A DNA stretch of 64,000 nt from Macrocystis pyrifera. Lineage: Eukaryota > Sar > Phaeophyceae > Laminariales > Laminariaceae. The stretch lies in assembly GCA_031763025.1 (NCBI GenBank), contig JASSKH010000010.1, positions 6,815,901 to 6,879,900 of the forward strand. The letters run 5' to 3'. A program made the position numbers and the translations under genes. The notes under the pieces are model-generated. The model saw nothing but the letters and a program-made list of their open reading frames with translations, was not told where the DNA came from and did not search any database. Shown one piece after another: positions 1 to 64,000 of this stretch (its first letter is position 1; each line of letters begins with the position of its first letter).

Positions 1-66
1 ATAGTTGCTGTTGCACAGCCAAGGAACGGGGTTGGCGTGCTTACTCCACAAGTGTGTGTAGTATTT

Positions 67-173
67 CGGGGGACCGTAGTTAATAGGACCCATGGTATAC
101 ATGCGTAAAAACCTATATATTTACCTATATTTACTAACAATATTTGGTCCTATTTTCTATGGTCCCCCGTAAT
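67..173. mobile_element. MITE-like element, family A, copy 1
   Basis: About 105 bp with terminal inverted repeats. The left end reads CGGGGGACCGTAG...ATAGGACC and the right end GGTCCTATTTTCTATGGTCC then CCCGTAAT. The middle is AT-rich (ACCTATATATTTACC). It has no coding capacity; six further copies or fragments share these ends. Confidence 0.8.
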
Positions 174-252
174 ATTAACCATTTGTTGTAGTTGGTCGGG
201 TTTGTTCGCGGAGTTGGAACATCGCATACCTTTTGGTCCCTGAAATATCCCG

Positions 253-340
253 TTCAGAACTGCAGTCCCATTTTGGGGACAAGCTACTTTGAATTTGACT
301 AGTTTTTTCCTCTGAACGGGACTGCGGTCCTGAAAGGATT
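253..340. mobile_element. Hairpin element, family B, copy 1
   Basis: This is an almost complete inverted repeat of about 88 bp. The left arm (AACTGCAGTCCCATTTTGGG then GACAAGC) is complementary to the right arm (CTGAACGGGACTGCGGTCCT). It is non-coding and could fold into a long stem. Confidence 0.75.
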
Positions 341-687
341 TAACACCCCCTCGGGCTCAAAACCTTCGAAATCTGCGTATGTATTCTCTTGTATGTTTTC
401 TTTCCTGATTCTTGCCTTTTATCTTACATCGTAGAATGTGTATGTCGCGCCAGTCATATTATCCAGTAGGATGACACATGGCATTCATTGTATTGTCTAC
501 TGCTGTGCTTACAGTATGCGTAACAACAGACAAGGAACAACAAGGAAGATGACGAAGCAAAGCTAAAATAAAAAGCAGATAGATACTGTATACAGCAGTG
601 TTGCAGCAAAAAAAACAAAAAGGAGGGTACAGAGACACAAAAAGGGGCAAAACGGGAACAAAGGCCCCGCACTCGATGGAACCGCAC

Positions 688-780
688 TTTTAGAACTGTA
701 GTCCCATTTATTTTTTTTGAGACAAACCACTCAAGTTCCAAGTGCTTTGTCCCTAAAACGGGTCTGCAGTCCTAAAAGGG
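688..780. mobile_element. Hairpin element, family B, copy 2
   Basis: The left arm is AGAACTGTAGTCCCATTT and the right arm TTGTCCCTAAAACGGGTCTG then CAGTCC, with a short loop between (ACTCAAGTTCCAAGTG). Confidence 0.75.
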
Positions 781-908
781 TTTATTATAGTGGAACCCTC
801 TCTCACGGTACTGAAAATTATGCCATGGTACGGAGTAAAGACCGAAAGGATTTACGAAATTTCGAAATGGCGTCACGTAAAAGTTACTATCGCTCGTAAC
901 ACACACGG

Positions 909-1000
909 CAGTCTCGTTTTGGGGACTGACTATTAATCGTCAAATTTCAACAACATACAGTAGTTTGTCCCCGAAACGGGACTGCGGTTCTACTAGGGTT
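909..1000. mobile_element. Hairpin element, family B, copy 3
   Basis: Arms are CGGCAGTCTCGTTTTGGGGA and TTGTCCCCGAAACGGGACTG then CGGTTCT, enclosing about 45 bp of AT-rich loop. Confidence 0.72.
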
Positions 1001-1714
1001 AACTTTTATATAGAAGTTGGAGCCCGGAGAGCAAAGCACCTATTAATACCAGGTATAAGGGAGGGAAAAACAGCAAGGAAGGAGGAGAGAAGGAGGGTGG
1101 GAGGGAGCAAGGGAGCAAGGGAGAGATAAGAGAGAGGAAGGGAGGGAGAGGGTGGAAGGATGGAAGGGACGAAACGAAGCGTGGAGGAGGGAAGGACGAA
1201 GGAAAGCCTTTGCCGCTGCTTTGCTGTGCCGCTGATCGCTCGTAGCAGTTCCAGAATTTCATACTAATTCCACTTGAAAATAGAGGTGACAAACGATTTT
1301 TTTTCCGCTGGCCTTGAGCGAGCTCACGTCCCGTCACCCCGTTCGGGGATGCTGGAAGTCAACTCTGATAACTCCACACATACGGCACGCGACAAGGTGT
1401 GGTTCGGACCATTCCGATCGCCTCCGCAAGGGCTTCCACCTTATAAGCGCGGCTTGGGCGTAGCCGTTTCGAAAGAAATTTGTCCGTACGTGACCACTGA
1501 GTGACCTCGATCGGACCGACAGACAGATAAGCTTTCTGAAACCGTTTGAGAGACCACAAGTGGTACACTTGTGGAATAGCAAAAACAGGGTTCGTTATCA
1601 CTAGAAATAGATGGTGGCCACAAAAGGTCAGAACAAGAAGGGGGTACAAGGTGGATAGGATGTCTCAAAGGGCAATGCTGGTGTACGATATAACATGTAA
1701 ATAGCGCCCAATTT

Positions 1715-1795
1715 TTGGAGGTGCTTCTATTCGGCGTAGAAACGGTGCTCAGTCTCGTTAAGGGTGCGTGGTCAACGGTCAAATAAACCAAGTCA
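1715..1795 (+). mobile_element. 3' tail of a second LINE family (LINE-II)
   Basis: GGAGGTGCTTCTATTCGGCG then TAGAAACGGTGCTCAG and GTGCGTGGTCAACGG match the tail region of the longer LINE-II remnant at 18.8 kb. Only the extreme 3' end remains, and a family C fragment follows directly. Confidence 0.6.
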
Positions 1796-1796
1796 A

Positions 1797-1930
1797 GCAT
1801 TGAACGACTACCCCAGACGTCTGCCTGGTCGGCGAAAACTTGACGTGCTTCGTCCTGGCATTGTAGGGATGCGAGGGTTCATGGCCATACGAATACGGGC
1901 AAGCATGATATTGTACCCTCTCCCTCACCT
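1797..1930 (+). repeat. Family C repeat, 5'-truncated fragment
   Basis: It contains the family core GTCTGCCTGGTCGGCGAAAA, CGTGCTTCGTCCTGGCATTG and TAGGGATGCGAGGG. Family C occurs eight times in the window, always ending near a C-rich (or on the other strand G-rich) stretch. Confidence 0.65.
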
Positions 1931-2185
1931 CATTATATATTGGTTGGTTTGGCGCCGTAGAGCAACGACGTTGAAATGCTCGATCACTACGTGCACTGGA
2001 CATCCGGGCAACTGTTTATTTGTTTTATTTTGACGGTCACCGTAGCTGGCGACTGAGTTTCACGAAAGGGCCACACTATGAAAAGTTATTGCCTAATTTC
2101 CACGCCGTGACCTAGTTTGTACGGAAGCCGACCTCACTAGCGGTTCGGGTTCTATTAGTAGTAGGACTGAGCTTATTCTTCATGC

Positions 2186-2345
2186 TATTCGCCGGGCATA
2201 TCATGGCGCTTCGCACTTGGTGCAAGCAATAAGTGCCTGGTCGGTGAGAACGTGGCGTGTTCCGTGTCGGCATTGTAGGGATGCGAGGGACTACGGTCAT
2301 TCGACTACACACATGCATGGCATGATGAGTACATCCCTCCCCCCC
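2186..2345 (+). repeat. Family C repeat, partial copy with C tail
   Basis: The core GGCGCTTCGCACTTGGTGCA, GCCTGGTCGGTGAGAACG and TTGTAGGGATGCGAGGG is followed by GATGAGTACATCCCTCCCCC then CC. The C run marks the 3' end. Confidence 0.72.
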
Positions 2346-5209
2346 GTGGCGGCCGACATTCGAAAAAATACCTAAACCAAAAAACATGCAGAGTGCACAT
2401 AAAAGCAGCGCAGAGGCGCGCGGCGACGCCACATGCACCCTTGAAGGGAGGCAGAGCCCTCTGGCGCGAGCAGCCCATCGTCACCGTCCACATTACGCGT
2501 CTGTCTGAGGCCTAATGCAACGGCGGGTGCTCCGACATTGGCTGCTGGCGCGCGTTTGACCACGGGGTGCGGCCACGATGAAAGTAGCCCTCGACCGACT
2601 TCAGGCCACCTCTCGCTGTTACACCTGTGCCTCACGCTCCGATCGCAGCTCGAGGCGGACCGGGCACAGCAGCCCTTCCCGCCCGCCCCCGGCTCTTCAA
2701 AATCGAGTGGTATCCAACCAGGACGGGTATTTAGGCACGTTGCTATCACCCCCTACACCCCGTTTGCTTTCGGTCAGGAAGGGCAATTCAAACATGTAGA
2801 AATTAGATCACTCTCCGACTTGATATAAGACCCCCCCTATTTCCCCCCCCTCTCTGCTGCCTTGGCGGGTCTACCAATACGTACCAAATGTCCCCTATCA
2901 TACTGCTGTCACCCCCCCATCCAGACTACCCCCCCCCCGCACGAGAAATAACCTCCTGCGATAACTACTCTAAACAGAAAATCCTAATGAAGCGTGTGCC
3001 TTTAATATCACCGGGGTTCATTGGACAACTAGTAGCCTACCGCAGGATACCAACCCAGTTGGATGAACAAAATTTACCAGTACATATTTATTACCCAGCG
3101 TGATACTATCATATGCCACGTCCAACACAGCATTAGTCTTTCAACAAACAGCTCAACGATAAAGGCGTTGCCCTCTGCGCGCCAACCATCGTACGTTACG
3201 CGCCGTACGCGAATGGCAGGACTCACGATCGAGCGTACTGTCCGACATCTTGCAGCTCACCGTCTCAACACCGAGTATCGGTTGTATGCTACGGTCGGCA
3301 CGACGGGGGACGTGCACCTATTTATTTTACTGTCTCAATGTTACTCGGACAAGTAGTTCTCCATTTTACTCATGCGATCAAAACATATGAACCTATGTGA
3401 TCGAAACATATGTAGCTATTGTGCGAGTTGTTTGTGTTGATGTCTCTCTCGCCACTTTGCAGTTCACGAAACCCACCTCTCCCGAGTTGTACTAGAGAAA
3501 CAAAACACAACCTTCGCGCAACCGGATGAACTAATGACACATTCACATTGACTCATTGACTGACTGGCTGGACATTACTATAAACTTAGGGTTAAACCTC
3601 ACAATGCTACTATACGGTAGTGGGTAGTAAGGGCTTCGAGTCGGGCAGACGCGTCGTTCAAGTCCATGCTGTGGTACTAGGGATGCACCCGAGTAGATCT
3701 CTACCCTCGCTCAAACCCTGACGTTTTCAGAACAGAAACAACAAACAAAATATATTGGCAACCCCGACAAACATTCAACTCCCATGACCTAGGAAAGCAT
3801 CACGCAATGTTAACTCTTGGTACACTCCCAACCTATTTCTCAGTATATGTTCAGGTGAGGAGCCGCACCGGGAAGAACCATGCACGTTGCCCTACAACTT
3901 CCACACCCTGCCGCAGGACACGTCCTCGAACGTTGAATTTGTTGTGAACCCCCTCAGCCACACAGCGTGCTCTCGTCCCTCCGCCTCCCTTGCCGGATGT
4001 GCGCTTATGAATAGCTAAAGTTGTCCTTCCCTCGACGGAGGTGCGGCTATGAATAGCTAAATTTGTCCCGCCTTGACGTCAAACGATGAGACACCCGCCA
4101 ACCCCGCCCACCCACTGAGTATAGGCGAAGCGTCCAGCCCCACTAGAGGGCACACAGGTGGCCTCGTAAAACCAAATAGAGGTGAATTAGGACGAAGGAA
4201 GCCAACACTTCCCTCGGGAAATTGTGAACAAATAAAACGAAACTCTGCTATGCGTGACAGAGCGAAGATACTTTTAACACGTCGAACAGACGGCGAGAAA
4301 GGAATAACCAACTGCCAAAAACCTGGAACGCCCATGCATTATGAAAAAATGACCATTAGCTTTCACGCAAGACAGCGCGACAACGATACGTCGAGCTGAC
4401 CCCAGCGATGCGAAGCGAAATGCTAGACGTGAGAGCGCCAAACTGTTGGTGTGGGCCGCTGTCTGAAAATAACGTCATATCCGTGCTCACACATGCATCC
4501 ACTCGCCGAATATATCGCGTTCAACTGCTGTGGACCATTTCGATCCTAGCCTGCCGCCCTGAGATGCTGTTCAGGATGTGTTCAAGCACAGATCATGGCA
4601 GATCAGGGATCCACTTGCCATCTAATATCTAGATCGTGTGTGGAAATCAACGTTTTTTCCGACGTATGCCAAACAGAAAGATATCTATTTTACCACCAAT
4701 GAGGATACCGCACTGTTCAAACACACACGTCCGCCAAACTGAACAGTCAGGTTGACCAACGCCACAACGTTTCAGAGTGGCCACACGTTTCGGCCGCACG
4801 TTCCACAGGCCTCAAGAGCAACGAACGCTTCACACGTTCACATCACGATCCATCTCGTTCGTTTTAGCTTCCCGCCTTGCGGGTAGGACATGTCTTGTAG
4901 GATCTGTTTATTACGAATCCAACGCAAGAAACCCTTACGTAATCCCACGACACGGATCCCACGGGGAAAAAGAAGAGCTAGATCATATAGATTGGGAATC
5001 GGTAATCCATCCAATGTTTGCAGTGTTTCCTGGCCCTTGCCATGATCAAAGCAGCGGTACACTGAGGGCGTGGAGGATAGCATGCTCGAAATTGATATTG
5101 TTCTAGTCTCTCAACCGGCCGTGCGGCGGGGCGCGACTGTGCTACGACAGGGAGCGGTGGTGGGTAGTCGCCTAGTTCTTTCAGGTCAGTTGGTTGCGAG
5201 AGGACGGCT

Positions 5210-5210
<1 letters not shown>

Positions 5211-5284
<74 letters not shown>
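5211..5284 (+). repeat. Poly(C) tract, 74 nt uninterrupted
   Basis: All bases from 5211 to 5284 are C, followed by AATAAA. It is the longest homopolymer in the window. Such runs are prone to assembly error, so the true length is uncertain. The Gly- and Pro-rich frames across it are artefacts. Confidence 0.95.
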
Positions 5285-5287
<3 letters not shown>

Positions 5288-5556
5288 AAAAAACAAAAAC
5301 GCGAGTTTTGAGAAGTGTTCTACGCGCCCATCACACAACCAAATAGCTTGGCTACGCCAGGGGACCATGGGAACACCCAAAAACCAATGAACCAGCGAAA
5401 CACCCAAACAACGATACGTATGGTACTATTTCCAAGATCCTACGACAGACAGGAGGGGGTACAACAAAATAGCACGCAACGAAAACGGGCAAACCCGACC
5501 GCGTCACAAACTCAATACCTACCACCCGCAGGTTTGCATATATAATTCGGACACAT

Positions 5557-5575
5557 GGGGGGGGGGGGGGGGGGG
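5557..5575 (+). repeat. Poly(G) tract, 19 nt
   Basis: A run of G after GGACACAT, about 270 bp from the 74-nt C tract. It is one of many C or G homopolymers here, and I see no element attached to it. Confidence 0.9.
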
Positions 5576-6619
5576 AGTGAGGTGTCCGTTGTGCGCCCTG
5601 GCTAGGCATATACTTTGTCTACATGTGTAAAGTACTGATACTCCGCATATCATAATGCCAAGGGCAAAGCACAAGTTTTTTGCCCCTCCGAGCCAAATGA
5701 TATCGGGCAGATCCTCCCCGTGGAGGGAACCCGCCACCATCGTACATGCTTCGGCCTACGCGTTCCACGATGAGGACGCACCCCGAGGTTGGCTGTGGGT
5801 CGCCTCACGAAAGAAGCTTTTCACCGCTGTATCTGCGCCGCAAAACACGGCTATGATAAATATTGTACACTCTCCACAAAATCAAGGGACCGACATGGTC
5901 TTCAGTACCAGGTGCTATTGTCTGGGGTCACTCGCTCGAGGACTCCATGCTTCATTACACGCGGTAACACCCAAGCACTGGCGTTGGGGCTATTATACGT
6001 ACGTAGGCTTGACCGCGGAAGAAAAACCCTCGCTGCCTGCATGAGGTTCAAATGAAGTATGTTGTGCGACACAAACGGCATATACCGGGTACTTGGTAGT
6101 TGCTCAGTCGAGGAGCGCCGTCGGTCAAAAACCCAAAAACACCCGAACCTGCTAACCCATGGCCGCACGCGTTAGCCAAAAAATGCCGACGAATAAACTA
6201 GAAAACATACATTAGAAAACATACATATGGAGCTATTTCAGAGATATTGTGGAGCTATTTAATGAACGACCTCCCCCCCCACCCGTGCCCCACATCATTC
6301 CGAACGTTGTGCTTCCTCTACCGCACCGTAGAGGCATGGCCAGGCCAAAAACAAAAAATAGTATACACATTTCTCGATCGTAGTATGTGATCCACCCCAA
6401 TACCAACAACTTTCCCGATTTGTTCAGGCGTTTGCGACGCTCTCGCCATGCGCGAGCGCCGTATCCGCGTCCCAACATAGCTCACAGATATTCTCTTTGC
6501 ACGCACCGCCGCAAGTCCCGGCCTTGCACGAGACAATCGACCGAAGAAATAGTATGAACCTGCCAGGACGATTGTGCCCCCCCCCCCCCTCATCGAGTAG
6601 CGCAATACGCTGGACCCCT

Positions 6620-6683
6620 CTATCGCCTAGCCTCGCACCTGCGTACAGCAGTGACGGCAGCGCTGCGATCCCCACACGTATAC
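6620..6683 (-). CDS. FRE/NOX gene exon 18 (terminal exon, residues 664-684 and stop)
   Basis: The acceptor ttctgttacaccag comes 188 bp after exon 17. Its first base completes Trp 664 and the frame then runs 20 codons (YTCGDRSAAV...) to TAG at 6620-6622. The sequence is not conserved in the family, so this end rests on phase and splice signals only. Confidence 0.55.
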
Positions 6684-9600
6684 CTGGTGTAACAGAAGCC
6701 CACTGTTCGGGCGAAGGACGGTCGCGCCTTTCGGCCACCAGCAAGCTCTAGTAATAAAAGGCTGACCCATCACCGATTGCACCGTCCTCGGCGGGAAGGA
6801 AGGGCTCATAATATTTTTTTGGGTTCGTTCGGGAAGCTTCACCACCGCGCCCAGAGGGTCGGCCTGGTCACCATGCTCCAAAGTACTCCTTCTGCCAGTT
6901 GACGCGGAGCTCGTCGCACGTCTTGGCGATCGCCTGTCGTCGTGAACCCCCACACCCGAAGGAAACATTCGGTGGTTGTTTTGTTTGTTGTCGTGCGCAA
7001 AGAAAACGCCCCGACAGAGACAGTGAAACGGAGACGGGGGAAGGACGCTCTCAGTGTATATTCATGGAGGTATTCGAATAGTGAAAATGAAACAACGGAT
7101 TGTTCTGTATTTTCAACAATTGTGATATCCCGTAAGCCCGAATTGTGGCAGCAACGACAGGTTGTGAAAATCGATGGCGTAACGTAAGATAAACCGGCGA
7201 CATGACGAGCGACGAAAAACGTGTTTTGACCCAATGAACATTGCAGGAACCGTGACGCTTCAGGTGTGGATTTTAGTCTCGTCAGTGGCAATGACCCCGA
7301 CGCAACTAATCGACCGGTCTATGCAGACGGCAAGACGCCGCCATATACAATGAGTACACCTCCAGCGCGGGGAATGGTGCTCGAGGCGTACTACGATAGA
7401 ATCCCACCCTACTTATTGTGAAGCTGCTCACTTGACCTTAAGGAGCTCCATACCTCACCCGAAGACTGACTTGAGCGAAAATCAAATTGCATCCCGATTA
7501 ATAATCCCATGGCCCAACGCATACAGAAAAAAGTCATTTTTCGAAACAAGATTGGCGTTCCGACGATTTTGGGTTACATAAGGAGCCTCGTCATTCCGAA
7601 AATAGTTTTTCAGAACTGTGCTACCTCTATCGTAGAACGCGTCCGGACGTGATTGCGGATGCAAGTGGGGGACAGCGGGAGAGACGTTCACTGTGCTCGC
7701 CCACTCTCGATACGTGGTATTCATAGCGTATTGCATGAGCAGCATTTAGTGGCATGCCTTTTACGTACGCAAAACGCTGTTCCCCTGCTGACGAGCGTGC
7801 GCTGAAATTTTTTCCTTGTGTGGCGTGAGAGCTCGAAACCACAGGCCCACCGGTGCACACAACGAAACACGAAAATACAAAAAAGGAGCGCTCCTTGCGA
7901 TGGAGAAAAACGACTCCGGTGTATGTATAAGCCGCGGGCAACCAAAAACGATGCATGCTACATACGGTACACGATAATAATGCACCTAAGGAGCTCTATC
8001 CTCCGCTACACCAACACGCGACCCTCGACAAAAATTCAAGAGCAACCCGGAAGAAAAACCGACTTCACGACGTAGATACATCGAAAAAGGGGGAAAAGAA
8101 ACAGACGAAATTCCAGCGAAAAGGCTTGTCCCTCACTGGGTGATACGTGCGTTTGAGCAGCCTGCTGAAAACCAAGTCAAACATTATTTAGCCAACAACT
8201 ATTAATAGAGATTCCTGAATCTTCTCTCGTCCAACGTCGGACACCACTACCAGAAGAGGAGGGTTTTCCGCTATGGACGTCGGTGAAGGGCGTTTGGTGG
8301 ACTATATCGACCCTTTCCCTGAATCGCGAGGCACTGCAATAGCCTACGACGACCGATCTAGCCTGACGAACCAGCCGAACGTCGCAAGTGCACGCAACCG
8401 ACCGCAGGATGTAAACGAGGTTTGCCGATTCAATAATATCAGCCTCATCTTATTCCACACGACCAACCCGCGTCCTGAACTAAATGCTCACCAACGCTAT
8501 CTCCCCCCCCCCCGCCCTCCGATACAATATACCTGGTATGTATAGGTTGGTATGTGCGGTTGGCGACGACGCTGTAAAAAAACGCCTCCACTAGGGTGAG
8601 TTAGATAGCCAGAGTACCGTATTATTTTTTTAGCGGTTACCATGGCTGGCGGCCGAGCTAGACAATTTTTTATGCGGGGAGAACTTTACTCCGCACAAGG
8701 GGGATTATCATATCACGTAGTGTGAATATGGTGAGGCACCCACGAGGCAGTTACATTGTAAATCCTTGTTGTCTCTGGAAGTGGCTACACGAGAAATTGA
8801 ATCAATTTAAATTTATTGATGCTGTCATCCACATTCAAGAAAATCCACCTCCTAGGCGGTTCTTAGCAGGATGCAGCTCACCGTTCACGCCACTCGCCCA
8901 ACACCTCACGGCGCTTCGCGCTTGGTGCAAGCAATGTCTGCCTGGTGGATAAAAATCGAATTGCTCCGTCTCGAAACCGTAGGGATGCGAGGGTCTCTAC
9001 GGTCATACGACTACGTCCATGCATAATAAAGAATGCCCCCCCCCCGCCCCCCCCCCCCACTCCTCGACTATGCATGGAAGCTAGGTAAGCGCCCAAACAT
9101 TTGAGGTGTCTATACTAGGAGTAGGAGCGGTGTTCCGTCTTGAAAGGGATGCGTGGTCAATGGTAAAATGACTAAGCCAAGCAAAAAATGAGTACGACTC
9201 CCCCCCCCCCCCTTCCCCCTGCCCCGCGCGCGTTTTTGAGCGGACGTATCGTACCTCTTCGACCTTGGGGTTGGCACCGCAGTAAAGCACGAGCCACGGG
9301 AGAGGACCGCCGAGCCTCTGGCTGGCGCCGTTAGTGTTGGAGCTACCGACCTGCACGGGGAGAACACCGTAAGAGATGGCAGAGATAATTCGTCGTGACA
9401 GACGAGAGAGAGTCAGCGGAAGACCTATTGACCACCAACCTCAATCGCCGCGACGGTCGACATGTTTGCCCGTCAGAAAAAAGGTATCCACTTTGCCTAA
9501 CATGTGTCTCAGCTATGTTGTCCGCATGCATTGGGGTTTCTCCATTGTGCTGCATGTTCAAAACGGGTTTCACATCAACGTCTCTTTCTGAACCAAAACG

Positions 9601-12600
9601 TTTACCTGGTACGCAACCATCTTTACAGAAATTCGATTGAACAGGTACATAATTTTCATCGATAGTCCCCTCTTCTCACGAATCATTCCCCACGGTAACC
9701 TCATCGTATGAATCATTTCCCGCGGTGGAGCTACGTAGTCGCACTGTATTTTTCCCGAACATGTTATGACCTGCGATGAGCTTATCAAGTGAGCGATTAC
9801 CAGCCACGCAACATGATATCTTGCAACAGAAGTAAAACAGTGCGTGTTTGTGACTACCAACTGTAGTGCCTAGAAACGATCGTCGGGTTGAGCTAATCCG
9901 GAGGAGCATCATCATGACACAGAGTAAACAGGACCTACGGTACAGACAAGAACCGATACATTATTTAATCCTATTTACGGTGGTCCTCCGTAATAACATA
10001 ATTTTCTTCGGTTTCATGTTTCGGGTGAGAGATTTTGAGCTGCTAATCTAAGGACCTCGGAAAACTAGTCACCACTCTTACCATGGCAGTTGCTCAAATA
10101 CAAATAGATACAATATATATAATATAGGTGTGTTTACTCAATTCAACATCAAAACAACAGCCGTGAGATCGAGAGTTTCCTCGAGAAAGAAACTCATATC
10201 CGCAAGCAACGCGCGGTACTTCGATCACGCGTACAGTGGGTTTTGTACATGGCCGCATTCAGGGTATACAGTCCGTACCGTATGCAAACAAAACCAAAAT
10301 GTGAAGCCGCAGAGTTCAAAAAGTGAGTGCGTCTAAATTGGGAAATAAATAAACAGAGACATACCAGGAATATATATATATATCTGATATATATATATAT
10401 AATATGTAAAAATTGGGAAACGGCTGGCAGAGAAGCGTATGAAGGATACTACTGATTTACGGAAGGATATTCGGCTTATATAGGAACGGTATCTACAGTA
10501 CGCTATATAGGAAGGCAAGCATAATAATAATAAAAATATATATATACATCCTATGTTCGAGGCTCGTGTGACGAGCGAAGAGCGAACATTTTTCCGCCAA
10601 CACCCTCGTCAACGACGACACTCGTCCCAATTTTAGCCGGGATCATTTTGAAGTCAGCGTTTGCTGAAGGGGCGGGGACATGTAGGAAAGCAGCGTCGGG
10701 AAGAACTGGACCGTTTTGAAGTCGCAAGAGACCACGGCAGTAATGTCGCTAGATCGGCTTGGTTCAAGAACGCTGCTTAAACACACCCCGCTCGCTTAAC
10801 CGCACGAGCGGCTAACGGTCCAGGAGAGCTATCGGCGCGGTTTTTATAATGTCCATTCGGGAACGAAAACGCCCGCGTTCGTTCCGGTGGTTTTTAGTTT
10901 GACAACTACTTGTTTACAGTCATTGATTGGGTCCTCCAACTCCCTACAAAAAACAACTACCAGGTACCTAGTATACTACTACAAGCTGTTTACACTTAAT
11001 CAATTTCGTTCGAGAACTCCCGCGACCGCGTTCTTTATGGTGGGTTTCAGTGTCATCACTGCCTACTTACTGCTGTAACAACTGTGTCAACCAGCGCTTC
11101 GTGACAACTGTTGTACCACTGTAGTAGTTGATACCACTTGATTACAGCCGGCTTACCCTAACACTTTTCATTCCCCCGCCGACGGCGGTGGGGTCGGCCT
11201 TCATCAGCATCTCCTTCGAGACCTTCTGGCTCTCGTCAAGTCGAACCGAACCCTGCGGGGCAAAAGAGAGGAGGAAGAAGAACAGACGCACCGGGGTGCG
11301 TGAAACTTTCAAGAAACATTTCAATACGGCTCTACGGAACCTGTGTATCACGCGACGACGGGAGGCAAGCCACACCCGAACGCCCCCACCGCGCTCCGCT
11401 ACTACCCAATCGCACACAACAAACGTCTGCGAAGATGGGCCATGCCACAATGTTCACCTGACTAGCGCAGTTTTGATTGGCCGAACCTTTCTGGCTGGCG
11501 GAGCTCCTCAGCCGTTTTCAAGACTGTAGCCCCGTCCTAGGGACGAAACACTCAAACTTTTAAAGTGGTTTATCCCAACACAGAACTACAAGCCTAAAAT
11601 TGTTGGCCGCGGAACTCTAACCTAATATCGTTAGAACAACCATTGTCGATAGCCTTTATCACTCTGTCCCAGATAAAGACCGTTTTGGAGGCAGTTTACG
11701 ACAGAGGGCCACAAACTAAATCTTCTGAGGCTCCTCACTTGAGCTCCACACCTCACCCGCAACCTGACTTTAGCAAAAATCGAATTGCACCCCCATGAAT
11801 TATATCATATGGCTCAAGTATCCCGAAGAAGAACGATATTTTTCGAAACAAGATTTGGCATTCCGACGATTTGGGGTTAAGGAGTCTCGTCACTCAGACA
11901 CCCTTTTCGGCGGAAATGTGCCACCTGTATGGCAGAACGCGTCTCCGTACCGACATTCAATCGAAACGGTCCCTATTTTAACGACAGTAGTGGTATACAT
12001 TAAGGGTTAGGGCTATAATTTTATATTTCCTTGCAAGCGGTGTTTGGGTGGAGGAATAGAGCTCCCTGAAGGGCAGAGCCCCGACGAATAAAATATAGGC
12101 TAAATTGACACGGCACGAAATTGAAACGTGGAAGTGTGGTGAGCTTGAACTATATTTTTACCAATCCGCCCGAGGATTAAAAAAAAACGCACCCCCCATC
12201 GGAGCACGTGCCCTGAGCCCTAAGAGAGGAACTTTTACAATACTGTAGATCAAGTATCCTGGGAAATCTGTAGGTGGTCTACTTCGAGGTGTCATGGTAA
12301 ATAGAACCTAGGGTACACACGAAAATATATATATATATATATATACATAGTTCGGTGTTTCTGCGAACAATGTTTGGTCCTACTTACTACGGTCCCCCGT
12401 AAATAGACTACACCACTCGTCATATATTACTGCTGTTGCACCCTTCCGCTGTAAAACCTCCCTCCCAATATCAGAACACGAAATTGGAGAGTTTTGACAA
12501 CACCGGGCTAGATCACGACCTCCTGTCGATATTCAACAACTACCACATGTAGGTTCCATTTTAATTCGTTTTATGGTGTACGTGTAACGCAAAACCCAGA

Positions 12601-15600
12601 GTACGAACGCCACACCATCCACACCATTTCTGTTGCACCACAAGTAGCATGAGCCGTGCAACCCAGATGCCACCCGCAAAACAAATCGACATCCCCCGCA
12701 CACCATGAAACATGACCAGGAATTCTTCCCCGAAATATCTAACTGTGCATCTGCAGACGCATGTCGCGATAAGGGCAGCATGGTAGCGTCAATATATTCT
12801 TCACTGATGGGGCTCCTAAACCGAAACATTTGCTGTATTGTCACAGGATTATCATCGGCTTGTCCCTTCACACTATTGTTTTAATACACACCCGTCCATA
12901 GACCATGGCGTCCATTCGTCATAGCTTTTTTTCGATTTCTCCTTTGCGCGGCCAGCGTTTGGGTATAGGGGGTTACAGAGAACTCTCCCAAGTCGGGACG
13001 CCTTTTGAAAGAAACTATGTCGGGGTACACCTCCATCTCCCCGCACGCCTCTTCGCAACGTGCAATGGAGATGGATCTGATCTGTGTCCCTAGATCTGTG
13101 AACACGAGTGGATGATTGACAACAACACCTACCTCTCGCCCGGGAGCCGTCCGCTTCACTTCCCTTCCGGTGGAAGTCATCGAAGCGCTCGCACCAAACT
13201 CAGAAGCGTCGGGAGGCATGTCCGTGTACTTCTCGAAGGTATCCGCGAGGTACTTTCCGATGTTCGGACGGCCAAAAACCAGCGTCACCGGTTTGGCCGG
13301 CTTGCTTACCGTCCTGACGGACCCTCGTCGTCGCAGCTGGCCCTGGTAGAAGATTAGTCCGCGGCGACAGCAAAAACAAATCCGGCGGGGAGGATATAGA
13401 GCGGGCGTTCCACGTGGCATGCATGCATCTGGTCGTGTTATTTCCTGCTATGAACGGAACCCTTGCATGCCTACAATGCCGGGAGGGAGCAGCTTCTGGT
13501 TTGCACCGACCACAGGCGGACGTTGCTACGGTGCGGCCGGGAGTGTACACATGTGGCGCATCTGGTCGTAGTTGTATGGCCAATAGAACCTTCGTATACC
13601 AGAGGCAGAGATAACTGGGGGGAGGGGGGGGAGGGGGTTGTAGGGAAGGATCTTCGTTTTTATGGTTGCCGGGGGAAAACTATTGCTATTGCTCTCTCCC
13701 TCTTGTCTCATTGGACACTCAAACCGGGAGCACCGGAATTGAGAGCAGCTGGATCGCCACGTGTCGCCGTGTTCCCATCACGGTGAACGCCAGGTCCATG
13801 TCAATCATAGGTTTATGTACACACCGTTTTTCACCTCGCGCTTCTCAAACTGTACGAGGACTGCCGTTAGTAACCTGACAGGCGATGAAGTAGCGGTAGC
13901 GCTTTCGTGCAGTATGATCATTGCGGGTTCGTGGCCCCTCGTGGTTGCACCGTTTGGGTGGTACGAGCTCGATGTCGAGGCTCACCCACCGGTTTTGTTT
14001 ACGTTCCTTGTTTTGTGTCCCTCGATTTTCTGTTTCTTTGTGATAGTTTTGATGGGTATTCAACGTTCAAGCAAATCTTATCCTAGCCACAACGTAGCAA
14101 GCCTCGTCTCACCAAGTCAAACTTCTTCAGCGAGAGTGCCTCTTGGTCCACGACCGCCCGTCCTGCGCTGGTGTCAGGTTTGTCGGATTTCGTCTCCCCC
14201 TCGTCACCATTTTCGGTCATAGTCTCCATCCTGGGCAGATCAAGAGTTTGAGCGAAAGTGTGAGAAACAGTCGTTAGTTTTGCGCGGATGTGGCATTATT
14301 AAGGATTTTAGACTGTATACCCTTCGCCAAAATACGGTACACAGTTCGAGGCACGGAGCGTTCTACCATCGGGGTGCCTAAGTCGTACGGAGCACGTTTT
14401 GGTCGAAATAGTTCAGCCCGATGGCGGGCTACCCGACCGAATAAACCGAGGAAGATTTTAACAGATCTAACCGTTTTTCTTTAATGCGACAGCCTAGCTG
14501 ACCTACGCCATGGGATGGGATTACTCGTGGGGCTGAGCGTGCACCGTTTCTCAACGCCGATTGTTGCGTGAGGAGGCGTTCTACGATAGAGGTATCACAG
14601 TTGGGAACACGAAGTTATGAGCCGCCACGGCATCCTTACCGGGAGCCAGTTGAAGGAGGTACATACAGTACCCCAGTTCGTGGGGATATCTATCTGCACC
14701 TAAGCATTGAAGGTTCGGGGCGCGCCGCACACATCCCAAACATCACTCACGTTCACATGCTTGTTCCCGTTAAATCCCGCATTATAGGGCGACACAGGAG
14801 CCCTCAGAAAATATAGTGTGAATCCTTACCGTAGAATGCCTCCGAAATCGATACAGAGCAACCTTAAGGGAAAGAGTCTACAGTGAACAAATTATCAAAA
14901 TCCTTACAGATATGGCGGACACGACGGCAGAATACCCTGGGAGGTTGTGTCCCGTTCAGTCTTCGCATCACACACGCCACCACGCCACCAGCTCGACTGC
15001 CTTCGGGTGCTGTTTGTAATTAAAACCCCAGAACCCGCGTTCCAAACACGGTCCACGAATCACACCACAGCTCAGGTACGTTTGAAAATCAACCACTCAA
15101 TCGTTCGAATTCTGTGTTTACACAAATGTTTGCAACGATCTAAATTAAAAGTTCAGAGTGTTCACATCATGAATTGCCAAACTGTACTTTCGGTCCTGGA
15201 CAAGGCGGTAGCAACTGACCTTGGCTGTCCTTTGGGTGCGAAGGCGTTGCTTCTGATGACGGACCACGCCGCCTTGCGGAAGGATGGGGCCGTCTGCGAT
15301 ATCACATCAATTTTGGTTTTGACGGACGACAGCGGTGAAGCAACGGCCATGCAGCAGTGCAGAGAGCGTCGGCACAACCAAGGGGGGAAGGTGTCTTGAT
15401 TGAATCCCTTGAACCTAGAATAAGATGTTGTGGCTCTTCCTGCCGCCTCTTTTCCGTCCCGTACGGAAGTACCAACGTCACAGAAAACCATAACGCTCAT
15501 AATCGTACACGTATACTTCCGACTAATTCTAAAAACTAGCGTTCACGTAAACATCGGGCATATATATGCAGTCATCTACACAAAAATCTAAATCCTGTTC

Positions 15601-18600
15601 TCGTACGTAGCGTCTCCTGAGAAAAACGTCAACAAATATATTCAAATGATGATTTAGCTCGAGTTATTATTTAGTCATGCCTACCTAACTTACCCTCAAG
15701 CACACCACAACTATTGCTGTGCTGAGATGTTGCATACGCGAGAGAGGCGCGAGGTACATTATTACACCCTGCACATATGTAAGCGCAACAGCCGTGTCAC
15801 CTAGATTCTCCCCGGACAAGCAAGACCTACTTCACCAGCACTCGACCGTGCGAATCACGAGCCATCAAAGTTCTATCTCGCCCGGCACAATTTAGATCGC
15901 ACATGGGGATGGACTATGATCTATCTCCGTCGTGTGGAAGCAAGTGTTTTATAAAAAGCGCTTTGACAATCCTCACGCGGGTCGCCGTCGTCTGGAACAG
16001 CCTTGTCAGAGCTGTCTTGGTGTTCTCTTCGGGCTTCCCGGTCAGGTGCACGGTGCTGTTGACCTTCTTCAGCTGCTCAACGCGACAAACACAAACGCGC
16101 CACGGGATGTTTTACAATAGTTTGCGTCAAACGCATGCTAAGGGGGAGGGGTGGGGTCATGTCATGCGTGGTGGCCGTAGTGACACGACCTTAGACACAA
16201 GCGACCGTACACCTGGCATGCAACACTGGGACGGAAGCAGCGTCCGGTTTTCAAACGACCAAGCAGACATAAATTTCGTCCGGAGCCAAGCGCCGTCAGG
16301 TACACGGCGAGTCACATGCAGGGTGAGCGATAGAGTTACACAAAACACACGCACGTGTGTACACCTATCCCTATTTTGTGTTGAGGTTTGTCACGTCGAC
16401 ATCTTAGTATGCATGGCACCCAAAACTAGATTCGTGAAACAAACAACGTACACGTGCAAACAGTGCACAAGCTTTACAGACCTTCTGCTATAGATGTTCG
16501 TCCTATTTTGTCCGAGGCTCCTACGTCGCGCCAAGGCTTTCTGCTATAGAGGTTCGTCCTTTATTGCACAAGGCATATAAGTCGCGCCAAGGAGTACTGC
16601 GGGCTTCGAGACTGCTTGGGGATGTGTGCGGCGCATACCACCAATACTTCGACACAGATATCCCCACGGACTGTGGTACTGAACCTCCTTCAGTTGGTGC
16701 GCCGTGAGGACGCTGTGGTGGCTCAACCAGTAATGTTTCCTAAATGTCATACCTCCATTATAGAACGCCTCCATAACCGGTATCTGAATTACTGTACGTG
16801 ACGCCCCTGGGATTTCAGAGGAGAAAGTTGGATTTCGATGTTTCAATGCATGGAGCCGTACCGCCGCGGTGTCCGCGGGCGGCTGTCGGACTCGTTCCGG
16901 GGTCGGGATGAACGGGTTCGTGCGTCATCAGGGCTGCGGTGGCTAAACTGTGGCGTGAGTCTCGCCGCGCACCTGCTTCTCGAAGAGGGCGACTATTCCG
17001 CCGTCCCTCGACATCCACATGAGGTGGATGTTCTTGCGCGACGCGAACCTTCACCGGCAACCCAACGACAGGACGTTGAGCCCGGAGAATCAACCGCAAA
17101 CGAACGGTGGTAAACACGGGGCATTTGATTAGGTGTCGGCGTGAGACCTAGGACAGTTAACAATACAAGAAGCAGTGGCATGACACTTGGGAGATATCTG
17201 CCTACGGTATGTCCACCTCGCATTTGTTAAATAAACACCATGCCCTGCACACACACTAGCCCGAATTACTGGGTACGGAAGACCCGTTACAGGCGCACCA
17301 CACCACGGTATTGCCGCTGCGAACCGGGGGGGGGGGGGCAGCCCGATACACGCTCGACTACTGTGCTGCGGCCCCGCAGCTGGCCGGAGTGCGAGAGATC
17401 GTGTGACTACTGAAGAATATGCATCACCAAACCACGTTACGAGAGGCATCGCGATGTACCGCGTAGACGTGAAGTTTATATCGGAGTGATATTCTATCAA
17501 ACTGTCTCGATGTTTCTCCATTTCTTGTACGCCCAACGAGACGGGCAGCAAAAGTCTCGCCACATTTGTCCCTTTTGGACCGCGGGTAGAAAGCGCGGGA
17601 ACACGGGAGAACGCTCAGTGTAAAAGCCAACCGTGTGCGTACCGTGTGCGGGCGGCGGCAGTAAAGTGCTGACAAAATGTGCCACACGATCTATCCACAC
17701 CCCTGACCCGTTCAATTCCTTGCGCCGGTGTTAAACCTTCGGACACTAAGGCGTGCTACGATGGTACGATGGGGATATAGCACTGTTAGGGTTAGGGTTA
17801 GGGTTAGGGTTATAGCACTGTTCGGCTAGACAGGTGAAACTCCTTCGCCTAAACTTCGTTGCGACACCTTTATGTAGCATGTTACAACCTTATTCGTGGA
17901 GAAACGTACTGTTAAAGCTCTTAGGATTGTTCGTCGGGCTTAGATATATTTTTTTAAAAATCAGAACGGAGATGTGCCACAGTTTACAATAGAAGAGAGA
18001 GAGCTACACAAGTGCGTAGAAAGCCTCAACACATTTAGCTGCTACGCGTGCGTGGCACGCCTCCACCACAATACTTCCACAAACAAATATTTCGGACAAA
18101 ATAAGTTCTTGGATGTTCCGCTTCCGAACACTACTCAATTTTAGCATGATGCTATACAATATCAGGTATTCCGTACGCTGAACTTCAGCAATGTGCTCCC
18201 AAGTATTCCGGACGCCAAGTTGTACCCAGGTGGAGTTTTGACAGCAGCGTGACCCACATCTTGACGAGGCTGGGAACCACATACCAGACTCCGCCGCGGC
18301 CCCTGACATCTATCCGGGAGACCGTGTATTGCATTTTTAAGGTCGCGACTACCGTAGAACGTGCACGTTTTAATCTAAGCACGTGCGGAGAATATTTAGT
18401 GTACCGTACGTTTTGATGAGGGGTATGGGTGGATGAATTTGATTAATTATTAACTTCGAGCTATGTAGTGTGGGTCAATTAATTCTGGCAAAGCAGGGAT
18501 CGATGTTGCAGGGAAAATCGACGGTCGACTAAGAGACCTGGCGATATATAGTTTTGTTTACAACACTTTCGTCACTTCATCCGATCGGGACGACAAGATT

Positions 18601-21600
18601 GTAACTCAAGCCCACCTCTCGATGATGGAAACGGCGGGTGTGATCCCGGCTCCGGTGCATACCAGCACAACTGTCCGACCACGAAACACACCGGACAGAG
18701 ATTGCGAGGGGGGGGGGGGGGGGGCGGGTCAGGGTGACGTGGTCGGCAAGAGAGTGCGGGAGGCGGGAGGGAGGGGTTTGGGGGGGGGGGGGGGGTGCGT
18801 ACGCATGCCTGCCTTAGTAGTTTGAACATTGACCGCGCATCCCTTTCGAGACGGACGGAGCACCATTCCTACTTCTAACAGAAACACCTTCAACAAGCGC
18901 TTATTACGTCGTTTCTATACATCACATGGATTTTTAGTGCCGATATTATCCCCTTGCTGTTTGGCCGGCGGTGGCCACGATCTATACCCTAGGATAGCGA
19001 TCGTTTTCTCGCTGTTATTTGGCGTATTAAACTCCTCCATGTCACATTCTTTCGTCTATTTCCCTCATTTCTTTGAACACATCCAGTTCCTCATTGTACA
19101 TTTCACATTGTCCTACTATGTGAGTTCTACTCTATTGCTTTGCCACACGGGCACATCTGTGAATCTACGTTCTCCTCCTCCCGGCTGCTGGCATACCTTT
19201 CTTCTTTCTGGCAGGTCCAAATCATCTAGACGAAATCGCAGTTTCAGCGTTTTCGCGAAGTCCATTGGGCCGTGAATACGTTTTCATTCCTATTCCTTCC
19301 CTCAATACCCCATATATCTCTCAAGTGTTTTTTTTCGATTCCAGCTTGTTTCTTAGCGCTAGCCTTCCCCTTCTTTCTATCAGTTTTTGTACTTGTGCTT
19401 TATACCTCCCAAAACGTCCCGGCGTATATCATCTCTTCTTGGTTTCCCCCTATTAGCTTCCTATACATTCCTAACCAGCTGTCCTTTTGTCGCTTTTTTT
19501 TCCCATATTGCCCTATCAACTATGGCTGGCAACCTCTTCTTAAGGCATGTGCGTTGCTTCTTTTGGACATTTCAACTTCCTTATGTCTCTATTTGTCTTG
19601 AGTGGGTGGATTCCCAGTTATGCTCTTAATATTGTACTTCGTATTACTATTAATAGTCGTACTTGAGCATCTTGGGATTTTTTCAGCTGCTGTCATCTGT
19701 AATGTTTCCAATTGTTTTGCGAGCTTCGCGTTCCTTTGCCGTACTTCTCTGGCATATTCTAGCTTTGGTACTATCACATTGATCAGGATACATTTCTTGG
19801 AGGGGTGGGGGGGGGAGTGTACTCGATAGGGGAGATATGCTCGATCTCATGCACGGCCGTAGTCGTATGACCATAGACCCTCACGTCCCTACGATGCCGA
19901 GACCGAACATGTCGGGGTTTCACTGACCAGGCAGACATTGCTCGCACCACACGCGAAGCGCCGTGAGGTGTCCGGCGAGTCGCATGAAGGGTAAGTTGCA
20001 TTTTATTAAGAATCGCTTGTGAGCCGGACTTACATATGGATGCCAGCTTCAATGAGCTAAATAAACATTGTTGGTGCAACCACTTGCAGACACAGCAATG
20101 GGAGTACAATGTAACTGCTTCTTAGGTGCCTTACCACACATACGTGATACGATCATTCCACTTGTGCAGAGCGGAGTAAACCTTCTTAACCTCGCACCAA
20201 CGATCTAACTAGGACCACCAGCTGTCTCCGACAGCCGAAAAAAAAAAACAAAACAACAAAAAGCGATACCCTGGTTGTCTAGCCCAAGTAGTGAGCGGCA
20301 TGTTTAACGGTGCCAACAGACGTCAACCCAAAATATAGGTAATAGGGTGGGTGGGGGTCTTCGGGGGCAAAGGACGCTCCAGTGCATGCTCACCAGTACA
20401 CCAACAACTCTTTGTTAGTGGATGAAAAGCGACAAACATGCAGCTTCCAGCGCAGGCAGGTCTCAATCATAACGATATCAATCATTTACAAGAGGGGGGG
20501 GGGGGAGTGTAAGAGGGCATTAATTGTGTGATATCATAGAGGTTGCCTTTTTGTTCATCAAGAATAATGACGGGTGCGCTGAGGAGTCTCGTTTCGTGCT
20601 GCAGTCCCGCTTTGGGGATGAACCAAGTAAATTGCGAGAGTCCGTCCCCAAAAAAACGGGACCGCTGTCTGAAAAGTGTTCCACGGCGAGTTTGTTGCGG
20701 CCGCTCTGCAGAGCCGCTCCACCGAAAAGTGTCAACCTTGTGCTTGTGCAGTCCCTCGTAAGTTCTCTTGCGAGCGCTTCTAACTAAGTTTTCAACCATG
20801 GGCTTGTTTGTTGCTTACTCTCGTCAACATAGTATCCGGAAGGGTGTAGGGCCAATCATCAGTCAGGCATGGAACCACTCGCCGGAGTGGCATAAGCGTG
20901 GCGGGGAAAATAATGGCATCAGACGCCCCCACCGTATGCGACCCTGGGCGGAAATGTAACAACCGATTGGTTTTCATTAAAAGGTCTAAACGATCCTTCT
21001 ATACCCGCCCAGAATGGTATTGCATCAGTTTTTTTTCTGACTGACGGGCCCCTCTACTGAGAAGCTCATCCATATCACAGCAGTGGTGGGTGCACTTGTA
21101 ATGTTCCCGAGGCTCTTCGCTCCAGGAGCTCCAATGTCTAAATCTCACCAAACAAAAGCGGCTTTCAGAAACTTGTTTTTCCTTGAAACGCTGGGCGATC
21201 AACCCCGTGGACGGTAGTATAGGTACATCACGAAAAACTGCAGTGGAAGCAAGCGAGATTGGGTTGCTCAAGAATCCCCACCTCAACAGGAATAGTTTGG
21301 ACGAAACGTACTATAACTAAAGCATTGAGGCATACCCGATCGTAGCACACGACATCTACCCTCAACAAATGTTTGCGATTATTACACGTCGGAGATGAGC
21401 GACAGAGAGCGTGCGTGAAAGCAAAGCAACATTTACCGTTGTCGAAGTAGATAGACTTCTCCATGAGGCTGGGCTGAGCCGCGGTGATCCACAGCGGGAG
21501 TCGAGGCTGCCCGAGGCCAAGGCTGAACAGTTCCTTCGTCCAGTCTCCCACCTGACGTGACATTAACGGTTCACAAACGGTTCAACGTCTATCGACATCA

Positions 21601-24600
21601 AGGGTCATGCGTGATGTGCTCGAAATGTGACCATTGAATACCGGCTGAAAATCAAGAATACTACAGGGTGCAAGACATAACCACTGAACGCCAAGAGAAC
21701 GACAATTTGACGGACGGCAGCGACATGCATGTGCTCCGGCACGGGTCGGTAGCACCGGAGTTTCCAAGAAAATTCTCAATACTACTACTCCTCACTTGGG
21801 GAGCTCCATACCCCACCCACAAACTGGTTTGAAACCATACATGTGTATACGGTTACCTCCATACCTCATCCACAAGTTCTTTCAGAAGCATTCATTTGTA
21901 CACATCAACTCCATACCTCACCCACAAAACTGATTTAGAAACATACATTTGTGTACGGTTAACAATATCAAACACCCCCCACGCCCAGCAAACAAAACCG
22001 GAAAACCCGAAACGAGGGTACCTATATACTGATATTCACTATGCGGTTGACGAGATTTACGACATGGGCTCAGTAGTGTTTTTGGCGACAATTTTTCTGG
22101 CAGACGGGAGTTCTTTATCCCTCTTAAGAACTTAGTACCGTTTCGGGGACAAACCACTCAAAGTCTAAGTAATTTGTCCTAAAACACGGGACTGCGGTCC
22201 TAAACGGGTCAACCCTTTTGGGACTGCAGTCCCGTTGTGCGGATGAAACGCTCGGAACTCAACAGCCAAAGACGTGCTTCTGCACGGCAGTGCACTGCCA
22301 GAAGGGTCACGGCAGGAACCACCCGAAATCATTGCAATCCCATTATAGCAGGGGGACATAGTAAGTAGGATCTATGGTACACACAAAAACCTATATATTT
22401 AATAATTTTTACGAACAAAATTTTGTCCCATTTACTATGGTCCCCCCGTAGTAATGTTTTATAACAAAGAAAATACTACAACACTTACGATAGCCCGCGG
22501 CTTTCTCAACTCCTTACTGTACAAGTAGTACCCAGCTGCACATAGACACGCACCTAACTCTAATTCCAGGTAAGCTGCCCCCGATTGTGCCAGCAATGGG
22601 AGTGCAGTCTTCAAGCGGGTTGAGTGATTATTTCTTTTTTTTCACATGCCTCTTTTGGGCCAAGACATACGGCAGGGTGTGGAAGGATCTGAGTTTCGAC
22701 GAAATCTTCGACCCCTCTCACCGCTCATGCATGACTACTGCTGTGCATGTAAAATACTGATAAATAGCGTTGATGACACACAAACGGTTTTCTAGCGACA
22801 TCGGGATCTCGGCGTCAGTCGAGGTGAAGAGTTCCTCTGGTGTGGTGTGTATAACGAAAAAATAGCTCCATGAGGGAGGCAAAAAGCTCCATCAATATAA
22901 AGCGTCCGAAAAATGAAGGCTCTAGTGTACCTCTGCACAGTGATACGCGTCTGGTAGTTATCACGACCCGCGTGCTAGAGGGTGGTTTGTGTGTGTTTTG
23001 GCCTTGAATGCCGACAGGTTCACCCGTCGGCACCTGGCGCACCCCGTGTCCGTGCCGATTCTTCAATCTTGGAGAGTTCAAATACTACGTTGTAAATGCA
23101 GCAAGGGAGAGTAGAAAACGCAGCACTACCGTAGGCCAAAAATTTATAATCTGTCGAGGGTACTTACCTAGTGTCTACGGGAAGTACCTACCGACTCTTC
23201 TTACTATTATGCTTGCCTTCCGACAATATAGCGTAGATGCCGTTCCTATATAAACCGAATATCCTTCCGTCAATCAGTAGTATTCCCCATACGTTTCTCT
23301 GCCAGCCGTTTCCCAGTTTCCATTCCCCACGTCGCTTCATTTTAGCTACCGGTATAGCATACCTGGTACCATATTCCTATTCGAATGCTGCAGTCATGTT
23401 TGATCTCAACATTATGTTTCGGCTGCATACCTAGGCGGTGAGATTGTTCGTCCTGAGTAAATGCTGTTTATCAACTCTTGGGTGAGATAAAAGAGAGCTC
23501 AAGCAACAAGCCTCGGAAACTTTACGACCTACCCCTACAAGGCAAACATTAGAGAGCTACTTCCGCAAGGCAAACAATAGCAGCTACCCTTATCAGTCAA
23601 TACTATCGGACAAATCCTTAGTGTAGGAACCCGCCGCGTCCGCCAAAAAACCATTTGTTTTTTGTCCGAATTGTTCATACTGCTGTTGTGTACCCTTATG
23701 CACGTAAACACGTTCCCTAGCGCACTATGCACTCACCGCTTCCACGTATACAGCCGCTCTAGGGGGCAGACCTGGCACCTGGATGATGGAGAAGGGGTGC
23801 CATTCGCTGCGACTGATGGTGGGAGAGTTCACGTAGATGTAAGACCCCGCCTTGAACGTGTATCCCCTGTGCAAACACGTAACCCGATTTAGGCCCGATA
23901 TTGATATGAAAGGTACACAGCAGGGCGCTGGGGAGCTAGCTCTAAGAGAGAGAGATATGCGTCGGAGGGCGAGGACGTAACCCCTGTTTTCTCCTACACA
24001 ACGTTCACACCTCAGGCAGATAGATTACTGATCTACTCGTACTCGTATATCGCTTGGGTTCTAGACCTGCCGCTGCGAGAAGCTGTGCAGGATCTGCGTG
24101 CAGTGGTACAGTTCTAACGCGGGGAGCGCGTTGCTACAGCAGCAGTAGACCACGCAGGCTGTACGGGGCACACCCGGCAACGTGGGGTACCTGTAGATCA
24201 TCCAACATCGGCAATAAGTCTGCCTCGAAGGCTCTTGATCATGTATATGGTACACAATGCACCTGTCTGAAAGTGCAAAAACTTCGAATATGTTACCATG
24301 CTGAAGTAAAGGGCTTCCCTTCCTGTCGCAGAGTTTTTTTCCCAAAACTTTTCGAGTCATAATTTTTTTAGAAAATTGTATCACGATAAGAAGGCGTTTT
24401 GTCACAATTTTTGAAATTTTTCACGAGCACAATTATCACCAAAGTTAAACCTCACACATTTGGAAAGCCAATAACAGGGAAATGTGGAAACAGTATGGAA
24501 ATTACCGAAAAAAAAGCTCTCCCACAAGATTGGGCGCGAACACTGCTCTCCCCCGCCGAAAGCGTGGCTGTTGTTCAACAGGAACCTTCTCGTAAAGAAA

Positions 24601-27600
24601 CGCTATCATCGTGTGCAGGCTTTCATTCACAAAGGTGGCCGTGACCCCCTCTTTGCGTGACGTGGACGCAAAAATATCTTTGTGGAAGCAATTAACAGTG
24701 TACTCAAGTAGCACAGCACTGCACGTACCGAATTGAGAGGTCGACGGCACCTTCTGGGGATTGGTATATCGTTTTGTTGTCTCCAGAAGGGATTTCCCAC
24801 ACAGTTGCGATGTTGTGGACTTCTTTCGTATGATTTGCTCCGATATTTGCTCCGATATTTTCCATGTTTCCGGGAGGAGGTTTCAACGGCCACACTTTGC
24901 AGGGGGGGAGGGGAGGCCACTTGTAACGTATCGCCCTTCTAAAAGGCTGCTCCTGTGTATGCACTCACTCAGGCAGGTCGAAAGAAACCATTGTTCCCTT
25001 CCCCACTGCCTCGAAAACGGGGTGGTTGATCAAGAAGGTCCTGGAACAGAAAGTATTTCACAAACAGGGGCATATGGGACGGAGGAAGAGACAGGGAGGC
25101 AGAGAAAGAGAGAAAGAGCGGGCCGGCACTGTAGTGTTGAGCACGGGTACGAGATGCTTACGATCCAATTGACGTATGTTACCGGCCCCACGTCCCTCAG
25201 CTATCGCGATACATGGTAGGAATCATTTACTCTTGGTGTTCCACCTCACACACCAGGTATATGTGGTTGCCCCTTGTCCATCAGATGGGATGCTCTCTCA
25301 GTCGCTTGTGTACTCAGCCCATACTTGCCGATCACCGACTGCTGTGGGGTCCCGTGATACACTGCACACTCTCCAGCCGCCCACAACACAGCAGTCCACA
25401 TCGGTTCAACTGAAACAAACAATTCCCTTTGTCTTCGCCCTCGGCGTGCACCATTTCTTTGGCTTCATTGGTAGGCGACACGACACTCGTCCAGTCACGA
25501 ACCCATCGATAGTGCAGCCCCTACGCACAGCGACAACCGGCGCATGGGATGCAACATCAATATTGGAACCACGTACCCGTATATGCTCTACCAGATATCA
25601 GGTTCCGGTATGTACAACCAGCTTCCAGATGCCAGAACGTACTGTTACGGGGGTCCATAATTACAAGGACCTGTGGTATACACGTAAAACTTATATACTT
25701 ACCTTTTTTTACTAACCATATTTGGTCCTATTTACTATGGTCATCCGTAATAACGGGTACCAAGTACCGTAGTAGTAGTAATATGTATAACAGTCCAGTC
25801 CAGTCCAGTACACTACTGTAGCCCACACTCACTGCTTGGTGGTGAAGTAGAGGCGGTCTAGGATGTACCACACGATGAGGATGGTGCCCACGAAGCGGAA
25901 CACCACGCTGTGGAAGCAGATCGCGATAAGCATCAGCAGAAACAGCATGTGCAGGCCCTTCCTGAACTCGAATGTCGCCTGCGGAGGCATCAACGACGTT
26001 ACTAGCGCATCATTATGGGGGATAGCGCAAGGGGAAAGGGTTTTTCTTTCGCGATAGCTAGTGTAGCACCACAAACACACCCCATCTGAAGACGAACGTG
26101 CGTATAATATTGTCCTCCTAGACCCTACGCTTGCAGGAGGTGTGCAGGTTTCATCAGACGCCACACAGCAGTAAGTACTTGAGCTGGGCTTTGCCGTCCG
26201 AGTCATCCATAACGCCTCCGCACAGAGACAAAAATAAATTACGGTGAACAAGCTGGACGGATCGAAGCGGGGTTGGGGGGAGGCGGTTAACACGGAACCG
26301 AGACCGAACAATTTATCCGAGCATTTCTCGGTGGCAACATACACAGCAAGGCAATACCAGAACTGCCGTGTACTCGACTTTTCCACGGTGCTCGGCAAAG
26401 TCGGGCAATGCCTCTACAATGCGGAAGGAGACAACGCATAAAAATCAAAGGCGGGGGGGGTCTTTTGCGAGTTGGGCCCCCCACTGACGAACGACACAGG
26501 ATATACAGAATGCCGTGTGCATATTTTGCTTGTTTGTTCGAAATTCTAGACCGAACATTCCGATGCCACCTGTGTACTGTAGTGGTGAAATACGAGTAGA
26601 TCATAGGGGGGTTTTCATCGGGATGCGGATACGTTCTTTTTCCAAGTTGAGTTTCGGGCGACGTACAAAGCCCCTCTCGCTTGGTAGGGAAGTGGCGTAA
26701 ATTAAGCAACACCAACAGCACTTTGGTGGTGGTGCTGGTGGTGGTCGGGGTTGCAGTGTTCTATAGGATTCGGAGGGGCCTCCTTGCGACGAGTCGACGC
26801 CAGCAGTACACACTCAAGTATCAGAAACATCCATCCGCTCCGCAGAGTTAGTGACCCTATTCCCACCTTAGTCCTGAAGAATTCAAACTTCATGGGCAGC
26901 ACGATCGGCAGCAACAGGAGGCAGGCTACCATCCCGGAACGGCCGTTGTCCGTGTCGTAGATGAGTTCAGAGTTCCCCGCGACGATGTGACGGGCGCAGT
27001 GCAGAAGGCCGTGCTCATAGCCAGAGATGAGGGTTAAATATCCAAAGTCTGTTTTTCGCGATGTGATCGCGGAGCATGCGAAGGTGGGGGGGAGGGGGCG
27101 GGGGGCACAATCCCGGAGTCGCCCGGGCAAAACGAAACAAACCAAGGAGACAACGGACAAGCATGGTCACGGCAGTTGTTCAGGCTGGAACGACGCAAGG
27201 CAATCGAGCCGACTCGTATGCTGCATCTATCTCCGCTTACTCGAGGTTGTCCAGCCCGTACTGCCGCTGTAGAGCGCACGCGAGAGACCAAAAGAGGACC
27301 AAGCATTGGTGAGGCAAGGCACATATGTTTCCTTCTTGCGGACAGCAGGTTTTCGGAGTTCGGACGACAAATATTTCGGAACAAATGGTCGAAACTGTAA
27401 AAGGGCCGTGCTTGTCGACGAAATTTTTGTCGAAAGTTTCCACTTTTTTTTGTGGTTTTCTTGGTTTCTAAACAAATGGGAAAAAGTAACGCGAAATCTG
27501 GATGTTCAACAGCGTGCCGAAAAGCTGGAAAGTCCACCGAAAGGGTGCGAAATTTATTCCCCCCTCCCCCAACACTTTACTGCAAATTCATACTTTGGAA

Positions 27601-30600
27601 ATCAAGAGCAAACTAACAGGGAAACTTGGACAAAACATGCTTCGAAAAAAAGCACGGCCCTGACTACCTGTTCAGGGTGGCGATGGTTGGGTCGTTCGCG
27701 CGCGCGCCTGGGCTGCCCGATGCATGCGCAAGAAATGTAGAACCGCTTGCCACGATAAGCGGCAGCACGTTTGGGCCAAGCCATCTTTATTTGACTGGGC
27801 CCCCTATCTGAGGACCTACCGTATACGTACAGTAATGGGCCCTCAATGGTGCCGGTATGTGCCAGCCAACAATACTGGCACTAGTTACTCCGCACACTGC
27901 CACACCGATTGGTAAGCCCCCTCATGTACCCAGCGATTCCACAGGCGCCATTTCTGGCGGCCGGCGGCACTACGCGACCAGCCCTATGAAAGGGACCGCT
28001 GCTGCTGTAACTACAGTAGTAAGTACTGTTGGGATATCGTTGATTTCTTTCCATGACTACCTGCATATATATCTCGGCCATGGAATCGCTCAATCTTAAC
28101 CGAATCGCTCAGGACTACAGTCCCGTTTAGGGGACAAGCTGCTGTAGTTAAGAATTTGAGCGCTTTGTCCACTAAACGAGAGTGCAGTCCTAAAATGGTA
28201 AAATCTACCTGAAAAAAAACGTAGAAGGCTTTGGAGCTACCCCTACAGCAGCACACCTCTTTGGCGTTCCAGGTCCTGCCCCCCCCCCCATGAGTACCCC
28301 CCCCCCATAATACTATATACATATTTTATGGGTTGGGTTGGCGTCGGTTGGCAATGACACTGTAAAACATGCCGCTCACTACGTGAGACGTCCAGGGTAC
28401 CGTTTTTTTTTGTTTTGGCGGCCGCCCACAGCTGGTCGTCTAGTTAGATATTTTGTGCGAAGTAAAGAACATCTACTCTGCACAAGGGAAATGATCGTAT
28501 CACGTAGTGTTCAAGGTAAGGCACCCAAGAGGCAGTTACATAGTACTCCCATTGCTGTCTCTGGAAGTGGCCGCACTGGAAATTAAACTAACTCATTGAA
28601 GCTGTCATCCATATGCAAGTCCGTCTCACAAGCGGTTCTTAGTAGGATGCAGCTCACCCTTCATGCGACTCGCCGGACACCTCACGGCGCTTCGCGCTTG
28701 GTGCAAGCAATGTCTGCCTGCTCGGTGAAAACCCGACGTGCTCTGTCCCGGCGTTGTAGGGATGCGAGGGTCTATGGTCATACGACTGCGGCCATGCATA
28801 TGAGATCGAGTATATCTCTCCTATCGAATACACCCACCCCACCTGCTGCCCGCGTTTTCCCTAAGATCAGGAACTCCATAAGTTCAAACTGAAAACCCTC
28901 TTGCCCACCGTGGTATCGGTAACTTGTCCAAGCCCTAACTACGGTATACGCACTAATGATTACGGACATCGCGCCCCCGCTATCCCATCGTACTTGTGTC
29001 CGAGGGAGGCCATCGATTCGAAGACTGGTGCTACTGTAGGGGGGGGGGGGGGGGTGTACTGGATAGGAGAGATGTACTCGATCTCATGCATGGCCGTAGG
29101 CGTATGACCATAGACCCTCGCATCCCTACAATGCCCGGACGGAGCATGTCGGGTTTTCACCGACCAGACCTACATTGCTTGCACCAAGCGCGAAGCGCCG
29201 TGAGATGTCCGGCGAGTCGCATGAAAGGTGAGCTGCATCCTACTAACAAGGGTGGGAGCGGGTATGATGCCATGACTTCCCCTACCGCGTCTACTGTACT
29301 AGAACGAGTGGTTTTTGTATGTCGCTCGGAATTCGAACGCAAAAAATATTTAACGCAAAAAATATTTATTGTGGTGCAAGAACAATCAATCGCCCGTCGG
29401 TGAACATCGCGAAATAAAATATATTTCAAGCTCCAAGACATGAGATGGCTGCTCAGCCGAGTGGCTCTCGTCGATTGAAAATATAGAAGATAAGAGCGCC
29501 CCCCGTGCCGCAGCACCAGTCCAAAATAGAAACCCTCCTTTCCCACAGCGCTATAACGTGAAGGTAAAACGGATACTCAATATTTCTTGCACAAAAGAAC
29601 TTTTAGTTTACGCTCACATGTGTGGACATCGTGGGTCGGCTCGAAGTCTAGCACGGCACCCAGCCAGGAGTGGTGGACGTACGAACGAGTGGCGTAGTTC
29701 TTGGAGAAGATGGCAATCGTAATGCTCGCGAACAAAATCCCCGCGGACATACGAGATCCGGTGAGGAGGGCCAGCTCGAGAGGGGAAGTTGCGCAGATTA
29801 CACTGGCAGGAGGAGGAAAACACGCGGTGCGAGTTCAACAATTAACACGAGCGGGCTGGTGCGATGGAACGGGTGGCGATCATCACTTGGGCTTCGGGTT
29901 GAGTCGTGTCAGCCCGTGTTTACCACCGCACTGCGGTTTTGGGGTCAAAACATTTGTAATTAGAGTCCGATTTTGGTTCCTGTCCAGTACAGCAGATAGA
30001 GGTTAAAAATGGGGCTGGGCACGGCCTGACTCAGCCAATAGCGATCAGACTGTCATCAAAACCAATAACTGGATTGCAGCAGAGTTGGGTGCTGTCTCTC
30101 CTCTTTTACTCTCTCTTCCCGACAAGCCTTTAGTGTGCTTCCGTACTATAATATAGCGCGTTACTTGGGCGTACGTGAGATCAACACTGCTGACGGATAT
30201 ACGGGCTAGGCCAATCAGTGGAATACTACTGCCAGTACATACTGTGCCAGTGTCCAGCCCCCGTGAAAAGAATTGTCAGGTACAGTACACCGTAGGCGAT
30301 GCCACCTCATACTTTTGGTTGTTGTGACTACTGTGCATGCCGTACGGCCGCCAACCAAAACTCGTTAACGCCCACCGGGTGCCATTGAGCGTCTATAAAG
30401 CGCAGGCATAACATACAGCAGGGTGCGGCGGCGGCCTGTCCACACACGCCATGCGCTGTAATCTATTAGTAGTTCAACTTGTGTACCCCCCGTTAAATCC
30501 TACAGTACTTCGACGGGTATGTAGCCTAGGAGAAAAGCAGCGCACACATCCAACTGCTGTCAATTTTCTACGATAAAGGTGTGTCCCTGCCTGCCGGGTG

Positions 30601-33600
30601 GGCCAAGCCGTAGCGCTCGCTTTGATTGTTTACACTGCCGCGTGGACTCTACGCAGGATAAGACAAGGACGCCGGAAATCGGGTCAACCCGTGTGGGACT
30701 CTACAGTATCCATATTTCTGTGAAAAACTACTACAGTAGGCGCTCGAGTTCGATCGTGTTGTTCAGAGGAAAACGTGTTTTAAGCTCGCGCGGAAAATGT
30801 CTGCGATGTCGACGCTGTCGGCGCGTAACCAGCGATTGTCCCTCGTGCGGCAGCGCCAATCGGTGTCGGCGTATGGCTCACGTATAGGGACAGATTTCTC
30901 CCTTATCCGCATCGTAGAAAAAGAACCATGGGTTGGTGGCCATGTACAACGCTGAGCATGCCGTAACCTGTAGATGACAAAAAAACAAACATCCAGCAAG
31001 AGTAGTGGGTGGGGGGAGGGGGGTATCCATTGTCGCGCATAGCCGTAGGCGTCGGACCGAAGACTCTCGCATCCCGATAATGCCGAGATGGAGCACGTTG
31101 GGGTTTGGTCGACTAGGCGGCCATTTCTTTGACCAAGCGCGAGGCGCCGTCAGGAGTTCGGTGAATTGCGTGAAGGGTTACTATTAGCTGCATAGCAACC
31201 GCTTGTGAGGTTGGCTTTCTTGCACGTACATGACAGCGTCGAATGAACTGGGGAAAAGGGGGGAGTACACACTTGCATTTCCCAGGACTACGTGGTCCGT
31301 TTTGCCATGTAAAACAAGACGTCCAGCACGACGAAGGGGCGGGGACGGGGGGTCAGCTGCATATTCTCAACGAGACGAGCAGCAAGTTCTGATGCTAAAC
31401 CACTAATACAAAGCACCACGAGTAGGGACGACGGAATAGCTGCATATTCCCAGCGCCTGCTATACCGACTGTTTTCGTACTACTCGAATTGGAATTGACT
31501 ACCTACGTATTATGCGTCCTTAAGGAATTTCTCAGCTCCTCTTCTTCTTCTTCTTCTTGTCCTGCGACCACGGACTCAGTACGTTGGGCGTGAGGTAATG
31601 TGATAAAATCATAGCCAAAAACAACAGCTTACATAAAACCTCGCCCCGATTCTCAATGCCAATTCACCGCGCTGCAAAACCAAACCTCTACACATACATT
31701 TAAAAGTATATAATACACATACATTCAAAAAAGCATCATGACTATTCGTTAACCGCATGGGACGTGTTTTCTATCTACTCCCCCGCGACGCGTACTATAC
31801 GATAAAGGGGTGGCAATGTTTGGCCGACATATTCGTGACTGGTTTGGACTTTTGAACGAAGGGACTAGGGCAGCAGTAGCAGTACTGCTCTTCTTGCACC
31901 CAACAACGTCAGTTTGTACAACAGACGTCATACACTCAACATCGTCTTATTTTGTACAGCGAACATTTTCGTTACAAACCTATGCTCGCAGCGAACGAGA
32001 TTTCTGCTGGTCTGCCTTGATATTTAGCGTATTTTGTTTGCTTTGAGCCCGCGTTTTTGGGTGAGGTCAAAAGAAAACTCACAGGAAAAGGGCTCGACAA
32101 AATTGTAGGTGCCCTCCCTCCTGCCGAAACATGCGTCACGCGAGCCAACAACGCGGCTCACGCGCCTATCATAGAACAGGGGACGCCCACCCACATGAGA
32201 CGGGGGAATGTTTGACCGAGCATGCCGCCCCACTGCCGCCGAATGTGTGTGGTGCGTTAGGCTTCGTCTCGGAAAGATGTCCACGGGATTATTTGCTCTT
32301 TTTTTTAGGGTTTTTTTTTAAATAGAGCTCAAAAGTAAAGGGCTTGAGAAAATCGCAGATGCCCTCCCTCCTACCATACATAGTATATAATAGCATGCGT
32401 CACACCAACCACCAACGCGACTCGCACCCATCATATATATAGGGACTCCTATCCCCAATGGGGCAGGCGAAACGTCTTTTTGAATGTTTGACCGCGTTTT
32501 TACCAAAAATGATGCCGCCCCACCGCTGCGTGTATGGTTCGTTCGTCTTCGCCTCTGCACGATGTGGTGCCGAAGGATATTGCTGCGTTTTTTTGTCCCG
32601 CAAATTTATACTATTCATATTAATAGTACCACGGGGTACCTGATACACTGTACATATTTGTGTAGTGGTCAATTTCGGCATGGGGTATGTACTCTGTAGT
32701 TACGTATTACTAGTTTAACTTTTTCACCATGCGCATTTATTATAGTCTTCTTCGTTGGGCAGTCTTGAGCCTATTCCAGGGAGATGAACGAGCCACAAAG
32801 TGCTATCAGAACGTTCGACCTCGAAATCGAAAATTCCCACCGCTATCACGCACCCAGTACGTGTTTGACTTGAGACACGCACCGTACTTGTATTGTGGTG
32901 TCAGGTTGACATCATATCATACACGTGAAATCGTGGTGCCGACTTGGTGACAAGGAGCTCGGAGTCGCCCTCCAGCCGTCCTCGCCTATGTAAACACTAC
33001 CTATATAGGGCGACATTGCAAAAAAAAAAACGTGTCTGTGTACACGGCGACACGCCCTATATAGTACCACTCAGCCGTGTGGCGAACGTGATGCCATATT
33101 GAGTGCCAAGTATGGGGTGTGGAACTGCGACAACACGTGTGTTCTAACGTGTGCTCCGGTCGCACATTTGGTTTCAAGCTTGACGCCCCGCTTTCGCTCA
33201 ACAGCATTTCATCTGAATCAGCTGCAATAGGGAGCGCAGCTGTAAAGCGATACGGCAGGACCACCTGGTACAACGGATTTTACTATATCGTTACTCGCGC
33301 TACATGAAGGAGTGCCCGACACTGAGACACTCACAACGAGAAAAAACTAGCGCCTAAATGACTCCCAAACATGTAGAGAAAACTAACCCTCTGCCATAGC
33401 AGAAATGCCCACTTGGTCAGCCGACCTCTAGGTATAGGCTCTCACACATGCCGTTTTCGGTGGCTCTCGCTTCAGCGTGACTTTTCCAACGTTGGAGGGA
33501 AGGCCTGACACCCCCCATCCTCTTCGTTACGTCTGTTACTTCGCTACCAGTCGGGTGGACCGTCGTTTCGTATTCCGCATCGACCCGCATGCTGTGCCGA

Positions 33601-35599
33601 TGTCTTCATGCTCTCCAATGCTCGCGTCCTACTCTTGACTGTGGCCACGGTGCTGTGTGGTCGGGGGAAGGGGCGTTGGCTGGCTTTTTTTATTTGGTAC
33701 CGGCGTCGTTCGAACAAGGCGACCGTCCGCCATCTATATAGTAGGTGCTACTAGTAGTTTACCTGGTATATATTTCAAGTGTCTGCCACATCTCCTGAGG
33801 GGAGGCATGAAAGCTATTTTTTTTCATTTTGCTCTCTCTTTGGTTTGTTTTTTTCTTGTTTGTTCCGTTTTGTTACCTCCTAGTTATAGAATGTGCATCT
33901 CGTGTCCAGTATGATTGCATGGCATTGCGTTGTCTACTCTGCTTACTGCATGACAGTGTAGTTGGTGTAGTATCTCTGGCGAGTTTAGTGACCACGGAAC
34001 TTGGAACTCTCTAAGACTGAAGAATCGGCACGAACACTGGTTGTCCTGGATGTCGGCGGGTAGAAGGAAGGGTTTAATGTGAACAACACACATACATATT
34101 GGGCGACTCGCCTTGTATGCGCTCCAATTGATGGCCCTGTCAAGCCGTTTTAGGCGTGCTTGCCTCATCATGTGTGCTTCATCCACAAAAAAAGAAAAAC
34201 AACAGCCGTGAGATACGTATGCTTGTAGGAGGAATCCGTCTATGTTTTTTGTAAGCTCTGTGTGAACGTTTATCGCGCGTACTACGTACGGGTTTAATGT
34301 TACAGGACCACTTCTGTTGTCTCGTACTCGTATGCAGTGTACCAGGTACGAGGTATACGTATCACTGTTTTATTTTTGTCTGAGGTGTCGATGTACTTCA
34401 GTATCATGTGCATTATTCTTTGCTTGTCTTTCATTTCTACCGAGGTATTTTCCACTCTAAAGTTATTGGAGCCTGTCCTGCGACCACAGAATGCATTGTG
34501 TTGTGGCCATGACTAAATGTGAGTATGTGAGAACAACAATAACCACAACGCTCAGCCATGCGAGATAATTCGGGTACCTGAAAGCTAACGCTAACGTAAG
34601 TGAAGTCGTCTTTGCCGCGTCACAGCAGTCACACTGGAAAATGCGCCGCAGGTGTATCGCCGTGATATTTGAAACACAGCACATATTATCTGTGCGAAAA
34701 ATAACCCAGCAGCAGTCATCTTCGGAGCACGGTATGTAGTCTACGGTAGTAATATATTTACGTGTAGTGTAGTCCTGTCCCGTACTCACGATTTTGAGGA
34801 ACGTCATCACGGACATTCGCTTCTCTTCGGAATCGCTTCCGTCGTCAGGATCGAGACCGATATTTTCATCCGTAACAACGCCAGACGCTGTAGCGGCACC
34901 GCCCTGGTTCTCCACGTCCCGGTTGGGGTCGCCAATACGCCTGAATGACATACGAGGCTCTGGCCCTGGCATCTCTTTCACATCCGACATATCGGCACTT
35001 GCAGCAGCGGTTGGAGTACCTGTAGTACAAGGGCGCGTGCGTGTCAAGACGCGGGACACACGAAGCATAAATAAATGATCGATGCAGTACACGCTTATGA
35101 CGCTATTGTTCCATCCATCGGTGCGATAAAATCGAGAAGAGTGTCGAGACTGCTTGATTGAACGCGTGCAACCGGGTGTTCTGCTTTCTCCATAACAGTA
35201 ACCGACTGTGAGGGACGCGGCCGAACCCCTGCTTTCTTTACCACGTTCGTCATCTGGGGGTAGAAGCGATCGTCGGTCGTCGGGGCTTACACAACGGAAT
35301 TAAGCGAACGTTGTGAAGGCGCGATCGACACGAGGTTTACGGCAACAAGACCCCTCGATGGAGGTGGCATATTCAGTCAAGGCCATTTTATCCGGCTACC
35401 TCTCGTACATGCCTCGTACTTCTGCATCCGGGTTGCCTTGTTTATACAGTGCAAAGGCTTCTTTTTAGATATCTCATATTTTATACCAGGTATTGTTTTC
35501 GTGTGCAACAGGACGACAAACAAAGTGTGGCAACATGCCCGCGCCACCACCAGAGGCGCGCCTACCTGCACCCCGAACTCGATGATCATCGGTCATCAT
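6620..35599 (-). CDS. Split gene for a ferric reductase / NADPH oxidase-like transmembrane oxidoreductase (18 exons, 684 codons)
   Basis: This membrane flavocytochrome should move electrons from cytosolic NAD(P)H through FAD and two hemes across a membrane, to ferric iron (FRE) or oxygen (NOX). Exons, in order: 35566-35599, 34790-35019, 34514-34633, 30882-30967, 29618-29802, 26867-27048, 25833-25978, 24969-25040, 23737-23866, 21437-21551, 18616-18670, 16973-17048, 15977-16072, 13133-13342, 11157-11252, 9255-9350, 6872-6933, 6620-6683. All junctions are GT-AG, phases agree throughout, and the total is 2055 nt. Predicted membrane helices are near residues 109-130, 175-190, 217-240, 256-271, 287-303 and 308-324. 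Heme ligands H217/H231 and H289/H302 have the spacing of the NOX family. HPFS (375-378) binds FAD; GAGITP (440-445), GRP (533-535) and YCG (634-636) form the NAD(P)H domain. No EF hand is visible, so FRE and NOX cannot be told apart. The least certain parts are exon 1, the exon 3 donor and the last exon. Confidence 0.88.
6872..6933 (-). CDS. FRE/NOX gene exon 17 (C-terminal helix, residues 644-663)
   Basis: The exon encodes AIAKTCDELRVNWQKEYFGA, which continues smoothly from PKVEE of exon 16 as the final helix and aromatic tail of the domain. Borders are cgacgacag| and ATG|GTGACC. It ends with two bases of a codon. Confidence 0.87.
7425..7660 (+). repeat. Family H repeat, copy 1
   Basis: It shares about 230 bp with 11730-11965: GACTTGAGCGAAAATCAAAT, TTTTTCGAAACAAGAT, TTCCGACGATTTTGGGTTA and the end CGTAGAACGCGTCC. 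Nothing in it is coding. It probably is a dispersed element of unknown class. Confidence 0.7.
8573..9060 (+). repeat. Family C repeat, long copy ending in C tail
   Basis: About 490 bp. The 5' part (GTACCGTATTATTTTTTTAG, TTTACTCCGCACAAGGG, TATCACGTAGTGTG) matches the copy at 28320. The 3' part carries GGCGCTTCGCGCTTGGTGCA, then AGGGATGCGAGGGTCTCTAC, and ends in a long interrupted C run (about 9035-9058). No long frame is preserved. Confidence 0.8.
9095..9215 (+). mobile_element. LINE-II 3' tail with C tail
   Basis: GAGGTGTCTATACTAGGAGT, GTGTTCCGTCTTGAAAGGG and ATGCGTGGTCAATGG correspond to the C-terminal codons of the LINE-II remnant at 18.8 kb on the other strand. The frame runs into a C tract (about 9198-9212) that would code for prolines. 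Confidence 0.65.
9255..9350 (-). CDS. FRE/NOX gene exon 16 (C-terminal YCG motif, residues 612-643)
   Basis: After the acceptor tgttctccccgtgcag the exon encodes LPWLVLYCGANPKVEE. The Cys-Gly near the C-terminus is the conserved end strand of the NAD(P)H domain. It is phase 0 at both ends, with donor GAG|GTACGA. Confidence 0.9.
9351..11156. other. Intron 15 of the FRE/NOX gene
   Basis: 1806 bp. It holds a MITE fragment (9925-9996) and TA-rich microsatellites (about 10369-10402). I recognise nothing in 10560-11156. Confidence 0.7.
9925..9996. mobile_element. MITE-like element, family A, fragment
   Basis: Only one end is clear (CCTATTTACGGTGGTCCTCC then GTAATAAC); the other end is decayed. 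It lies in intron 15 of the FRE/NOX gene. Confidence 0.5.
11157..11252 (-). CDS. FRE/NOX gene exon 15 (linker before the last strand, residues 580-611)
   Basis: A textbook acceptor (cttcctcctctcttttgccccgcag) precedes GSVRLDESQKVSKEMLMKAD and a glycine-rich end; the donor is AGG|GTAAGC. It is phase 0 at both ends. The sequence is not itself diagnostic of the family, and its place rests on position, phase and splice signals. Confidence 0.78.
11517..11605. mobile_element. Hairpin element, family B, degraded copy
   Basis: The arms can still be aligned (GACTGTAGCCCCGTCCTAGG against ATCCCAACACAGAACTACAA) but many positions have changed. It lies in intron 14. Confidence 0.5.
11730..11965 (+). repeat. 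Family H repeat, copy 2
   Basis: It aligns with 7425-7660 over its length (AGCAAAAATCGAATTGCACC, TTTTTCGAAACAAGATTTGG, TTCCGACGATTTGGGGTTA, CAGAACGCGTC) with several small indels. Confidence 0.7.
12286..12405. mobile_element. MITE-like element, family A, copy 2
   Basis: The right end is intact (TTTGGTCCTACTTACTACGG then TCCCCCGTAAATA). The left end is degraded, and the middle has expanded into a TA dinucleotide tract (about 12326-12346). It lies in intron 14. Confidence 0.7.
13133..13342 (-). CDS. FRE/NOX gene exon 14 (GRP motif, residues 510-579)
   Basis: The exon contains KPVTLVFGRPNIGKYLADTF; the GRP motif is the conserved NAD(P)H-domain turn. A low-complexity linker rich in Ser, Thr and Arg follows and ends at GAG|GTAGGT. 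The frame stays open for another 84 codons past this donor, but exons 15-17 supply the missing YCG motif, so splicing is preferred. Confidence 0.88.
13343..15976. other. Intron 13 of the FRE/NOX gene
   Basis: 2634 bp without any repeat I recognise. Frames at 13463-14222 and 14947-15399 are open but unlike any family I know, and no exon is needed here because exons 13 and 14 join in phase 0. Confidence 0.6.
15977..16072 (-). CDS. FRE/NOX gene exon 13 (residues 478-509)
   Basis: The exon encodes LKKVNSTVHLTGKPEEN, matching the family's third beta strand followed by 'TGK'. It is phase 0 at both ends, with borders ttgagcag| and CGC|GTGAGGA. Starting three bases earlier (a cag repeat at the acceptor) would add one Gln without changing the frame. 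Confidence 0.88.
16073..16972. other. Intron 12 of the FRE/NOX gene
   Basis: 900 bp with a reversed family C fragment at about 16140-16330. A short internal repeat (TTCTGCTATAGANGTTCGTCC twice, near 16483-16560) follows it. Confidence 0.65.
16140..16330 (-). repeat. Family C repeat, reversed partial copy
   Basis: The minus strand reads the family core (GGTCGTTTGAAAACCGGACG and nearby words), and a G-rich stretch at 16142-16158 marks its C-tailed end. Confidence 0.6.
16973..17048 (-). CDS. FRE/NOX gene exon 12 (residues 452-477)
   Basis: The exon encodes FASRKNIHLMWMSRDGGIVA and then LFEKQ, the second strand and helix of the NAD(P)H domain, where the family usually has a 'W..RD' pattern. It starts with one base that completes Arg 452 and ends in phase 0 at CAG|GTGCGC. 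Confidence 0.9.
17049..18615. other. Intron 11 of the FRE/NOX gene
   Basis: 1567 bp. It contains a G run (about 17327-17338) and the telomeric insertion at 17788-17810. I see no other element. Confidence 0.65.
17776..17822 (+). repeat. Interstitial telomeric repeat flanked by a 12-bp direct repeat
   Basis: Four TTAGGG units in a row lie between two perfect copies of TATAGCACTGTT (17776-17787 and 17811-17822). The arrangement looks like telomeric DNA added at a staggered chromosome break, which duplicated the target. It lies in intron 11. Confidence 0.85.
18616..18670 (-). CDS. FRE/NOX gene exon 11 (NAD(P)H pyrophosphate loop, residues 434-452)
   Basis: This 55-nt micro-exon encodes VVLVCTGAGITPAVSIIE, the glycine-rich loop that holds the NAD(P)H pyrophosphate. 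The acceptor is gtggtcggacag and the donor AG|GTGGGC. It starts with two bases and ends with two, matching exon 10 and exon 12 exactly. Confidence 0.92.
18780..19800 (-). mobile_element. Decayed 3' end of a second LINE family (LINE-II)
   Basis: On the minus strand, broken frames keep the flavour of a LINE C-terminus: VPKLEYAREVRQRNAKLAKQ, a zinc-finger-like MCPCGKAIE then SHIVGQCEMYNEELDVF, and SEKTIAILG. Many stops and frameshifts interrupt it, so it is dead. It ends in a G run on the plus strand (C tail of the element). The RT core is missing, so the copy is 5'-truncated. Confidence 0.75.
19800..20230 (-). repeat. Family C repeat, reversed copy
   Basis: The minus strand carries the core words (GGCGCTTCGCGTGTGGTGCG, GATGGTCATACGACTACGGC-like) and the 5' words seen at 28320. 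The plus strand begins with a G run and AGTGTACTCGATAGG, the complement of the element's C tail. Confidence 0.75.
20597..20680. mobile_element. Hairpin element, family B, copy in intron 10
   Basis: CTGCAGTCCCGCTTTGGGGA and GTCCCCAAAAAAACGGGACC then GCTGTCT form the two arms. The element sits in an intron of the FRE/NOX gene. Confidence 0.7.
21437..21551 (-). CDS. FRE/NOX gene exon 10 (VGDWT segment, residues 396-434)
   Basis: It starts with VGDWTKELF, the family's typical end of the FAD barrel, and continues with PLWITAAQPSLMEKSIYFDN before the nucleotide-binding strand. It ends with one base of a codon at ACG|GTAAATG. That base joins exon 11, which lies about 2.8 kb downstream. Confidence 0.92.
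21796..21962 (+). repeat. Three-unit minisatellite of about 50 bp
   Basis: Units share CTCCATACCTCACCCACAAA and AAACATACATTTGTGTACGG. The first word also occurs at the start of family H, so the array may derive from that repeat. Confidence 0.7.
22127..22250. mobile_element. Hairpin element, family B, one copy plus half of another
   Basis: A full unit (GTTTCGGGGACAAACCACTC ... ACACGGGACTGCGGTCCT) is followed at once by a second left arm (TTTTGGGACTGCAGTCCCGT). This suggests tandem or nested insertion in intron 9. Confidence 0.7.
22350..22455. mobile_element. MITE-like element, family A, copy 3
   Basis: GGGGGACATAGTAAGTAGGA at the left pairs with TCCCATTTACTATGGTCCCC at the right, around the family's ACCTATATATTTAA core. 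It lies in intron 9, just after a family B hairpin element. Confidence 0.78.
23737..23866 (-). CDS. FRE/NOX gene exon 9 (FAD-binding HPFS motif, residues 352-395)
   Basis: The exon encodes GYTFKAGSYIYVN and EWHPFSI. The HPFS tetrapeptide (375-378) contacts FAD in the FRE/NOX superfamily. The acceptor is gtgtttgcacag and the donor GCG|GTGAGTGC. An earlier GTGCCAG inside the exon is not used, because reading through gives the family-like AAVYVEA joined to VGDWT of exon 10. Confidence 0.93.
23867..24968. other. Intron 8 of the FRE/NOX gene
   Basis: 1102 bp with an A/T-rich block (about 24350-24560). An open frame at 24704-24964 resembled an exon at first but was displaced by the better exon 8. 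Confidence 0.6.
24969..25040 (-). CDS. FRE/NOX gene exon 8 (start of FAD domain, residues 328-352)
   Basis: This 72-nt exon has a long pyrimidine tract before its acceptor (ctttctgttccag) and a GTGAGTGC donor. It encodes TFLINHPVFEAVGKGTMVSF, the usual strand after helix 6 in this family, and ends on the codon shared with exon 9. Phase, length and sequence all fit. Confidence 0.9.
   Translation of the reverse strand, partial: DLLDQPPRFRGSGEGNNGFFRPA
25644..25753. mobile_element. MITE-like element, family A, copy 4
   Basis: The left end TTACGGGGGTCCATAATTAC and the right end TCCTATTTACTATGGTCATC then CGTAATAA are recognisable with a few mismatches. It lies in intron 7. Confidence 0.75.
25833..25978 (-). 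CDS. FRE/NOX gene exon 7 (helices 5 and 6, residues 280-328)
   Basis: The exon reads FEFRKGLHMLFLLMLIAICF and then H302, giving a second histidine pair (H289/H302) thirteen residues apart, as in NOX2. Helix 6 (FVGTILIVWYILDRLYF) leads to the cytosolic domain. Borders are tccgcag| and CA|GTGAGT. An apparent stop just after the donor lies in the intron. Confidence 0.92.
26867..27048 (-). CDS. FRE/NOX gene exon 6 (helices 3 and 4, residues 219-279)
   Basis: The exon encodes helix 3 (FGYLTLISGYEHGLLHCARH) with H231, fourteen residues after H217. This is the same spacing as the outer and inner heme histidine pair of animal NOX2. A short loop and helix 4 (GMVACLLLLPIVLPM) follow. It starts after aaaaacag and ends at AAG|GTGGGA in phase 0. 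Confidence 0.9.
28108..28196. mobile_element. Hairpin element, family B, copy in intron 5
   Basis: The arms AGGACTACAGTCCCGTTTAG then GGGACAAG, and CTTTGTCCACTAAACGAGAG then TGCAGTCCT, pair almost perfectly. Confidence 0.78.
28320..28850 (+). repeat. Family C repeat, longest copy
   Basis: About 530 bp with clear 5' words (GTCGGTTGGCAATGACACTG, TACTCTGCACAAGGGAAATG, GAGGCAGTTACATAGTA) and 3' core (CTTCATGCGACTCGCCGGAC, GGCGCTTCGCGCTTGGTGCA, TAGGGATGCGAGGGTCTATG). It ends near a C-rich stretch (ACACCCACCCCACC). Confidence 0.82.
29037..29256 (-). repeat. Family C repeat, reversed 3' part
   Basis: After a G run (about 29040-29054) the plus strand reads TGTACTGGATAGGAGAGATG and CATAGACCCTCGCATCCCTA, the complement of family C. 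With the copy at 28320 it forms an imperfect inverted pair 190 bp apart. Confidence 0.8.
29618..29802 (-). CDS. FRE/NOX gene exon 5 (helix 2 to first heme histidine, residues 157-219)
   Basis: The acceptor follows a pyrimidine run (ttttcctcctcctgccag); the donor is CAT|GTGAGCG. The exon encodes SPLELALLTGSRMSAG, a hydrophobic helix (ILFASITIAIF), the loop SWLGAVLDFEPTHDV, and at its end H217, the first axial heme ligand. The final base plus the first two of exon 6 make one Tyr codon. Confidence 0.9.
30882..30967 (-). CDS. FRE/NOX gene exon 4 (extracytoplasmic loop, residues 129-157)
   Basis: The exon follows a strong acceptor (tttttttgtcatctacag) and ends at TAC|GTGAGCC with two bases of a codon. 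It encodes an aromatic segment (NPWFFFYDADKGEICPY) between helices 1 and 2. Only this frame is open and protein-like, and both phases fit the neighbouring exons. Confidence 0.85.
31005..31190 (-). repeat. Family C repeat, diverged reversed copy
   Basis: The plus strand reads GTGGGTGGGGGGAGGGGGGT, then GACTCTCGCATCCCGATAAT and AAGCGCGAGGCGCCGTCAGG, the complement of the family core with many changes. Confidence 0.6.
32040..32570 (+). repeat. Diverged tandem duplication, unit of about 270 bp
   Basis: Two units share AAAGGGCTCGACAAAATTGT / AAAGGGCTTGAGAAAATCGC, GCCCTCCCTCCT, GCATGCGTCACNCNANCCAA, GAATGTTTGACCG and GCCGCCCCACNGC in the same order. The units have diverged strongly. Confidence 0.7.
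33002..33062. repeat. Short inverted repeat (hairpin)
   Basis: CTATATAGGGCGACA near the left edge pairs with CGACACGCCCTATATAG at the right; an inner GTGTCTGTGTACACGG adds a second stem. No coding content. Confidence 0.65.
33775..34095 (+). repeat. Solo terminal module of the APE-type LINE
   Basis: It has the ordered words GTGTCTGCCACATCTCCTGA, a T-rich stretch, AGTATGATTGCATGGCATTG, GTGACCACGGAACTTGG, GAATCGGCACGAACACTGGT and TAGAAGGAAGGGTTTAATGT. The same order is found at both ends of the long LINE copy (55950-56300 and 60600-60975). Confidence 0.75.
34514..34633 (-). CDS. FRE/NOX gene exon 3 (first membrane helix, residues 89-128)
   Basis: The acceptor is cgcattttccag. The exon codes for a Cys-rich stretch (CDCCDAAK) and then a hydrophobic helix containing AWLSVVVIVVLTY. 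It ends in phase 0, as exon 4 requires. The donor is weak (TTA|GTCATGG), and a dispersed repeat begins just downstream near 34480, so the exact 3' border is the least secure of the internal junctions. Confidence 0.7.
34634..35565. other. Introns 2 and 1 of the FRE/NOX gene (separated by exon 2)
   Basis: Intron 2 is 156 bp (34634-34789) and intron 1 is 546 bp (35020-35565). Neither shows a recognised element. Confidence 0.65.
34790..35019 (-). CDS. FRE/NOX gene exon 2 (cytosolic N-terminal tail, residues 12-88)
   Basis: The exon lies between a pyrimidine-rich acceptor (cccttgtactacag) and a perfect donor (ATC|GTGAGT). It encodes a hydrophilic, acidic tail with an Asp/Ser/Glu cluster (DPDDGSDSEEKR) before the first membrane helix. 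No known domain is recognisable. Low-complexity N-tails are common in this family and carry little functional information. Confidence 0.75.
35566..35599 (-). CDS. FRE/NOX gene exon 1 (start exon, residues 1-11)
   Basis: Two consecutive ATG codons (35599 and 35596) open a short frame, MMTDDHRVRGA, that ends at a good donor (GCAG|GTAGGC). It ends on one base of a codon, which fits exon 2 starting with the last two bases. The alternative is translation from the ATG at 34990 inside exon 2 (MSDVKEM), with this segment untranslated. The upstream frame is open for some distance, so a longer N-terminus is also possible. Confidence 0.5.
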
Positions 35600-36394
35600 C
35601 GGTTCATATTCGGGGACCAAGGTATTATACTGCCGTATAAACAGTAGCCTATACTGCGAGTGTAAACCACCAGATATACGGCAACGATACACTTAACGAG
35701 AGATGTTATGTCAAGCCGTATCGTTCGTCTTTGGATATTATGTCTGCGTATTTTATAAGTTCGCCCCCCCTTGCTCTTCCTCGGTTTCAATTCCGATCTG
35801 GCGTCACGTAACAGGCCCTTCTTCCCCTGTCCCCCACCCCCGTAGGCGCCTTGCTTGTTCAGCGAGAAAATAGTTTAGCCAATCTCCGCAAGCTAGACGC
35901 CTTCAGCAGTTGGGTGCTTTCTGCTTTGAAAGACTCGAAACAATATCACCACGGTGGGATTCGAACTTCAAGATCGGCGTTTTCATGCTAATGTTAGCTT
36001 TTGAGGTTGACCACTGGAAATGCCACGACTGTACCTATGCCTGGGCAGTGGAAACAAGCGAGCGTGCGGACAGATATACGACGAGCGCAACACCACCACC
36101 GGGCTTGTACCTGGGACCGTAGAGGACGCTAACGAGGATACGCTTAACGCTGAGCACTATATCAACATGGCGGGAAACTATGGCAGTGTTTATACATCGT
36201 AGCACTGGCACTGGGAGAGCCCAAAATAACTCTGTACGGGCACTGAGCGCATACAACATTTGTCTCAGAAGGACATGAGGTGAAACAAACGCAGTCAAGC
36301 CTTCGTAATGCTCTGCCGATTTACAGCACAAGTATTGTTGATATTATTGTACGACGATAGCAATAACTCGAACGAGAGAGAAACATCCCCTCGT
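35600..36394. other. 5' flank of the FRE/NOX gene; nothing recognised
   Basis: This 0.8 kb would contain the promoter. I see no TATA box or repeated regulatory motif I would defend, and no coding sequence. A C-rich stretch lies at 35820-35843. Confidence 0.5.
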
Positions 36395-38805
36395 ACATGT
36401 GCTTGATTGACCTAACCGCGCAACTCTCTCGAAGAGAGCTACTGTGTCAGTTATGTACACGCTTTGGCGTGCCAAGCAATACATTTATGGTCATTCGCTA
36501 TTAGGTATGCGGGTTTGCGTGTGCATATGTGATGGCAAGCACTCAGAATGATTCGCTGTCACGCATGGGCTGCGACAAGGTTGCGCGCTGTCGCCGGCGC
36601 TGCTCAACGTGGTTTTTGCTGCTGCTCCGGTATACGCTGTTTTAATTGTACGCTTCAGCGGAGGACGAAGACATAGGAGTTTGATTTATCTCGAGGAGGA
36701 TGTTGGTCGGAAAAGAGATACCATTGACATGCGTGCGAACGGCAGTGTGGGTCGTGTTGTACGCCGATGACGCAGGAGTCGTCTCGAAGTCGGCGGAGGG
36801 ACTTGCTACGATGATGGCCGTCATCGTGACTGCCTTCGACGACAGCAGGCCTCACGTTGTCGGAAAATAAGACGGATCGGATGTCCCTGTGGACACGGCA
36901 CCAGACATCGCCGCTCGTGATCGTACTGGCTGGCCGATGGTATAGATAGACGACCCACCTATTTACACCTTAGCGGCAATATCCACGAAGACGCTGACCT
37001 CTCGCTCGAATCGAACGATGGATCCATCTCATGTAGGCCTACCTTAAACCGTTAGGCCCGGAGCTGCACGATGTTAAGAGGGCCCCGCTTAGTCTCAAAG
37101 TCCATATGATGAAGGCCGAGGTATTCGAAACCCCGTTGTATAGACGTGTGACGTGGACTCACAGTGCGCAACACTCGCCAGGCCCTGATCGGTGCATGAT
37201 CAAGTCCTCCTGCGGGGCACTGGCTTCCAGCGCCGACAGCATGGCGACTACACGACCCTCTGGCAGACGAAGGCCCTCAAGGAAACACGATGCGACAGAA
37301 ATCGAAACGACCATCCGTACACGGAGGCGCTTCTTTGTGGGGTCCGCGACGCCGCAACATACGGGGCGATTACTCAGTCCGGCCATGTTTCCGATACTGA
37401 CTGGTGGGGAGGGCCGGAAATCGGGCGGGCAGCCACAGATTTGGCATATGGATGCCTTGTTGAAGATCTCAAGGTGTTTCGAGCCACCGAGGGGTTGCTT
37501 ATACATATACCCCGTTGGAGTTAAGAGTAAATACCGCGATGTGGACCGTTGCAGCAAAGAAATCGGGCAAGTGGTACCCGGGGGATCCTTGAAAGCAGCG
37601 GAAAGGTATATGGTCGAGTAGCAAAAAAATGATCCTCGAAGCAGCGGAACGGTATACGGTCAAGAGTGGCGAAACAAATGATGAGACGGAGCTGAGTAGA
37701 CAGCGCCTTGCATCCGTTGTGGGTGGTTCTCCAGGGAATGAGAAGAGAGGGGGGGGTAACCGTCGTAAGGAAACCGCGGTAGACGACAGCCGACAGGCTA
37801 CCAAGGGTGGCAAGCCGATTAGTAGGCAGAACTTGTCTAGCCTAATAGTCGTACCGCAAACCTCTGGGGCTGCTTCGAATGTGACGTGTGGTTTAATTTT
37901 CCTTTTGTTTTTCTCCTTTGTTATTATGCTTGTGACGTTTTTCTTGGCTCTACATTTCTGTATTGCTTTTGATTATTTGTCTATTAATAGTGTCTTGTCC
38001 GTAGCAGTTCCACCAGGGGGGCACGGCAGCGATGCTATGGCCCATATTTCAAGTTTTAATTACAGTACATGATTTTGTTGGGGTTGCTTATTGGCTTCGA
38101 TTTTTGTCCTTCCGCATGTGAATCTCTATTTTCTCTTTTCGATTTTTTTTCATTAATTCTGCAAATATTTCATCTGTCTTCCTGTCCCAATGAAAAGGAA
38201 GTGGTGTTTCGTGGGTGAATGACGATCCTGCTTTGTTTATTGTTGTGTTGTGTTGCTCGCGCACTCCCTCAGGGGGTGGGGCAAGGTTGACCAAAGGGAG
38301 GAGAGGGCAGACAGGACAGCAAGGTACAAGACAGACTATATAGTAGGTAGAACCTGGCTGTGCTACTCGTATCACAAACTGCGGCGGCTGCCTGGCGGGT
38401 GCCTTTTGTTTCCTTTCATTTGGTTGTGCTTCGGTTTGCCTGTTTTTTGCGTAGATTCTTGGTCTTACTATGTTTTTATGTGACGGTACTGTTTCCTTGT
38501 TCATGTGTTGTCTGCCACATTTTTTTGGGGTCACGATACGTTTTCGGATTTGTTTTCTTTGTTTCTTTCGATTATTCTCCCTTCCATGGACTTGTGTATG
38601 TCTTATCCAGTACGATCACATAGCATTGCTACTGTCTGCTCTAACCGCATAAGAATATACTGCTGTACTGCGGTCTCTTTGTTCTAGATTTGGGACCACC
38701 GAGCTTGCATCTCTTTACGTATGTAGAAGAATCGGCACGGAAACTGGTTGTGCTGAGTGTCGGGTTAAAGAACGGTCAAAAGTAAACAACACACACACCA
38801 CACGC
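36395..38805 (+). mobile_element. 5'-truncated, decayed copy of the APE-type LINE
   Basis: It begins within the reverse transcriptase (ACATGTGCTTGATTGACCT matches the long copy near 58670), keeps the catalytic YADD codons near 36757, and continues through the C-terminal region (to about 37620), the 3' non-coding block (38195-38405) and a terminal module ending near 38805. Many frameshifts and stops make it a pseudo-element. Confidence 0.82.
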
Positions 38806-38960
38806 CCTGAACATGAGATAATGAACGAGGCAACATATGCAATCGGTAGAGTACTGAACGCTGCAACATTATCCAATATATGCGGCATATTTTCGTCGGT
38901 AAAGGGTACTAGCGTTTAGTGGTATCGATTAGCACGTTGCTCACTTTAGTAGTACCGATT

Positions 38961-39069
38961 ATTACGGGGGACCATAGTGAACAGGACCAAATACTATTGT
39001 TGGTAAAAAAACCAAATATAGAGGTTTTTGTGTGTACCATAGGTCCTATTTACTACGGTCCCCCGTAAT
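38961..39069. mobile_element. MITE-like element, family A, copy 5 (best preserved ends)
   Basis: Ends are ATTACGGGGGACCATAGTGA and CCTATTTACTACGGTCCCCC then GTAAT, a nearly perfect inverted repeat of about 28 bp. The core is in the opposite orientation to copies 1-4. This copy best defines the element's ends. Confidence 0.85.
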
Positions 39070-39530
39070 AGCACGTTGATCATCCTTTGATTGTGGTCGG
39101 GAATGCAGAGCGACAGATTCATTTCCCCAACTCTTTGTGCGGGCAGCATTCTTAGGTACTCCCGCAGGCTGTTGTCACCGATAGTAGTGGCTATCGATTG
39201 CAGCCGACAATGGTTAGATCGATAGTCCTGTCACACAATCTGTGCTGGTCGCCGGCAGTTACCATCGATTGAAACAGCAGCAGCGTACACTCTGTTGTGG
39301 GGTCACTGTCTATGGATTGACTAATATCGACAATCCATTGCCACACACATAATAACATGTGTGTCCGGTCGCTGCTCCTACTGCTGTACGCGTCCGTGCC
39401 TCTATATGTATGTACTGGTGGTCCAGACCCTTTTGATGCCGCATACCGCTGCAAGTCGTGGTCCAACTCTAGTTCGGTGGGTCACACAGGCGACCTCGCG
39501 CTAAACCGGTTTTCTACAAGTATTTCACTT
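39070..39530. other. Unannotated stretch
   Basis: Between MITE copy 5 and the 117-bp tandem repeat. A short plus-strand frame (39357-39590) starts with a hydrophobic segment, but it runs into the tandem repeat and has no known relative. Confidence 0.4.
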
Positions 39531-39764
39531 AATGTGGGGTGTATGGAGAAACCTGAGAGGCTACCCTGCGTAGTGCGGGGACGGTTTTGAACCGGGAATG
39601 GTGAAGTGGTCAGGGCAAGGCAACAGGAGCTCCGTACGACTGTGTAGAATGTGGGGTGTATGGAGAAACCTGAGAGGCTACCCTGCGTAGTGCGGGGACG
39701 GTTTTGAACCGGGAATGGTGAAATGGTCAGGGCAAGGCAACAGGAGCTCCGTACGACTGTGTAG
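39531..39764 (+). repeat. Tandem duplication of 117 bp
   Basis: Units 39531-39647 and 39648-39764 are identical except for one base (GTGAAGTGG against GTGAAATGG). Each holds a small palindrome, CGGTTTTGAACCG. The near identity shows a recent duplication. The function, if any, is unknown. Confidence 0.92.
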
Positions 39765-40157
39765 CTTGATACACAGTCATAAATCGTAGGGTGCCAAAGG
39801 GTGTTTGTTTCACCGTCGCAAATAAATTTGTTTCTAAAAATATTATAATCCCCTTAAGAAAGAGCTGTCTTCACAATAAGTGCTGTAGTAAACTCTACAC
39901 TATAAATACTTGCAGTAGGCCCGGTGTTGTAGAGGAGTTTCCCACACAGAATTTCTAGATTCTGAGACAGTTTTTCTCCGAGTAGGTTTAGCAATCTGGG
40001 AGAAGGGATCTTTACGGGTGTTTTTGACTTGAAAATTGCGTAGCGCGGTCTGCACTTCGGAATCGTCGTCTGCAATTGAGAAATTTCCTGGTTCGATGCA
40101 AACGCGGCGTAGCTGCGTTTATGGCCAGTTTTGGCCAGTTTTGGCTGCGGTTTGGGG

Positions 40158-40195
40158 TCAGGGTTAGGGTTAGGGTTAGGGTTAGAGTCAGGGGT
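40158..40195 (+). repeat. Interstitial telomeric repeat with degenerate edges
   Basis: TCAGGGTTAGGGTTAGGGTT and then AGGGTTAGAGTCAGGGG: four or five TTAGGG-like units bounded by GTCAGGG-type words. The DNA to its right (40197-40300) matches 54700-54800. Confidence 0.8.
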
Positions 40196-40196
40196 T

Positions 40197-40310
40197 GCGT
40201 TGGGTCTCCGGCCATACCTTGATCCCAACAGGGACCAAAACGCCTGAACAGCCTACCAACTCAAAGATCCCTTCTCCCAGATTGCTAGGGGACCTCTTTT
40301 CTCGTGCGAT
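40197..40310 (+). repeat. Telomere-associated repeat, copy 1
   Basis: ACCTTGATCCCAACAGGGAC, CCTGAACAGCCTACCAACTC and CAGATTGCTAGGGGACCTC match 54705-54805. Both copies follow a TTAGGG- or GTTGGG-like stretch. Confidence 0.72.
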
Positions 40311-40910
40311 TTGCGTTCTTTCACATGTTTCTGATTTTTTTCGAAGTTTACGAAATTTAACTGTCCTTGCCTTTTGCAAAGGTCAAACGTCACAAATTGT
40401 GAAAGAACGCCTCCTTATATTGATACACGTATTTGAACAATTCACAAAAAGCTGAAAGATCTGAAAATAAAGCTTTCTGTCAACACCGGCCTCGAAATGG
40501 AGACTCCTTTTATACGCATGCTTGTTTCATGTTTTAAGCACGCACGTGTTCATTAGTGTACAATATCTGGTACGATTTTGTTCGCAGAATTGAAGTGCTC
40601 GGCTGCCAAACACGACTGCACCCGTCATCAAGCGCGGTTGGTCCACATCTAGAGCACATATATTTGAGCATCTGAGCTATAAATAACGGATTTTGATGTT
40701 AGTGTGTGTTGTTGGAGTTGACTCTTAACTATCAGTGCGATGAGCTGACTTGGCGGTAAAGGCACAGATATGGGGGAGAGGATTATCACTGTCAGGATCT
40801 TCACGTCACAGATGCCGTAAAGACGGTCACCACACGCCCTCCTCAAAATATGTGGCTGTCAGGATGCTGCACGTGCAGTGGCTATGCAACTACTGCTGAG
40901 TCGTTTGAGA

Positions 40911-41665
40911 CAGCGCATATACCACACCCCCGGTGATAAAAAACTGGGTTGAGGATATATATCGCCCGGGGAGGGAAAATGCTTGTAGGGGTGTGGTATA
41001 CACCCGTACCCCCCAGTGATAAAGTGGGTGGTCGTTTGATATTTCACAGAATATTCAGAGTATTCACCACCCTCGGGTGGTATACTGTAGGGGTGCGATA
41101 GAAAGGCGGGAGTGATACATAGCAGTGGTTACAAACTACATTCAACATTCACCATTCAAAAACAGATTCCGATGGTGATGAGATAACACCGACCACTTCT
41201 ACTGTCTACCATCCACCAACAACACAAAAAAAACAACAGCTACAAATATCTTGCTACACGAGGTCCTGACTACAGCTGCTGTACCATTTTCTTGGTAGGC
41301 GTTCACAACGCATCATTGGCCGCGCGGCAACTGAACTACTGTGTTTTCAATACTTGCCTGGCATCGTGGTCTTCGCTATTTTAGGAGGCAGCTTGTTTAA
41401 GGTCACCACATGCAAACACGAGTTGAATGGAAAACTGGTCTGGGATGGGATTACTTGAACAACACGATAGACGGCGTCGGTATAATATACGTGATATATA
41501 GTATCTGCTCACAGGAACCCCAACAGTCTGCTGATTACAAGGCATTGCCTCAGGGGGTGTGGTATACACTGCTGTATAGCGCGGGTGGTAACTCGGGTGG
41601 TTGTTCAGGATTTTGGAACAGCGGCCATTCGGGTGATATACTCTGGGGGTGTGGTATACAAGATG
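40911..41665. repeat. Region with five scattered GGGGTGTGGTATACA-like words
   Basis: The word or its complement occurs near 40917, 40986, 41074, 41551 and 41646. The DNA between is not obviously repeated. No ORF in the region is recognisable. Confidence 0.55.
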
Positions 41666-41699
41666 GAGTGTATTGAACACTGCTTGCTGTGTTGTGTGC

Positions 41700-42519
41700 G
41701 GAGAAAGTAGCTTTGTTTTTGGTTCTTATCTCTCTGTTCGCCCCTCGCGTAGCTTCCGAGCCTGCAATCTGCGAGAATCTGTGCTACTTTTTCTCTTGTG
41801 TTTCCTTTCTTTCAATTTTTTTTTTTTTCTCTTTTCTTTTGGATTTTTTAGTTCGATTTCGATTGGTCAACGTCCAATCGTTCTGTCATCAGGTCTTTTT
41901 CTTGTGGGTATCATGCGGTCTTTCTCGGCTTCTGTGGCGACTGGTATACAGCGTTCCACGTACCGCGTGTATCTGATACGTACGTGCGCTGACCTCACTT
42001 TGTATTTATATCCGAGGTGTAGATGTGCTTCAGTTATCACTTTGCTTTGCCCCCCCCCCCCCCCCCCCCCCCCCCGCGAGGTATTCTCCACTCCAGAGTT
42101 ATTGAAGCCTGTCGTGTGGCCGTGAGTTCATCTAAACAACAGCAACAGCACAGTACCAGCTGAGCACGTTTGCCTTGTCGGTGTATGGTGCTGTCCTGCA
42201 CTGAGCGTGTGTATGAGGTGATTTAAAGGCGTGGCGGTACCGCTCTGGTACGGGGAGTGGGACGAAGCATTCGTTTGGTGAAGGGGCGGAGGGCTCGGGG
42301 AAATGAAAGCAAAAAAAAAAATACTAAAAGCTTTCAGAGGCATTTTTGACACGTGGTGAGCGCTTCCAAGTTTTGTAGTTTTCTTGCCCGTGCCCTCTGC
42401 AGCGACGCCACGACGAGTGCTACAGCTGAAACCTCGCCAGGAAAAATAACTCATTCGAAAGATATTGTCAAGAACTCAATATTTTTAGACAGCCTGGAAA
42501 TCTCTTTTCGGATCTTCCT
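41700..42519. other. Unannotated stretch with a 26-nt C tract
   Basis: It includes a T-rich block, a C run at 42050-42075, and next to it GCGAGGTATTCTCCACTCCA then GAGTTATTGAAGCC, which resembles 34436-34470. No gene is recognised. Confidence 0.55.
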
Positions 42520-42628
42520 ATTACGGCGGACTAGAGTAAATAGGACCCACAGTACTAACAAAAACCTATATGTTTTCTTATTTTCACCTACAATACTTGG
42601 TCCTATATATTGTGGCCCCTCGTAGTAG
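42520..42628. mobile_element. MITE-like element, family A, copy 6
   Basis: ATTACGGCGGACTAGAGTAA at the left and GTCCTATATATTGTGGCCCC then TCGTAGTA at the right, around AAAAACCTATATGTTTTC. The ends have diverged but can be aligned. Confidence 0.75.
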
Positions 42629-42956
42629 GGCTCAAGCACCTTTGTGTGGCCACGCACTCCTTCGTTTTCAAGAGTTAATTAATGTGACAACATCATCAAC
42701 AACAACGACATTCATCTACTCGTATACCAAGTACCTGCTACGATATTTTGTTTCCGAATCAACTCCCATATCGAGTCCGTGGTCACAGAGGTACTAGAGC
42801 CCCAAGAAGATCGAAACACCCTAAAAATCAAGATTCCGTGGGGAAGCACACAACGTTTCCCACCCAACAATACATGAGACGAACATGGGGCGGACACAAA
42901 ATGACGTCCATGTGCAAACTAACCTATGATAACACGGCCGCGGGTACCCACTCTAC

Positions 42957-43995
42957 TGCAGCGTAAACGGCGGCTCTTCTTTGCTGGGGCCGTGGCACCG
43001 CAAAGCAAGGAGCGATTACCCAGTCGGGTAATGTTTGGGACGATGGCAGGTGGGGAGACCCCGAGACCTGGCACACAGTTTAAGACTTCGCATGGAAGCA
43101 TAGTCGTTCCGAGTCACCGAAGGGTCAACTGAACTTGCCCCCTTAGTGTTTGGAGTTGAGACTGCACCGTGGTCCACTGCAACAAAGAACACGGGGAAGT
43201 GGTACCGGGGAGTCTTCGAAGCAGCCGAACGGTTCATGGTGAGGTGGCACGTGGGTGAGGCGCAGCTGAGTAGGCAGCGCCGCTCATTCGCCGTGGGTGT
43301 GGTCCAAGGAAATGGGGGGTGACAGGTGACAGGAGGGGTGGAAGAAACCGGCCGAGGGAATGTGGAGAAGGGGGGGGAACGGCATAAGTAGCACGGAAAC
43401 TGCGGTTGACGAAAGTAGGAAGGAGATGGTATACAGGGTAGCAAGGCACCTGGCCGACTAGGAAGTAGAACATGCCTATGTTACTCGTGCCGCCAACCTC
43501 GTGCAGCTGGTTCGTTCGAACGTGGTCTTCCTTACTTTTTTTTTTTTCGCTTCCTCTGTTATTTATTTTCTTCCTTTCTTCCATTAGTCTCACTCGGTTT
43601 ACAGGCAGTGAGTGGTGTTTACAAGCAGTGAGTGGTGTTTTGTTCTGTAGCACGGTCTTTCCACGTGTCTCCCACATCCTCTGGGTAGAAAAGCACAATT
43701 TTTCTTTTCTTTTGTACCTTTTTCTCTATAGATTGTTTTCTCTTTTTTTCTTGTTTCCTTTCGGTTTCTCTCTTTCATAGAATATATATATCGTGCCTGT
43801 CACATCAAGTATAATGGCATGGCATTGCGTTGTTCGCTCTGCTTACTGCGTAACAATGTGTGGATACGAAACAGTTATGTAGCGCAGTTTTGTGACCACA
43901 GAACTCGTCTCGATTGAGGAATCGGCACGGAGACTTGTTGTCCTGGATGTCGACGGGTAGAAAGAAGGGTTTAATGTGAACAACACACAGCGCAG
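42957..43995 (+). mobile_element. 3' fragment of the APE-type LINE with terminal module
   Basis: It starts at AAACGGCGGCTCTTCTTTGC (matching 59613 in the long copy) and runs through the C-terminal codons to about 43460. A terminal module follows (GTGTCTCCCACATCCTC to AATGTGAACAACACAC, 43655-43990). Frameshifts are present and the RT domain is absent. Confidence 0.8.
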
Positions 43996-43999
43996 AGTT

Positions 44000-45050
44000 T
44001 CCCCCGTTCCCACAGCTAACCAACTCGTGGTTACTGATTTAAGCGGTTGTTGCCTTGAGTGCTGCCTGCACCTTACGAAACCCACGGTAGTTGTAAACAC
44101 CCAGAGAGAGGATCACGCCTGTTGTCTGGGGTGACACATACGAGCTGGTCCAAGCATACCTCCCAAAAAATATTGGGCATCCAATGTCCACGCCGTTTCA
44201 AGGAGAAAAGACATACATGGAATTTAGTACACATCATAAAGACCCTTTTCGACCAGTTGCAGTTTTGTTTCGTTTACGCCAAATGTTGTCTGATTTGTAT
44301 TTTCTGAATACCAATACGGCCAACCGTTGTGTCGGAAAAATTTCAATCGGAAAGTCCAGGTTTGTGGCAGGTTATTTCGCGCAATTTATTCATCACCCTG
44401 ATTTTCTGATCTTGTGTTGTAAATACCTGGGTCTGCGAAATTTGACTTCCCTCTTATCTCTCCTCTGTTTTACTTGAATTTTTCCTATCTTGGCAGAATG
44501 CCTCCGATTTTAGGCAACATGTCGAAAAAAAAAACGGCCCTTGAAATTGCGAAATTTCCGGCGCTTCAACAAAAATTAAATGTACCCGCTCGGCAGGCAT
44601 CAGGAAAAACACCACAAACACCGGCTGTATAACACTCAAAATACCACATTCAGGACAAATTTCAGACTCGATTTCCTCCCAACTATGGGGGTAGCACAAC
44701 GAAAATGGTGGCTAGGAAGAGATTTTGTCAAGGTGGTTGCATATAGACGCATCCCTCGGTGTATACAGTACGCCGTCAACGGTGTCGAGAAACCTAGCTA
44801 TGAAAATCGTCCGAGGGGGTGTGTTACCTCATGTGTGTAAAACGGCCTTCAGGGTAAACCAGTTTCATTCTGACAAACGTCATGGGTATCTTACTCATTG
44901 CGCACGCTAAAAGTGCCGAAGAAAATCAATAAGCACTTGATTTTAGTTTCGAATCAACTTTCGTCGATAAATATGGCTTGGCACTGTGGTCCTATGCTGT
45001 CAGTTCAGTTCATCGAATGTTTTCTAGAAACTTTCTGGAGGTTCGGGTAC
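44000..45050. other. Unannotated stretch
   Basis: The A/T-rich block at 44265-44700 shares short words (GAAATTTCC, AAATTTC) with blocks near 24.4, 27.4, 55.5 and 62.4 kb, possibly a decayed common element. No gene is recognised. Confidence 0.45.
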
Positions 45051-45054
45051 GTAT

Positions 45055-45306
45055 TAATAGGAGGCTATCTCTGACTTACAGAATGTATATGTCATGCCTG
45101 CCGTATCCAGTATGACAACATGGCTTTGCCTTGTTTGACATATTGCGTAACAATGTGGAATCTCTGACTGCTGTGGCAGTAGTTTTGTCGCCACAGAACT
45201 CTCTATCAACCAATACGAGGTAGGACTGAAGAATCGGAACGGACACTGCACTGGTTGTGCTGCATGTCGACGCGTAGAAAGAACGGTATAATGTGAACAA
45301 CACAAC
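45055..45306 (+). repeat. Solo terminal module of the APE-type LINE
   Basis: AGAATGTATATGTCATGCCT, CCAGTATGACAACATGGC, CCACAGAACTCT and TCGACGCGTAGAAAGAACGG occur in the family order. Confidence 0.72.
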
Positions 45307-45734
45307 AACCAACCTTGGGAGTACCTGGAAACGTTTTGTTCACGTTTCAAAAATAAAAATGAACAGATAGTATTCATCCACCTATGATATTAATATACGC
45401 CAGACAATTCATCTTGATGACCTTTTTTTGCAGGCCAGTGATTCATGATTGATATATTAATAGACACAATTTCGAAGCGAGATCTCCGGGACTCTTAATT
45501 AAAAAAGAGCACATTGATTTTTACTCTTCAGCTGTTTCGGTATTTAAAGTGTACCAGGTATATGATTACTAGTGTGCCGGAAAAGTAACAAGTCGAGCGG
45601 ATATTGCTCTGCACATGCATGTTGTTATATTCTCTTTGTGACGCAGAGCTTGTTTCTCTTCGTTATTCATAGGATTGAAAAATTGTCACGGACACTGGTT
45701 GTGCTGGGTCACTGGTTATGTTGTTGTTGTTGCT

Positions 45735-46420
45735 TTCTTCACATTAAACCGTTCTTTCTACCCGTCGATATACAGCAAAACCAGTGTCCGTGCCGATTCT
45801 TCAATCCTAGAGCAGATACAAGTTCTGTGGTCCGCCACAGAGATACTACGTTGCCACGTATGCAAAGCAATGCCATGTCATCATACTGCGTACGACAGGC
45901 ATGACATAACCATTCCATGGCCTAGAGAAACGAAACGAAACAAGGAGAAAAAACAAAGCAAAAACAAAGAAGACAATTCGAAAAAGAAAAAGAAACAAGG
46001 AAAAAAAACAAACATATACCTGGTATATATATACAACAACACACGATCGTGTCCCCCCCGCAGCGGATCTGGCAGACACTTGAAAAGAACGAGCTGTAAA
46101 AAAAGGAAAAAGAAAACACCATTATTAATAGTCGTCAACATAGTAAGATTAAGAACCAAGGGAGAATAACAAGCAAACCAAACAAAGCACAAAAGCATCC
46201 AGGTATCGGCAGCAGTTTATGGTACGAGTAGCACAGCCAGGGTCTCCCTGCTGGTCCGCCTGGTACCTTGCTACCCTGTCTGCCACCTTCGTCCAGCGTT
46301 CGTCAACTATGCCCGGCCCCTTGGCGTCAGACAATACGAAACAAGCAAAGCAGGCTCGTCATCCACCCACGCCACACGACTCCTTCAACAGTCAATAAGG
46401 CTTATCAATCGGAGAAAGGA
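45735..46420 (-). repeat. Reversed 3' non-coding block plus terminal module of the APE-type LINE
   Basis: The minus strand matches 60290-60975 of the long copy in the same order: TGGATGACGAGCCTGC, TGGCAGACAGGGTAGCAAGG, the CTCGTTCTTTTCAAGTGTCT block, and TCGACGGGTAGAAAGAACGG. It carries no coding sequence. Confidence 0.78.
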
Positions 46421-46600
46421 AGAGAAAGAAAATGATATAAAAATCACATAGGGTCATCGCAAAAAGAAAAGAAAATATGCTGCATGTTGACGCGTAGAAA
46501 ACACGGCAAGCACAACCACACAAAAGGCACAACTTGCAATCGGCATTCGTGGCAGCCAAAAAACAAGCCGATATAAATGAAACAGCCCGCACGAGGCATC

Positions 46601-46935
46601 GTCCCGGGTGGCTTGGTAGGTGGTCCGCGTACCTGCCAAGATCAATTTCGTGGGTTCAAGTCCCACCGAGTGCATGCTCATAGGGACTTTTTCTTGCACA
46701 AAAAATTGATAAGCGGAAAGCGCGAAAGCGTGAGTTGGCTACATTCGATGAAAATCGACGAGCAGTGGGAATGCTGAACCCTATGCGCGACAAAAAATAA
46801 AGGCACGTACCGGGGGGGAGAAGGGAAGACACCTGTGACCACGGCTTGTCCAGAAGGTCGTCGAGGGTAAAACTTCCTACGAGTGGGCTGGAAAGTAAAA
46901 GTGATGAATAAAAAATAAATAAATACATTAAAAAA
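46601..46935 (+). mobile_element. tRNA-derived SINE, copy 1
   Basis: The head (46601-46675) has an A-box-like TGGCTTGGTAGGTGG and a B box, GGGTTCAAGTCCC, within a perfect 5-bp T-arm stem (GTGGG/CCCAC). These are the usual RNA polymerase III promoter parts. A body of about 240 bp follows (GCGGAAAGCGCGAAAGCGTG, GAAGACACCTGTGACCACGG), and the tail is AATAAAAAATAAATAAATAC. It has no coding capacity. Confidence 0.88.
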
Positions 46936-46959
46936 ATGTAATGAGAAGCACACACTTTG

Positions 46960-47600
46960 CTTTGTTCACATCTCAACCTTCTTCATGCTCTGCTTTACCT
47001 GTTTGTACATTGGTATTCATATAATAGGGAGGCCGCGTTGAGAATGGTGATGACGTGCATATTGCGGTTTACGCGGTTTATCTCGCCACATGTTTCAACT
47101 ATTACTACAGGAGGTAGCTATTTTTTAGTTGGCAGACATACCGCTACTGGTACATTATCTGTGGTGTAGGTACGAGACAAAGGGGCTAACGCTAGCCAGT
47201 GACCTATTGGGTAGGACTGGCTTTCTTGGGGTGAGGGTTGGGTTAGGCTACAGAAGTAGTTCTCTCCGTATCACACACAGGGTGTGGCAACCATTTTTGC
47301 GACCAGTAGTTGTAAGCTATGAGCTACTCTCTCTCATTTTGCCGGTGATGCGTTGTGTCTCTTTACCCGCAGTCATAATATGGTGGGAAATACCAGTATG
47401 CAAGAGGCCGGCCGACGACGTGGCAGAAATCGCGCGGATGGCGCTCGATTCATTTTTGCTTTGCAGATGACGTACAGTCAGTACGAGTACATACAAACTA
47501 GATATGAGATATAGCATCTCTCCTATCCAGGAGTGTGCACGTGAACAACAAATATCCGACCCCCGACGATCGATTTTTTTTTCTGAGACACAGACAGGGG
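46960..47600. other. Unannotated stretch
   Basis: One open plus-strand frame (47129-47470) has no recognisable family. No splice pattern or repeat stands out. Confidence 0.4.
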
Positions 47601-47605
47601 CAAGG

Positions 47606-47715
47606 GGGGGGCTACTCATGTGTTGCCTGCCGTAGCCATTCGACCACTGAGCGCGCATCCGTATCGACACGGAACACAGTTCTTGCTCCCAATGGACACC
47701 TTCACGTCGGGCGCT
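47606..47715 (-). mobile_element. LINE-II 3' tail, reversed
   Basis: The minus strand reads GAAGGTGTCCATTGGGAGCA, GTGTTCCGTGTCGATACGG and ATGCGCGCTCAGTGGTCG, as in the other LINE-II tails. It ends at a G run on the plus strand (47603-47611). Confidence 0.62.
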
Positions 47716-47739
47716 CGTTACGCTGTTGACATATTTCTC

Positions 47740-50700
47740 ATTAACTCATCGCCACGATACAATGAAGTCCGTGGTCGCAGGACAGGCTCCCATCACTATG
47801 GAGAGGAATAATGCAGCAGTAGAAACAAGAAGAGACTGTATAGTGCGCATGATAACTGAAGCACGTCTACACCTCAAGACACAACATATATAAAAAGTGA
47901 TATGGCATACCATCGGGAGATGTTTTTTGTTCATCTTGTCCCCTAGGAAAATATAAAACCAAGTTTAGAAGATATTAGCAAAAAAAAAACTCGTTTTGCG
48001 TGAGTTTGTCCATAATAAACAGTTCGGTTCTCAGCTTGAATTTTTTGGGAGTGCAGTGTCGTATTGTCTTGTTCTAGTGCACCCCTTGCCTATCATGCAA
48101 GGATGGCGTGCTACGAAATCTAACAGCTGCATCTTACAGCTGCATGCTGCCGTTTGCGGTTGTTCGTAATTTGGAAAATATGGTCCAGATACATACACGT
48201 ACGTACGAGCCTAACGTCAACTCTGCTTACTTTTGAGCTCTACGCAAAAAGAGGGTGGACATCGGGAGTAGGGCATTTCGTAGGAAGACTAAATTCTACT
48301 GCTGCTGTAGGACAACATTGCCTGTAGGTCAGAACCGGGAACCCAAAACGGTACATTCCACTGCTGCTGTAGGCCAAACAACGGGAACCGAAAACGATAA
48401 ATAACCGCCACAGCCAGTACTAAATTTTCTCGAATGCTACCATCTACCAGCTACAGCGTTGGACGTCGGGGGGTCGATTCACCTTATACTCGAAGTATAT
48501 GCATGTTTATACGTATGTACTACGAGTAGTATGGGTTTTATTTCTAGAATTGAGACTGGACTGTCGACAGCGCCTATCGTGGCTAACCGCAAATTCGAAG
48601 CGAGTTGACAAGAGAATATGAATCCTTCCCGCGATAAAAAGGATAGGCTTGCAACGGGGGAAAAGAGCCTGCAATGTGACCCCAAATCTGAGTTACGACT
48701 ACTGACGGAGATGGAGCAGAAGACCATGAATAGGACGGAGAAAAATTGAACAAGTACCTATTAATACGTGAACCACCGTGAGAACCGCAGAGCAGCGAAA
48801 ACGACGATTTTCAAGGTTGAGATACACAGCAGTAAAGAGCGTTGCTCCCACAGGGATGCGATCGTTTCTCAGAGCTCGAGCTTTCCCGGAACGGGAAGGT
48901 TATCAAACCGAAAACAGCGTCCTCGCAAACATCTGGTTGAGATCCTACCGAAAACAGAATGTTTGACTTTTAGGGCCTATACCATTATTATTGTCGACAA
49001 AACGAGCTGAGGCGCCTTGCCGTTCCAAAGGGAAAAAAAGAGCGCCCATTGGTGCAGGCACACTCTCATGGCGGGGTGAATCTGCCAATAGCTCTCGTCG
49101 AGAATACAGTCAGTTACGATCGCCAAGAGATAATGTGGGTGCACTCAATGCTCTTTCAGGGAGGCGCCGTCTGGTGCTTTTGGATGCTTGTTATATACAA
49201 GTCGAAAAAAGGCGTCGACCCAACCCAACATCAGCCTAACCCCAACCCTAGCCCAGGCTAAGGCTCGACCCGAGCGCGGCTTCGCCGCACGGTTTGGACA
49301 ATCTAAATAAAAACTGTTTTTTGGTATGTGGTACATTTGGTAGGTCAAGATCAAGTACTGGACTTTTACTGATACTTTTAACAATACACCCTCAATGGTG
49401 CTGGCACAGCAGTAGCAGTACGTTTCGTTTACACCCAGTTCCGCAGAGTATTTATGGACCATGGAATGAATCTGCCACCCTACAGAAGGCTACAGCAGTG
49501 TCGTGCAGCAGTACTGCCGTTGTACATAGTGTAGACATGGCAACTTGTATACACCTTTTGTACCTGGCACAGAAACACGCACACTACTTGTATCTTGTCG
49601 GAGGGAGGAGGAACCGACAGCCGAGAGCCTTTCGGCCCAGTCAGCCTATCGTCCCGTCGATTATCGGAGTAAAAATAGTACGCGCCACCCATGTAGGTAC
49701 AGTACAGAACAGAACGCTGGACCTGGATGTGTTGTTGTTGTTTTCTTCGCATTAAACCGTTCTTTCTACCCGTCGACATCTGTACATCATTACTCTGTAG
49801 GTGTACCTTACGTTGTAGGTGTGGCACTTACATACAAATGTTGTACCTGGTATAGGCGCAAGCACAGGATTTTGTCGGAGGGAGGAGGAATCGACAGCCT
49901 TACCTCCCAGTCAGCATATCGTCCCGTCGATTATCGGAATAAAAATAGTACGGCACCCAGGTACGTATAGAACGCTGGACCTGGATGTGTGACAGCAAAC
50001 TAACCAGCGACGTTGTACAATCGGCTCTTCGCTCTGAACTGATGAAGGGCAGGCGATGATGTGGTTGTTCTCGCATCAACTCCCAGAGCCAGCACAAGGA
50101 GTATGTGGCCACACGAATTTCAAAGTGCTATTAACATATTAATAGTTGAAACCCATGAAAAAAAACAAAATTCGGCTATTCATATACCCAACACGACCCG
50201 CATCCCACCAAAAATTAGAAGGGACGACGCACACATAAATGAAATCAATGTGCAAACTGAACTACTGCTGTAACATGGCCGCGGGTATACACCCGACAAA
50301 TTAAAGCACAGAGTAGCTCCTCCCGTTCCCACAACTAACCTACTCGTGCCTACTAACTACAGCAGTACAACAACAGCGGTTGCCGTCTGGAGTGCTGCAT
50401 GCACCGTACGAAACGCAAGGTGCGGTCGTGAACAAGGAAAGGAACACGCCTGCCGTCTGGGGTGCTGCCAGAGAGGCGACTCGCTGACATGACTCATGCA
50501 AAGAAGAAGCACCAATCGAACCAAAAAGCACTATAGAAACACCAACGATGGCCATGTCCTCCGAGACGTGTGTCTGACAAAAGATAGCACCACACATAGC
50601 TCTGATGCCACGTCCCTAATAACTGCTGGGGGCATTTTCCACGCGTAAGGTATACAACTCGCCAACACTCCTATTAATATTAGAACAAAAAGCAGTGACT

Positions 50701-52600
50701 TCGATAACAGATACACGTACATACAATGCAAATAGAACTGCCTCGTGACATAACCAGAGAAGAACGATGACTGCCGCTCTCGTTATGGATTGCCAACGGG
50801 ATTGCCAACGATGACTGCCGCTGTCGTAATGATGCTGTCGCCGGACTTATCACATGCTCTCGTCGTCATTCCTTCCACTCGGTTCCCCTCCTCCTCCGTC
50901 CCTAAAACAGAATGCTCTTCGCACTGCTTGCGGTTCTGAACAAAAGCGAAAACTTTCGCGCAGAGTGAGTTCAATCCATGTTCCCCGCTTGCCTGCGTTC
51001 AGTATCCCTCCTCGTTCCTCGTCGAATCCGGCCTCCTACCGGCGTAGTTAGACTGTGCCGTAGTTAGGTCTGTGTGGCGCCTGCCTCCACCCACGGACAA
51101 CCGGATGGAAACATTGCTGCTCTCTGATGCTGCCTCAACAAGACGCGCGAATCGTACGTGTCCGCGACTGACGCACCACGTACGATCCAACTTTACCGCC
51201 ACGCCTAAGCCTCCCGATCAAACGGAGCAGCAAGTATGTATTACTCCGTGAGGGCGACAGAGAGACTCAAGCACCTCGCTTGCTAAAAGCCTGATAGCGC
51301 ATGCCTCGCAGCATGCCTTACCGGGGCAGCGAGGGGAACGGAGGTATTAATATATATTATGGCCATTATACTCGTATACGATGAAAGACAATACCTTACC
51401 TGGTAGATTTTGACCCTATTGGAACTACAGAGAGGAAAGTTGACGATACCAGCATTGGCCACTGCGGGGATTTTGGGGCGTACTACATCTGGTGCCCGAG
51501 CTACAATTTATTCCTTACACTTCGAGCGCCTAACCCCTCGACGCAGTACGCCACTCAGACAAGTTGCTGGGAGCCCACACACTCGTCCACCCTTAGACCA
51601 CGTGCGTGCGAATAAAACCAAGCGTGTGGCATTCTTGTCACAGGTTCCGATCACAAACAAGAGGTGGAAGTCGCGGACAAATCGGGGGAACCATACCCAT
51701 ACCTCCTACCTGGTACATAAATAGATTGTATGGATTAATTAAGGAATTCAATAAGTGGTACATAGCGACATACTGACCTGGGTCACGTAGCAAGAAGATT
51801 GACGTTTATTTGCCTCCGTAACAAAAATGATGTTGTTGCCTCGGGTGGTGGCCGTGCTAGCTGTGAGATGAAGATGTTCCAACACAAGAGGAGCAGCAAC
51901 GCGACGGGCCGCTTTCGATGAACCAGCGGCGGGAAGGGGAGACTACGCACGAACGCCGTTCGTTGCGCAGCAAGATTTTACTGGTATGACGGAAGATTGG
52001 GCGTGTACCGTTTATGGTACCAGCGGGTATCCGAACGAGTTCGGCTGTTGTGGCATACCCCGGTACGTATGTACGAGTACTTCGAAATCGAAAACCAACA
52101 ACGCAGTAATACACGCGATCAAAATATCACACAAGACAGCTTCCGAAACAAAGATGACGAGTTCGAGGAAACTTCGATCTTCATACACAGGTGTCTTGTT
52201 CACTTATCATACGCAGTACATAGAACCAACCATAAACGAGGACGTATTTGTTAAAAAATATATTACCGGACAGCTTTATACCATATAATATTGTGTGTGT
52301 TCTTCGCATCGCGATTATTATCATGGAAAAAGTATATCAATCAAGGCTTTTTGTTTTTCCGCCGATCCCCCGCAACAGCACTGACAGTACTGCACTGCTG
52401 CGTCACTACTGTCATTGCCAGATCTCCGGCGGAGACACAAATAATCAACAGAGAAATACTCAAATACTCAAAAAGTAAACGGAAAGAAGACAGCGGCTTT
52501 TTCGATACAAACTCAACTCCTGCAGCTGCACGTGTTGCGTGCCTGGCCCCACCTTCCTGCTAAGGGGCACGACACAAACTTTTCTTTCTCTTCTTTTTTC
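47740..52600. other. Long stretch without a recognised gene
   Basis: Small frames are present at 48617-48745, 49049-49261, 51410-51724 and 51857-52254, with no family likeness. A direct repeat GTCGGAGGGAGGAGGAANCG followed by CCCGTCGATTATCGGANTAA occurs at about 49598-49680 and 49874-49950. Short terminal-module words occur at 49735-49785. Confidence 0.5.
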
Positions 52601-52612
52601 GATTCAATTTGA

Positions 52613-52946
52613 TTTTTTTTTTTTTTTTTTTTTTAATCATCACTTTTACTTTCCAGCCCACTCGTAGGAGGTTTTACCCCCGACGATCTTCTGGACAAGC
52701 CGTGGTCACAGGTGTCGTCCCTTCTCCCCCCCGGTACGTGCCTTTTAGTTTTTATCGCGCATAGGGTTCAGCATTCCCACTGCTCGTCGATTTTCATCGA
52801 ATGTAGCCAACTCACGCTTTCGCGCTTTCCGCTTATCAATGTTTTATGCAAGAAAAAGTCCCTATGAGCATGCACTCGGTGAGACTCGAACTCACGAAAT
52901 TGATCTTGACAGGCTCGTGGACCACCTACCAAGCCACCAGTCGTCA
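52613..52946 (-). mobile_element. tRNA-derived SINE, copy 2 (reversed)
   Basis: The plus strand starts with a 20-plus T run (the A tail), runs through the same body in reverse (CCGTGGTCACAGGTGTC, CACGCTTTCGCGCTTTCCGC) and ends in the complement of the tRNA-like head (GAGACTCGAACTCACGAAAT). The B box has one change relative to copy 1. Confidence 0.87.
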
Positions 52947-53699
52947 ACAAGGGTTAGGGAATTACGTAGTTTTCATTCGATTCACATCTTTCCTTTCACA
53001 GCGTAACTGCGCACTATTAATAGTGTCGTGGCGGTTGAATCCAGCTGTTGTTGTTCTATTTGGTAATAGCATCGCCTATAATACCAAATCAAGGAGTCGG
53101 GGCCCACAAAAAAAAGGTGATGAGCCTTATTACCATCTATAGGAAGATCCGAAACACCTTCAAAACAAACTTCGACTGGGAATTTTGACGTTCCCACCAA
53201 AAACAAAAGGAGGCGCACAACACATGAAATGAACTCCATGTCACTCACTAAACTATTTGCAACATGGCCGCGGATAACCACTCCACTTCAGCATATAGAG
53301 CTCCCCCCGTTCCCACAACTAACCAATTAATTCGTTCCTGCTGACTACAGCGGTTGCTGTCTGGAGTGCTGATACTACGAAACGCACGGTGGCCGTGAAC
53401 ACGGAGACGAACACGTCTGCTGTCTAGCTTGCTGTCAGAGTGACGACTCGCCGACATGCAGTGGAAATCAGTTTGAAAACCAGAAGTACCAACGATCGGA
53501 ATGTCTTCCTGGACTGCTGTCCAACAAAATGTTTAGCACAGCAATGATCTGTGACACCATGTAGTGTGTACAACCCGCCAACACGACAAAGACCAATGAC
53601 GTAAATAACAGAAGGTACCGGTACATACTATTGCCTCCTAAAAAACTAAGACAAAAAAAACGATGACTGCTGCTCGCGTGGCGAAGTGCATGCTGGTCT

Positions 53700-54060
53700 C
53701 CGCACGAGCACATCGCATTGTATTGTCTATTCGGCTTACTGCAAAATAAATGGTATATACCAGGGTTGTGGCCGCATAATAGACAGCTATGCTGGTACGT
53801 ACGTACCTGGTATCTTTCTAAGCGCAAGATTGGAGAATCGGCAAGGACACTGGGTGTGGTAAATGTCGACGGGATGGCATGGCATTGCATTGCGTTGTCT
53901 ACTCTGCCCATTACATAATAACAATGTACTGCTATTATTAGAATTATCTTTGCGGCGTAGTTTTGTGACCACAGAGCGCGTGGTATGTCTGTCTATAATA
54001 ATAGGGTTCAAAAATCGCCATGGACACTGGTTGTCGACGGGTGGTTTATTGTGAAGAAGG
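53700..54060 (+). repeat. Two overlapping fragments of the LINE terminal module
   Basis: GAATCGGCAAGGACACTGGG then AATGTCGACGGGATGGCATG runs straight into a second module (GGCATTGCATTGCGTTGTCT, GTGACCACAGAGC, GGACACTGGTTGTCGACGGG). The join suggests tandem insertion or recombination between two copies. Confidence 0.65.
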
Positions 54061-54688
54061 TACGTGTCGCCGAGTAGCGGGTTTGATGTCAAGACCACAA
54101 GCACCCGTGGTAAACAAAGATGTCGGTTGACAGCCAGCCGTCGGACCCCTTGACAGACAACAATCCACCAAACACCTTGACAGACAACCTTGACAAGATA
54201 AAACAGGGGACATAATCATAAAATGCCCGGTTTTGGGAAAAGCCTTACAAAATCAATGAAAACTGGGGTGTTTTCTTCGTAGATTTCAGTGTTTGTACGT
54301 GTGTACGCCGCGCTCAAACTCTACCCTATATAACGAGGTTTACCACCAAAGATGTCGGTTGTACGTGTGTTGCCACGTATGTAATGCAATGCCATGTCAT
54401 CATACTATACATACGCGCGTTCGGTTTATCACAGTACTTGTAAAATTCGATAAAAATGGAACATAGACGAGACGTATTACGCAGCTTGCAAATTTGAGTA
54501 TCTATCAACTATTTAATCAGTCAAACTTACAGCTGACGTATTTCAAAATTTATAAAATGTTCAATAGAACCTGTTCGATATATACCAAATGAAGACACTA
54601 CTTGTTCTCGAAACGGTTTCAGTTCAGTGTGAAGATCTTCAACTTAGAATGTTGGCACGAAATATCGAAAGTTGCGATATGGTGTTTC

Positions 54689-54805
54689 AGGGTTAGGAGT
54701 TGGGTTGGGTCTTTGCCCGTACCTTGATCCCAACAGCAACCAAACTACCTGAATAGCCTACCAACCTGAAGATACAACTCGCAGATTGTAATGGGACCTC
54801 CTTCG
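54689..54805 (+). repeat. Telomere-associated repeat, copy 2
   Basis: AGGGTTAGGAGTTGGGTTGG precedes ACCTTGATCCCAACAGCAAC, CCTGAATAGCCTACCAACC and AGATTGTAATGGGACCTCC, aligning with copy 1. Confidence 0.72.
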
Positions 54806-55780
54806 TTGGCAAGTTTATGGAAATTGGACTTGCCATTTTATTTGGCAAGTTTTAGCAAGACTTGAAAGTCCAAATTTTCAAAAACTTGCCAATTTGACAA
54901 GTTTTCACAACAGCGTCGTTGATATTAAGCAGAAACGTTTTTATGATACTCCGCCAATATTTTTTCGTTTCATTTGAGTTGCATCTGATTATTCGAAAAG
55001 TGAATCAACAAGCAGAAAGTTTGACTTTTGATTCGAATAACACGAAGAAAAAAAACGAATTCAACAAGTCTTTGGGACTTCTTTTGCTCTAAGACTTGGT
55101 GTTATTCAATTTGGGGAGTTTGTCCAACGCGACGTGCCTTGTTCCTGAAACCGAAGCAAGCCACGCAAACTTGAGCCGTGTGGTCGACAGCTTCTCAGAT
55201 GAGATCCACCATTCTCGATAGAGAGGGTCAACGGAGCAGCCGCAGCGCGAGGTCCGATAGCCCCTAGCGCAGAGTAGACCATCCGCGGAGCCGCAGGAAT
55301 TTGCAAGGCCGTCGCAAAAACCAGTTTTTTACCCCTTCGCCTCGCAAACCACACGATGTTGAAATCATGCAGGCGGGACACTTTGTATCCCTGGAGAGGT
55401 TTTGCTTAGGGTCATTCTTATCGGAGAGCTGTTTTTTCCATATTTTCCGTGTTTTTTTCGCGCAATTTTGTTTATCTTCCGGGTTTTTTTCTTGTTTTTT
55501 TTTCTTCAAATATGTGAAATTTAACAAACATGCTTTTTTTGCTTCTGGAGAATTTCACGCATAGTGACAGAACGCCTCCGTATAATGATACATATCTCCC
55601 ATTATTTCCAAACTTTGGAAATTCTGGACAAAAAGCTCTCCGATAAGAATAAACCTTATTATCAAAATCGGTACTCGTTGGTACTTACTTGTCTTGATTG
55701 CTGAGGGATAGAAGAAGAGCAGCTTTATCATTTATTCCTTTCGTGCAAACGTAGACTGAGACCGAGGTCGTGCCCCTCTA

Positions 55781-55824
55781 GAAAACCCCTAACCCTGACC
55801 CTAACCTTAACCCTAACCCCTGGT
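55781..55824 (-). repeat. Interstitial telomere-like repeat
   Basis: CCCCTAACCCTGACCCTAAC then CTTAACCCTAACCCC: degenerate CCCTAA units on the plus strand, in opposite orientation to the arrays at 17.8 and 40.2 kb. Confidence 0.75.
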
Positions 55825-55949
55825 TTTCCACATAAGATACGCCTTCCAAGTATTACAAGTACGATCCTAGTATCTGAGCCAAGAAGGTAATTACCGGGAT
55901 TTCAACCTCATTCAAGGCAGTGTCATAACAACGAGCACTGACCACGTTA

Positions 55950-58900
55950 CGTTTTTAAGTGTCTACCACGTCTGTCTGTCTCCTGAGGGCAGCACGACCG
56001 TATTTTTTTTTTCCCCTTTTTCTTTTCTCTTTGATTTGTTTCTTTGGTTTCTATTTTTTCTGTTTCCTGTCGTTATCTCTGATTTATATAATGTAATTGC
56101 CGTGTCCGTCGTATCCAGTATAATTACATGGCATTGTGTTGCTTATTCTGCGCACTGCATATTAAGAGAATATCTCCGTGGCGTAGTTTTGTGACCACAG
56201 AACTTTGAATTCTCTAACTCTCCAGGATTAAACGATCGGCACGGACACTGGTTGTGCTGGATGTCGACGGGTAGAAAGTACGGTTTAACATGAAGAACAC
56301 ATGTGTGTATGTATGTATGTAAGATAGCTACACTTTGTTGCAGTAAGCGGTCCGGCTGGTGGCCTGGTCGCTTTGAGGACCGCGTGGGGTGGTGGTGATG
56401 TTTTTTTTCTTCTTAACCCCGACGCCAAGGAGTTCATCCCTCTGGCGGGACGGGTACATCACCACAGCAGAGAGCGCTACACGGGTAGTCGGGGGAGTGG
56501 AGAGGCTGGCCACAGCGTGGGTATGCATGCACGACAGGAAGGATGGGAATGTCGGCGTTGGCTGGGACGGCTGCACCCAGCCAACGGAAACCAAGGCGCG
56601 TACCGGGCTACGAAACGGAGAGCCACTTTCGCCATAGAGAAGAAAAAGAAACAAAAGAAGAAAAAAAGGAGGCGGGGACGAGCCTCACGTCGGTTGGCAA
56701 AGAAATCAGCACGCGAGGTTCGTAAGAGACAGAAGGAGGCACTGGTCGCGGTAGCGACCTACAATGTGCACACCCTGGCTGTAAAGGGGAAGAACGGGTA
56801 CGGACATGACGAGAGTGTACTGGCGAAGGGACGGCAACTCGGCTGTGACTTCATTGGCCTGCAGGAAACCCGGAGGACCGGTAGCACGACGTTTCGTGCG
56901 GCAGGGTATCGCGTTTTCTGTTCAGGTCAGGAAACAACAGCTGCTAGGCAAGGGCTGTAGGGAGTAGGTCTAGCTGTAAAGGAATCGTTGTGCAGTAAGG
57001 CTGTGTACACTCATCAGTTCATTGACGAGCGGCTTATGTCTATGCGCTTTGAGGCGGCTAGCAAATACGAGGCAGTTAATTTCGTCGTCGCGTATGCTCC
57101 AACTGATTGTACCAAAGACGTTGGACTGAAACGTAGCTTCTGGCAGAAGCTGGAGGACTTGGTGGAAAAGATCCCGACGAAAGAGTGTCTGTTTGTACTG
57201 ATGGATGCCAACGCGCGAACTGGACAGAGGATGGAAGGGTGTAGTGATGATGAAAATAGAGTGCTTGGAGCATATGGGCGTGATGTTCGTAATGATAATG
57301 GCAGACGACTCCTGTCGTTCGCCACCAATTGCAAGTTAGCTCTCACCAACACGTTTTTCAGCACGCGCAAGGGTGGGATTTCGCATACACACAACGGCAC
57401 CAGCCCGAGTGACCGTAAGCGGATCGACTACATCCTAACCCGTCAAGCCCATCGACCTATAGTACAAGATGTTAAAGTCGTCCCACAGCCTCCTGCCCCA
57501 GCTAAGGCTGACTCAGACCACAACATCTTGTATGTCAAAGTCCGACTCAGTGGTCACTTTGCGTCCAACAGACAAATACGTAGACCGACAAAACGCCGAG
57601 AGTTCGACAGGCAGCTTTTTATGTCCGATGGAAAGTGTCGTGAACGAGTAGTGGCGAGGGTCATCTCCACTCTCAACCAGCCTAACCAGCCCCGTAATAC
57701 GTCTGGCATGGTTGAGTTTTTCACTGCGGCTATTATTGATGCGGTCGAAAAAGAGGTACCACCCCCTCCACGTCGCCACCGCAGACATGGATGGTGTGAG
57801 TCTGCCGAAACCGTGACCGCATTCATATTAGCATGGACAGCGAGGGAGGATGCACGGCAATTCTTGCGTGCCCATCCCCAGAATAGAACCGCGTGGAAGA
57901 CACTGAGATCTGCGTGTGCGAACCTGCAGAAGGTGATTGCCGCAGGACTGCATGCGTACTTCGAAGCGCACCTCGCTGAAACCGAACGACTACTAGCGAA
58001 TAACGACCAGAGAGGCTTTTACAAGCACCTTAAGAGTACGGTAGGATTGGAAGGGACTAAAGCGAGAAGCGAACAGTTCATTAGGGACGAGGATGGCCCG
58101 CTGTTGCGGGATAAGGTGCGAATTCGTGAACGGTGGGGGAGGTTTTACCACAAACTTTTGAACACGAAATCGCTTAAACTCGATTCCACGATCATCGACC
58201 TCTTGCCACCACGACCGCTTAAACTGTCGCTCGGAGATGAACCATCCATGGACGAGATGACGGAAGCACTTAAGGGGATGTCAAACTGGAAAGCTGTCGG
58301 GCCAGATGGTCTCCCGGCCGAACTCCTGAAAATCGACCACCCCGCATTCGCCCAGTGCTTTCACAACATCCTTGTCAATGTTTGGGTAACAGGAGAAGTC
58401 CCCCAGCAATGGAAAGACGCGATCATCAAGGTCCTTCACAAAAAGAAGGACCGAACTGATTGCAACAACTACAGAGGGATTTCGCTGGTTGCCCACGCAG
58501 GCAAAGTCTTGTTGAAAATCGTCGCGTCGCGCCTCAGCAACTACTGCGAGACCGAGGAATTACTCCCGGAGGAACAGTGCGGCTTCCGCCCCGCACGATC
58601 AACGATTGATATGTTGTTCGTCGTGCGCCGGTTGCAAGAGCTTGGAAGACAGAGGAAAATCCCCCTGTACTTGTGCTTCATCGATCTGCAGAAAGCGTAC
58701 GACTCTGTCGACCGAGAGCTGTTATGGGAAGTACTCACACGTTTTGGCGTACCAACCAATGCTGAGAATTATCCGTAATTTCCACGATGGCATGCGGGCT
58801 CGCGTGCGTACGGATGACGGCGAGCACTCGGAATGGTTTGATGTCACGCAGGGGCTGCGGCAAGGCTGTGTGCTGTCACCGTTACTGTTCAACGTATTTT

Positions 58901-60980
58901 TCGCTGCTGCGTTGCACGTCGTACTAGTACGCTTTAGCCATGACGAAGCAATCGTAAGGGATTTGGTCCAACTTAGTGATGCTGGAGTAGTCGGCACGAA
59001 GGAGCAGGAGCCGTTGGCGTACGTGCGAAGGGCTGTATGGGGCATGTTGTACGCCGATGACGCAGGGATTGTCTCGAAGTCGGCTGAAGGGCTCGCGAAA
59101 ATGATGACAGTCATCGTGACTGTCTTCGAAGCAGCAGGCCTTACGGTGTCGGAAAAGAAGACAGAGACTATGCTTCTACAAACGCCAGACCAGAAAACCC
59201 TCGCACCACCGCTCGTTATCGGAGCAGCAGGCCAGAGGTATAAGCAGACGGCCCAGTTCTTGTACCTAGGCGGCGTTATCCACGAAAATGCTGACCTCTC
59301 GCTCGAAATCGACCGACGGATCCGTCTCATGCGAGCATGCCTCAAACGGTTAGGCCCGGAGCTGTATGATAGGACGACCGCCCCCCTTAGCCTGAAAGTC
59401 CGAATGCTGAAGGCCGAGGTGGTTGAGACCCTGCTCTACGGGTGTGTGACGTGGACCCTCGGAGCGGAACACTTTGCCAAGCTTCGAACGGCTCACCACC
59501 AAGTCCTGTTGCGAGCCATTGGCTTCCAACGCCGACTTCGTACCGACCATGCCACCCTCTCGTACGCGAAGGCCCTCAAGGTGACACGTTGCGAGAGCAT
59601 CGAAACGACCATCCGCAAACGGCGTCTCTTCTTCGCGGGGGGGGTGGCACGGCAAAGCAAGGATCGATTACCCAGCCGGGTGGTGTTCGGGACGATTGGT
59701 GGTGGGGAGAACCCGAGACTTGGCGGACAGGTTAAGACTTGGCATAGATGCGTAGTCGAAGACCTTAGGGAGTTCCGCGCCACCGAAGGGTCAACGGAAC
59801 TTGCTTCCTTGGTGTTTGGAGTTGAGACCGTACTGTGGCCCACTGCTGCAAAAAAGGCGGGGAAGTGGTACCGGGGGATCCTGGAAGCAGCCGAACGGTT
59901 CATGGTGAGGTGGCACGAGGCTGAGGCTGAGCTGAGCAGGCAGCGCCGCGCATCCGCCGTGGGTGGAGTCCAAGGGAATGGGGGGAGGAGGGGCAACAAG
60001 AGGAGTAGCAGAAAACCCGACCAAGGGAATGCGGAGAGGGGGGGGAAGAGGAGTAGCAGGGAAACTGCAGTGGACGAAAGTAGGAAGGAGATGGCAGATA
60101 GGGTAGCCAGGTACCGGGCAGACTAAGAAATAGAACATGCCTATACTACTCGTACCACCAACTGGTGCAGCTGGTTCGAACGTGGTCTTCCTTTGTCTTC
60201 CTGTTGTTTTTGTTTATTATTATTTCATTTTATTGTCTTCTTTGCGGTGACCCTGTGTGATTTTCATTTCTCTTCCTTTCTGCGATTGATAAGCCTTATT
60301 GAAGGAGTCGTGTGGCGTGGGTGGATGACGAGCCTGCTCTGCTTGTTTCGTACTGTCTGACGCCGAGGGGCCGGGCATAGTTGACGAACGCTGGACGATG
60401 GTGGCAGACAGGGTAGCAAGGTACCAGGCGGGCCAGCAGGGAGACCCTGGCTGTGCTACTCGTACCATAAACTGCTGCCGCTACCTGGAGCATGCCTTGT
60501 GCTTTGTTTGGTTTGACTGTTTTTTTTACCTTGGTTCTTAGTCTTACTCTGTTGACGACTAGTGGTGTTTTCTTCTTTTTTCTTTTTTTTTTCCAGCTCG
60601 TTCTTTTCAAGTGTCTGCCACGTCCCCTACGTGGGGGTACGATGGTTTGTTGCTATACTGAAGTATATACATATACCAGGTATATTTTAGTTTCTTTTTT
60701 TTGTTTCTTTTCTCTTTCGAATTGTCTTTGTTTTTGTTTTTGTTTTTTCTCTTTGTTTCGTTTTTGTTTCTCTAGGTCATGGAATGTGTGTGTCGTGCCT
60801 GTCGTACGCAGTATGATGACATGTCATTGCATTACATACGTGGCAACGTAGTATCTCTGTGGCGTAGCTTTGTGACCACAGAACTTGTATCTCTCCAGGT
60901 TTGAAGAATCGGCACGGACACTGGTTGTGCTGGATGTCGACGCGTAGAAAGAACGGTTTGATGTGAAGAAAACAACAACA
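55950..60980 (+). mobile_element. Near-complete APE-type non-LTR retrotransposon with direct terminal modules
   Basis: The layout is a 5' module (55950-56300), one long ORF region (56373-60126, endonuclease then reverse transcriptase), a 3' non-coding block (60150-60600) and a second module (60600-60975). The two modules share order and much sequence (GTGACCACAGAACTT, CGGCACGGACACTGGTTGTG, TGGATGTCGACGGGTAGAAA). Truncated copies at 36.4 and 42.96 kb also carry a module after their 3' ends, so it seems to belong to the element or to a partner that sits beside it. Exact ends and target duplication were not resolved. Confidence 0.8.
56373..60126 (+). pseudogene. LINE ORF: APE-like endonuclease and reverse transcriptase, inactivated
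   Basis: A basic Lys/Arg-rich N-region (to about 56740) precedes an APE endonuclease domain: TYNVHT (about 56756), QETRR (about 56860), VAYAPTD, MDANARTG, RIDYILTR and SDHN (57511-57522). The reverse transcriptase follows with [61 protein letters not shown] and the catalytic YADD (59050-59061), then a LINE-type C-terminus ([11 protein letters not shown]). Breaks are an in-frame TAG at 56958-56960, and a frameshift near 58757-58762, where about two bases seem lost. All catalytic motifs are otherwise intact, so the death is recent. Confidence 0.92.
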
Positions 60981-60999
60981 ACAACAACAACAAGCAGAG

Positions 61000-61210
61000 T
61001 AGATAACGCAAGGCCATGTTCATTATACTGGATACGACAGTTAGTGACGACAGACAGACACATTCCATAAATAAATGAGATGACAACAGGAAACAAACGA
61101 ACAACGAAAAACAAAAAAAAACAGAAAGCGAAGAAACGAATCAAATAGAAAAAGGAAAAAGAAAAAGAAACAAGAACCTGGCGTGTCTCTTCCGCAGGAG
61201 ATGTTGCACA
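61000..61210 (-). repeat. Reversed terminal-module fragment
   Basis: The minus strand reads CGTATCCAGTATAATGAACA then TGGCCTTGCGTTATCTACTC and a T-rich block. It sits immediately downstream of the long LINE copy, after an (AAC)n tract at 60969-60991. Confidence 0.6.
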
Positions 61211-61254
61211 CAATAAAAAGAACGCATGGAACGAGCTATTACAAACAGCACAGC

Positions 61255-62300
61255 ATGCTTTGCTCGTTTCGTGTTGTCTGACGCATCCTCTTCGAGGGTT
61301 GGGCATAATTGACGAACGCAGGATGGCGACAATAGACAGAGGGTAGCAAGGTACCAGACCGTCTAGTAGGGAGAACCTGGCTATAATAGTACTCTATGCT
61401 GCTCCTACCACAAACTGCTGCGGCTACCTGGAGGGTATTTGGCTTGCTTGTTAGTTCCGTGGGTTTTTTATCTCGTAGTGCTTACTACTACTCTGTTTGT
61501 GTGTAACATGTATTAATAGTATCAATATATCCGTTGGTGCTGCTTCTTAAGCTCGCTTTTTTTTCTTGTGTCTGCCACATCTCCTGAGGGAGGCACGGCG
61601 TATTTTTATTTCATACTTCCTCTTCCTTTTCTCTCTGACAGCTGATGCGTTTCTTCATTTGCTTTCCGCTCTCCTCTTGTTTTCTCATCTCCTTGTCATC
61701 TCTGATATAGATATATAATAATAATATACCAGGTATATATATTGTTGTGTTTGTCGTGCCCGTTGTATCCAGTATGATGGCATGCATTGCGTTGTTTACC
61801 CTGGATACTGCATACCGGCGTCCCCGGTGGCTTGGTAGGTGGTCCGCGTGCCTGTCAAGATCAATTTCGTGGGTTCAAGTCTCACCGAGTGCATGCTCAT
61901 AGCGACTTTTTCTTGCATAAAAAATTGATAAGCGGAAAGCGCGAAAGCGTGAGTTTGCTACATTCGATGAAATCGACGAGCAATGGGAATACTGAACCCT
62001 ATGCGCGACAAAAAATAAAGGCACGTACCGGGGGGGAGAAGGGACGACACCTGTGACCACGGCTTGTCCAGAAGATCGTCGAGGGTAAAACCTCCTACGA
62101 GTAGGCTGGAAAGTAAAAGTGATGAAAATAAAAAATAAAGTAAATATATATATACCAGGTAACAATGCAGTATCTCTGCTGGCGTAGTATTGTCACCACA
62201 TAACTTGTAACTCTCTTTTAATAGGATTGATGAATCGGCACAGACACTGGTTGTGCTGGATGCTGACGGGTAGAAATCGGACACACACAACATGCTACAC
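61255..62300 (+). mobile_element. LINE 3' block and terminal module, split by a SINE
   Basis: GACGAACGCAGGATGG and GGGTAGCAAGGTACCAGACC (61310-61360) are the 3' block. The module starts at about 61565 (GTGTCTGCCACATCTCCTGA), is interrupted after CTGGATACTGCATA (61811) by the SINE, and resumes at AACAATGCAGTATCTCTG (62161), ending near 62300. Confidence 0.8.
61815..62150 (+). mobile_element. tRNA-derived SINE, copy 3 (nested insertion)
   Basis: It is about 95% like copy 1 by eye, with the same head (B box GGGTTCAAGTCTC), body and A-rich tail (GATGAAAATAAAAAATAAAG). It interrupts the LINE terminal module, so it is younger than that module. A TA-rich stretch with TACCAGGTA follows the tail. Confidence 0.88.
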
Positions 62301-62304
62301 ACAG

Positions 62305-62815
62305 AGGAGGACCACCTATTATGGGAAATTTTTGAACGGGTGTCAGAACTGCTTTTTTTTGCCGAAAACCCGCGATTTACTCGACGGGACTGTCAAAAAC
62401 ACCGGCAGACTTAGTTGTCCGAGAGCTCTCTCGAGCACTTTTCCGTTTCTCCAGAGTCGTAGTTGGACTGTTCGTCCATGTTTCCAGTTCTGAGGACATC
62501 GTGATTTTTCATAAAAAATCCTCGGAGATCCACTATTCCTGGCCCCAGTCCTGACCAATAGTCTTATTTCTGACCCTCCAGAGAAAAGTGATTGGCTGCT
62601 CCAAAAAGTAAATTAGGATTCTGGAGAAACGGGAAATTTTTCCTGAAATTGTTCCTGAAAGCGCTCAATAACTACGGCGATCATTTTGAGGAATCTATCG
62701 GTGTTTTTGGCTTTCCCGCCGAGTAAAACGCGTGTATTCGGCCTGAAACCTCAGGTCTGAGAGCTCAGAAATAATTTCCCGTAAAGTAGAGAAAAAACCA
62801 CGGGAAATAACAGGC
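62305..62815. other. Unannotated A/T-rich stretch
   Basis: It shares short words with the other A/T-rich blocks; no gene or clear repeat border is visible. Confidence 0.4.
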
Positions 62816-62819
62816 AAAT

Positions 62820-64000
62820 CGAAGCACAAAGCACCCTCCAATAGTCGCAGCAGCTTGTGGCACGAGTAGCACAGGCAGATTCTCCCTACTGGTCTGCCTG
62901 GTACCCTTCTACCCTGTCTACCGTGTCCGTCCTGCGTTCGTCTAAAGTGTCCCACCCCTGGAGAGGATGTGTCAGACAACAAGAAGCAAGCTAAGCAGGC
63001 TCGTCATCTACCCACGCCATGACTCCTTTCATAATAAGAACAAGAAGAAAGAAAAATAAACTAAGAAAATGAAGATCACTGAAGATCAAGCGCAAAATAA
63101 AAACAGAAGGTCAAGGAAGACCACGTTCGAACTATTCATAGCTGCAGCGGTTGGCGGCACAACAAACATACCCGAAACCCGCATCCTATCTAGGCATGTT
63201 CTACTTATGAATGGGCTTGGTGCCTTGCCACCCTGTCTGAAATCTCCTTTCTACTTTCGTCCACCGTGGTTTCCCTTCTACTCTTCCTGTTGCCCTCCTT
63301 CCCCGCATTCGTTTGGTTGGTATTGCCCCCACCCCTCTTGTTTTCCCCCCCCTCCCCCCATTCCCTTTTGGTGCCACCCACGGTGGATTTCCGGCGCTGT
63401 CTACTCAGCTGTGCCTCATTCTCGTACCACCTCACAATAAACCATGCGACTGCTTCTAGGATCCCCCGGCCTTTTTGCTGCAGTGGACCACAGCGCGGTC
63501 TCAACTCCAACCACCAAGAGGAAGTGTTCCGTTGATCCTTCGGTGGCCCGGAACTCCCTAAGGTCTTCGGCTATGCGTCTATGCCAAGCCTTAAACTATC
63601 CGCCAGGTCCCGGGTTCTCCCCGCCAGCCATGGTCCCGAACGTTACCCGACTGGATAATCGCTCCTTGCTTTGCCATGCCACGGCTCCCGCGAAAAAGAG
63701 CCGTCGTTTACGGATGGTCGTTTCGATGCTCTTGCAACGTGTCATCTTGAGGGTCTTCGCGTACGAGAGGGTGGCGTGGTCGTCGCAAAGTCGGCCCTGG
63801 AAGCCAATGACTCGCAAGAAGACTTCGTGGTGAGCCGTTCGAAGCTTGGCAAAGCGTTACGCTCTGAGGGTCTACGTCACACACCCCTACAGCAGCGTCA
63901 CAATCACTTCGGCCTTCAGTATCCGGACTTTCAGGCTAAGGGGTGGTCGTCCTATCATACAAAACTCCGGGCCGAACCGTTTGAGGCATGCCCGCATGAG
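62820..64000 (-). mobile_element. APE-type LINE copy, reversed, running off the window
   Basis: From 64000 leftwards the minus strand reads the LINE C-terminal region ([20 protein letters not shown] region at 63596-63817; RRETTVDESRKEISDRVARH near 63205), then the 3' non-coding block (63190-62820). Stops and frameshifts are present. The RT core, if it exists, lies beyond the window. Confidence 0.82.

Follow-up and report, generated by a model that had tools for sequence, protein, structure and literature searches.

A hidden fifteen-exon gene of a tandem family in the giant kelp Macrocystis pyrifera and its putative NOX-type flavocytochrome product

Introduction

Can a functional gene be concealed in a region where no single open reading frame reveals it, and, if so, what would its product do? 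The question is raised by a stretch of 64,000 nucleotides from the giant kelp Macrocystis pyrifera (contig JASSKH010000010.1, positions 6,815,901 to 6,879,900 of the forward strand), which is referred to below, as a whole, as the window. An earlier note on this DNA had claimed that a multi-exon gene of the ferric reductase/NADPH oxidase (FRE/NOX) superfamily, invisible as a single open frame, lies between positions 35599 and 6620. The claim is borne out, on the minus strand and within these limits, by paralogues, splice sites, selection and protein profiles.

Gene Structure

The hidden gene, termed G1 here, is real. It comprises 603 intact codons in 15 coding exons on the minus strand, from window position 34990 to 6868; the coding sequence thus lies inside the span first proposed, and 15 exons with 14 junctions take the place of the 18 and 17 that had been counted. 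In the joined-exon model, each of the 14 introns has GT-AG borders and keeps the codon phase, which is what had been said of the junctions. The coding exons are 55-210 nt long and so are not the micro-exons that they had been called.

A genome search with the PF08022 profile matched the minus strand of the window at 23716-23862 and six further sites of the scaffold to which the window belongs (C190). When the frames of the window were compared with 200 kb around these six places, a ladder of short conserved peptides was found in the same order. The exons are collinear in the six paralogues (G2-G7), in G4 only through exon 8. In-frame models have GT-AG introns at 14 of 14 positions in each of G1, G2 and G3, at 13 of 13 in each of G5 and G7, and at 13 of 14 in G6.

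All of the following exons of G1 are on the minus strand. Exon 1 (201 nt, 34790..34990) runs from the start codon, which was picked by inspection, to FLKI and encodes a hydrophilic N-terminus; its donor (AAAATC followed by GTGAGT) is present in all five copies where exon 1 could be placed; in G5 and G7 it was not located. Exon 2 (86 nt, 30882..30967) follows the first hydrophobic segment; it is collinear but variable in length, with the acceptor offset shared by five of seven copies and the donor offset by three. Exon 3 (185 nt, 29618..29802) carries the second hydrophobic segment and H156, at the position of NOX2 His-101. Exon 4 (182 nt, 26867..27048) covers TM3-TM4 in alignments with NOX5 and NOX2 and contains H170 (His-115), H174 (His-119) and S195-G196 (Thr-178/Gly-179), while TM5, with H228 and H241 (His-209 and His-222), is in exon 5 (146 nt, 25833..25978). 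The linker from TM6 to the FAD domain is encoded by exon 6 (72 nt, 24969..25040), the FAD-binding HPFSI and the TM6-FAD glycine by exon 7 (130 nt, 23737..23866), where PF08022 is matched on the joined protein, and the loop ITAAQPS, which stands in place of VXGPFG, by exon 8 (115 nt, 21437..21551). The acceptors of exons 3-8 and the donors of exons 3, 4, 5, 7 and 8 are at matching offsets in all seven copies, the donor of exon 6 in six of seven.

The remaining exons encode the C-terminal part. Exon 9 (55 nt, 18616..18670) encodes the NADPH-binding VLVCTGAGITPAVSI; both of its splice offsets are shared by five of six copies, and in G2 both fall at a shifted block edge. Exon 10 (76 nt, 16973..17048), with NIHLMWMSRDGG, has both sites conserved in 6/6 copies, and exon 11 (96 nt, 15977..16072), with NSTVHLTGK, has its acceptor in 6/6 and its donor at the same offset in 5/6. 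The FGRPN motif is found in exon 12 (210 nt, 13133..13342) within a conserved FGRP block and is followed by a variable linker, which continues through exon 13 (96 nt, 11157..11252; acceptor 6/6) and ends in exon 14 (96 nt, 9255..9350; donor 5/6), where LVLYCGANPKVEE is also encoded. Exon 15 (66 nt, 6868..6933; acceptor 6/6) provides the C-terminus EYFGAW and the stop codon TGA. Both ends of exon 12, the donor of exon 13 and the acceptor of exon 14 were set by hand with the frame kept, as was the donor of exon 2 in G2, G5, G6 and G7, and these edges are therefore weaker than the others. There may also be a 5' UTR exon or an additional small linker exon.

Since the splice offsets are the best among 65-70 tried per edge, with a second offset tied at some edges, an independent test was needed. 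Profiles of ten exons of constant length were run on two copies, G9 and G10, both of which had been outside the model building. Nineteen of the 20 exon searches were successful, with scores of 76-248 against runners-up of at most 23, and exactly at the predicted sites AG was found for 19/19 acceptors and GT for 18/18 donors; exon 15 of G9 was not found within the 10 kb examined. The probability that an in-frame chain was simply built from noise is thus practically negligible. Such an explanation could draw on the fact that the earlier joins were picked by eye, and on the hand-set edges of exons 12-14 and the choice of the best offset elsewhere, but the conservation among paralogues, the splice sites that hold in the left-out copies and profile matches well over the cut-off all stand against it. 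The recurrence of exons and splice sites also agrees with the earlier argument that the junctions are more than chance.

When half of the gene was read through frame by frame against the PDB, relatives were found from exon 7 only, and in the remaining two frames there was at most a weak match by chance. A genome search with the PF08030 profile, which proceeds exon by exon, gave no matches because this domain is split by introns. The earlier note also held this to be the only protein gene in the window that looks functional. Bearing on that view, ten long open reading frames were scanned, seven of them outside the gene (from 208 of at least 70 amino acids there); two encode reverse transcriptase, and the other eight have no family above the cut-off.

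Introns and Mobile Elements

The introns of G1 are 792-3822 nt long and total 26.3 kb, while the totals in G2, G3 and G6 are 11-16 kb. They had been described as filled with transposons. Dispersed repeats are indeed present, but "filled" goes too far: 5,342 of the 26,311 intronic bases (20%) recur in the gene, in the rest of the window or in the 200 kb paralogue regions, a share that counts some nucleotides flanking conserved exons and for the rest is a minimum estimate. Six repeat segments were tested and gave 7 to 38 hits each in 230 kb. One dispersed repeat occupies 28321..29252 in intron 3 and has 208-nt inverted arms (28636-28843 and 29042-29249); a copy of this repeat family in intron 14 (8622..9058) is matched 17 times in 230 kb of other kelp DNA. 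Another lies in intron 1 (33905..34100), the part at 33964-34100 having 18 hits in 230 kb. A short repeat, roughly 110 nt in length and likewise dispersed, is found at 22351-22453, 25640-25754 and 38960-39071; the first two segments are matched 34 and 38 times in 230 kb of kelp DNA.

Elsewhere in the window, a LINE-like element is located on the plus strand at 56328-60126, with PF00078 reverse transcriptase across two open frames (56961-58778 and 58516-60126). The segment 36530-37618 is 72% identical to C190 8355578-8356674, where the frames resemble the 3' portion of a LINE of this type; the frames in the window are often interrupted. A long homopolymer-rich tract with poly-glycine frames at 5211-5300 is shared with C190 near 8324.1 kb.

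Gene Family and Selection

G1 is one copy in a tandemly duplicated family with at least 15 members in the cluster. Comparison of the joined protein with the genome gave at least 73 scored exon matches (73 of 192 candidates were scored). Among the scored matches are 16 to exon 3, all on C190, of which 15 lie at 6.78-8.39 Mb, a span of 1.6 Mb, and the sixteenth lies at 11.30 Mb. Within the cluster, the minus strand carries the three copies at 6.78-7.14 Mb and the plus strand those at 7.68-8.39 Mb. With a decayed copy on C127, the family occupies at least 17 places, 16 of them on C190; the DNA of 10 of the 17 was read.

Over exons 3-8, nine copies are 64-85% identical; G1 groups with G2 (support 0.97) and G6 with G7 (0.99). 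Exon 7 is 96.9% identical between G1 and G2, whereas nine other exons of equal length are 74-87% identical, and of the next 50 intron bases, 44 match after exon 7 and 15 after exon 8. Exon 7 and the adjoining intron (23691-23875) have thus likely undergone recent gene conversion between these two copies, to judge from the local identity.

Nei-Gojobori dN/dS was 0.115-0.260 in all 15 pairs of G1, G2, G3, G5, G6 and G7, over 336-368 codons. The highest value belongs to the pair G1-G2, and the larger share of the amino-acid change falls on G1 (dN to G3 of 0.156 for G1 and 0.118 for G2). In a comparison of 347 positions, 8 changes are private to G1, at sites where the six other compared copies agree, and these are mostly conservative; the other copies have 2-19. 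G1 is under purifying selection. The low dN/dS and the few private changes indicate a constraint that is perhaps slightly relaxed.

These figures bear on the idea that G1 has been silenced or is decaying, its sequence intact but unexpressed, in a cluster that also has broken members. Its introns have the greatest summed length among the six modelled copies, its amino-acid sequence has changed more quickly than that of G2, and other copies have suffered: exon 6 of G6 is damaged, G16 has in-frame stops, and a stretch of about 16 kb downstream in G4 yielded none of exons 9, 10, 11 and 15. Even so, silencing is distinctly improbable for G1 itself, given 603 codons without a stop or frameshift, 14 of 14 canonical introns, dN/dS of at most 0.26 in the five pairs that include it and the conservative nature of its private changes. 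We infer that G1 is expressed.

Individual copies differ in their state. In G6 (L013), exon 6, at C190 8304030, has a shorter exon reading and a non-GT donor, unlike the six other copies, and G6 may be broken. In the copy on C127 (G16, L035), a Tyr replaces one heme histidine in addition to the stops.

Protein Domains and Heme Core

Two of the three Pfam families named in the earlier note as a check were found on the joined protein, namely PF08030 (E = 6.3e-10, 39.8 bits, cut-off 22.2) and PF08022 (1.5e-9, 38.3 bits, cut-off 22). Both are above the cut-off in G1 and G2 and are matched by all five family members. The third, PF01794, was not reported for the G1 protein at E up to 10, in a search where most hits with E beyond roughly 0.1 are discarded by the HMMER filters; it is matched by two of five family members, with a best E of 0.0026. 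No EF-hand family was found in the Pfam scans of G1 or the family members.

A genome-wide search with PF01794 gave matches on C220 only and none in the G1 family. Five matches lie at 0.6-1.12 Mb of C220 (L028-L032), the best with E = 1.5e-15, each open in a single frame across almost the full profile. They represent another clustered family of ferric-reductase type, separate from that of G1.

Among solved structures, the G1 protein best matches 8cak/5o0x (8.6e-15), human NOX5 (7.8e-11), NOX2 (9e-10) and DUOX1 (7e-8). The 8cak/5o0x chain was deposited as a putative ferric reductase, and we take it to be Cylindrospermum stagnale NOX5. In the NOX5 alignment, H156 and H170 correspond to the first heme pair, H228 and H241 to the second. 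The spacings of 14 and 13 residues are those of NOX2 and NOX5, and the spacing reported earlier as equal to that of NOX2 is thereby upheld. In a first reading, the His-101 position appeared to be Gly through a misplaced end of exon 3; the donor conserved in 7/7 copies gives the join HTY and the spacing of 14.

All four heme positions are His in 9/9 copies with exons 3-5, and the positions of His-101, His-119 and Gly-179 are His, His and Gly in 9/9 copies with exons 3-4, the Gly-179 assignment resting on a weak NOX2 alignment. The same weak alignment places Ser at the Thr-178 position in 9/9 copies. The TM6-FAD glycine (Gly-322) and HPFSI are present in 10/10 copies; G16 reads GLYI with a stop nearby.

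Hydropathy exceeds 1.2 at residues 59-77, 92-127, 197-215, 227-245 and 247-265. A further heme helix is placed at about 156-178 by the alignment, in a region where hydropathy stays below this threshold. We take the last hydrophobic peak, at 368-389, to be the NADPH-binding strand. At the hydropathy threshold there is no hydrophobic segment past residue 389, and the four extra helices that NOXD/preNOX have in the dehydrogenase part were not found. The stretch between GRPN (472) and LVLY (570) varies among copies in both length and sequence.

Altered Motifs

Contrary to the earlier claim, not all of the hallmark motifs are in place. Firstly, VXGPFG is absent, and ITAAQPS stands at its place in all ten copies read. 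According to the excerpts of PMC1940245, this motif is conserved in NOX and Duox (conserved residues having rare exceptions) and kept in yeast FRE, and NOX2 point mutants in such regions lose ROS output. In the alignment with NOX2, ITAAQP faces IAVDGP, and the alignment with 8cak leaves the GPYG stretch of that protein unmatched. Secondly, CGP, which we take to be a NOX feature of the last NADPH-binding segment, reads CGAN in 6/6 copies with exon 14 and 5/5 aligned proteins. Thirdly, the chain ends in W, with the stop codon right after it, in 7/7 copies with exon 15.

A lost exon encoding GPFG between exons 8 and 9 was considered and rejected: no frame conserved across the six introns (603-2766 nt) was seen; the best shared frames there are low-complexity or repeat-like, and GP is encoded only in frames from G1, G2 and G3. 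The direct join of exons 8 and 9 encodes V, L, I, I, V and I in the six copies, as a hydrophobic strand would require.

Proposed Function

The reading favoured here, at a probability of roughly 0.7, is that G1 is an intact nuclear kelp gene for a membrane-bound flavocytochrome whose core is of the NOX type and which would pass electrons from NADPH by way of FAD and a pair of hemes to O2 outside. The hydrophobic helices would hold two b-hemes, and the FAD- and NADPH-binding domains are predicted to be cytosolic. NADPH would reduce FAD, the electrons would cross the membrane via the two hemes, and O2 on the far side, as the most likely acceptor, would be converted to superoxide. The variable, charged linker from GRPN (472) to LVLY (570), the last strand that binds NADPH, may have a regulatory role. 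G1 is NOX-like in its working, but it is filed neither as a canonical NOX nor as a canonical FRE, since VXGPFG is absent, CGP has become CGAN and the C-terminus is Trp.

The main rival to O2 as the acceptor is metal reduction. A metalloreductase would use the identical electron path and deliver the electrons to Fe(III) or Cu(II) outside the cell, in the service of metal uptake by the kelp. The loss of VXGPFG, the Ser at Thr-178 and the C-terminal Trp all deviate from NOX, and HPFSI agrees with HPF(S/T)(V/L/I), one of two motifs, with C(G/A/V)P, by which the multi-copy FRE genes of diatoms are recognised (excerpts of PMC4460010). Nevertheless, a metalloreductase is rather unlikely. His-119, which sets NOX apart from metalloreductases (PMC3591440, in part), is present in 9/9 copies, and the second diatom motif is lacking, with CGAN instead. 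Yeast FRE keep VXGPFG according to the excerpts of PMC1940245, and its loss is therefore no pointer to FRE. The separate family on C220, with its good PF01794 matches, is probably the better FRE candidate.

On the reading of G1 as a NOX-type oxidase, the invariance of ITAAQPS in ten copies suggests another mode of NADPH binding or gating and not a loss of function. It is tempting to speculate that the family is a kelp branch of the FRE/NOX superfamily that kept the NOX heme core and rebuilt the FAD/NADPH interface (VXGPFG to ITAAQPS, CGP to CGAN, a variable linker), and would thus form a distinct subfamily of transmembrane oxidases; this wider proposal is possible but tentative.

Kelp haloperoxidases require peroxide, and algal NOX have, to our knowledge, been little studied. 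The NOX-core cluster offers candidates for the oxidant source of kelps. According to excerpts of the literature, many algae release superoxide, the kelp Laminaria digitata among them (PMC5016757); respiratory burst oxidase is raised in the sorus of S. japonica, as are SOD and haloperoxidases (PMC11333212); and one NOX transcript of Saccharina latissima is specific to females (PMC6742357). For Ectocarpus, NOXD-like genes are listed without functional proof in the part consulted of PMC7730656. Among the open-access matches listed, there was no report of a brown-algal or kelp NOX or ferric-reductase cluster of this kind, and the main text of the giant-kelp genome paper (PMC10498591) contains no mention of NADPH oxidase or ferric reductase. 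A cluster without the motif region that mutation of NOX2 showed to be important, as far as the excerpted mutant data go, provides a natural test of the role of VXGPFG.

Comparison with Known Systems

The closest likeness is to the NOX5 type (human NOX5 and 8cak/5o0x), which gives the best structure matches and shares the heme-histidine spacing, His-119, HPF(S/T) and the TM6-FAD glycine. Unlike this type, G1 has no EF-hands that were found, no VXGPFG, CGAN for CGP, a variable linker and a C-terminal W. With NOX2, the cytochrome b-245 heavy chain, G1 shares histidine pairs 14 and 13 apart and a short N-terminus without EF-hands, but it differs in the absence of VXGPFG and CGP and in the Ser at Thr-178.

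Fungal FRE, diatom FRE and plant FRO have the same domain order and HPF(S/T). In contrast to them, G1 possesses His-119, and C(G/A/V)P and VXGPFG are absent. The signature that distinguishes NOX from metalloreductases in the excerpts of PMC3591440 consists of four positions (His-101, His-119, Thr-178 and Gly-179), and the G1 family has three of them, namely His-101, His-119 and Gly-179.

The NOXD/preNOX proteins of red algae and stramenopiles, as described in the sections seen of PMC1940245 and PMC3591440, resemble G1 in being algal, in being without EF-hands and in having a long stretch among the NADPH-binding segments. However, G1 is without their four extra helices, by hydropathy, and has the His-119 that is missing in stramenopile and red-algal preNOX (PMC3591440, same sections). 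Missing EF-hands are common in algal NOX according to the excerpts of PMC6685483. The NOX of the raphidophyte Chattonella, with 5-6 helices, is described there as a stramenopile protein without an EF-hand and with few helices, a description that suits G1 as well; such EF-hand-less raphidophyte NOX may be the nearest relatives of the G1 family.
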